From NCBI GenBank assembly GCA_016790815.1, contig JAEUOG010000063.1, positions 1 to 39,147 on the forward strand: a DNA stretch of 39,147 bases, read 5' to 3'. A model generated the notes under the pieces. The model made no database searches. It saw only the letters and a list, made by a program, of their open reading frames with translations, and had not been told where the DNA came from. A program made the position numbers and the translations under genes. The DNA is from Dechloromonas sp. GTDB taxonomy: Bacteria > Pseudomonadota > Gammaproteobacteria > Burkholderiales > Rhodocyclaceae. This document shows, piece after piece, positions 1-39,147 of the stretch (positions are counted from its first letter, which is position 1; every line of letters starts with the position of its first letter).

Positions 1-67
1 CTTGCCGCTGGTGCGGGGTTAGATCCTTCAAACTGCTCGACAGTTTCCGAAAATCATTGGCCTTCAT
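1..67 (-). CDS. Transposase N-terminus, probable IS1595 family (cut by window edge)
   Basis: An open frame starts with ATG at 67 and runs off the left edge, giving 22 residues beginning MKANDFRKL and ending LTPHQRQ. This 'MKA..FR..L..LT..QR' opening is typical of the helical N-terminus of IS1595/ISXO2-type transposases; the catalytic DDE/N part would lie outside the window. A GAG-containing Shine-Dalgarno-like stretch precedes it. The fragment is too short for certain assignment, so the family is inferred from the N-terminal pattern only. Confidence 0.5.
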   Translation of the reverse strand, partial: MKANDFRKLSSSLKDLTPHQRQ

Positions 68-85
68 CTCAACACCTATCCAATT

Positions 86-110
86 GATTCAGATAACTTT
101 GTTATAGACC
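86..110 (-). repeat. Possible terminal inverted repeat of the left-edge insertion sequence
   Basis: Reading outward-in on the minus strand, an AT-rich block starting GGTCTATAACAAAG lies 19 to 43 bases upstream of the transposase start. It contains a small palindrome, ATAAC-TTT-GTTAT (93-105). Position and composition fit an insertion sequence end, after which the GC-rich chromosome resumes. The partner repeat and target duplication are outside the window, so this is a guess from position. Confidence 0.3.
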
Positions 111-177
111 AACATGCAAAGATTACATAGCCTAAATGAAATAGCCCGAACCGCATGTTGCAGCGGCCCAGAAAGCG

Positions 178-202
178 AAACGCCGCCTCGCAGGGCGGCG
201 TT
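178..202 (-). terminator. Terminator hairpin after the small lipoprotein gene
   Basis: AACGCCGCC and GGGCGGCGTT pair across a five-base loop, 17 bases past the stop of the lipoprotein gene. The minus-strand transcript continues with a pyrimidine-rich tail (TTTCGCTTTC). Probable intrinsic terminator. Confidence 0.7.
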
Positions 203-218
203 CGACGTAAACGAACGA

Positions 219-488
219 TTACTTCTTGACGCCCATCCACTGGGCACTCTTGCCGTCGCTGGTCTTTTCACAGGTAACCTTGACGCCGGAAATCGTAGCC
301 TTGGTGCCAACGGCCTCGAACTTGCCGGAATCACCGTTATAGCACTCCGGCACCTTCACTGCAGGCGCGGGGGCCGGTGCAGCGGCAGCAGCCGGCGCGG
401 GAACGGGAGCCGGGGCAGGCGCGGGAGACTGTGTGGCACAAGCAGACAGGGAAAGAACAACAGCAGCAGTGATAAGCAGGGAACGCAT
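219..488 (-). CDS. Small proline/alanine-rich lipoprotein
   Basis: 89 residues. The N-terminus MRSLLITAAVVLSLSAC is a lipoprotein signal peptide with lipobox LSAC (Cys17 predicted to be lipidated). It is followed by an Ala/Pro repeat linker (about 20-45) and a small C-terminal domain with two cysteines, Cys49 and Cys73, which could form a disulfide in the periplasm. An AGGAG ribosome site lies 6 bases before ATG at 488. The linker would let the domain reach into the periplasm or cell wall. The function of the C-terminal domain is not recognised. A hairpin terminator follows. Confidence 0.8.
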   Translation of the reverse strand: MRSLLITAAVVLSLSACATQSPAPAPAPVPAPAAAAAPAPAPAVKVPECYNGDSGKFEAVGTKATISGVKVTCEKTSDGKSAQWMGVKK

Positions 489-624
489 GAAAATCTCCTG
501 GAGTGTTAGGCGGTAGCTGGGCCATTGTCTTACGCCAATGTTTCAGCCTAGTTTCAGCACCGGCTACCCAAGCACGTCACCGCCGGGTTTATACTCATTG
601 CATAACCACTTCCAAAAAAAAACC

Positions 625-1620
625 ATGGCCATCATCCGCTGCAACAAATGCACCCTGCTCGCCGAGCAGCCGGACAACCTCGCCGGGCAAAGTATTGCTT
701 GCCCGAAATGCGGCACCCCGGCCGCGGTCTACTCGACGCTGTTTTTCATCGAGAAACTGCTCGACAAGTATTTCGATGCCCAACGTGAAGTCATTCGCCT
801 GAAATCGGCCACTTCAAGCCCCCATACCGAAGCCCCTGAAGCCGCACCGGCCAGTTTGCCGCAGACCGATGTCGACCTGGCCAACTCCGACTTTCTGGCC
901 ACTGAATTGCAGCACGGGCCGATCTACGACTGGTTCCACAAGAAGCAGATCAAGGTTCAGGCCAACATGCGCGGCGTGGACACCAGCGGCTTCTTCGATG
1001 AGGTTGCGGAAGCGATCGGTAACAACTTCGACGTCCTCAAGGAAGTCCTCGAACGGATTCGCTGGTCGCAGCATAAGGAACACGCGAGCACAACCATCCA
1101 GCTCGACAAGAAATCGCCGGCTGACGCCAAGGCCATCTCGGCCTTCTGCCAGCAGCTTTACGATTTTTCCTTCGTCGCAAAGTGTTTCCACAACAAACCG
1201 GAAAACAATGTCCGGCTGATTCTGCAAACAGCCCCGACCATCCGCGACTTTTTCAATGGCGAATGGCTCGAGTGGCACGCCCTGATGACCTGCCTGCGCT
1301 ACGCGAAGGAGCGCGATCGCCGCTTTTCCTGCACGCGCGGGTTGAACCTCACGCTGGCAAACGGCGACCCCTGCGAACTCGATGTGTTCATGCTGATCGA
1401 TGGCAAGTTGCCAATCTGCATCGAATGCAAGAGCGGCGAATTTCGCCAGAACATCGACCGCTATCTTGCGCTGCGCAAACGTCTGGGGCTCGATGCCAAG
1501 CAGTTCGTGATGTGCATCACCGGCCTCAGCGACGAAAACGCCAAAGCCTTTTCCGCGATGTATGACCTGACTTTCGTCAGCGAACGCGGGCTGGCCGGCC
1601 ATCTCGGCCGACTGTTCTGA
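625..1620 (+). CDS. Zinc-ribbon protein with Card1/DUF1887-like PD-(D/E)XK nuclease core
   Basis: 331 residues from ATG 625 (MAIIRCNKC); an upstream in-frame ATG at 538 would add 29 unconvincing residues. Residues 6-29 form a zinc ribbon (Cys6, Cys9, Cys26, Cys29). About 40-60 is helical, then a Pro/Ala-rich linker and a helical middle. The C-terminal part carries 'GEWLEWHAL', then E251-x-D253, then E267-C-K269, in the order of a PD-(D/E)XK nuclease fold. The WLE...ELD...ECKSG pattern resembles the nuclease half of Card1/Can2 (DUF1887) proteins. No CARF sensor domain is visible, and no CRISPR array or cas gene is in the window. The enzymatic role is inferred; the substrate is unknown. It stands alone, divergent from the lipoprotein gene. 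Confidence 0.75.
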   Translation: MAIIRCNKCTLLAEQPDNLAGQSIACPKCGTPAAVYSTLFFIEKLLDKYFDAQREVIRLKSATSSPHTEAPEAAPASLPQTDVDLANSDFLATELQHGPIYDWFHKKQIKVQANMRGVDTSGFFDEVAEAIGNNFDVLKEVLERIRWSQHKEHASTTIQLDKKSPADAKAISAFCQQLYDFSFVAKCFHNKPENNVRLILQTAPTIRDFFNGEWLEWHALMTCLRYAKERDRRFSCTRGLNLTLANGDPCELDVFMLIDGKLPICIECKSGEFRQNIDRYLALRKRLGLDAKQFVMCITGLSDENAKAFSAMYDLTFVSERGLAGHLGRLF

Positions 1621-1802
1621 GGCGCGAGCCTTCGGAACAAACGTTGCCGGCGAAAACTCAATGAACTGTTTTTCGGATATATAACCTAAGTCCAGTATCC
1701 TCTGCGTTTGCCGGAATGATCCCGGCTTAACTCACGCTTCTCTATTGTCGCAACCAGTCCTGCAACGGTCGAACCGCTCTGGGTTTTCGGAAGGAAGTCG
1801 CT

Positions 1803-2336
1803 ATGTCGCCTGTTGATGGAGATGCCGTCGAGAGAATCCACCGGGATCACGCACGCATGCTCGAGATGATCGACCGCATCCGTGCCGAATGCGGTCAGCG
1901 AAACACCATCCAGCATTGCAACGATTGCCACGCGCCGCATCGGGCGGTCTGCCAGGGCAACATAGATCAGTTGATTCGAGGCTTTATCGAAGCCACGATG
2001 AAGCACAGTCTCATTGAGTCGATGTTCATGGACGACAAGGTTCCGGCGGCACACCGCGCAGCCCACAATCAGGCGCACATGGTCATTGCGCAACAATTGA
2101 AGTCGATTCGCGTCGTCCTCTCCGAAGACGGAAACTACGTGCATGCAATTGATGGCATAGACGAAATCCATGCTGCGCTGATTTCCCACTTCAGGGATTT
2201 CGACCTTCCGCTTGAGCGCTACCTTCAGGAAACCGATTTGGCGCCTCAGTCCGGCTGGATCGCCGGCACGCGATGTATTTCGGAGAACGCCTCAACGCCT
2301 GGACACACCGGTTCGGAACCCTGTTCGCCACGATAG
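1803..2336 (+). CDS. Hemerythrin-like domain protein with Cys/His cluster
   Basis: 177 residues. The metal-ligand pattern of hemerythrins is present in order: HRDH (13-16), HSLIE (H-x3-E), HRAAHNQAH, and a late HFRDFD (H-x4-D), as for a di-iron O2/redox-sensing four-helix bundle. Between the first two ligands sits a Cys/His-rich segment (C..CH...H....C, residues ~38-50), a known variant of bacterial hemerythrin-like proteins. No signal peptide, so cytoplasmic. GGAAGGA lies 8 bases upstream of the start. The last ~20 residues are odd: they are read from DNA that in another frame encodes the start of a hemolysin III protein, so the C-terminal tail is probably run-through sequence. Confidence 0.8.
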   Translation: MSPVDGDAVERIHRDHARMLEMIDRIRAECGQRNTIQHCNDCHAPHRAVCQGNIDQLIRGFIEATMKHSLIESMFMDDKVPAAHRAAHNQAHMVIAQQLKSIRVVLSEDGNYVHAIDGIDEIHAALISHFRDFDLPLERYLQETDLAPQSGWIAGTRCISENASTPGHTGSEPCSPR

Positions 2337-2564
2337 CCGCAATCTGGCTCTTCGCCACAGCTACCTCGGGCGGTGACGTCATCAAGACCATCAGCCTTGT
2401 CGTCTATGGCATCACACTGGTACCGCTGTAAGCGTTTTGACCATCGCCACCGCGTGCGCAAGCCAATCAAACACACCCTGCGCAAACCCGACCATCACTC
2501 GATTTGCCTGCTGACCGCCGTCAGCCAAATGCACTTCATCGCCATCCTGCGCCATATGGTCTGA
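2273..2564 (+). pseudogene. Remnant of a hemolysin III / YqfA family membrane protein gene
   Basis: From ATG 2273 a frame reads MYFGERLNAWTHRFG and continues to VVYGITLVPL before a stop at 2429-2431. This is the usual N-terminus of hemolysin III (YqfA, PAQR-like) proteins. The homology resumes in a different frame just downstream as RKPIKHTLRKPDHHSICLL, matching the family's conserved '(L)RKLDH..IYLLIAG' segment. The remaining five or so membrane segments are absent. The gene is therefore frameshifted and truncated. Its 5' end overlaps the end of the hemerythrin frame. Confidence 0.8.
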
Positions 2565-2609
2565 ATCAGGGCATTTTGGCCCAGTCATGCCAGGCCAGAA
2601 CGGGGTAAA

Positions 2610-2903
2610 TCAGGAACGACGATCCTGCGGATTCCACGAAAACAGCGAGCGCGCCATGTCATTCACGCGCTCCAACGCCGGCTCGATGGAAATAGCGAGT
2701 GGCTTGGGGCTGGCCTGCGGGTTCCAGGAAAAAAATGGGCGAAGGAACGCATCGAAAGCGTGCGCTCCAGCCAGTGCGCTGCCTGTGGCCAGGCTGACCA
2801 TTTGTGCCGAGCGCTCGGCAAAAATACCGTGCACACGATGGATTTCTGCCGCACGAAGTTCGCGGGCCTGTTGCTCGATGCTTGGGATGTCAATAGGGGT
2901 CAT
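2610..2903 (-). CDS. Small conserved-looking hypothetical protein
   Basis: 97 residues starting MTPIDIPSIEQQARELRAAE. The ATG at 2903 is preferred over 2915 because GGAGAG (2908-2913) then sits at ribosome-site distance. An N-terminal amphipathic helix is followed by Ala-rich sequence and two copies of the motif 'FFSWNPQ'/'LFSWNPQ', near residues 62-68 and 87-93. No signal peptide or known domain is recognised. It is divergent from the LysR regulator at 3030, so it may be that regulator's target, which is inference from layout. Confidence 0.6.
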   Translation of the reverse strand: MTPIDIPSIEQQARELRAAEIHRVHGIFAERSAQMVSLATGSALAGAHAFDAFLRPFFSWNPQASPKPLAISIEPALERVNDMARSLFSWNPQDRRS

Positions 2904-2920
2904 GGTGCTCTCCATTTATT

Positions 2921-2933
2921 GTTGCGACGCAAC
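2921..2933. promoter_or_regulatory. Palindrome in the divergent promoter region, possible operator
   Basis: GTTGCG-A-CGCAAC is a perfect 6+6 inverted repeat with a one-base centre. It lies 17 bases upstream of the small hypothetical gene and 96 bases upstream of the divergent LysR gene. LysR proteins often bind such sites between divergent genes. It is not a perfectly centred T-N11-A box, so the protein that binds it is uncertain. Confidence 0.35.
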
Positions 2934-3029
2934 ATTTTTTTAAACAGTTCGCAGTCTAATTACCTGACCTTTGAATAACAATCATGCTTCCAGGCAAAAC
3001 ATTTGTGAATTTTCATCCATAATATAGTC

Positions 3030-3932
3030 ATGGATCGTGCAGCCGAAATGACCGCCTTTGTCCGCACCGTGGAAACCGGAGGATTCTCTGCTGCCGCGCG
3101 GGAAATGGGACTGACGCCATCAGCACTCTCCAAGCTGGTCAGCCGCCTCGAAGACCGCCTCGGTGCCCGCCTGCTCAGCCGCACCACACGTCGCCTGCAA
3201 CTCACCACGGAAGGCGAGGCCTTCTTCAATCGGGCCCGCCCCATCCTGACCGCGATGGACGAAGCCGAGGCCGAAGTGGCCGAAGCCGGCACCCATCCTC
3301 GCGGCGTGCTGCGCCTGCATTGCGGCACTGCTTTCGGCATGCACCAGCTGACACCGGCCATTCCACGGTTTCTCGAAAAGCACCGGGACATCGAACTGGA
3401 AATAACCATCAACGACGCCCCGCCGGCGCCGGCCGACGATCATTTCGACCTGACCATCCGCATCGGCACGCTCGAAGACTCCTCCAGCGTGGCGCGCCGC
3501 ATCTGCAACCTGGAGCGGGTCATCTGCGCCGCGCCGAGCTATCTCGAACGCTTCGGAACCCCGCGCACCCCCGATGAACTGCAGCAGCACAACTGCCTAT
3601 GGATCACCACCCTGCCTGCCCTTCGCCGCTGGCCGTTCAACACGGACGACGGCATCCGGGTCGTCCACATCGGCGGCAACGTCGTTGCCAACAATGCCGA
3701 ATCGGTGCTGCAACTCGCTGTCGCCGGCGTCGGCATTACCCGCCTGACCGATGTCATCGTCGACGAGGCCCTGCGCCGTGGCGCCCTTATCCCGATTCTC
3801 ACCGACTGGCACCACGTCGAGCCGGTGCCCCTCTTCGTCACCTACCCAAGCGGCCGCCACCTCGCCCCCAAGGTTCGGGTCATGGTCGATTTTCTCGTCG
3901 ACCAGTTCGGGCATACACCCTGGCGCATGTAA
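3030..3932 (+). CDS. LysR family transcriptional regulator
   Basis: 300 residues, full family length. The N-terminal winged helix-turn-helix (about 6-65: TAFVRTVETGGFSAAAREMG...SRLEDRLGARLLSRTTR) is classic LysR of the DsdC/'CrgA-like' type. A linker helix and a periplasmic-binding-protein-like effector domain (~90-295) follow. It is divergent from the small gene at 2610-2903, the usual arrangement for a LysR regulator and its target. The effector is not predictable from sequence. Confidence 0.93.
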   Translation: MDRAAEMTAFVRTVETGGFSAAAREMGLTPSALSKLVSRLEDRLGARLLSRTTRRLQLTTEGEAFFNRARPILTAMDEAEAEVAEAGTHPRGVLRLHCGTAFGMHQLTPAIPRFLEKHRDIELEITINDAPPAPADDHFDLTIRIGTLEDSSSVARRICNLERVICAAPSYLERFGTPRTPDELQQHNCLWITTLPALRRWPFNTDDGIRVVHIGGNVVANNAESVLQLAVAGVGITRLTDVIVDEALRRGALIPILTDWHHVEPVPLFVTYPSGRHLAPKVRVMVDFLVDQFGHTPWRM

Positions 3933-3943
3933 GCATGCAGAAT

Positions 3944-3959
3944 GCAGAATGCATTCTGC
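3944..3959. repeat. 16-bp perfect palindrome
   Basis: GCAGAATGCATTCTGC is a perfect palindrome 11 bases after the LysR stop. It has no loop and no T-run, so it is a weak terminator candidate. It directly abuts a degenerate copy of the dispersed GGTCAACCG repeat. Confidence 0.4.
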
Positions 3960-3988
3960 GGTCAACCGCAAAATACACCCCAATTTCA
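3958..3988 (+). repeat. Degenerate copy of the CGGTCAACCG dispersed repeat
   Basis: GCGGTCAACCGCAAAAT followed by an ACACCCCAA-type tail matches the core and downstream spacing of the perfect copies at 23663, 34762 and 36892, with substitutions at the flanks. It lies between the convergent LysR and crcB genes. Confidence 0.5.
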
Positions 3989-4022
3989 CGTACCGGGCGC
4001 TACCTGACTGACGGCGTAGCGA

Positions 4023-4430
4023 TCAGGACCAGATACGCGTTGCGCCGACTGTCAGCAATCCGAGATAGGTTGCCGTCAGAGAACCGGCCAGATGCACTGA
4101 AGCCAGCCCGATGGCCCACGCGGGCTGGCCGGCGAGCAGGCGTTCGACGACCTCGGCCGAGAAGGTCGAAAAGGTGGTCAGGCCACCGAGGAAGCCGGTA
4201 ATGGCAAACAGCTTCCAGGCCAATGGAAAATGGGTATTGAGGTGAAACAGGCCAGCGGCGACTCCGACCAGATAGCCGCCGATTACGTTGGCGGCCAGCG
4301 TGCCGAGCGGAAGCGCGACGAACAAAGGATTGAGCGCCAGCCCGAGAAACCAGCGCGACCAAGCACCTAGCGCGGCACCGCAACCTACCGCCAGGAAGTT
4401 GAGTGCTGAAAGGTTGTGCAATGCTGACAT
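4023..4430 (-). CDS. crcB: Fluoride exporter CrcB/FluC
   Basis: 135 residues with four predicted membrane segments. The family signature 'GFLGGLTTFSTFSAE' is intact at ~79-93, and GxWxR near the N-terminus (GAALGAWSRW) is typical. CrcB/Fluc is a dual-topology dimeric channel that expels fluoride from the cytoplasm. It is divergent from glnS. No fluoride riboswitch was seen in the 68-base upstream gap. Confidence 0.95.
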   Translation of the reverse strand: MSALHNLSALNFLAVGCGAALGAWSRWFLGLALNPLFVALPLGTLAANVIGGYLVGVAAGLFHLNTHFPLAWKLFAITGFLGGLTTFSTFSAEVVERLLAGQPAWAIGLASVHLAGSLTATYLGLLTVGATRIWS

Positions 4431-4498
4431 GCTCTGAATTTTAGCGGTTTATCGGCCCCAACCGTTAAAATGGCGTGATTGAAATCTGAGGTTTTACC

Positions 4499-6304
4499 GT
4501 GAGCAGCCCCAACCAGCCCGCCAGTACACCGGCCCCCGCCGCCAATTTCATCAAGAACATCGTCGAAGCAGACCTCGCCGCTGGCAAACACGCCCATCGC
4601 CACTGGGCCGGCCATCCCGGCATCGCTGCCGATCACGCCGCCGCGCCGCTCGACCCGGCCAAACTGCGCACCCGCTTTCCGCCGGAGCCGAATGGCTATC
4701 TGCATTTTGGCCACGCCAAGTCCATCCTGCTCAATTTCGGCCTGGCCCAGCAATACGGCGGCCGCTGCCACCTGCGTTTCGACGACACCAACCCGGAGAA
4801 GGAAGACCAGGAATACGTCGATTCCATCATCGACGCCGTCAAATGGCTGGGCTGCTCGTGGGAGCAGGCGGGCGAAACCAATCTCTACTACGCCTCGAAT
4901 TATTTCGACTGGATGCTGCAATGCGCCGAAGCGCTGATCGCCGCCGGCCACGCCTACGTCGATAGCCAATCAGCTGACGAAATGCGCGCCAATCGCGGCA
5001 CGCTGACCCAGGCCGGCAAGAACTCGCCTTTCCGCGACCGCCCGGTGGCCGAGAACATGGACCTGTTCAAGCGCATGCAGGCCGGCGAATTTGCCGATGG
5101 CGCCCACATCCTGCGCGCCAAAATCGACATGGCCGCGCCCAACATCAACCTGCGCGACCCGGCCATCTACCGCATCCGCCACGCCACGCACCACAACACC
5201 GGTGACAAGTACTGCGTTTATCCGATGTACACCTTCGCCCACCCGATCGAGGACGCGCTGGAAAACATCACGCATTCGATCTGCACGCTGGAGTTCGAAG
5301 ACCAGCGCCCGTTCTACGACTGGCTGCTCGAGCGCCTGGCCGAAGCCGGCCTGCTCCAGCGACCGCTGCCGCAGCAGATCGAGTTCTCGCGCCTCAACCT
5401 GACCTACGTTGTGCTTTCCAAGCGCAAGCTCATTCAGCTCGTCGATGAAAAACACGTTACCGGCTGGGACGATCCTCGCATGCCTACGCTGGTCGGCGCC
5501 CGCCGTCGCGGCTATTCGGCCGACGGCTTCCGCCTGTTCGCCGAGCGCATCGGCGTCTCCAAGAACGATTCGCTGATCGACTACGTGCTGTTCGAAGATG
5601 CCATGCGCGAGATGATGAACGAGTCTGACCAGCGCCGCATCGCCGTGCTCGACCCGGTCAAGCTGATCATCGACAACTACCCGGAAGGCCAGGTCGAAGA
5701 GTGCTTCGCGCCGAATCACCCACTGCATCCTGAACTCGGCCAGCGCAGCATTCCATTCAGCCGCGAACTGTGGATCGAGGGCGAGGATTTCATGGAAGTC
5801 CCGAGCAAGGGATTCCGCCGCCTCTTCCCCGGCAACATGGCCCGCCTCAAGTACGGCTACGTCGTCGAATGCACGGGCTGCGACAAGGATGAAAACGGCA
5901 AGGTTGTTGCGGTCCACTGCAATTATTTGCCCGAAACCAAATCCGGCACGCCGGGCGCTGACAGCGTCAAGGTCAAGGGCAATCTGCACTGGGTTTCCGC
6001 CGCCCAGTCCTACGCCGCCGAAATTCGCCTCTACGAACGTCTGTTCAAGGTGCCGGCTCCCGGTTCGCGCCGCGAAGGCGATGCGCCCGACCTGGAGCGC
6101 GATTTCCTCGACGACATGAACACCGACTCTGCCCGGACCATCACCGCCCAGCTTGAAGCCTGCCTGAGGGATGCAAAACCGGAAGAGCGCTTCCAGTTCG
6201 AGCGCCACGGTTACTTTGTCGCCGACCGCGTCGATTCGAAGCCGGGCGCCCCGGTCTTCAACCGCGCCGTCACGCTCAAGGATTCGTGGGGCAAGGCGGG
6301 CTAA
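4499..6304 (+). CDS. glnS: Glutaminyl-tRNA synthetase
   Basis: 601 residues. Class I synthetase that charges tRNA-Gln. Visible are the HIGH-type motif in PEPNGYLHFGHAKS (~residues 61-74), the KMSKS-type VLSKRK (~304-309), the GlnRS catalytic stretch, and a C-terminal anticodon-binding beta-barrel region. The start is GTG at 4499, preceded by TGAGG at ribosome-site distance; an ATG is not available near this position. It heads a same-strand run of genes to 10777. Length is slightly longer than the E. coli enzyme (~554). Confidence 0.96.
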   Translation: MSSPNQPASTPAPAANFIKNIVEADLAAGKHAHRHWAGHPGIAADHAAAPLDPAKLRTRFPPEPNGYLHFGHAKSILLNFGLAQQYGGRCHLRFDDTNPEKEDQEYVDSIIDAVKWLGCSWEQAGETNLYYASNYFDWMLQCAEALIAAGHAYVDSQSADEMRANRGTLTQAGKNSPFRDRPVAENMDLFKRMQAGEFADGAHILRAKIDMAAPNINLRDPAIYRIRHATHHNTGDKYCVYPMYTFAHPIEDALENITHSICTLEFEDQRPFYDWLLERLAEAGLLQRPLPQQIEFSRLNLTYVVLSKRKLIQLVDEKHVTGWDDPRMPTLVGARRRGYSADGFRLFAERIGVSKNDSLIDYVLFEDAMREMMNESDQRRIAVLDPVKLIIDNYPEGQVEECFAPNHPLHPELGQRSIPFSRELWIEGEDFMEVPSKGFRRLFPGNMARLKYGYVVECTGCDKDENGKVVAVHCNYLPETKSGTPGADSVKVKGNLHWVSAAQSYAAEIRLYERLFKVPAPGSRREGDAPDLERDFLDDMNTDSARTITAQLEACLRDAKPEERFQFERHGYFVADRVDSKPGAPVFNRAVTLKDSWGKAG

Positions 6305-6308
6305 GGCC

Positions 6309-6524
6309 ATGGGAGGTGGATGGGGCTGCCCGCATGAGGTCAATGATCGTTGCCTCAAGATCAACAACCTGCCGTGCAATCCCGGCATGAAGGGCTGCGA
6401 GCTTGCCGGCCGCTACCGCTTTGCCGACGAGAGCAAGAACGAACGTTACTGGGAGAAAAAGGGGCGCGCTGACCAGCCGAAAGCCGCCCCCGGCCAGCCC
6501 GCCAAAGACAGCCAGCCGGACTGA
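6309..6524 (+). CDS. Small four-cysteine conserved hypothetical protein
   Basis: 71 residues, MGGGWGCPHEVNDRCLK..., with four cysteines at 7, 15, 23 and 30, spaced as a likely metal-binding or iron-sulfur-type knuckle, and a charged low-complexity tail. ATG 6309 lies only 4 bases after the glnS stop, so it is very likely translated from the same transcript. Function unknown; the 'CPH..NDRC....LPC.PG..GC' pattern looks like a recurrent short protein of betaproteobacteria (recalled family style, not verified). Confidence 0.75.
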   Translation: MGGGWGCPHEVNDRCLKINNLPCNPGMKGCELAGRYRFADESKNERYWEKKGRADQPKAAPGQPAKDSQPD

Positions 6525-6527
6525 GCC

Positions 6528-7709
6528 ATGCCCCGTGATGTCGAACAACTCGGCCAGGTTTTCACGCCGCCCAATGTGGTGGCCTTCATGCTCGACCTGT
6601 GTTCGAACAAGGGCCGGACGCTCGAACCGTCGGCCGGTGACGGCGCCTTCTTCAACGAGTTGAAGGCCCAACAGGCCGACTGCATTGGCATCGAAGTCGA
6701 CCCGAGCGTAGCCCCGGAAGGCGCGCTGGTTCGCGACTTTTTCGATTTCCCGCTCAGCGAGCAGTTCGACAGCATCATCGGCAACCCGCCTTATGTCCGC
6801 TTTCAGGATGTTGCGGTCAACACGAAAAAACGGCTTAAATCGGAATTGTTCGATGCACGCAGCAACCTTTTCCTGTTCTTCATCGAGAAGTGCATCCGCC
6901 ACCTGAAGCCGGGCGGTGAGCTGGTTTTCATTGTGCCGCGCGAATTCATCAAACTGACTGCGGCCAAGAAGCTCAACGCCTGGCTGTTTGAGCAGGGCAG
7001 CATCACGCATTTTTTTGAAACGGGCGATGTCCGCGTTTTCCAGGGCGCAACACCAAACTGCTGCATCTTCCGCTTCGAAAAAGGCCGCCAAGATCGCCGC
7101 ATGGCCGATGGCCGGCGCTTTGTCGAAGCCGATGGCCAACTCATGTTCCTGCGCGACGATCACAGCCTGCGCTTCGCCGACGTGTTTTCGGTCAAGGTTG
7201 GCGCCGTTTCCGGTGCCGACCACATCTACACCCACCCCAAGGGCAACATGGAATTCGTCTGCTCGAAGACCGTGGAAACCGGCGAAACGCGCCGCATGCT
7301 CTACGGCATCAAGCATCCGCATCTCGACAAGCACAAGGACGAACTGCTCGCCCGCCGCGTCAAGACTTTCGACGAGCGCAACTGGTGGCAATGGGGCCGC
7401 GCCTTCCCGGTCAGCGAGTTGCCGCGCATTTACGTCAATGGCCGGACGCGCAAGCCGGAACCTTTCTTCCTGCACGACTGCCACAGCTTCGACGGCGCCA
7501 TCCTCGCCCTGTTCCCCAAGAACACGCGCATCGCCCGCCGCGACCTCATCGAATGCACGATGATGCTCAACCGCGAAGTCGACTGGCAACAACTCGGCTT
7601 CGTCTGCGACGGCCGCTTCATCTTCACTCAGCGCAGCCTGCAGAATTGCCTGCTGCCGGAAAAATTCTCCCGCTATTTACCGTCTGATAAACACAAGGAC
7701 GTCGCATGA
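6528..7709 (+). CDS. Orphan N6-adenine-type DNA methyltransferase
   Basis: 393 residues. It opens with [16 protein letters not shown] (the TaqI/Eco57I-like 'G.v.TP..va..m' motif X). The SAM-binding motif I is [11 protein letters not shown] (~36-46), and the catalytic motif IV is N86-P-P-Y, diagnostic of amino methyltransferases acting on adenine N6. A C-terminal domain (~220-390) resembles a TaqI-type target-recognition region. No restriction endonuclease or specificity gene is adjacent. It lies 3 bases after the small gene and overlaps pyrF by ATGA, so it is embedded in a housekeeping transcript. It may be a solitary epigenetic methylase. Confidence 0.85.
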
Positions 7710-8518
7710 CCTTCATCGAACAACTGTCCGCCGCCTGGCAAAAGAACAACTCGCTGCTCTGCGTCGGCCTCGACCCTGATCCGGCCAAGTTTCCCGCCCA
7801 CCTTAAGGGCCGCGATGACAAGATATTCGAGTTCTGTGCCGCCATCGTCGATGCCACGGCCGACCTCGTCTGCTCGTTCAAGCCGCAGATCGCCTACTTC
7901 GCCGCCCGTCGGGCGGAAGATCAGCTTGAAGCGCTGATTGCCCACATTCACGAAAAACACCCGGGCATCCCGGTCATTCTCGATTCCAAGCGTGGCGACA
8001 TCGGCTCGACCGCCGAGCAATACGCCGTCGAAGCCTTCGAGCGCTACAAGGCCGACGCTGTCACGGTCAACCCGTACATGGGCCGCGATTCCGTCGAGCC
8101 CTACCTGGCCTACCCGGACAAGGGCGTCATCCTGCTCTGCCGGACCTCCAACCCAGGCGGCTCCGACCTGCAGTTTCTCGAAACGAATGGTGAAAAATTG
8201 TATGAGCGCGTCGCCCGTCTTGCTGCCCAGGAATGGAACACCTCGGGCCAGATCAGCCTCGTCGTCGGCGCCACCTTCCCGGCTGAAATCGCCCGTGTCC
8301 GCGCCATCGTCGGCGATATACCGCTGCTCGTCCCGGGCATCGGCGCTCAGGGCGGCGACATCGAAGCGACCGTCAACGCCGGCAGGACTGCCAATGCCAC
8401 CGGCTTGATGATCAACTCGTCCCGTGCCATTCTTTACGCCGGCAAGGACGAAGGCTTTGCCGCTGCGGCCCGCAAGGTCGCGCTCGAAACCCGCGACGCC
8501 ATCAATCAATACCGCTAA
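7706..8518 (+). CDS. pyrF: Orotidine 5'-phosphate decarboxylase
   Basis: 270 residues, the longer type-2 form. It decarboxylates OMP to UMP, the last step of de novo pyrimidine synthesis. The active-site stretch [16 protein letters not shown] contains the catalytic Lys/Asp array (D-x-K-x2-D). The start overlaps the upstream methyltransferase stop (ATGA), which suggests translational coupling. Confidence 0.96.
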
Positions 8519-8530
8519 GGAATTTCTACC

Positions 8531-9412
8531 ATGCGCATGGACAACCAACGCGAAAGCGACAACCTCGAAGACCGCCGCGGCAGCGGCATGGGCGGAGGTG
8601 GCGGCTTGCGTCTGGGCGGCGGCCGCATGGGTTTGGGCACCATCGCCATCGCGCTGGTCGCCAGCTATTTTCTTGGCGTCAATCCGATGACGGTGATCAA
8701 CCTGCTGAGCGGCGGCGGCATGCCGGCCATCGAGCAGAGCGCTCCCGCAGCCCAGCGCCCGCCAGCCGACGACCAGATGGCCAAATTTGTCTCCAAGGTG
8801 CTGGCCTCGACCGAAGACACCTGGAACGAAGTCTTCCGCGCCAACGGCCGCCAGTATCAGGAACCCAAACTGGTGCTGTTTACCGGCGCCACACCGACCG
8901 CCTGCGGCACCGGCCAGTCAGCCATGGGGCCGTTCTACTGCCCGGGCGACCAGAAGGTTTACATCGACCTAGCCTTCTACCGCGACCTCAAGGACCGCTT
9001 CAAGGCGCCGGGTGAATTTGCCCAGGCCTACGTCATCGCCCACGAAGTCGGCCACCACGTACAACACCTGCTCGGCATCGCCGACAAGGTTCATCAAACC
9101 AAGCAACGCGTCAGTGAACGCGAAGCCAATGCCCTGTCAGTACGCATGGAACTGCAGGCCGACTGCCTGGCAGGCGTCTGGGGCAAGCGCACCGACACCA
9201 TGAAAAACGTGCTCGAACCGGGCGACCTCGAAGCAGCACTGACCGCCGCCTCGGCTATCGGCGACGACCGTTTGCAGCAGCAGTCGCAGGGACGCATCGT
9301 GCCGGAGAGTTTCACGCACGGCAGTTCCGAACAGCGCGTCCGCTGGTTCCGGAAGGGTTTTGAAACCGGCGACATGAACCAGTGCAATACCTTCAAGGCC
9401 GACCGCCTGTAG
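8531..9412 (+). CDS. ypfJ: YpfJ-like neutral zinc metallopeptidase
   Basis: 293 residues. Short polar, Gly-rich N-terminus, one membrane segment (~32-55, GTIAIALVASYFLGVNPMTV), then a domain with H171-E-x2-H175 in AHEVGHHVQHLLG. That is the zinc-binding helix of the putative neutral zinc metallopeptidase family (YpfJ, PF04228). The membrane anchor places the catalytic domain probably in the periplasm. AAGGAA lies 8 bases before ATG. Substrate unknown for the family. Confidence 0.9.
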   Translation: MRMDNQRESDNLEDRRGSGMGGGGGLRLGGGRMGLGTIAIALVASYFLGVNPMTVINLLSGGGMPAIEQSAPAAQRPPADDQMAKFVSKVLASTEDTWNEVFRANGRQYQEPKLVLFTGATPTACGTGQSAMGPFYCPGDQKVYIDLAFYRDLKDRFKAPGEFAQAYVIAHEVGHHVQHLLGIADKVHQTKQRVSEREANALSVRMELQADCLAGVWGKRTDTMKNVLEPGDLEAALTAASAIGDDRLQQQSQGRIVPESFTHGSSEQRVRWFRKGFETGDMNQCNTFKADRL

Positions 9413-9425
9413 CCAGGACGTCCGT

Positions 9426-9965
9426 TTGACCGATACCTCCCCTGCCGGAAAGGCGGCGCCGCGCTGGCGCCGCTGGGCGCTTGAGGCGGTCATTTTCGTC
9501 ACCCTGTTTGCCGCCTTCCAGGCGTGGCAGCTACGAAACACCCCGAGCGGACCGGCGCCGTACTTTGCAGGCAAGCTGATCGACGGCCACCCTTTCGACC
9601 TCACCGCCTGGCGCCAGCAACACCCCGGCAAGGCTTTGTTGGTCTATTTCTGGGCAGATTGGTGTGGCGTGTGCAAAGTGACATCCGGCACCATCAGCAA
9701 CATCAACGCCGACTGGCCGCTCATCACCGTGGCCATGCAGTCCGGCCCCGCCGAAAAGGTCGTCGAAACCATGCGCCAACGCGAATACGCCTGGCCAACC
9801 ATAGCCGATCCTGCTTCCCAAATCTTCCGGGAGTACGGATTCAAGGGCGTTCCCGCTTTCGTCATCATTGCCCCTGACGGCACCATCCAAACCACATCAA
9901 TCGGCTACACCAGCGAAATCGGGCTGCGCCTGCGTTTATGGTGGACCACCCAATTCCACCCATGA
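9426..9965 (+). CDS. Membrane-anchored thioredoxin-like disulfide oxidoreductase
   Basis: 179 residues from a TTG start at 9426, with AGGA upstream. One N-terminal membrane segment (~17-37) anchors a thioredoxin fold with redox motif WCGVC (C80-G-V-C83) and a cis-proline loop (GVPAF). The arrangement resembles TlpA/ScsD-type periplasmic oxidoreductases, which reduce or rearrange disulfides of exported proteins. The stop overlaps the next start (ATGA), so it is coupled to the M23 peptidase. Exact partner unknown. Confidence 0.88.
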   Translation: MTDTSPAGKAAPRWRRWALEAVIFVTLFAAFQAWQLRNTPSGPAPYFAGKLIDGHPFDLTAWRQQHPGKALLVYFWADWCGVCKVTSGTISNINADWPLITVAMQSGPAEKVVETMRQREYAWPTIADPASQIFREYGFKGVPAFVIIAPDGTIQTTSIGYTSEIGLRLRLWWTTQFHP

Positions 9966-10777
9966 AAACAAACCACCTCGTCTTCGCCCTCATGCTGGGC
10001 TGTACGACCAGCGCCGTCGCCCTGCCCAAACATGCGCCGGTCCCCGGTGGCGTCGCAGTCGTCGATCTTGGCCCGGCAACTCAGGAAGCACCGACCGCCC
10101 GCATTGGCGAACAGCAGATTGCCATCGTCCGCGAAAACGGCCGCTGGTTCGCGCTGCTTGGCATCCCGCTCGACACCTTGCCAGGCGAAATGGAAATCAG
10201 GGTTTTTTCCGGGTCGACCGTAGCAACCAGGACGGTTGGCATCCAGATTCGAAACTACCCGGAGCAACGCCTGACCATCAAGGACAAGCGCAAGGTCGAG
10301 CCCAACCCGGACGACCTGGCCCGAATCGAGCGCGAAAAGGAAGTCACCGAGACCGTCAAGCGCCGTTTTTCCGGCACGCCGCCCGCCACCGACTTCACCC
10401 TGCCGGCTAACGGGCCACTGTCGTCGCGCTTCGGCCTGCGCCGGTTCTTCAACGGCCTGCCGCGCAACCCGCATGCTGGCCTCGATGTGGCCGTCGGCAC
10501 CGGTGCGCCGGTCACAGCCCCCGCGGATGGCATCGTCGCCAACGTCGGCGATTACTTTTTCAACGGCAACACCGTTTTCATCGACCACGGACAAGGGCTC
10601 ATCACCGCCTACATGCACCTGTCACGAACCAATGTGCGAGCCGGCCAGGCAATCAAAAAGGGAGAACTGCTCGGCGCCGTTGGTGCGACCGGTCGCGTAA
10701 CCGGTCCGCACCTGCACTGGGCTGTGATACTCAACAATACCCCGGTCGATCCGGAACTATTCCTCGCCCGGCCGTAA
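9962..10777 (+). CDS. M23 family (lysostaphin-type) peptidase
   Basis: 271 residues from ATG 9962 (MKTNHLVFALMLGC), chosen because it overlaps the previous stop and begins a signal peptide with cleavage near VALP. An N-terminal beta domain is followed by a C-terminal M23/LytM domain with H171-x3-D175 and H250-L-H252, the zinc ligands and catalytic His. A coiled segment lies around 105-135. All catalytic residues are present, so it is probably an active periplasmic endopeptidase of peptidoglycan peptide cross-links or an EnvC/NlpD-like factor. Confidence 0.92.
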   Translation: MKTNHLVFALMLGCTTSAVALPKHAPVPGGVAVVDLGPATQEAPTARIGEQQIAIVRENGRWFALLGIPLDTLPGEMEIRVFSGSTVATRTVGIQIRNYPEQRLTIKDKRKVEPNPDDLARIEREKEVTETVKRRFSGTPPATDFTLPANGPLSSRFGLRRFFNGLPRNPHAGLDVAVGTGAPVTAPADGIVANVGDYFFNGNTVFIDHGQGLITAYMHLSRTNVRAGQAIKKGELLGAVGATGRVTGPHLHWAVILNNTPVDPELFLARP

Positions 10778-10822
10778 ACGAGAACAGGCGACCGAAGCCG
10801 CCTGCACATCGACAAGAGCCAC

Positions 10823-10948
10823 TTAAACCTTGGGCTTGCCGGGGGTACTCATCTGCTTTTCATCCTTGGCCTTGTCACCACATGCCAAAACGGAAGCGCT
10901 GGTGAGCGCAAACACGGCCGCCAAAACGACAGAAATCAGTTTCTTCAT
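10823..10948 (-). CDS. 41-residue small lipoprotein
   Basis: ATG at 10948 opens MKKLISVVLAAVFALTSAS followed by VLAC and a 19-residue polar, Lys-rich tail ending GKPKV. This is a lipoprotein signal peptide (Cys23 predicted lipidated) with a very short mature chain. GGGG lies upstream at ribosome-site distance. It is flanked by the M23 peptidase on the opposite strand. Its size and layout recall entericidin-like or other tiny Lpp-like lipoproteins, but no family is assigned. Confidence 0.65.
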   Translation of the reverse strand: MKKLISVVLAAVFALTSASVLACGDKAKDEKQMSTPGKPKV

Positions 10949-11016
10949 CACGAGCCCCTTTTCGAAAATTCGCACAAGTTTGATCATTTTCGCAGGACAT
11001 GGTTCATTAACGTAAC

Positions 11017-11334
11017 GTGCAAGAAGAAATAATCCACCTCAACCACAACTCGCCGCTCAAACCGGCAGAGGGTCAGCCGTGCAACGGCTGCGGCGTATGC
11101 TGTGCGCTCGAAACCTGCCCGGCGGGCCGTCTTCGCTTCCTGCAAACGAAGGGGCCATGTCCGGCGCTGCAGTGGTCTGATGCAGATCACCTTTATCGAT
11201 GCGGCCTGCTGGCAAATCCGCGCAAATATCTTGGCCTGCTTTCCGCCAGCACCGAACCACTTGTCCGGAAGCTGCTGGGCCGCTGGATCGCAGCCGGCCA
11301 AGGCTGCGACTGCAGCGCTGACGTTCAATCCTGA
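11017..11334 (+). CDS. Cysteine-cluster hypothetical protein (YkgJ-like)
   Basis: 105 residues from GTG 11017. The N-terminal half carries CNGCGVCCALETCPAG (~22-37) and further cysteines at ~48, 62, 96 and 98. This Cys-cluster arrangement is like YkgJ-type proteins proposed to bind zinc or an iron-sulfur cluster. No signal peptide. Its end overlaps the convergent RidA-family gene by 10 bases. Function unknown. Confidence 0.7.
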   Translation: MQEEIIHLNHNSPLKPAEGQPCNGCGVCCALETCPAGRLRFLQTKGPCPALQWSDADHLYRCGLLANPRKYLGLLSASTEPLVRKLLGRWIAAGQGCDCSADVQS

Positions 11335-11678
11335 ACGACTGCTGCGGTCAACGCCATTTCAACCCGATATTTCGGATTCGCCAGCCGAGCTTGCACACAA
11401 GCGCGGGATGGCGCATGGCCCTCAGGCACCCAGGCATCCCATACGGCGTTCATCGCTTCGTAGTCGGTCATGTCGGCCAGATAGATCGTCACCATCAGCA
11501 CACGCGATTTGTCGCTGCCTGCCTGGGCAAGCAGCCGATCGATACTCTCCAGGATATTTTGGGTCTGAGCCGTCACATCGGCATCAAGATTGGCAGGCAC
11601 CTCGACGAGGTAAACGGTACCGGCAAAAACAACACTGTCCGAAAAGCGGCGCGTCGTCCCGTGGCGTTGAATCGACAT
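11325..11678 (-). CDS. RidA/YjgF family protein
   Basis: 117 residues from ATG 11678, with AGGGA six bases upstream (11685-11689); the longer TTG start at 11684 lacks this spacing. The family C-terminal signature is clear: SRACVQARLANPKYRVEMALTA, with the conserved Arg expected to bind the imine carboxylate. RidA family trimers hydrolyse reactive enamine/imine intermediates. The sequence departs from canonical RidA near the N-terminus, so it may be a subfamily member with another substrate. Confidence 0.88.
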   Translation of the reverse strand: MSIQRHGTTRRFSDSVVFAGTVYLVEVPANLDADVTAQTQNILESIDRLLAQAGSDKSRVLMVTIYLADMTDYEAMNAVWDAWVPEGHAPSRACVQARLANPKYRVEMALTAAVVQD

Positions 11679-11929
11679 TTCCAATCCCTGAAAACGTGAA
11701 GCCCATGCGTTTCAGGCACGGGCTTCGGTTACTGCAACCCCGGCTCTTTCGGCTGGGGCATTCGGCTATTCGCCGTTACGGAGTACTACACGGTCATCTC
11801 AAGAAAACATCTATTGAAACCTGCCATAGAATCTCCAGCAGCGCAGCGGGTACTACCATTTCGTGTCGGGCTTGCTGCAAACCAAAACACGGCCTTAGCT
11901 TATCACTCCGGCAAAAAAAAGCCAGCGCG
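11679..11929. other. Structured non-coding interval between ridA-like and sensing operon
   Basis: No credible gene. Three strong stem-loops lie close together: GAAGCCC...GGGCTTC (about 11698-11726), CCCC-GGC...GGCTGGGG (~11741-11761) and CGGC-TATTC-GCCG (~11766-11778). A short A8 tract follows at the operon end (~11913-11920). The three hairpins lie upstream of the ridA-like start on its transcribed strand and could be a leader or a terminator of the upstream operon. They match no riboswitch consensus I know. Confidence 0.4.
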
Positions 11930-12343
11930 TTATCGCTTGAAAATCACGTTGGCGCCCGCCGGCACTTTTGACGCGGGAAGATAGCCAACTGCACCGGGCG
12001 TCGTCATGACATGACCCACAACAGCATCAACATCCGGCAATACCAGCGGTGGCGCGCCTTTGCCTACGTAGCGCCGAACCAGCCAGTAGCCAGTGTATTG
12101 CTCTTCAGTCTGCCCCATGATCGCAGCCAGGAATCTTTCACGCAGCGGGTGCCCAGGCGGGTAATTTACCGGGGCTGCGGCCAGTTCCCCGATGGAAACG
12201 ACTCGGCCGGTAAAAAGGCGCTGCAGCGTCGCCTGCTCGGTCTTGGGAAGGCCTCCGTAAGCAATGAAGACGAGCGCTTCCTCCGCCAGAGCCAGACCTG
12301 GCAGACAGGCAATCAGGAGGAAAAGAAAAAAGCGGCGCATCAA
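11930..12343 (-). CDS. PstS-like periplasmic substrate-binding protein (short)
   Basis: 137 residues with an N-terminal signal peptide (MMRRFFLFLLIACLPGLALA). The mature part resembles one lobe of phosphate-type (PstS-like) binding proteins: 'LQRLFTGRV', 'R..F', and a late 'TTPGAVGYLP' loop. It is much shorter than PstS (~300+), so it is a minimal single-lobe form. It is the last gene of the four-gene minus-strand operon, 5 bases after the channel gene, and plausibly presents a ligand to the upstream kinase. Confidence 0.75.
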   Translation of the reverse strand: MMRRFFLFLLIACLPGLALAEEALVFIAYGGLPKTEQATLQRLFTGRVVSIGELAAAPVNYPPGHPLRERFLAAIMGQTEEQYTGYWLVRRYVGKGAPPLVLPDVDAVVGHVMTTPGAVGYLPASKVPAGANVIFKR

Positions 12344-12348
12344 GCCGA

Positions 12349-13587
12349 TCAGAAGGTGAAGTTGTAAGAAAGGGAGAAGACGTTGATCTGCCTGTTCGCG
12401 CTATCACCTCCGGAAGGAGCATCAACCAGACTGGATGCAACCCCGGTATCTGCCTGCGACCATTCAGCCTTGAGCAATGCACTCGGCGTAAGGCGATAGG
12501 TTGCCCCAAGAGCCACGGTTGACTGGTCGTAAGGGACGATGATGTCAGCAAAGAATTTTTGGGAGGCTGCATAGGGAAGCGGCACAACGTTGCCATTGAT
12601 CGCCTGATACTTGGAAAGCGCCGAATCCCTGGATTTGGCCTTGGCGTAGTAAACATAGGGCGTCCAGTCGCCAATGCGCTTTGACAGTGCAAGGTAGGCG
12701 CCCCAGCGGTCCAGCCCCTCGCTGGTAGAGCTATCCACCTTGATCCATGCATACTCTCCGATCAGCCTGATATCTGCGGGCAACTGGATACTTGCCCCCG
12801 CGGTAAACAGGGGGATGATGAGCTTGTCGTCGCCCCCGCTGCCAAATTGGTAAATACCGGAGCTATTCTTCACTATTGGCTGCCCGATTTTTGCACCATC
12901 TCTCGTTACCGCAACACGATGGGCGCCGATCCGGAAAGTGTGGTCCAAACTTCGTGCTGTCAAAACCAGGCCGGCGCTTTTGACGTTGTAGGGAAAGAAC
13001 CAGCTTCCGGGCGCCCCCTGAAAGGGTGTCATTTCTCGCCCGTAATAGCGCCAGTTGGTCTCAACCTTGCCTGCATACGCTTCGGCGATCCAGTCCATAC
13101 TCTCGCCAAACCAGGTCTTGCTGACCCCCAGCCCCACGAGATCGGTCAGCGGCGAAATGGAATACACCTCCTGCGGCAACCGGGCGAAATCGAATGTGGC
13201 GCCAACGTCGTTGTTTTCCGTATTGAGCATCAAGGGCAGACGTATCTTGCCGGCACGGATCAGCCAGTCATCGCTCGGGCGCCATGACAGGAAAGCCCAG
13301 GCCAGAGAAGTCTGCCATTCGGTATCGCTGTGATCGGAAGGCGCCAGCTTGGCCTGTACAGTCGCGCTCCAATGGGGCGACAAACGCGCATCGAGTTGCC
13401 CACCGAAAATGGTGTCACGCTTGAACGTACCGCGATCGTCGATGAAGCGCTGATATTTATAGGATTTATCTGACTGCGCAAAGCCGACAGTACCAAAGCC
13501 GGACCAGGTCAGATCGAGTGCCTGAGCCGGCATGGACAACACACCCAGCAAGGGCAGCAACGCAAAGCGCTGAAGTTTGAGAGTCAT
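12349..13587 (-). CDS. Outer-membrane porin-like protein of the sensing operon
   Basis: 412 residues from ATG 13587 (MTLKLQRFALLPLLGVLS); a longer open frame upstream is unlikely as it overlaps the regulator gene. A signal peptide is cleaved after PAQA. The mature chain is rich in alternating aromatic/polar beta-strands and ends in FSLSYNFTF, with the C-terminal Phe required for outer-membrane beta-barrel insertion. It starts 31 bases after the regulator stop. Probably an OprO/P-like or general porin; the solute is unknown. Context suggests it serves ligand uptake for this operon. Confidence 0.83.
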   Translation of the reverse strand: MTLKLQRFALLPLLGVLSMPAQALDLTWSGFGTVGFAQSDKSYKYQRFIDDRGTFKRDTIFGGQLDARLSPHWSATVQAKLAPSDHSDTEWQTSLAWAFLSWRPSDDWLIRAGKIRLPLMLNTENNDVGATFDFARLPQEVYSISPLTDLVGLGVSKTWFGESMDWIAEAYAGKVETNWRYYGREMTPFQGAPGSWFFPYNVKSAGLVLTARSLDHTFRIGAHRVAVTRDGAKIGQPIVKNSSGIYQFGSGGDDKLIIPLFTAGASIQLPADIRLIGEYAWIKVDSSTSEGLDRWGAYLALSKRIGDWTPYVYYAKAKSRDSALSKYQAINGNVVPLPYAASQKFFADIIVPYDQSTVALGATYRLTPSALLKAEWSQADTGVASSLVDAPSGGDSANRQINVFSLSYNFTF

Positions 13588-13618
13588 GTCTGCAGGAAAT
13601 ATGTTGAGCATGGCGAAT

Positions 13619-14701
13619 CTACTCATCAGCCAGCTTAATGGCAATATCAGCAAACTCCCCTTCCAGCGCGATGAAAGCATCAATCAGCAAGGGATCAAAA
13701 TGCTTGGCACGCCCCTCTCGCAGGACATTGACTGCTTCTGCGTGGTCAAACGCACGCTTGTAGGGACGGCGCGAGCGAAGCGCATCATATACGTCTGCAA
13801 CAGCCATTAGTCGGGCGGGCAGGGGAATGGCTTCGCCCACCAACTGATCGGGATAGCCGCAGCCATCCCATCGTTCATGGTGGCTACGCGCAATCTGGGC
13901 AGCGTAAAGCAACATCAGGTTTTCCTCCCCGAGCTCGTGCTGAGACCGCAGCAGCATACCCTCTCCCTTGACGGAATGGGTCTTCATGATTTCGAACTCT
14001 TCCGGCGTGTGCCGCCCGGGCTTGAGCAGGATATGGTCCGGAATCGCGATCTTGCCGATATCGTGCAACGGTGCAGCCTTGGCGATCTGGTCGATGTGCT
14101 CGGGTGTCAGGAATTCACGATCGCGCTCGTGCTTGCTCAGGTGCTCTGCGAGCAAGCGAACATAGTCCTGTGTCCGACGGATATGGTTGCCGGTACATTC
14201 ATCACGGAACTCAGCAAGCGAGACCATGACGCGAATCGATGCCTCCTGCAGGCGTAGAACCTCGTTGACCCGCCGCTCGACCTCGCTTTGGAGCCAGGCG
14301 CTCTTGTCCTCCAGAAAGGTCTGCCATGTGCGTATTTGCAGATGCGTTCGCACCCGCGCGAGGACGACCGAAGGTGCAATCGGTTTGCGGATGAAATCGA
14401 CGGCCCCCATGGCCAGCCCATATTCTTCGTCATCCGCACCCGCCTTCGCTGTCAGAAAGATAACCGGCACCCCTGCCGTAGCTGGATCTGCCTTCAGGCG
14501 CTTGCATACCTCGTAGCCATCTATTTCAGGCATCATGATGTCGAGAAGAATCAGGTCAGGACGAGCACTCGCCGCCAATTCAAGCCCCTTGGCGCCGCCG
14601 TTGGCCAACTTGACCCGGTAGTGGGTTCGAAGCAACTGATTGAGCAGGCTGAGATTGGCCGGAGTATCGTCGATCACCAGTATCGTTGCACTATTTCTCA
14701 T
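13619..14701 (-). CDS. Response regulator with HD-GYP c-di-GMP phosphodiesterase domain
   Basis: 360 residues. Receiver domain (6-120) with acidic pair D11/D12 and phospho-acceptor D54 in LILLDIMMPEIDG, then a helical linker and an HD-GYP domain (~150-350). The latter has H213-D214 in APLHDIGKIAIPD and HHERWDGCGYPD, which is the HHxxxDGxGYP signature. All metal ligands appear intact, so an active c-di-GMP phosphodiesterase is predicted. The start overlaps the kinase stop as TAATG, suggesting coupled translation and cognate pairing. Confidence 0.95.
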   Translation of the reverse strand: MRNSATILVIDDTPANLSLLNQLLRTHYRVKLANGGAKGLELAASARPDLILLDIMMPEIDGYEVCKRLKADPATAGVPVIFLTAKAGADDEEYGLAMGAVDFIRKPIAPSVVLARVRTHLQIRTWQTFLEDKSAWLQSEVERRVNEVLRLQEASIRVMVSLAEFRDECTGNHIRRTQDYVRLLAEHLSKHERDREFLTPEHIDQIAKAAPLHDIGKIAIPDHILLKPGRHTPEEFEIMKTHSVKGEGMLLRSQHELGEENLMLLYAAQIARSHHERWDGCGYPDQLVGEAIPLPARLMAVADVYDALRSRRPYKRAFDHAEAVNVLREGRAKHFDPLLIDAFIALEGEFADIAIKLADE

Positions 14702-17700
14702 TACTGCCCGCCCCCACCGTGATGCGCGTTGTCCAGAATATGCAACGCCTGATCAAAATCCCATTGTCCGATTGCATGATCTATGGCCGCCACCTGTCTT
14801 GCCGGATAGAGCCCGACCAATCTCGCCTTGTTCATGCGCCAAACCTCTTCTGCTTCGCCGTCACCGCTGCCCAGTTGCTCCCGCAACAGGGCAAGCACCA
14901 CTTCGATGGGTCTGTTGTCCGTTGTAGCAACCGAGTCAGTCAAACTGGAAGGCATCTGTTCTATTCCCGCCAACAATGGTTGCAACACTCGATCGATTTC
15001 GGCTATTTCCCCAAAAGGCTCGACGCCACCGCTGCCGATGACCGTTTCCAGATCATACAGTGCCGACTGCAAACGGCCCATGGCAAAAGTGCCCGCCAGC
15101 CCCTTGAGAGAGTGCACCTGGCGGTGCGCCGCTTCGAGATTGCCCTCCTGCAGCGATGTGTCCAGTCGGTCGGACCAACCCTGGCAATCATCGGCGAATC
15201 GGCGCAAGGTTCGCGCCAGAAACGGAAGGCGTCCGGAAAAGCGCCGCAAGAGAACTGCCGCATCGATTTCCGGGATGGCCGCCAAGGCGGTTGCGAAGAT
15301 TTTTTCCGCCTCGCCCATATCGGCCGGGGAAGGAGCCAACTCGATCAATCCTCGGCAAAATGGCTGAACCATGGCCAGCAGCTCTTCCGGCTCGAAGGGC
15401 TTGGCGATATAACCGTTAACCCCGTTCGCCAAGCCGTCCCGTACCCCCTGCCCGGCGACATGAGCAGTCATGGCAATGATGGGCAAGTCCTGAAAGCGTC
15501 CATCCTCCCGCAGTCGCCGGGTAGCTTCGCGACCATCCATGACGGGCATCTCAATGTCCATCAGGACCAGCGCATAGCGCTCCGAGCCACCGTTAAACAA
15601 GAGATCGAGCGCGACTTGACCGTTTTCGGCGATATCGACGTTCGCCCCCCAGCCTTTGAGTATTTCGCCGGCAACCTGCTGGTTGAGCTCGTTGTCTTCG
15701 ACCAGCAAAATCGACATTCCCTGCAGACAACCCGGTCTAGGAATGAGGTGTTCCAGCCTGACACCGGTGTCCGCTTCAATACCGGAGCCGAAAATTCTGC
15801 GCAGGATGTTTGGCAACAACGGTTTCTGGACCACATCGGCAATGTCGGCATGATTGATCTCCTGACGGAGCAGAGACGCGTCTGCCACGGAAACGACAAG
15901 CGTCCGCGCCGGCAGCGGAATTTCCAATCCGTGAAGTGCATCAATCAACGCGCCTCCGGACATGTCAGGCATCAACCAGTCAAGCAGCAACAAGTCGTAA
16001 CCCAAGCCATCGTTGTTAGCTTTTTTCAGGCGAGCCAGCGCATCGGCGCCGCCCGATGATTGATCCACCACTGCGCACCCCATCGCGCGCAGCATTGCCG
16101 ACATGCTTTCGCGAGCGGGCGCGTAGTCATCGACGACCAACGCGCGCCGGCATTCGATCAGCGCTGTGGCGTCGCCACTTTCCTCACCGTAGGGTTCAAT
16201 CGGTAGCTGGAGCACGAAATGGAACACCGAGCCGCGGTCCACTTCGCTTTCGACCCTGATTTCACTGCCCATGGCAGCCAGCAGGCGCTTGGATATGGCC
16301 AGCCCAAGGCCGGAACCACCATACCGACGGGTTGTCGAACCATCAGCTTGCGAGAATTCCTGGAATATGCGTCCGATCTGTTCCTGGCTCATGCCGATAC
16401 CAGTATCTTCAACGCGGCACATGATGGTGGATAGCTGTTTATCGCTCGTGCGTTCGCCTACAACCAAGCGAACATGGCCAGCATCCGTAAACTTGACCGC
16501 GTTGGAAAGCAGGTTGATCAACACTTGCCCCAGTCGCAACGGGTCACCCACCAAATGATGCAGGTTCTGGGACGGCTGATAGTCGAGTATCAGCTCGATC
16601 TGCTTGCCTTCGGCACGCTCCTGCACCATGAACAGTGCGTTCTGAAGAAGCTGTTCAAGATCGAATGGAACAGCTTCGAGGGCGACCTTGCCTGCCTCGA
16701 TCTTCGAGAAGTCGAGGACATCGTTCAGGATACCGAGCAACGAACGCGCCGCAGTGTGAATCTTGGATACATAGTCATGCTGCCGGGGCGGCAAACCCGA
16801 CTTGAGAGCCAAATACGCCATGCCGAGAATCGCGTTCATCGGCGTCCGTATCTCATGGCTCATATTGGCCAGAAAAATCGACTTGGCTTCCGCGGCCACC
16901 TCAGCCCGCGCCCGCGCCTGGCGCAAGGAGCGCTGAACCTGTTCCCGCTGCGCAATATCGGCCTCGATGGCTGCGGCCATGCTGTCGATCGTCGTCGCCA
17001 ACGACTTGACCTCCTCAACGCCCTTCAGGTCACCGACGCGCTCGCTGAACGATTTCTCGGCCAGCGCTGTCGCTGTGCGGTGCAGGGCGGTCAGTGGGGC
17101 CAGCAGATGCCTCTTGAGATAGTTGTAGCTGAGCACCATTACGACGCCTGCACCAAGCAACAAGAGCAATGCAGCGATAATCCAGCGCAGCAGATATTCC
17201 CCGGCCCGAGTCAGGTTCTGTGTCGTTCTCTGGTCGACCTGACGGGCAAGATCGTCGACGGCAATGGCCAATCCGGCGCGTAGTTTCAGATAACGAGCCT
17301 CATGCAACAGCGCGCTGGCGAATTCGCGCTGCGGCTCAGCTTCCGAGACAAATTCGCGTTTTACCGGATCGTACAAGCCCTGGGTCGCAGCGAACGCTAC
17401 CTGCTCCACCTGCTTCATCTGATCGGAAATCTGAAAAATCCTGCGGAGAATGGCCACTTCAGCTGGATCGAACCCGAGCATGCTGGTCCGCTCGGCGAGC
17501 GCGACGCCGGCACCGGGCGGCGGCACGACATATGCGACCGTCCCGCCAATCACCTGCTCCCAGTAGGTTTCCGGCACGGAATCCGGAGCACGCTTGCTAC
17601 CTTCCCGGATCGCGAGGATGTCGTAGTAGTAAATCAGAAAGCGCGGATTGGCAGTACTGACGTACGAACTGACCAGGCGGCTGAGCAGATCAACCTCATG

Positions 17701-17859
17701 GCGAACCGAACCCATGAGCGCCAAGGAGTCCTGGCGATGCAACGCCGCCTTGTGGGCATCATTGTATGCCGACAGGGCACCCAGCGTCGCTCCGGCAATC
17801 AGTGCAAGCACCCCGGCAAGGGCGATCAACACACTGAAAAAGGCTTTTCGCAGGTTCAT
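14701..17859 (-). CDS. Hybrid sensor histidine kinase with two receivers and Hpt domain
   Basis: 1052 residues from ATG 17859; a TTG at 17877 would add six residues. Order: membrane segment (~7-31), ~190-residue periplasmic sensor region, second membrane segment (~225-247), HAMP, HisKA with H335 in MSHEIRTP, HATPase (DTGIGMS, GSGLGLAI), degenerate-looking first receiver (D627 in LLLDWLMPDMSGG), second receiver (D768 in MDIEMPVMDG) and Hpt with H916 in HSLKGLAG. This is a complete phosphorelay in one chain. It probably passes phosphate to the HD-GYP regulator, thereby coupling an envelope signal to c-di-GMP breakdown. Confidence 0.95.
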   Translation of the reverse strand: MNLRKAFFSVLIALAGVLALIAGATLGALSAYNDAHKAALHRQDSLALMGSVRHEVDLLSRLVSSYVSTANPRFLIYYYDILAIREGSKRAPDSVPETYWEQVIGGTVAYVVPPPGAGVALAERTSMLGFDPAEVAILRRIFQISDQMKQVEQVAFAATQGLYDPVKREFVSEAEPQREFASALLHEARYLKLRAGLAIAVDDLARQVDQRTTQNLTRAGEYLLRWIIAALLLLLGAGVVMVLSYNYLKRHLLAPLTALHRTATALAEKSFSERVGDLKGVEEVKSLATTIDSMAAAIEADIAQREQVQRSLRQARARAEVAAEAKSIFLANMSHEIRTPMNAILGMAYLALKSGLPPRQHDYVSKIHTAARSLLGILNDVLDFSKIEAGKVALEAVPFDLEQLLQNALFMVQERAEGKQIELILDYQPSQNLHHLVGDPLRLGQVLINLLSNAVKFTDAGHVRLVVGERTSDKQLSTIMCRVEDTGIGMSQEQIGRIFQEFSQADGSTTRRYGGSGLGLAISKRLLAAMGSEIRVESEVDRGSVFHFVLQLPIEPYGEESGDATALIECRRALVVDDYAPARESMSAMLRAMGCAVVDQSSGGADALARLKKANNDGLGYDLLLLDWLMPDMSGGALIDALHGLEIPLPARTLVVSVADASLLRQEINHADIADVVQKPLLPNILRRIFGSGIEADTGVRLEHLIPRPGCLQGMSILLVEDNELNQQVAGEILKGWGANVDIAENGQVALDLLFNGGSERYALVLMDIEMPVMDGREATRRLREDGRFQDLPIIAMTAHVAGQGVRDGLANGVNGYIAKPFEPEELLAMVQPFCRGLIELAPSPADMGEAEKIFATALAAIPEIDAAVLLRRFSGRLPFLARTLRRFADDCQGWSDRLDTSLQEGNLEAAHRQVHSLKGLAGTFAMGRLQSALYDLETVIGSGGVEPFGEIAEIDRVLQPLLAGIEQMPSSLTDSVATTDNRPIEVVLALLREQLGSGDGEAEEVWRMNKARLVGLYPARQVAAIDHAIGQWDFDQALHILDNAHHGGGGQ

Positions 17860-18081
17860 TTCACCGATACGTACCAAAGCTCAAGGATCCTTTCAATACT
17901 CCGGGACTAAGACTGTGGCCACCTGCATGCGAACACCTGCCCCGCCGACCGCTTGTCGAGTTTCCATCATATTCCAATTCGCATATATTTTGGGATTTTG
18001 GAACTACCGTCCTGCATTGTTGAATTGGACAAAGGCCAGCTATCGTTCAGAATAGCTGCATCAACTTCCCACCATAGGTCC

Positions 18082-18669
18082 ATGGACAACCTGATCAAGG
18101 ACACTGCAACGCTGGAGCTCTTCTGCTGGCTTGAGCCTGGCGCGGAGCTGCCGGGCTGGGACATTCTCAAGGGCAGCCCCTTTGGCGGCACGCTGGCCTC
18201 ACCCGAGGGCGGCGCCCCGACGCCCGGCGACCAGTTGCTGTCGGTGCAGAATTATTTTGCCGAATACCATCTGGAATATTTCCGGCAGCGCCGCTACAAC
18301 CACTTTCCGAGCCGCCTGCACGCCCTGCTCCAATTTGCCACGCGAACCGATGCGACGACCTTCCGCATCAAGCACCCACAAAAGGTCTTTGGCAAGAACC
18401 TCGCCTGCTCGCGCACCAAGGGGGCCTACATCTGCTCCTTTCACGATGCTAGCTGGCTCGACTACCTGCGCCTGCCGCACAATCTTTCGCTCGGCGCGCT
18501 CGACGAAGTGGCCGACCACTACTGGTCGGGCCGTACCGTCGAAGAAATCGGCCTGACTTTCATGAACGAGCCCTGGCAGGAAGCCCCGGTCATCGAGGCG
18601 CTCTACCAGGGTGCGCTCGAACCGGTCTGGGGCCATGAACAATCCGGCTGGCTACCCGGTTTTCGCTAG
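18082..18669 (+). CDS. Hypothetical protein, possible DUF2441/ART-like fold
   Basis: 195 residues from ATG 18082 (MDNLIKDTATLELFCWLEPG); an in-frame ATG 43 codons upstream is unlikely. The central part has 'YFRQRRYNHFPSRLHALLQFATRTDAT.F', the 'PSRl...f.f.t..dA' layout seen in ADP-ribosyltransferase-like proteins such as DUF2441. A late 'LPHNLSLGALDEVADHYWSGRTVEEIGLTFMNEPWQ' segment is of unknown meaning. No signal peptide. Eight bases upstream of the efflux adaptor gene, so it may be co-transcribed. The ART suggestion is low-confidence pattern resemblance. Confidence 0.7.
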   Translation: MDNLIKDTATLELFCWLEPGAELPGWDILKGSPFGGTLASPEGGAPTPGDQLLSVQNYFAEYHLEYFRQRRYNHFPSRLHALLQFATRTDATTFRIKHPQKVFGKNLACSRTKGAYICSFHDASWLDYLRLPHNLSLGALDEVADHYWSGRTVEEIGLTFMNEPWQEAPVIEALYQGALEPVWGHEQSGWLPGFR

Positions 18670-18677
18670 GAAGGATC

Positions 18678-19823
18678 ATGCGTCGCATCGCCATCATCGT
18701 TGCCATCATCGCAGTCATCGGCCTCGGACTGTTTTTTGCCACCCGCCCAAAACCTATCCCTGTCATCCTCAAGGAAGTCGCCGCCGGCAAGGTCGAGGCA
18801 ACACTGGCCAACACCCGCGCCGGCACGGTCGAGGCCTGCCAGCGCACCAAGCTGTCGACGATCATTGGCGGCCGCATCGAATATCTCGGCGTCAAGGAAG
18901 GCGACAAGGTCAAAAAAGGCCAGCTACTGCTCAAACTGTGGAACGACGATCAGCAGGCCAACGCGGCGCTGGCCCAGGCGCAGATGACATTGAGCGCCAA
19001 ACGCAGTGAGGAAGCCTGCATTGCTGCGGTCAACGCCGAAAAAGAGGCAAAACGGCAATCCGAGCTGCGCGCCAAAGGCTTCGTATCGACCAGCCGCGAA
19101 GAAGCCGCCCGCACCGACGCCGAGGTTCGCCGGGCCAGTTGCAACACCGCCAGGGCCGACATCGCACAGGCCGAGGCGAGGCTCAAGGCTACCCGTGTCG
19201 AGCAGGGCCGTGTCGCACTCTATGCACCCTTCGACGGCACGGTCGCCAAGATCGTCGGCGAATTGGGCGAATACTCGACGCCGTCGCCCCCCGGCGTGCC
19301 GACGCCGCCGGCCATCGACCTGATCGACGACTCCTGCCTCTACGTCAAGGCGCCGATGGACGAGGTCGACGCACCTAAGATCCAGATCGGCCAGCCGGTC
19401 CGCATCACGCTCGACGCGCTGCCCGGCAAGGTGCTGGCCGGCAAGGTCCGGCGGGTTGCACCTTACGTTTCCGCCGTCGAAAAGCAGGCGCGAACGGTTG
19501 ACATCGAGGTCGATTTCGCCCAGCCGGCCGAAGCAGGAAAATTGCTCGTCGGCTACAGTGCAGACGTGGAGATCATTCTCGCTGGCCGCGACCAGGTGCT
19601 GCGCATCCCGACCGCCGCCATTCAGGAGAGCAGCAAGGTGCTGGTCTTCAATGCCGGCACCGGCAAGCTGGGGGAGCGCCCGATCAAGGCCGGTCTGGCC
19701 AACTGGGAATACACCGAGGTGCTCGAAGGGCTGAAAGCCGGCGAGCGCATCGTCACCTCGCTCGACAAGGTTGGCGTCAAGGCGGGTGCCAACGTGACGC
19801 CGGACAAGAAGACCAAGAAATGA
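18678..19823 (+). CDS. Periplasmic adaptor of an RND/MacA-like efflux system
   Basis: 381 residues. One N-terminal membrane helix (~4-22), then the HlyD/MacA architecture: lipoyl half (KEGDKVKKGQLLLKLWNDD), helical hairpin (~90-170), second lipoyl half (APFDGTVAKIVGELGEY), beta-barrel and membrane-proximal domains. It bridges an inner-membrane transporter and outer-membrane channel. The neighbouring MacB-like ATPase and permeases indicate a tripartite ABC efflux or lipid/peptide export system. AAGGA lies before the start. Confidence 0.92.
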   Translation: MRRIAIIVAIIAVIGLGLFFATRPKPIPVILKEVAAGKVEATLANTRAGTVEACQRTKLSTIIGGRIEYLGVKEGDKVKKGQLLLKLWNDDQQANAALAQAQMTLSAKRSEEACIAAVNAEKEAKRQSELRAKGFVSTSREEAARTDAEVRRASCNTARADIAQAEARLKATRVEQGRVALYAPFDGTVAKIVGELGEYSTPSPPGVPTPPAIDLIDDSCLYVKAPMDEVDAPKIQIGQPVRITLDALPGKVLAGKVRRVAPYVSAVEKQARTVDIEVDFAQPAEAGKLLVGYSADVEIILAGRDQVLRIPTAAIQESSKVLVFNAGTGKLGERPIKAGLANWEYTEVLEGLKAGERIVTSLDKVGVKAGANVTPDKKTKK

Positions 19824-19829
19824 TAGCCA

Positions 19830-19910
19830 GACGCGGAGGCACGGAGACGCAGAGAAAGACAGAATCATCTTTTGTTTTTGAGTTTCTCCGCGCCTCCGCG
19901 CCTCTGCGTC
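19830..19910. repeat. Long imperfect inverted repeat of the CGGAGGC..ACGCAGAG type
   Basis: A 28-base arm starting GACGCGGAGGC (19830-19857) is matched by its inverse at 19883-19910 with 24 of 28 positions paired; all mismatches are transitions. A 25-base AT-rich loop separates the arms. It fills the gap between the adaptor and ATPase genes and could form a hairpin in the transcript. Such CGGAGACGCAGAG-like elements recur in many GC-rich genomes. Confidence 0.85.
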
Positions 19911-19923
19911 GAAACCTCAAGCC

Positions 19924-20637
19924 ATGTCGCTGATCGAGCTTTCCGGCATCGAACGTCGCTTCCTACTCGGCGATACCACGGTCCACGCGCTGGCCGGACT
20001 GAATTTGCAGATCAACGCCGGCGAATACGTGGCCGTGATGGGCCCATCCGGCTCGGGCAAATCGACGCTGCTCAACCTGCTCGGACTGCTCGACCGCCCA
20101 AATGAGGGCACCTACAAACTCGAAGGCCGCGACGTGACGACGCTCTCACCCGATGAGCAGGCCACCGTGCGCAGCACGCGCATCGGCTTTGTTTTCCAGA
20201 GTTTCCACCTCGTGCCGCGCCTGACGGCGGCCGAAAACATCGCGCTACCGATGACGCTGGCCGGCACTCCGGCTACCGAGCGCAACCGTCGCGTCGCCCA
20301 GGCGCTCAAGGATTTCGGCCTCGACCAGCGCGCCGATCACAAGCCGGACCAGCTTTCCGGCGGCCAGCGCCAGCGCGTCGCCATCGCCCGCGCCACGATC
20401 ATGCAGCCGGCGCTCATTTTGGCCGATGAGCCGACCGGTAACCTCGACCGCCATACCGGCGACGAGGTGGTCAATCTGCTCGAAGCGCTCAACGCCAAAG
20501 GTGTCACGCTGATCGTCGTCACCCACGACCAGGGCATGGGTGCCCGCGCCCGGCGGCAGCTGATCATGGAAGACGGGCGACTGAAAGCCGATTTACAGCA
20601 GGCGACCATGCCAAATTTGGCCCAAATTTCCGGTTGA
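19924..20637 (+). CDS. ABC transporter ATP-binding protein (MacB/LolD-type)
   Basis: 237 residues. Walker A GPSGSGKST (~39-47), Q-loop, signature LSGGQRQRVAIARA, Walker B LILADEPTGNLD and H-loop THDQ are all present. The subfamily pattern (IERRFLLGDTTVHALAGL..., EPTGNLD) is the LolD/MacB-like class for mechanotransmission transporters. It pairs with the two permeases downstream. The last codons and stop overlap an inverted copy of the dispersed CCACGGTCAACCGGAAA motif. Confidence 0.96.
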   Translation: MSLIELSGIERRFLLGDTTVHALAGLNLQINAGEYVAVMGPSGSGKSTLLNLLGLLDRPNEGTYKLEGRDVTTLSPDEQATVRSTRIGFVFQSFHLVPRLTAAENIALPMTLAGTPATERNRRVAQALKDFGLDQRADHKPDQLSGGQRQRVAIARATIMQPALILADEPTGNLDRHTGDEVVNLLEALNAKGVTLIVVTHDQGMGARARRQLIMEDGRLKADLQQATMPNLAQISG

Positions 20638-20643
20638 CCGTGG
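20627..20643 (-). repeat. Perfect copy of the 17-bp dispersed motif (minus)
   Basis: TTTCCGGTTGACCGTGG is the exact reverse complement of CCACGGTCAACCGGAAA. It covers the last codons and TGA stop of the ABC ATPase gene. Identical 17-mers lie at 23663, 34762 and 36892. Confidence 0.85.
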
Positions 20644-20677
20644 CAGCCCCACTCAGCCCGGCCAGCCCCCGCCGATC

Positions 20678-21886
20678 ATGCGCCTGACCGACACCCTGCG
20701 CTTCGCCCGCGATGCCGCCACCGGCTACCCGATGCGCACGACGCTCTCTGTCCTCGCCATGTCAATCGGCGTCGCCGCCGTCGTCATCCTCACGGCGCTG
20801 GGCGACGGTGCGCGGCGCTACGTCGTCGCCCAGTTTTCCTCGCTCGGCACCAACCTGATCATCGTCCTCCCCGGCCGTTCGGGCACCGGCGGCTTCAATC
20901 CCGCCAATGCCATCACCAGCACACCACGCGACCTGACCATCGACGACGCCGGCAGCCTGCGCCGCCTGCCCGGCGTCCGCCGCGTCGCCCCGCTCGCCGT
21001 CGGCACCTCGGAAATCAATTTTGGCGGCAAGCTGCGTGAAGTCATGGTCGCCGGCTCGACGGCCGAGTTCATTCCGATCCGAAATTTCGAAATCGCCCAG
21101 GGTCAGTCCCTGCCCGAAGAAGACTGGAACCGGGGCTCGTCGGTAACCGTCATCGGCGCCAAGATCCGCGAAGAAATGTTCGGCAACAACCCGGCCATCG
21201 GCCAGCTCGTCCGCGTCGGCGACCGCCGGCTACGCGTCATCGGCGTGCTCAAATCGACCGGTCAGGGGCTCGGCATGAATACCGACGAACTGGTCATCGT
21301 CCCGGTCTCGCTCGCCCAGGCCATGTTCAATTCGAACACCCTGTTCCGCATCATGATCGAGGCCAACAGCCGCGATGCCATCCCCGGCGTCAAGGATCAG
21401 GCGATGGATACCCTCAAGCAGCGCCATCGCGGCGAAGAGGACGTCACCGTCATCACGCAGGATGCCGTGCTCGCCACCTTCGACAAGCTGCTCGGCGCGC
21501 TGACCCTGGCCGTGGCCGGCATTGCCGCGATCAGCCTGGCTGTCGCCGGCATTCTGGTCATGAACGTCATGCTCGTCGCCGTCACCCAGCGCACGGGCGA
21601 AATCGGGCTTTTGAAAGCGCTCGGTGCCACGGCGCGCACCATCCGCCTCGCCTTCCTGGCCGAAGCGGCCATGCTCTCGGCCGTCGGCGCGCTGGTCGGC
21701 TATCTGCTCGGCCAGCTCGGCGCCTTCGCGCTGCGCCAGTTCTTCCCGGTTTTCCCCGCCTATCCGCCGGACTGGGCGGTGATAGCCGGCCTGAGCACGG
21801 CACTCGCCACCGGCCTGATCTTCGGCGTCATGCCAGCCCGCCGCGCCGCCCGGCTCGATCCGGTACAAGCCTTGATGAAGCACTAG
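20678..21886 (+). CDS. MacB-like ABC permease 1
   Basis: 402 residues. Four membrane segments, one N-terminal (~25-45) and three C-terminal (~265-390), frame a large periplasmic MacB_PCD domain (~50-240). The C-terminal FtsX domain carries 'TGEIGLLKALGA' and ends 'ARRAARLDPVQALMKH', typical of MacB-type permeases. It couples to the ATPase upstream and the second permease downstream, where the next ATG starts 2 bases after the stop. Confidence 0.93.
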   Translation: MRLTDTLRFARDAATGYPMRTTLSVLAMSIGVAAVVILTALGDGARRYVVAQFSSLGTNLIIVLPGRSGTGGFNPANAITSTPRDLTIDDAGSLRRLPGVRRVAPLAVGTSEINFGGKLREVMVAGSTAEFIPIRNFEIAQGQSLPEEDWNRGSSVTVIGAKIREEMFGNNPAIGQLVRVGDRRLRVIGVLKSTGQGLGMNTDELVIVPVSLAQAMFNSNTLFRIMIEANSRDAIPGVKDQAMDTLKQRHRGEEDVTVITQDAVLATFDKLLGALTLAVAGIAAISLAVAGILVMNVMLVAVTQRTGEIGLLKALGATARTIRLAFLAEAAMLSAVGALVGYLLGQLGAFALRQFFPVFPAYPPDWAVIAGLSTALATGLIFGVMPARRAARLDPVQALMKH

Positions 21887-21888
21887 CC

Positions 21889-23088
21889 ATGCTCGCCGCA
21901 GATTCACTCCAGCTCGCCCTCCGCGCCATCACCGCCCAGCGCCTGCGCAGCTTCCTGACGCTGCTCGGCATCGCCGTCGGCATCGCGGCCGTCATTCTGC
22001 TCACCTCGATCGGTGAGGGCATCCACCGCTTTGTTCTGGGCGAGTTCAGCCAGTTCGGCACCAACAACATCAGCGCCATGCCGGGCAAGACGAAGACCGG
22101 CGGGGCGCCGTCCGGCCTGCCGTCGAGCGCCCGGCCGCTGACGCTGGAAGACGCGAAATCGCTGGAGCGCCTGCCGCACATCGTCGGCGTAACGCCCAAC
22201 GTACGCGGCAATGCCGAGATCGAGGGCAATGGCCGCACCCGGCGCACGCTGGTCTATGGCGTCAATTCGAAATCGCAGCTCGTCTTCAAGTCCACTGTGC
22301 GCAGCGGCCAGTTCCTGCCGCCTGACGACGAAGGCAGTGCCCGCGCTTTCGTTGTGCTCGGCGCCAAGGTCAAGGACGAACTGTTCGGTGCCGACAGCCC
22401 GCTCGGCCAGCGCCTGCGCATCGGCGGCCTGCATTTCCGGATCATCGGCGTCATGGAACCGAAAGGGCAGTTCCTCGGCATCGACCTCGACGACACCGTT
22501 TTCATCCCGGCGGCGCGCGGCCAGGAACTGTTCAACCGCGAAGGCGTGGACGAGATCAACATGGCCGTCGAGGAAGGCGCACCGGCCAAGTTGGTTGCCG
22601 AACGCATCCGCCAGCACCTGATCGAACGCCACGGCCGCGAGGATTTCACCCTTGTCACGCAGGAAGAAATGATGGCGACGCTGTCCAACATCCTCAACGT
22701 GCTGACCATGGCCGTCGGTGCGCTCGGCGGCATTTCGCTGCTCGTCGGCGGCGTCGGCATCGTCACCATCATGACCATCGCCGTCACCGAACGGACAGGC
22801 GAAATCGGCCTGCTCGTCGCCCTCGGTGCACCGCGGCGAACCATCCTCGCCCTCTTCCTCGGCGAAGCCGTCGCCCTTTCGGCGCTCGGCGGACTGTTCG
22901 GGCTGGTGCTGGGCATCGGCCTCACCCAGCTCATCCACTTCGCGCTCCCCGCCCTGCCCGTCCACACACCGCTCAGCTTCGTGCTTTTGGCCGAAGGCAT
23001 TGCCATCGCCATCGGGCTGACCGCCGGCGTCCTGCCGGCACGGAACGCCGCCCGGCTCGATCCGGTCGAAGCCCTGCGCACCGAGTAA
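21889..23088 (+). CDS. MacB-like ABC permease 2
   Basis: 399 residues with the same plan as its neighbour: N-terminal membrane helix, periplasmic MacB_PCD domain, and an FtsX C-terminal domain with 'TGEIGLLVALGAPRRTI' and 'ARNAARLDPVEALRTE'. Similar length and ending suggest a gene duplication, probably giving a heterodimeric membrane pair. The set (one adaptor, one ATPase, two permeases) differs from E. coli MacAB, where the ATPase and permease are fused. Confidence 0.93.
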   Translation: MLAADSLQLALRAITAQRLRSFLTLLGIAVGIAAVILLTSIGEGIHRFVLGEFSQFGTNNISAMPGKTKTGGAPSGLPSSARPLTLEDAKSLERLPHIVGVTPNVRGNAEIEGNGRTRRTLVYGVNSKSQLVFKSTVRSGQFLPPDDEGSARAFVVLGAKVKDELFGADSPLGQRLRIGGLHFRIIGVMEPKGQFLGIDLDDTVFIPAARGQELFNREGVDEINMAVEEGAPAKLVAERIRQHLIERHGREDFTLVTQEEMMATLSNILNVLTMAVGALGGISLLVGGVGIVTIMTIAVTERTGEIGLLVALGAPRRTILALFLGEAVALSALGGLFGLVLGIGLTQLIHFALPALPVHTPLSFVLLAEGIAIAIGLTAGVLPARNAARLDPVEALRTE

Positions 23089-23103
23089 GCAAGCTGCAAC
23101 AAC

Positions 23104-23119
23104 CATACGCTAACGTATG
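23104..23119. promoter_or_regulatory. Palindromic operator-like site upstream of phaJ-like gene
   Basis: CATACG-CTAA-CGTATG is a perfect 6+6 inverted repeat with a 4-base centre, 47 bases before the hydratase start. Its size suits a TetR-type dimer site. The gene's role in fatty-acid metabolism makes a lipid-responsive repressor plausible, but this is inference. Confidence 0.45.
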
Positions 23120-23166
23120 TTAGAGTTTCGTTTCCAACTTCAACAAACCCAGCAAGGAGTCCAGCC

Positions 23167-23586
23167 ATGGCGTATCACATCGATCAACTCGAACCCGGCA
23201 TGTCAGCCAGCACGTCCAAGACCGTCACCGAAACCGACATCATCCTGTTCGCCGGCATTTCCACCGACGTCAACCCGGCCCACCTCGACGAGGAATACTG
23301 CAAGGGCACGATGTTCGGCACCCGCATCGCCCACGGCATGCTATCGGCCGGTTTCATCTCCGCCACCCTGGCCAACAAGCTGCCCGGCCCTGGCACCATC
23401 TACCTGTCGCAGACGCTGAAGTTCAAGGCCCCGGTCAAGCCGGGTGACACCGTGACCGCCACCGTCACCGTGCGCGAAGTCAATGTCGCCAAGAACCGTG
23501 TGATTCTCGACACGGTGTGCACCGTCGCCGGCAAGACCGTCATCGAAGGCGAATGCGTCATGATGCCGCCGGTTCGCGCCGCCTGA
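23167..23586 (+). CDS. phaJ: MaoC-like (R)-specific enoyl-CoA hydratase (PhaJ type)
   Basis: 139 residues, hot-dog fold. The hydratase signature is intact: FAGISTDVNPAHLDEEYCKGTMFGTRIAHGM with catalytic Asp/His pair (D...H). PhaJ enzymes hydrate trans-2-enoyl-CoA to (R)-3-hydroxyacyl-CoA, linking beta-oxidation to polyhydroxyalkanoate synthesis; no PHA synthase gene is in the window. AAGGAG lies 9 bases upstream of ATG. A convergent terminator follows. Confidence 0.9.
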   Translation: MAYHIDQLEPGMSASTSKTVTETDIILFAGISTDVNPAHLDEEYCKGTMFGTRIAHGMLSAGFISATLANKLPGPGTIYLSQTLKFKAPVKPGDTVTATVTVREVNVAKNRVILDTVCTVAGKTVIEGECVMMPPVRAA

Positions 23587-23602
23587 TTTTCGGCAAGGCA
23601 AA

Positions 23603-23637
23603 AAAACGCCGGCCCGGTTAAATCCGGCCGGCGTTTT
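23603..23637 (+). terminator. Strong hairpin terminator between convergent genes
   Basis: AAAACGCCGGCC pairs with CGGCCGGCGTTTT around a short loop, with A-tract and T-tract on the two sides. It can act in both directions, but the dispersed repeat separates it from the convergent rlu gene. Confidence 0.85.
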
Positions 23638-23662
23638 GTCTTTCAGTGGCTGAGCCGTGTTT

Positions 23663-23679
23663 CCACGGTCAACCGGAAA
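23663..23679 (+). repeat. Perfect copy of the 17-bp dispersed motif
   Basis: Exact CCACGGTCAACCGGAAA between the phaJ terminator and the convergent rlu gene. It is followed by an AATCACCCAAAAATCAG-like tail that is similar to the tail of the copy at 36892, so the repeat unit is longer than 17 bp. Confidence 0.85.
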
Positions 23680-23692
23680 AATCACCCAAAAA

Positions 23693-24913
23693 TCAGAAAG
23701 CCTCGTCCGGGCGCAAAAAGCGCCACTGACCCATGGGCAGATCACCCAGCCTGATCCGGCCAATCCGCACGCGTTTCAAACCGATCACGTGCAAGCCGAC
23801 CAGTTCGCACATGCGGCGAATCTGACGCTTCTTGCCTTCCTTCAGGATGAAATGCAGCTGGTCTTCATTCAACTGCTTGATCCAGGCCGGCTTCAGAGGC
23901 TTGCCATCGAGCTCCAGACCATGACGCAGCAGATCGAGTCCGCCCTTGATCAACTCGCCTGAAACGCGAACCAGATATTCCTTCTCAGCGTCGCTGTCCT
24001 CGCCAATCAGACGCTTGGCCACCCTGCCATCACTTGTCAGCACCAGCAAGCCCGTCGAATCGATGTCCAGCCGCCCGGCCGGCGCCAGACCGCGCAACAT
24101 CCACGGCTTGAACTCCGGGCCAATCGAATTGGGCGCCTGATTTTCGGCCGTAATCAGCGTCACCGCCGGCACACAATCCGGCTCCGGCTGGCCAGAAACA
24201 TAGCCCACCGGCTTGTGCAGCAGGATGGTCACGGCCTTCGCCTGATCCTTCTTCGCATCCTGCGTCACGGTGATCTCGGACGACTGCGGATCAACAATAC
24301 GCGTACCGAGTTCGCTGACCTGTTCGCCATTCACGAACACCCAGCCGCGCTCGATCCACAAATCGGCCTCGCGGCGCGAACACATGCCACGCTCCGACAT
24401 CACCTTGGACAAACGCACACCTTCCGGCGTCGGGCCTTCGCGAACGACCGCCACCTTGGGTGCGGACGCAGGTCTGGCCGCACGTTCCGGACGACCCGGA
24501 CGATCCGTCTTGCGCGCCCAAGCCGATTTCGGCTCCGATGAAGCGACACGTTCAACCGGCGCAGCCTTCGGCACAGACGGCTTCCTCAACGACGAACCGC
24601 CCCGCAACGGCAACTTGCCCCACTCGCGCGGCACGGAGCGACGAACGCTCAGCGTCCCGGTCGGATCGACGGGCTTTTCTTCTACCACCGGCGCCACGAC
24701 TTCCGGCGCAGGCCGACGAGCCCTCGCCGGCGCCGCATCCGCCGATTTGGTTTTGGGCTTTTTTTCCCGGTCGACCGCAGGCGTGGCGCGTGTTTCACGC
24801 TCTCCGGCGTCAGCGCTCCCATCCGGAGCGCCGGCAACCGGCTTGGCCTCAGCCTTGGGCGCTACCGCCTCCGGCTTGCGCCATTTGCCCCAGGGATCGT
24901 CGGAACCGCTCAT
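23693..24913 (-). CDS. RsuA/RluB/RluF-type 23S rRNA pseudouridine synthase
   Basis: 406 residues. Catalytic core from ~165: S4-like RNA-binding domain ([19 protein letters not shown]), then the RsuA-family synthase with [11 protein letters not shown], the catalytic Asp in [17 protein letters not shown], and the C-terminal KKRQIRRMC motif. The N-terminal ~160 residues are low-complexity Ala/Pro/Lys/Arg, typical of RluB-like proteins of proteobacteria. Length and motifs fit RluB or RluF; the exact target uridine cannot be decided here. It overlaps the FKBP stop as ATGA. Confidence 0.92.
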
Positions 24914-25254
24914 CGCAGACCGAGGAGTTCAACCTCGAAAACCAGCGTTGCATTCGGCGGAATAACGCCGCCAGCGCCGCGTGCGCCGTAGCCGAGTTGC
25001 GGCGGAATGGTCAGCTTGCGCGTGCCACCGATCTTCATGCCCTGGACGCCTTCGTCCCAACCGCCGATAACCTGACGCATGCCGAGCGAAAACTCGAACG
25101 GGTCGTTGCGATCCTTGCTCGAATCAAACTTGCTGCCATTGGTCAGCCAGCCCGTGTAATGCACGATGACCTGCTGGCCAGCCTTGGCCTCGGCGCCTTC
25201 GCCGACAACGGTATCTTCATAGACCAGCCCGGAGGCGGTGGTGATTTCAGCCAT
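24910..25254 (-). CDS. FKBP-type peptidyl-prolyl isomerase
   Basis: 114 residues from ATG 25254 with AAGGAG before it. The fold is a single FKBP domain: [17 protein letters not shown]-x-[26 protein letters not shown], and FEVELL at the end. All active-site aromatic positions are in place. It is cytoplasmic, with no signal peptide. It acts as a prolyl isomerase/chaperone. Its stop overlaps the start of the rlu gene. Confidence 0.95.
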
Positions 25255-25307
25255 GGGAACTCCTTTTTTCAAAGACGGGCAGTTTACCACACCCCCACGA
25301 CAAGGCT

Positions 25308-25335
25308 TTGACTTGTCAGAGAATTTCCGTATAAT
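25308..25335 (+). promoter_or_regulatory. Sigma-70 promoter of rplU-rpmA
   Basis: TTGACT (25308-25313) and a perfect TATAAT (25330-25335) are separated by 16 bases, 48 bases before the rplU start. This is the strongest consensus promoter in the window and suits a highly expressed ribosomal operon. Confidence 0.8.
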
Positions 25336-25383
25336 GCGCGGTTCTTTGTAGCACCCTTTAGATTTATTTTCGGAGTCCAACCC

Positions 25384-25695
25384 ATGTATGCGGTCATAAA
25401 AACCGGCGGTAAGCAGTATCGCGTTACCAACGGTCTAAAACTTAAAGTAGAACAGATACCGGCAGACGTTGGCGCAGAAGTTACTCTCGACCAGGTCCTC
25501 ATGGCAGGCGAAGGCGAGTCGGTAAAGATCGGCGCTCCCTTCCTTGCTGGCGCCACCGTCAAAGCCACCGTGATTTCCCACGGCCGCCACGACAAGGTCA
25601 AGATCTTCAAGATGCGTCGTCGTAAGCACTACCAGAAGCATCAAGGCCATCGTCAGAACTACACCGAATTGCGCATCGACGCGATCGCGGCCTAA
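25384..25695 (+). CDS. rplU: 50S ribosomal protein L21
   Basis: 103 residues, full length. Opens [14 protein letters not shown] and ends with [21 protein letters not shown], typical L21 with its rRNA-binding basic C-terminus. It is the first gene of the usual rplU-rpmA-obgE cluster. Confidence 0.98.
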
Positions 25696-25712
25696 GTTCA
25701 AGGAGCTAATAA

Positions 25713-25976
25713 ATGGCACACAAGAAAGCAGGCGGTAGTTCACGTAACGGCCGCGACTCACAAGCCCAACGACTGGGCGTCAAGCGCTACGGCGGTCAAT
25801 TCATCCTGGCTGGCAACATCATCGTTCGCCAGCGTGGCACCGAATTCCACCCGGGCGACAACGTCGGCTGCGGCAAGGATCACACCCTGTTCGCACTCAA
25901 GGACGGCGTGGTTCAGTTCTCCATCAAGGGCTTGAAAAAGCGCCGCGTGGTGACCATCGTTCCGGCTGCCGAATAA
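25713..25976 (+). CDS. rpmA: 50S ribosomal protein L27
   Basis: 87 residues. [22 protein letters not shown] is the flexible N-terminus that reaches the peptidyl-transferase centre; [10 protein letters not shown] is the family signature. An AAGGAG site lies just before the start. A hairpin terminator follows within 20 bases. Confidence 0.98.
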
Positions 25977-25993
25977 ATCGGCCAAGCGGAAGC

Positions 25994-26024
25994 AAAAGCC
26001 CCGTCCGCAGGATGGGGCTTTTTA
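25994..26024 (+). terminator. Terminator after rpmA
   Basis: AAAGCCCC and GGGGCTTT pair across a stem-loop with a T5 run, 18 bases after the rpmA stop. It probably attenuates read-through from the ribosomal genes into obgE. Confidence 0.85.
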
Positions 26025-26073
26025 GTTTATATGCCCGGATTTTCGGGTAGCACCATCCCTCGCGGATTTATAG

Positions 26074-27168
<1,095 letters not shown>

Positions 27169-27171
27169 ACC

Positions 27172-27462
27172 ATGCTGACACTCGAACAACTTCGCGAAAA
27201 AAGAGAGGCTTTGATTGCTCTCGCCGACCAGCATAAAGCTGAGAACGTACGTGTTTTCGGCTCAGTGGCGCGGGGCGAAGAAAACGAGAACAGTGATGTT
27301 GACCTGCTGGTTCACTTTCGCGACGGCGCCTCGCTGTTCGACCTGATCCACCTGATTGACGACACATCTGCGCTTATTGACACCAAAGTTGACATTGTTT
27401 CCGATGGTGGCCTATCTCCTTATCTGGCTAAGCGGATTCTTTCGGAAGCAATTCCACTGTGA
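27172..27462 (+). CDS. mntA: MntA-type nucleotidyltransferase antitoxin
   Basis: 96 residues. G30-S31-x10-D42-x-D44 (FGSVARGE...NSDVDLL) is the complete GSX10DXD motif of minimal nucleotidyltransferases. MntA antitoxins AMPylate or otherwise neutralise the HepT toxin next door. The base composition is visibly AT-richer than obgE or proB. It starts 3 bases after obgE and overlaps hepT (GTGA). Confidence 0.92.
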   Translation: MLTLEQLREKREALIALADQHKAENVRVFGSVARGEENENSDVDLLVHFRDGASLFDLIHLIDDTSALIDTKVDIVSDGGLSPYLAKRILSEAIPL

Positions 27463-27806
27463 GCAAAAAGGATCCGAACGTATACCTTGCCCACGCACGA
27501 GATTGCTGCGAGAGGGTTCTCGAATACACCCAAGAAGGCCCATCCAGCCTGTTTCACGACCAAAAAACACAGGATGCTGTTCTGCGAAATCTTGAAATCA
27601 TTGGCCAATGCTTCAAAGACGCCAATCTGACGCAGCTAGAAAGCGAGTATCCGAATGTTCCCTGGCGAGACATTGCTGCCTTTCGCAACATTCTTGCACA
27701 TGCCTATCTTGGTGTTGAATTAAAGATCGTCTGGGACATCATCGAACATCAGGTTCCACCGCTCTTCGCACAACTTAATCAGATACTAGAAAATTGGAAC
27801 CCTTGA
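27459..27806 (+). CDS. hepT: HepT-like toxin (HEPN ribonuclease)
   Basis: 115 residues from GTG 27459. The HEPN motif R76-N-I-L-A-H81-A-Y83 (RX4HXY) is intact, so toxin activity is predicted. The start overlaps the antitoxin stop, and the toxin stop overlaps the likely start of proB. AT-rich like its partner, suggesting horizontal acquisition. Confidence 0.92.
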
Positions 27807-28918
27807 CCCGCCTCGCCACTGCCAAACGCCTTGTCGTCAAAGTCGGCTCGGCGCTCGTCACCAATAACGGCGCGGGCCTTGACCTTGCAGCCATCGAAGA
27901 CTGGGCACGCCAGATTGCCACGCTGCGCCAGGCGGGACGCCAGATCGTCCTCGTCTCGTCCGGCGCCGTCGCCTGCGGCGTGCAGCGCCTCGGCTGGGGC
28001 CGCCGACCGAAGACTGTTCATGAAAAGCAGGCCGCTGCCGCCGTCGGTCAGGCCGGGCTGGTCGAAGCCTACGAAGCCGCCTTCGCCAAGCACGGCCTGC
28101 ACACGGCGCAGATCCTGCTCACTCACGATGACCTCGCCGACCGCAAGCGCTATCTCAACGCCCGCTCGACGCTGACCACCCTGCTCGAACTCGGCGTCGT
28201 ACCAATCATCAACGAAAACGACACGGTCATTACCGACGAAATCAAGTTCGGCGACAACGACACCCTGGGCGCCTTGGTCGCCAATCTGATCGAAGCCGAC
28301 GCCCTGATCATTCTTACCGACCAGATCGGCCTATTCACCGCCGACCCGCGCAAGGACCCCAACGCCACGCTGATCAGCGAAGCCACGGCCGGCGACGAAT
28401 CGCTCGAAGCCATGGCCGGCGGCGCCGGCACGCGCGTCGGCACCGGCGGCATGATCACCAAGGTCATCGCCGCCAAACGCGCCGCCCGCAGCGGCGCGCA
28501 CACTGCCATCGCCAGTGGCCGCGAAATCGACCCGATCATCCGCCTGGCCGCCGGCGAGCCCGTTGGCACCCTGCTCGTCGCCCAAACCCAACCCCTCGCC
28601 GCCCGCAAGCAATGGCTCGCCGACCACCTGCAACTCGCCGGGCGCCTGCGCCTCGACGATGGTGCGGTCAACGCCCTGAAAGCCGGAAAAAGCCTGCTGC
28701 CCATCGGCGTCATCGCCGCCGAAGGTGAATTCGAGCGCGGCTCGGTGGTTTCCTGCATCAGTCCGTCGGGACATGAAATTGCACGCGGACTCTGCAACTA
28801 CGGCAGCGGCGAAGCCCGCCTGATTACGCGCAAATCCACAGCCGAAATCGAGAGCATTCTTGGCTATGTCGACGAACCGGAATTCATTCACCGGGACAAT
28901 CTGATCCTCTTTTCCTGA
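27803..28918 (+). CDS. proB: Glutamate 5-kinase
   Basis: 371 residues from TTG 27803 ([22 protein letters not shown]); a TTG at 27794 could add three residues. It makes glutamyl-5-phosphate, the first proline step. Kinase core motif [25 protein letters not shown], and a C-terminal PUA domain are intact. There is no ATG start; the TTG overlaps the hepT stop. In relatives proB usually follows obgE directly, so the toxin-antitoxin pair may have displaced its original start. Confidence 0.9.
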
Positions 28919-28940
28919 GGATATGGGCGCGACTACAAAC

Positions 28941-28965
28941 AAAGGGCACCAAGGTGCTCTTTTTC
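28941..28965 (+). terminator. Terminator after proB
   Basis: AAAG-GGCACC and GGTGCT-CTTTT form a compact stem with AA loop and a T5 tail, 23 bases after the stop. Confidence 0.8.
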
Positions 28966-29132
28966 AATTGCGATCGGTCATTTTTGGCAGCAGCAGGCCG
29001 GCTCGACCCCATCAGCTTATCGGCCATTCTCATGCACAATATTTGATCTGGAATCGATTTATCAAAGCCGGAAGCCGCGCAAGCTATCGGAGCCAATTTG
29101 GGCAGCTTGGGCAATTCGAGACAAGCCAAAGC
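28966..29132. other. Spacer between proB and porin; nothing recognised
   Basis: No gene-like frame, repeat or strong motif was recognised between the proB terminator and the porin terminator. Confidence 0.5.
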
Positions 29133-29161
29133 AAAAAAACGGGAGCCGAAGCTCCCATTTT
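29133..29161 (-). terminator. Terminator of the porin gene
   Basis: GGGAGC-CGAA-GCTCCC is a perfect tetraloop hairpin; on the minus strand it is followed by T7. It lies 23 bases past the porin stop. Confidence 0.9.
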
Positions 29162-29183
29162 AGTACATCTGGTTTAAACCAGA

Positions 29184-30224
29184 TTAGAACATGTGACGCA
29201 GACCAACAAGGTAAGCGTTGCTGTCGCCGTCTTTTGCGTTGTCAACACGCTTGCCGGTGATACCAGCGTAAGCGGTCGTACGCTTGGAGAGCGCGTAGGT
29301 TGCAGCAACGGTAGCAGCGTGGACATTGTCCTTGGCAGCCGTTGACTTCACAGTGTTGTGAGCGTATTCAGCGATGACAGCAACCTTTGCGCCAACCGGA
29401 ACGGTGGCGGAAAGCAGCCACAGGTTGTCAGAGCCAAGGGAAAGAGCCTGAGACTTGGCGGTCTGATACTGAGCTTGCAGTTTGACAACATTGAAGTCGT
29501 AACCACCGCGCAGACCCCATTCGGTGACGTTGTTGTTGGCACCAGACATGGTAGCACGGGTGTAGATTGCACCAGCTGTGAGCGGGCCGTTGGCATAGCT
29601 CAGCGACAGCAGATCGCCGTGAGAATCGGTGTTGCCGGTCGTGCCAGCGGTTTCAGACACACGAGCGTGGTTGTAAGCAACGGTCAGGCCACCAAAGGAC
29701 GGCGAGATGTAGGCTATTGCGTTGGAGTGACGACCGCCTTCAAGAGCGGAAATCAGGTGAGTAGCTGCTGCTGCCTGGAGGCCATTACCCTTGTGGGCAA
29801 CGCCGAGGCCGGTAGAGCCACCCAGAGCAGAACCGGCGACCGTGAAGTCAAGACCGGTGGTCTGCAGGTGACCTGCAACAGCCGTACCAAAACCACCGGT
29901 CAGGCCAACGAACTGCTGGCGAGCAACAGCGGAAGTGGTTGTGCTGTAGCCGATACCGTTTGAACCATCGATACCCAGGCCGTATTCCAGAACGAACAGA
30001 GCCTTCAGGCCATTACCCAGATCTTCAACGCCCTTGAAACCGATACGTGAGGTAGACAGGCCACCGGAATTAATGCCGTATTGGGTTTGCTTGCCAGCAG
30101 CGCCCAGGTAAGTATTGGCAACGAAGTTGGCATCAGCGATACCGTAGATGGTGACGTTGGTTTGTGCGAAAGCGGCGGTAGAGGCCAGAGCGGCAACAGC
30201 CAGAGCAATAATCTTCTTTTGCAT
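29184..30224 (-). CDS. General porin (porin_4 type)
   Basis: 346 residues. Signal peptide MQKKIIALAVAALASTAAFA, then QTNVTIYGIADANF (the classic betaproteobacterial porin start), GFKGVEDLGNG, and C-terminal NAYLVGLRHMF ending in Phe. It is a trimeric 16-strand outer-membrane channel. The codon usage is biased to few codons, as in highly expressed genes. GGAGA precedes ATG. An inverted repeat CGGATC-N9-GATCCG lies in the leader at 30288-30308. Confidence 0.95.
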   Translation of the reverse strand: MQKKIIALAVAALASTAAFAQTNVTIYGIADANFVANTYLGAAGKQTQYGINSGGLSTSRIGFKGVEDLGNGLKALFVLEYGLGIDGSNGIGYSTTTSAVARQQFVGLTGGFGTAVAGHLQTTGLDFTVAGSALGGSTGLGVAHKGNGLQAAAATHLISALEGGRHSNAIAYISPSFGGLTVAYNHARVSETAGTTGNTDSHGDLLSLSYANGPLTAGAIYTRATMSGANNNVTEWGLRGGYDFNVVKLQAQYQTAKSQALSLGSDNLWLLSATVPVGAKVAVIAEYAHNTVKSTAAKDNVHAATVAATYALSKRTTAYAGITGKRVDNAKDGDSNAYLVGLRHMF

Positions 30225-30287
30225 CAGAAAATCTCCTTAGTGGTTAGTTTTTAATCCAGCAGTAAAACCGAATTAAGCTTTACCTCT

Positions 30288-30308
30288 CGGATCGAGAAGT
30301 TGGATCCG
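30288..30308. promoter_or_regulatory. Inverted repeat in the porin leader
   Basis: CGGATC, nine bases, GATCCG. It may be a transcript hairpin in the 5' leader or a protein-binding site controlling the porin. No match to a known regulator is claimed. Confidence 0.35.
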
Positions 30309-30481
30309 ATTGTCGCAAAGAGCGAAACGCCCTAGCAACCGGTGATTGGCATGTTGGGATGCTTCTCTGCGCTTCTGTTGTTTTGATGCAACACCTGAAT
30401 TTGCCCGAATGGCCTTTTCTGCGGCGTTAATTTCCCGATACGGCGGCCTGCGACCCGTTACCGCAGGCCACTGCTTTACTA
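30309..30481. other. Spacer between porin leader and higA
   Basis: No coding capacity recognised. One strong hairpin, GGCCTGCG-N9-CGCAGGCC (30445-30469), lies 12 bases past the higA stop and lacks a T-run; it may be a weak or Rho-assisted end of higBA. Confidence 0.4.
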
Positions 30482-30787
30482 TCAAGCCGCCGCTTGATGA
30501 AAGACACGGATACGCGGCGCGATTTTCTCTTGCAGGGTACGAGCAACGGTCCGCATATCGTACTCAGTTTGCAGGTTCAGCCAGAAACGCGGCTCCATTT
30601 CGAAGAAAAGGCCCAGGCGTAGCGCTGTATCGGCCGTGATGGGCCGGGTGCCGTGCACGAGCTCACTAATGCGACTCGGCGATACGTCAATATCCGCCGC
30701 AAGCTGGCGGGCCGAGATACCCAGCGGCTTCATAAAGTCTTCCAGCAGAATTTCGCCGGGGTGGATTTCGTCAAGTAGTTCAGCCAT
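30482..30787 (-). CDS. higA: HigA-type antitoxin (XRE family)
   Basis: 101 residues from ATG 30787, with GGAG six bases upstream. HPGEILLEDFMKPLGISARQLA...SPSRISELVHGTRPITADTALRL is the HigA-type helix-turn-helix with its conserved 'HPGE.L.E' opening. It binds HigB and represses the higBA promoter. It follows higB, the order typical of HigBA. A matching palindrome lies upstream of higB. Confidence 0.95.
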   Translation of the reverse strand: MAELLDEIHPGEILLEDFMKPLGISARQLAADIDVSPSRISELVHGTRPITADTALRLGLFFEMEPRFWLNLQTEYDMRTVARTLQEKIAPRIRVFHQAAA

Positions 30788-30796
30788 GTTCAACTC

Positions 30797-31075
30797 CTAG
30801 TGGTAGTCCACAATTTCAACTTGGTATGCCCCGTCTTCTTTCCAGACAAAGCACACACGCCATTGACCGTTGACGCGGATACTGTGCTGCCCTTTGCGGT
30901 CGCCTTTGAGGGCTTCGAGCTGATTTTCCGGGGGAACCCTCAAGTTCAGCAGCACGGTAGCGGCGTGCAGTTGCAGTAATTTGCGTCGAGCCACACGCTC
31001 GATGTTCCTGAACCGGGGCACGGCCTGACTATGAAAAAGCGCCTCGGTATCGAGACAGGTGAACGAGTGGATCAT
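30797..31075 (-). CDS. higB: HigB-type toxin (RelE superfamily)
   Basis: 92 residues. MIHSFTCLDTEALF..., 'PRFRNIERVARRKLLQLHAA', 'PPENQLEALKGDR.GQHSIRVNGQWRVCF' and the ending 'VEIVDYH' are the HigB/RelE-like pattern. It is a ribosome-dependent mRNA endonuclease in known relatives. The toxin gene comes first, antitoxin 9 bases downstream. Confidence 0.95.
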   Translation of the reverse strand: MIHSFTCLDTEALFHSQAVPRFRNIERVARRKLLQLHAATVLLNLRVPPENQLEALKGDRKGQHSIRVNGQWRVCFVWKEDGAYQVEIVDYH

Positions 31076-31085
31076 GCGCCATTGT

Positions 31086-31102
31086 GTTCCGCAATACGGA
31101 AC
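31086..31102. promoter_or_regulatory. higBA operator palindrome
   Basis: GTTCCG-CAATA-CGGAAC is a perfect 6+6 inverted repeat with a 5-base centre, 11 bases upstream of the higB start. Its place and symmetry fit the HigA dimer operator (autoregulation by a HigA-type repressor). Confidence 0.7.
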
Positions 31103-31235
31103 CTGTAAATCAGATTTTTTCAGTTGCGTGGGGGTGCTGCCTCAAACGCTTTTGATTTTGTCGCGGACTGCATTGGCTTTGAGGATTTGGTACGAAACGA
31201 TCCCGCAAGCCCACTTCGCGCTGATGGCGCGTAGC

Positions 31236-32051
31236 TTAAGGTCGAGCGCCGACCGTCGCATTTCCGGCAAATAGCCTTGCCAGCTCGGCACCCGGTTCCG
31301 GCGCGCGCATAAAGGCTTCGCCGACGAGGAAGGCGCTGACCTTGTTCTGCTGCATTAGCGCGACGTCTTCCGGAGCCAGGATGCCGCTTTCGGTGACGAC
31401 GATCTTGTCGGCGGGGATGCGCGACAGGAGGCCGAGGGTGGTTTGGAGCGTGACTTCGAAGGTGCGCAGGTTGCGGTTATTGATGCCGAGCAGCGGGGTC
31501 TTGAGTTGCAGGGCGACATCGAGCTCTTCACCGTTATGCACTTCGACGAGCACGGCCATGCCGTAGACGTGGGCTTGTGCTTCGAGGGCCTGCATTTCCG
31601 CCAGCGTCAGCGCGGCGGCGATGAGCAGGATGGCATCGGCGCCCATGGCGCGGGCTTCGGCAACTTGATAGGCGTCGACCATGAAGTCCTTGCGCAGCAC
31701 GGGCAATGCACAGGCGGCGCGGGCGGCTTGCAGGTATTCGGGACAGCCCTGGAAGTATTGGCGGTCGGTGAGCACCGACAGGCAGGCGGCGCCGTGCTGC
31801 TCGTAGCTGCGGGCGATGTCGGCCGGGTGGAAGTCCGGGCGAATGACGCCTTTGGACGGGCTGGCCTTTTTGATTTCGGCGATTATTGCCGGTTGACCGT
31901 GGGAGAGCTTGTTGCGGATGGCACCGACGAAATCGCGCGGCGCGGGCTGGGCGGCGGCTTCGGCCTCAACGGCGGCAAGCGGTTTGACTGCCAGTGCGGC
32001 GGCGATTTCTTCGCGCTTGGTGGCGATGATTTTGTTGAGGATGTCGCTCAT
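31236..32051 (-). CDS. trpC: Indole-3-glycerol phosphate synthase
   Basis: 271 residues from ATG 32051 ([16 protein letters not shown]), overlapping the trpD stop. TIM-barrel with catalytic [29 protein letters not shown] and LLIAA motifs. It makes indole-glycerol phosphate in tryptophan synthesis. The DNA coding for '[12 protein letters not shown]' matches the dispersed repeat (31867-31903) almost exactly. Unusually, the repeat is in frame with the conserved catalytic segment. Confidence 0.96.
31867..31903 (-). repeat. Near-identical copy of the dispersed repeat within trpC
   Basis: Read on the minus strand, this 37-base segment starts CCCACGGTCAACCGG and differs from the intergenic copy at 36891-36927 at only three positions. 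It encodes the conserved lead-in to the TrpC active site, so its own sequence is constrained by the protein. Confidence 0.75.
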
Positions 32052-33076
32052 TTCACCGCCAACTTCTGCGTGCATTCGACAAACTGCGCGAGCTTGGCAC
32101 GCGCCGCACCGCTTGCAATGGCTTCGCGCGCCTTGAGGATGCCGTCGCCGATGCTGTCGGCGACGTTGGCGACGTAGAGCGCGGCGCCGGCGTTGAGGCA
32201 GACAATTTCGCGGGCGGCGCCCGGTTTGTTGTCGAGGGCGCCGAGCATGACAGCCTTTGATTCTTCGGCGCCATCAACGCGCAGGTTGCGCAGGGACATC
32301 ATTTGCAGGCCGAAGTCTTCGGGGTGCACTTCATACTCGGTGACTTCGCCGTTTTTCAGTTCGCCGACCAGGGTGGCGGCGCCGAGCGAGATTTCGTCGA
32401 GATTATCGCGGCCGTGCACGACCAGCACGCGTTCGGCGCCGAGGCGTTGCATGACGCGAACCTGAATGCCGACGAGATCAGGGTGGAAGACGCCCATCAG
32501 GGTGTTCGGGGCGCTCGCCGGGTTGGTCAGCGGGCCGAGGATATTGAACAGCGTGCGCACGCCCATTTCGCGGCGCACCGGGGCGACGTGCTTCATGGCG
32601 CTGTGATGGTTGGGGGCGAACATGAAGCCGATGCCGCAGGCTTCAATGCAGGCGGCGACCTGCTCGGGCGAGAGCATGATGTTGGCGCCGAGGGCTTCCA
32701 GCACGTCGGCGCTGCCGGAACTGGATGAAACGCTGCGCCCGCCGTGCTTGGCGACTTTGGCGCCGGCGGCAGCGGCGACGAAAATGGAGGTCGTCGAGAT
32801 ATTGAAGCTGTGGGCCGAATCGCCGCCGGTGCCGACGATGTCGACGAAGCGGTTGTCGTAGGGCACTGCGACCTTAGTCGACAATTCGCGCATGACGCTG
32901 GCGGCAGCGGCGATTTCGCCGATGGTTTCTTTCTTGACGCGCAGCCCGGTGATGATGGCGGCGATCATGACCGGCGTGACTTCGCCGCCCATGATCTGGC
33001 GCATCAGGGAGACCATTTCGTCGTGGAAAATTTCGCGGTGTTCGATGACACGCTGGAGGGCGGCTTGCGGGGTCAT
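32048..33076 (-). CDS. trpD: Anthranilate phosphoribosyltransferase
   Basis: 342 residues from ATG 33076, overlapping the trpG stop by ATGA. Motifs include [36 protein letters not shown], and [14 protein letters not shown]. It transfers phosphoribose to anthranilate. Full family length. Confidence 0.97.
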
Positions 33077-33645
33077 TTCTTGAATTCGTCCAGAAAGTTC
33101 TTGAGCAGGTCGTGACCGCGTTCGGTCAGGATGGATTCGGGGTGGAACTGCACGCCTTCGACGGCCAGCGTCTTGTGGCGGACGCCCATGATTTCGCCGT
33201 CGTCTGTCCAGGCGGTGATGTCGAGGCAATCGGGCAGCGATTCGCGCTCGATGGCCAGCGAGTGGTAGCGGGTGCAGGTCAGCGGGTTGGGCAGGTCTTT
33301 GAAAACACCCTCGTTTTTGTGGTGGACCGCAGAAACCTTGCCGTGCATCAACTGCTTGGCGTGGATGATCTTGCCACCGAAGGCTTCGCCGATGGACTGA
33401 TGGCCGAGGCAGACGCCGAGTAGCGGGATCTTGCCGGCGAATGCCTTGATGGCGGCCAGCGAGATGCCGGCCTGGGCCGGGGCGCAGGGACCGGGGGAGA
33501 TCACCAGATATTCGGGCTTGAGCCGGGCGATTTCGTCGACGGTGATGGCATCGTTGCGATACACCTTGACGTCCTGACCGAGCTCGCCGAAGTACTGGAC
33601 GATGTTGTAGGTGAAGCTGTCGTAGTTGTCGATCATCAGCAGCAT
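33073..33645 (-). CDS. trpG: Anthranilate synthase glutamine amidotransferase subunit
   Basis: 190 residues. [19 protein letters not shown] is the canonical opening; [15 protein letters not shown] carries the nucleophile Cys; the late FHPES gives His and Glu of the triad. It supplies ammonia to TrpE. It is the first gene of trpGDC here and no trpE lies beside it; the upstream region is a divergent glycosyltransferase gene. Confidence 0.97.
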
Positions 33646-33744
33646 GCTGTTGATTCCTTGTTGATTCGTGATTCGGCGATTTTACATTAAACGTGGAATC
33701 CGGCCTTTTGGATTAAAATGCTGCCTTTCCCGCCGGATTCACCC

Positions 33745-34755
33745 ATGAGCACCGATCTTTCGATTGCCCCGCACAGCCTTTCCATCGTTGTCCCGTTCTA
33801 TAACGAGGAGGAAAACATCGCGCCGCTGGTCAAGCGCGTGCATGAGGCGCTGGTTGGTTACGACCATCCGTGGGAACTGGTGCTGGTTGACGACGGCAGC
33901 AGCGATGCGACCGTGGACCGTGCCGTGCAGTGTTCGCGCGAATATGGCCCGCACGTTCGCGTCGTTGAACTGACGCGCAATTTCAAGCAGACGGCAGCCA
34001 TGCAGGCCGGCATCGACGCGGCGCGTGGCGACGTGATCGTGACCATGGATGGCGATCTGCAGAATGATCCGATCGACATTCCGCGCATGGTTGCCCGGCT
34101 GATCAACGAAGATCTCGATCTGGTCGCCGGCTGGCGGCAGAACCGCCAGGACGGCCTGTTCCTGCGCAAGATTCCGTCGAAGATCGCCAACAAGCTGATC
34201 GCCCGGATGACCGGCGTGCATCTGCGCGACTATGGCTGCAGCCTGAAGGCTTTCCGCGGCAGCGTGATCAAGAGCGTGCGCCTGTACGGCGAAATGCACC
34301 GTTTCATCCCGGCCTGGCTGGCTACCGTGACGACGCCGCGCCGCATCGCGCAGGAGCCGACGACGCACCATGCGCGCACGGCTGGCGTGTCGAAATACGG
34401 TATCTCGCGCACCTTCCGGGTCATTCTCGATTTGATCGCGGTCTATTTCTTCATGCGCTTCCGCGCCCGGCCCGGCCACTTCTTTGGCGGCATCGGCCTC
34501 GGCCTGACGGCGATGTCCGGCCTGATCATGACTTGGCTGGCCTGGGTCAAATTCGGCCTCGGCGAAAACATCGGCGGCCGTCCGCTGCTGATCGTCGGCA
34601 TCGGCACGCTGATTGCCGGCATTCACTTCATCACGACCGGCGTGCTGTCCGAACTGCTGGCCCGCATCTATTTCGAATCCGGGACCATCCGCTCCTACTC
34701 GGCGCGCCCGGAACGCGTCCTGGCAGCTGACGAAGGCTGGCACAAGTCGGCGTGA
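33745..34755 (+). CDS. ArnC-like/GtrB-like family 2 glycosyltransferase
   Basis: 336 residues from ATG 33745. GT-A fold with IVVPFYNEEENI, VDDGSSD, and the DxD-like MDGDLQNDP, then two C-terminal membrane helices (~230-320). Such enzymes transfer a sugar to undecaprenyl phosphate at the cytoplasmic face. With the ArnT-like gene downstream (GTGA overlap), it probably makes the lipid-linked sugar donor. Sugar identity is unknown. Confidence 0.92.
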   Translation: MSTDLSIAPHSLSIVVPFYNEEENIAPLVKRVHEALVGYDHPWELVLVDDGSSDATVDRAVQCSREYGPHVRVVELTRNFKQTAAMQAGIDAARGDVIVTMDGDLQNDPIDIPRMVARLINEDLDLVAGWRQNRQDGLFLRKIPSKIANKLIARMTGVHLRDYGCSLKAFRGSVIKSVRLYGEMHRFIPAWLATVTTPRRIAQEPTTHHARTAGVSKYGISRTFRVILDLIAVYFFMRFRARPGHFFGGIGLGLTAMSGLIMTWLAWVKFGLGENIGGRPLLIVGIGTLIAGIHFITTGVLSELLARIYFESGTIRSYSARPERVLAADEGWHKSA

Positions 34756-36215
34756 GCCTTTCCACGGTCAACCGGAAAAACAGCGTAAAACTGCTGTTTG
34801 GCCTGACGGCCGCATTGCTCGCCTGGCGCTTCTGGCTGCTGCCCAATCTGGGCATCACGCTCTACGTCGATGAGGCGCAATACTGGACCTGGGCGCAGCA
34901 TCTGGATTGGGGCTATTTCTCCAAGCCGCCCGGCGTCGCGGCGCTGATCTGGCTGTCCACCGCGCTGTTCGGCGACGGGCTGGTCGGCGTCAAGGCACTT
35001 TCGATGCTCTGCTATCCGCTGGCTGCGGCGGCGTGTTGGGCGATTGCCCGCCGCCTTTACGACGAGCGTGTCGCCTTCTGGTCGGCCGTTGCAGTGCTGA
35101 CCCTGCCGATTTTTTCCTGGCTCGGCCTGTTCGTTTCCACCGATGCGTTGCTCACGCTGCTCTGGGCGCTGGCGCTGTGGGCCTTCCTACGCGCGCTGGA
35201 CAGCGATTCGTGGGGCGACTGGCTGTTGCTCGGTCTGGTCTGCGGCCTCGGCCTGCTCTCCAAATACACGATGGCGGCGTGGCTCGGCGCGGCCTTCCTG
35301 TTCCTGCTGGCGTTTCACCCGCCACGCCTGGCTTCGGCCAAGCCCTGGCTGGCGGTTGGGCTGGCGCTGTTGATCCTGTCGCCGAATATTGTCTGGAATT
35401 TCACCCACGATTTTCCGACGCTCAAGCACACCGCCGACATCACGCTGAACCGCGCTGCCGGCGGTGGGCTGGCTTCGCTCGGCGAGTTTTGGGCGGCTCA
35501 ATGGATCGCCTTCGGCCCGGTGCTCGGCAGTGTTTTCGTGCTGCTCCTCGTCCGCGTTCGCGAAAGCTGGCGCGACGACCGGACCCGGCTCCTGCTCTGG
35601 TTCGCGCTGCCGCTGTGGATCGTCGTCTCGGCGCAAGCCATGAAGAGCAGCGCCAACGCCAACTGGGCGGCCCCCGCCTTCGCACCGGCCGTCATCGCCG
35701 CCGTCGCCTGGCTGCTGCAGCGCGAGAAGAAAAAGCTGCTGATTGCCGGCCTGGCAATCAATCTATTGGTCGTCGGGCTCGTCTATCACTGGCCGCAGGT
35801 GATTGCTGCGGTCAACCCGGAAAAACAGGCAAAATTGAACCCGTTCAAGCGCGCCATGGGCTGGGACGAACTGGGGCGACAACTAAAACCGATCCTGCTC
35901 GCCCACCCGGACAGCGTACTGGTCGCCGACAACCGTACCCTGCTCGCCCACATGCTCTACGAACTGCGTGACCTCAAGCCTGCCGCCGCCAGCTGGAACC
36001 CATCCGGCGTCGCCAGCGACCATTACAAGCTGACGACCGACCTGCGCCCTTACATCGGCAAGGATGCGATCCTGATCACCGACACCGCACCGGGCGCCGA
36101 CTTCGCCCCGCGCTTCGCCAGCATTGAAAAGTTGGCGACCCTGAAAGCGCCGCTCGACGCCGCGACCAGCCGCGACATGGATGTTTATCTGCTGCATGAC
36201 TTCCAGGGCTATTGA
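34752..36215 (+). CDS. ArnT/PMT-like lipid-linked glycosyltransferase
   Basis: 487 residues from GTG 34752, overlapping the preceding stop. About ten to twelve membrane helices; the first periplasmic loop has YVDEAQYWTWAQHLDWGYFSKPPG, with the Asp/Glu of GT-C (ArnT, PMT) enzymes. It would transfer a sugar from a lipid carrier to lipid A or another envelope target. Odd: its first ~15 codons are largely made of a copy of the dispersed repeat (STVNRKNSVK). Confidence 0.92.
   Translation: MSLSTVNRKNSVKLLFGLTAALLAWRFWLLPNLGITLYVDEAQYWTWAQHLDWGYFSKPPGVAALIWLSTALFGDGLVGVKALSMLCYPLAAAACWAIARRLYDERVAFWSAVAVLTLPIFSWLGLFVSTDALLTLLWALALWAFLRALDSDSWGDWLLLGLVCGLGLLSKYTMAAWLGAAFLFLLAFHPPRLASAKPWLAVGLALLILSPNIVWNFTHDFPTLKHTADITLNRAAGGGLASLGEFWAAQWIAFGPVLGSVFVLLLVRVRESWRDDRTRLLLWFALPLWIVVSAQAMKSSANANWAAPAFAPAVIAAVAWLLQREKKKLLIAGLAINLLVVGLVYHWPQVIAAVNPEKQAKLNPFKRAMGWDELGRQLKPILLAHPDSVLVADNRTLLAHMLYELRDLKPAAASWNPSGVASDHYKLTTDLRPYIGKDAILITDTAPGADFAPRFASIEKLATLKAPLDAATSRDMDVYLLHDFQGY
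34762..34778 (+). repeat. Perfect copy of the 17-bp dispersed motif in the 5' end of the ArnT-like gene
   Basis: Exact CCACGGTCAACCGGAAA starting 10 bases after the GTG start codon; the unit continues to about 34790. It encodes residues 4-9 of the protein in frame. Confidence 0.85.
35809..35843 (+). repeat. Possible weak copy of the dispersed repeat in the ArnT-like gene
   Basis: GCGGTCAACCCGGAAAAACA is similar to the 34762 copy with one extra C and flank changes. It may be chance, as it is inside the coding region and the match is only partial. Confidence 0.3.
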
Positions 36216-36885
36216 GCTTCGCGTCGCCGGCGTCGTGTTCGCGCTGCTGGCGGTGCTCTTCGTGGCGTTTCCGGAAATTGATCTGGCCGCCAGCGGCGCT
36301 TTTTATCAGGATGGCCGCTGGGCGTTTTCAGGCGGCAACTGGCCGTTCTTCGAACTGCTGTACCGCGGCACGCCGCGCGTCGGTCAGGCGCTGCTCATTG
36401 TCCTCGCCAGCGGCCTGCTGCTTGGCAGCATCAAGCGCCTGACCTGGCTGCATGCCCGGCGGACAACCTTCGGTTTCCTGCTCGCAGCGGCGCTGCTCGG
36501 GCCGGTGCTGCTCGTCGACGCGACGCTCAAGGATGGCTGGCACCGGGCGCGCCCGGCCACAGTGGCCGAATTCGCCGGGCCGCTCACCTTCACGCCGGCC
36601 TTCGTGGTCAGCGACCAGTGCCCGAAGAATTGCTCCTTCGTCAGCGGTCACGTGGCCACCGCCGCCTTCGTCATGGCCTTCGGCTGGCTCGGTGCTCCCG
36701 CTGTGCGTCGGCGCTGGTTGCTGGCCAGCCTGGCCACCGGCACGCTGCTCACCGTGGTGCGCATGACCGCCGGCGGACATTTCCTGTCCGACACCATCTT
36801 CGCGTGGTTCGCGACCTATTTCAGCCTGTGGCTGACGGAATGGGTTTTCCGACGGCTGAAATGGCTACCGCCGACCGAAAAATAA
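36196..36885 (+). CDS. PAP2-superfamily phosphatase (lipid phosphatase/LpxE-like)
   Basis: 229 residues from ATG 36196, with an overlap into the previous gene; a start at 36181 is possible. Five or six membrane helices. PAP2 motifs are intact: KDGWHRARP (K-x6-RP), CSFVSGH (the SGH motif) and R-x5-H-x3-D in RMTAGGHFLSD. It likely removes phosphate from an undecaprenyl or lipid A substrate, which fits the ArnC/ArnT-like neighbours. Confidence 0.93.
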   Translation: MTSRAIELRVAGVVFALLAVLFVAFPEIDLAASGAFYQDGRWAFSGGNWPFFELLYRGTPRVGQALLIVLASGLLLGSIKRLTWLHARRTTFGFLLAAALLGPVLLVDATLKDGWHRARPATVAEFAGPLTFTPAFVVSDQCPKNCSFVSGHVATAAFVMAFGWLGAPAVRRRWLLASLATGTLLTVVRMTAGGHFLSDTIFAWFATYFSLWLTEWVFRRLKWLPPTEK

Positions 36886-36891
36886 GCATTC

Positions 36892-36908
36892 CCACGGTCA
36901 ACCGGAAA
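36892..36908 (+). repeat. Perfect copy of the 17-bp dispersed motif
   Basis: Exact CCACGGTCAACCGGAAA, seven bases past the PAP2 stop. The extended unit (36891-36927) matches the trpC segment at 34 of 37 positions. It is followed at once by a terminator hairpin. Confidence 0.85.
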
Positions 36909-36922
36909 TAATCCCCAAAATC

Positions 36923-36948
36923 AAAAACCGCCGAAACCGGCGGTTTTA
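36923..36948 (+). terminator. Terminator after the PAP2 gene
   Basis: AACCGCCG-AAAC-CGGCGGTT hairpin with A5 before and T4 after. It ends the envelope-lipid operon and abuts the dispersed repeat. Confidence 0.85.
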
Positions 36949-36999
36949 TGCTTTTTGGGTCACGCGCCATTAATTGGCCCGACTATCGAGCCTCCGCCC

Positions 37000-37045
37000 T
37001 TCGGAAATCCGAATGCCAGCCCGGCCGAATCCTCGGGAATCCGGC
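37000..37045 (+). promoter_or_regulatory. Tandem operator-like repeats upstream of aspA
   Basis: A palindrome TTCGGA-AA-TCCGAA at 37000-37013 and a second, weaker match TCGGGAATCCGG starting 37033 are 32 bp apart, i.e. three helical turns on the same face. They lie 45-90 bases upstream of the -24/-12 elements, the place for an enhancer-binding activator such as a DctD-type protein. Confidence 0.5.
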
Positions 37046-37089
37046 ACTCTCGCCGCTCCGCCCCGAAAAATTCATTAAAAATCAATGCC

Positions 37090-37123
37090 TGGCAAACCGA
37101 TTGCCGCTGGCATGCCTCCTGCA
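37090..37123 (+). promoter_or_regulatory. Two closely spaced sigma-54 -24/-12-type promoters
   Basis: TGGCAAACCGATTGC (37090-37104) and TGGCATGCCTCCTGCA (37108-37123) each have the GG-N10-GC spacing of sigma-54 promoters; the second also keeps TGGCA/TGCA. They end 55 bases before the aspA start. No sigma-70 -10 box as clear as that of rplU is present. Confidence 0.6.
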
Positions 37124-37178
37124 ATGAAAAGCGAACCGGACGGCGCCCCGCCCGACCACAACACGCACAGGAGACAGC

Positions 37179-38603
<1,425 letters not shown>

Positions 38604-38644
38604 GCCAGCACCCATCATTCAATGCACAAAACAAGGAAACCATC

Positions 38645-39147
38645 ATGAAAATGAACCGGTTAACCACCCTGATCATGATCGCCATGGTCCTCGGCGTCAT
38701 CGTCGGCTACGCCTGCAATACCATGGCCGGCGGCCCGGCCGCCGCCAAGGAAATCGCCGGCTATTTCGGCATCCTGACCGACATCTTCCTGCGCCTGATC
38801 AAGATGATCATCGCCCCGCTCGTCTTCGCCACCCTGGTCGTCGGCCTGGCCGGCATGGGCGACTCGAAGACAGTCGGCCGCATCGGCGCCAAGGCGCTCG
38901 GCTGGTTCATCGCCGCCTCGCTGTGTTCGCTGGCGCTCGGCATGATCTTCGCCAACCTGCTGCAGCCAGGCGCCAATCTCGGCGTGCCGCTGCCCGAAGT
39001 CGGCGCCGCGGTCGGCCTGAAGACCAGCGCCCTGAATCTCAAGGACTTCATAACCCACGTCTTCCCGAAGAACATCTTCGAGGAGATGGCGACCAATGAG
39101 ATCCTGCAGATCATGGTTTTCGCCGTCTTCTTCTGCCTGGCACTCCG
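38645..39147 (+). CDS. dctA: DctA-type C4-dicarboxylate/amino acid:cation symporter (5' part)
   Basis: 167 residues before the window edge; the gene is cut. Opens MKMNRLTTLIMIAMVLGVI, then ILTDIFLRLIKMIIAPLVFATLVVG, the conserved DAACS (SLC1-like) segment of helices 1-3. It would import succinate, fumarate, malate or aspartate, which fits the adjacent aspA. AAGGAA lies 8 bases upstream. Whether the full gene is intact cannot be seen. Confidence 0.9.
   Translation, partial: MKMNRLTTLIMIAMVLGVIVGYACNTMAGGPAAAKEIAGYFGILTDIFLRLIKMIIAPLVFATLVVGLAGMGDSKTVGRIGAKALGWFIAASLCSLALGMIFANLLQPGANLGVPLPEVGAAVGLKTSALNLKDFITHVFPKNIFEEMATNEILQIMVFAVFFCLAL

Follow-up and report, generated by a model that had tools for sequence, protein, structure and literature searches.

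The window, by which we mean the whole 39,147-nt stretch of DNA analysed here, comes from a Dechloromonas genome of 2.54 Mb in 81 contigs (76% complete; hereafter G000). It contains four exact copies of a 17-mer, each lying within a 41-bp unit that can be scored against a profile (see below). The first copy, at 20627–20643 on the minus strand, belongs to a unit (20608..20648, score 42.2) that runs across the stop codon at the 3′ end of an ABC ATPase gene. The second (23663–23679, plus strand; unit 23658..23698, score 40.4) is intergenic; the third (34762–34778, plus strand; unit 34757..34797, score 33.3) occupies the first codons of a PMT_2 glycosyltransferase gene and is re-spelled in relatives; and the fourth (36892–36908, plus strand; unit 36887..36927, score 39.2) lies 7 bp past a PAP2 gene. 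An initial annotation had placed the four copies at exactly these positions and strands and had argued that such a 17-mer should not recur by chance. Indeed, the window holds six matches with at most three mismatches, against a mean of 0.17 in 100 shuffled sequences.

The observation was real and also understated. The window has 19 profile sites with a score above 12. A 17-mer copy with a single mismatch, overlooked by the initial annotation, lies at 31886–31902 on the minus strand inside trpC (unit 31867..31907, score 35.9), where it arose by substitution in place. Six units carry a second spelling. One of these, CTGCGGTCAAC in the PMT_2 gene (35801..35841, plus strand), had been taken for a degenerate relative near 35809 and is instead the best-scoring site of the window (44.0). 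The others are found in the gap between a lysR-type gene and crcB (3951..3991, plus strand, score 39.4), in an N6-methyltransferase-like gene (6806..6846, plus strand, 40.5), in sequence called intergenic (11337..11377, plus strand, 30.6), in an HlyD-type gene (19019..19059, plus strand, 35.6) and, with a palindromic core, at 24745..24785 (minus strand, 37.6). Further units are a copy with a CGGTCCAC core within a predicted gene (5902..5942, plus strand, 32.4) and the coding copies CTACGGTCGAC (10188..10228, minus strand, 35.3) and CTGCGGTCCAC (33297..33337, minus strand, 28.0). Weaker units lie in an OMP decarboxylase gene (8056..8096, plus strand, 22.4), in coding sequence at 28657..28697 (plus strand, 20.7) and in a Lyase_1 (fumarase/aspartase-type) gene (37939..37979, minus strand, 23.4), and marginal ones at 4432..4472 (minus strand, 14.4) and 19971..20011 (plus strand, 13.9).

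Architecture and abundance of the motif

Behind the 17-mer stands a looser and commoner motif of 41 bp, GAYTNCCACGGTCAACCGGAAAWWWCGGCCAAAATTGAAAT, of which it represents the strictest spelling; this motif consists of a core followed by A/T tracts about one helical turn apart. Its extent was defined by aligning the flanks of 152 exact copies, as the initial annotation had proposed; because these copies were picked by the exact 17-mer, the flanks alone count as evidence in this set. The resulting unit is GAYTN CCACGGTCAACCGGAAA WWW C GGCC AAAATTGAAAT, with conservation that spans positions −5 to +35, counted from the 17-mer's first base, and breaks off sharply thereafter. At the tract positions, A and T are interchangeable and G or C is seldom found; about 11 bp separate one tract from the next. 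A profile trained on the window together with 20 stretches of G000, 439 kb in total, describes the wider motif as TGC[TC][GA]CGGTC[AG]AC with A/T tracts at +12 to +16 and +23 to +27, the core being partly given since the seeds were required to contain CGGTCRAC. The core had been called palindromic, and CGGTCRACCG does come close to a palindrome; the unit as a whole, however, is asymmetric.

A genome-wide count of the 17-mer with mismatches, likewise suggested by the initial annotation, gave 227 copies in G000 (118 + 109) at up to two mismatches versus one for the reversed control, with 47 exact places among the matches listed. The second spelling, GCTGCGGTCRAC, has 270 copies versus none for its control. 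Within the 439 kb, 173 profile sites score above 14, versus one in one Markov shuffle, and 178 score above 12, or about one per 2.5 kb. The latter count is de-duplicated, so that a palindromic core read on both strands (pairs 13 bp apart) is one site; the counts given below for reading frame, position, intergenic context and spelling by place are not de-duplicated.

Placement and dialects within the genus

According to gene calls from a home-made codon model, 125 of the 178 sites (70%) are coding, 49 are intergenic and four are partial. The placement at gene ends, gaps and gene starts that had been noted for the perfect copies therefore describes the four exact copies of the window but not the motif family as a whole. 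As non-coding sequence makes up 12% of bases, there is nonetheless a 2.3-fold intergenic excess (p about 2e-8), and seven of the nine exact 17-mers in the 439 kb are intergenic. Coding sites occur at all relative positions within genes, and 95 of 126 (55 and 40) fall into two of the six frame/strand classes. The sites are more evenly spaced than expected at random, with a coefficient of variation of 0.66 versus 0.98 ± 0.07 and none of 2,000 simulations equally even. Known uptake sequences are described as evenly spaced and without orientation bias, although less even than compaction sites should be (PMC1939737), and 65% of the copies of the Haemophilus influenzae uptake signal are reported to lie in genes (PMC1626085).

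The spaced pattern TGCGGTCRAC-N16-WWWW was surveyed in 60 genomes of the genus; at least 100 copies were found in 22 of them, 20 to 99 in 12 and fewer than 20 in 26, with control counts of at most three. The spelling with CCA is abundant in G002 (656 copies), G011 (484), the single-contig chromosome OU015322 (402) and G000 (227), and G033 has 129 copies and G004 73. G000 carries both this spelling and GCTGCGGTCRAC. In a one-gene tree of trpC from 21 genus members, with the motif codons excluded, the CCA-spelling genomes G002, G000 and G011 form one group with a support of 0.999; only this clade was used, the tree having an artefactual branch (G015/G017). An unguided ranking of k-mers in 80 kb from each of five relatives with few 17-mers put the TGCGGTCRAC family first among 11-mers in G019, G029 and G031 and gave it a weaker place in G023; in the 80 kb of G034, the family was not the top 11-mer. 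These relatives have an A/T tract at +23 to +27 like that of G000, clearly so in G029 and G031.

Alignments indicate that orthologous sites are conserved and yet re-spelled between species, in the manner of dialects. The window site at 35809, for instance, reads CTGCGGTCAAC in G000, CCACGGTCAAC in G002, G011 and OU015322, and CTGCGGTCGAC in G019 and G020; in G015, the site is replaced.

As far as the spellings searched can tell, the motif is concentrated in this one genus. Among 300 genomes of the order, GCTGCGGTCRAC is abundant in only two, both of the host genus (G000 with 270 copies and G147 with 362), and a third member of the genus, G254, has 19; six genomes of the family's other genera have 0 to 3, and all remaining ones at most 14. 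Class-wide, the spaced pattern was found at most four times in each of the 368 genomes sampled besides G000 (369 in all). Differing spellings would escape both searches. A scan of named genomes for the 17-mer returned at least 114 stretches; those among the matches listed derive mainly from metagenome-assembled genomes titled Azonexaceae, Azonexus, Dechloromonas, Rhodocyclaceae or Betaproteobacteria, with a few titled only Proteobacteria or Gammaproteobacteria and one locus each from Stenotrophomonas and Pseudomonas. The family name Azonexaceae used here is taken from these titles. A phage-borne motif was considered and rejected: a viral collection gave five stretches that contain the 17-mer but not one that contains the long consensus.

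Origin of the copies and rival explanations

Comparison with orthologs indicates that the copies within genes arose by substitution in place rather than by insertion. Of the 178 sites, 64 could be aligned to other genomes, and the 48 coding ones yielded 144 distinct alignments; in 82 of these the ortholog has the motif, in 55 (19 sites) it lacks the motif, i.e. has a profile score of 6 or less, and seven fall between. Among the 55 motif-lacking pairs, the largest gap within the unit measures 15 bases, so that none reaches 30; gaps within the unit are seen in seven of them, versus six and five in flanking control windows, and identity is lower in the unit (0.68 versus 0.80). The same gap test has been used for Haemophilus (PMC1626085). 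At trpC, the unit is aligned without gaps in 19 of 19 relatives, and a longer set of trpC alignments has, among the matches listed, small gaps in a few distant pairs. The 24 intergenic alignments decide little: nine lack the motif, eight of these are gapped (one with a gap of at least 30), and two of the nine are misaligned and visibly hold a shifted core.

These alignments bear directly on the initial proposal of a REP-type or uptake-signal-like element, of which the latter half is well supported by the sequence. A mobile element of the REP or MITE type, propagated by a REP-associated tyrosine transposase or some other enzyme, would fit the near-identical dispersed copies, their sharp 3′ boundary and the mostly intergenic position of the exact 17-mers, but is refuted for the coding copies compared, which show no gaps of 30 or more, and sites are re-spelled in place. 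The unit also folds no better than shuffled sequences (z-scores of +0.75 and +0.78), and a search for a matching transposase (family Y1_Tnp), a check that the initial annotation had suggested, gave no hit in G000 (76% complete), G002 or G011 (85% complete), which have the most 17-mers among the genus genomes counted. Y1_Tnp is present in 30 of the 60 genus genomes, among them G033 with its 129 copies of the CCA spelling. Taken together, we consider a mobile origin of the motif very unlikely. Transcription terminators or RNA elements, an explanation that draws on the palindromic doubled copies of relatives and on the terminator-like hairpins that some copies adjoin, are extremely improbable, as the single unit has no hairpin, occurs in both orientations and is mostly found in genes (125 of 178).

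Binding sites for proteins have to be weighed as well. The dyad CGGTYRACCG and the intergenic enrichment might suggest the operator of a global transcription regulator; however, 70% of the sites are in genes, at every relative position, their density is about one per 2.5 kb, and the intergenic sites show no preference for divergent gaps, which hold 13 of 55 and make up 23% of intergenic bases, so that we see next to no chance of this being the explanation. A binding site for a nucleoid protein or one that organises the chromosome, along the lines of Noc, SlmA, MatP, KOPS or Chi, is less far-fetched though still unlikely, and would fit the even spacing, the near-palindromic core and the spread over the whole chromosome. 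On OU015322, motif sites were present in 20 of the 20 stretches sampled (400 kb), and strand bias over these stretches was not significant (62 plus, 70 minus, p 0.54); both results speak against such a site. In its favour, the same sites, sorted by GC-skew arm, lean weakly toward the lagging-strand sense (76 to 56, p 0.10), and one G000 contig leans 27 to 13 (p 0.04). A replication-oriented site was rejected given the lack of significant strand bias (p 0.54, and p 0.10 for the GC-skew lean). The sites of Noc, SlmA, MatP, KOPS and Chi are unlike a long asymmetric motif with A/T tracts, and a nucleoid protein would leave unexplained both the dialects and the patchiness within a genus, some species of which have the motif in abundance and others hardly at all.

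A putative uptake signal and its relation to known systems

We propose that the motif is probably a DNA uptake signal for natural transformation. Judged by its sequence, it has the hallmarks of the ‘self’ tags by which some bacteria recognise DNA of their own kind before uptake: over-representation on both strands, substitution origin in genes, no significant replication-orientation bias, even spacing, a mostly coding location with an intergenic excess, and dialects that follow clades. In the mechanism we envisage, the competence type IV pilus would have a surface receptor for DNA that carries the core and A/T tracts, and own-kind DNA would consequently be taken up preferentially. Recombination of the imported DNA would then drive and maintain the motif throughout the genome, and an altered preference of the receptor would lead to its re-spelling. 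An uptake signal would account jointly for the abundance, the tracts, the even spacing, the substitution origin, the re-spelled sites and the patchy distribution in the genus.

Competence genes are found across the genus. The ComEC of G000 is 779 aa long and contains the domains DUF4131, Competence and Lactamase_B; the minor pilin operon of this genome (GspH, PilX, PilY1), beside a LytB/ispH gene, ends in a pilin of the ComP_DUS family (E 6e-23). The last place in a PilX–PilY1 minor pilin operon is the position of PilE in Pseudomonas, and for this reason the ComP_DUS label is no proof of a receptor; the gene may be an ordinary PilE. A search of solved structures with the minor pilin as query returned several kinds of pilin, none labelled ComP, and one weak, chance-like match. 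The ComP_DUS family occurs in 53 of the 60 genus genomes, motif-rich and motif-poor alike. ComEC was found in 33 of 37 genomes, though three motif-rich ones (G002, G007 and G018) gave partial or split matches and a fourth, G020 (74% complete), gave none; ComEA was above the cut-off in 25 of 37, excluding G000 (76% complete) and the motif-rich G014 (100% complete). Across the genus, the presence of ComP_DUS, ComEC and ComEA does not separate motif-rich from motif-poor genomes.

According to a 2025 paper, Neisseriaceae and Pasteurellaceae are the only families known to have such discrimination in uptake (PMC12616744). In a literature search that covered mostly open-access papers, no uptake signal was reported for Azonexaceae among the matches listed, and nothing paired Dechloromonas with ‘uptake sequence’ or contained any of four long motif strings. 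Dechloromonas is absent from the main text of a motif discovery study (PMC5217627), and no uptake sequence is named in the passages listed from the D. aromatica genome paper (PMC2907700). If functional, the motif would make Azonexaceae the third family with uptake signals. Because some members of the genus have the motif, others lack it and others re-spell it, such a third case would open the origin, spread, change and loss of uptake signals to study and make it possible to look for the receptor by comparison. Rhodocyclales are reported to be an abundant order in wastewater plants (PMC7054561), and the motif would therefore bear on who exchanges genes with whom there.

A more detailed account can be put forward only tentatively, namely that a genus of betaproteobacteria has a third bacterial system of uptake signals, with Haemophilus-like recognition (a GCGGT core plus helically spaced A/T tracts), and that the dialect of one clade has shifted from TGCGGTCRAC to CCACGGTCAACCGGAAA. 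The genome of the window would be part-way through this change, because the older TGCGGTCRAC-type spelling leads inside genes (66 sites versus 37 of the newer one) and exact newer copies are mostly intergenic (7/9).

Among known repeats, REP/BIME elements are likewise dispersed and multi-copy with the best copies intergenic, but the motif has no hairpin and its in-gene copies arose by substitution, and no transposase was found in G000, G002 or G011. The DNA uptake sequences (DUS) of Neisseriaceae are of the GCCGTCTGAA type with the inner core CTG, a different sequence that does not appear among the highest-ranked k-mers listed for the five relatives; they have no flanking motifs (PMC1626085) and reach published counts of about 2200 to 5900 per genome, several-fold above our strict counts. 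Like the motif, however, DUS form dialects within a taxonomic group of which some members have none (PMC3630211), and ComP_DUS-family pilins are present in both cases.

The uptake signal sequences (USS) of Pasteurellaceae resemble the motif in architecture, although the match is incomplete. The motif shares only TGCGGT(CA) with the 9-bp cores AAGTGCGGT (Hin-type) and ACAAGCGGT (Apl-type); its core runs on to CGGTCRAC(CGG), its tracts are further from GCGGT, and the CCACGGT spelling breaks GCGGT. In addition, its host genus is betaproteobacterial, it is absent from many species of that genus, and its density is below that of the classic signals, which is close to one per kb (PMC1626085). The TG spelling of the motif nevertheless has GCGGT in its core, as do both types of USS (PMC1626085; PMC12616744), and USS are likewise reported to have two downstream A/T-rich segments about a helical turn apart and to lie on both strands, about two thirds of them in genes, without being insertions (PMC1626085). 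Finally, USS, like the motif, exist in two related spellings that are divided by clade (PMC1626085; PMC12616744).

ComEC and minor pilin genes

ComEC matches are partial or split in some genomes of the genus, some motif-rich ones among them, as in the motif-rich G002 (C33:143311-144033) and G007 (contigs C10 and C17) and in G017 (C8:1085724-1086371); these may represent contig breaks or competence decay. The genome holding the window, G000, encodes a minor pilin operon (GspH, PilX, PilY1 and a ComP_DUS-family protein) on the minus strand at L268:9930-16760, adjoined by a LytB/ispH gene.

A methyltransferase-like gene in the window

An N6-adenine methyltransferase-like gene (Eco57I/N6_Mtase; window 6528-7709) adjoins an OMP decarboxylase gene and contains a strong site of the second motif spelling (6806-6846).

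Motif copies in relatives, viral contigs and another genus

Within the genus, G029 and G031 (L219-L226) carry palindromic motif copies in doubled form (e.g. ttgttgctgCGGTCGACcgcagcaacaa), apparently two opposite, overlapping signals that possibly serve as terminators. The exact 17-mer, the strictest spelling, occurs once in each of five viral contigs (L311-L315). Elsewhere, GCTGCGGTCRAC is mildly over-represented in eight genomes of another genus (g13, family f13), with counts of 6 to 14 versus 0 to 5 for the control.
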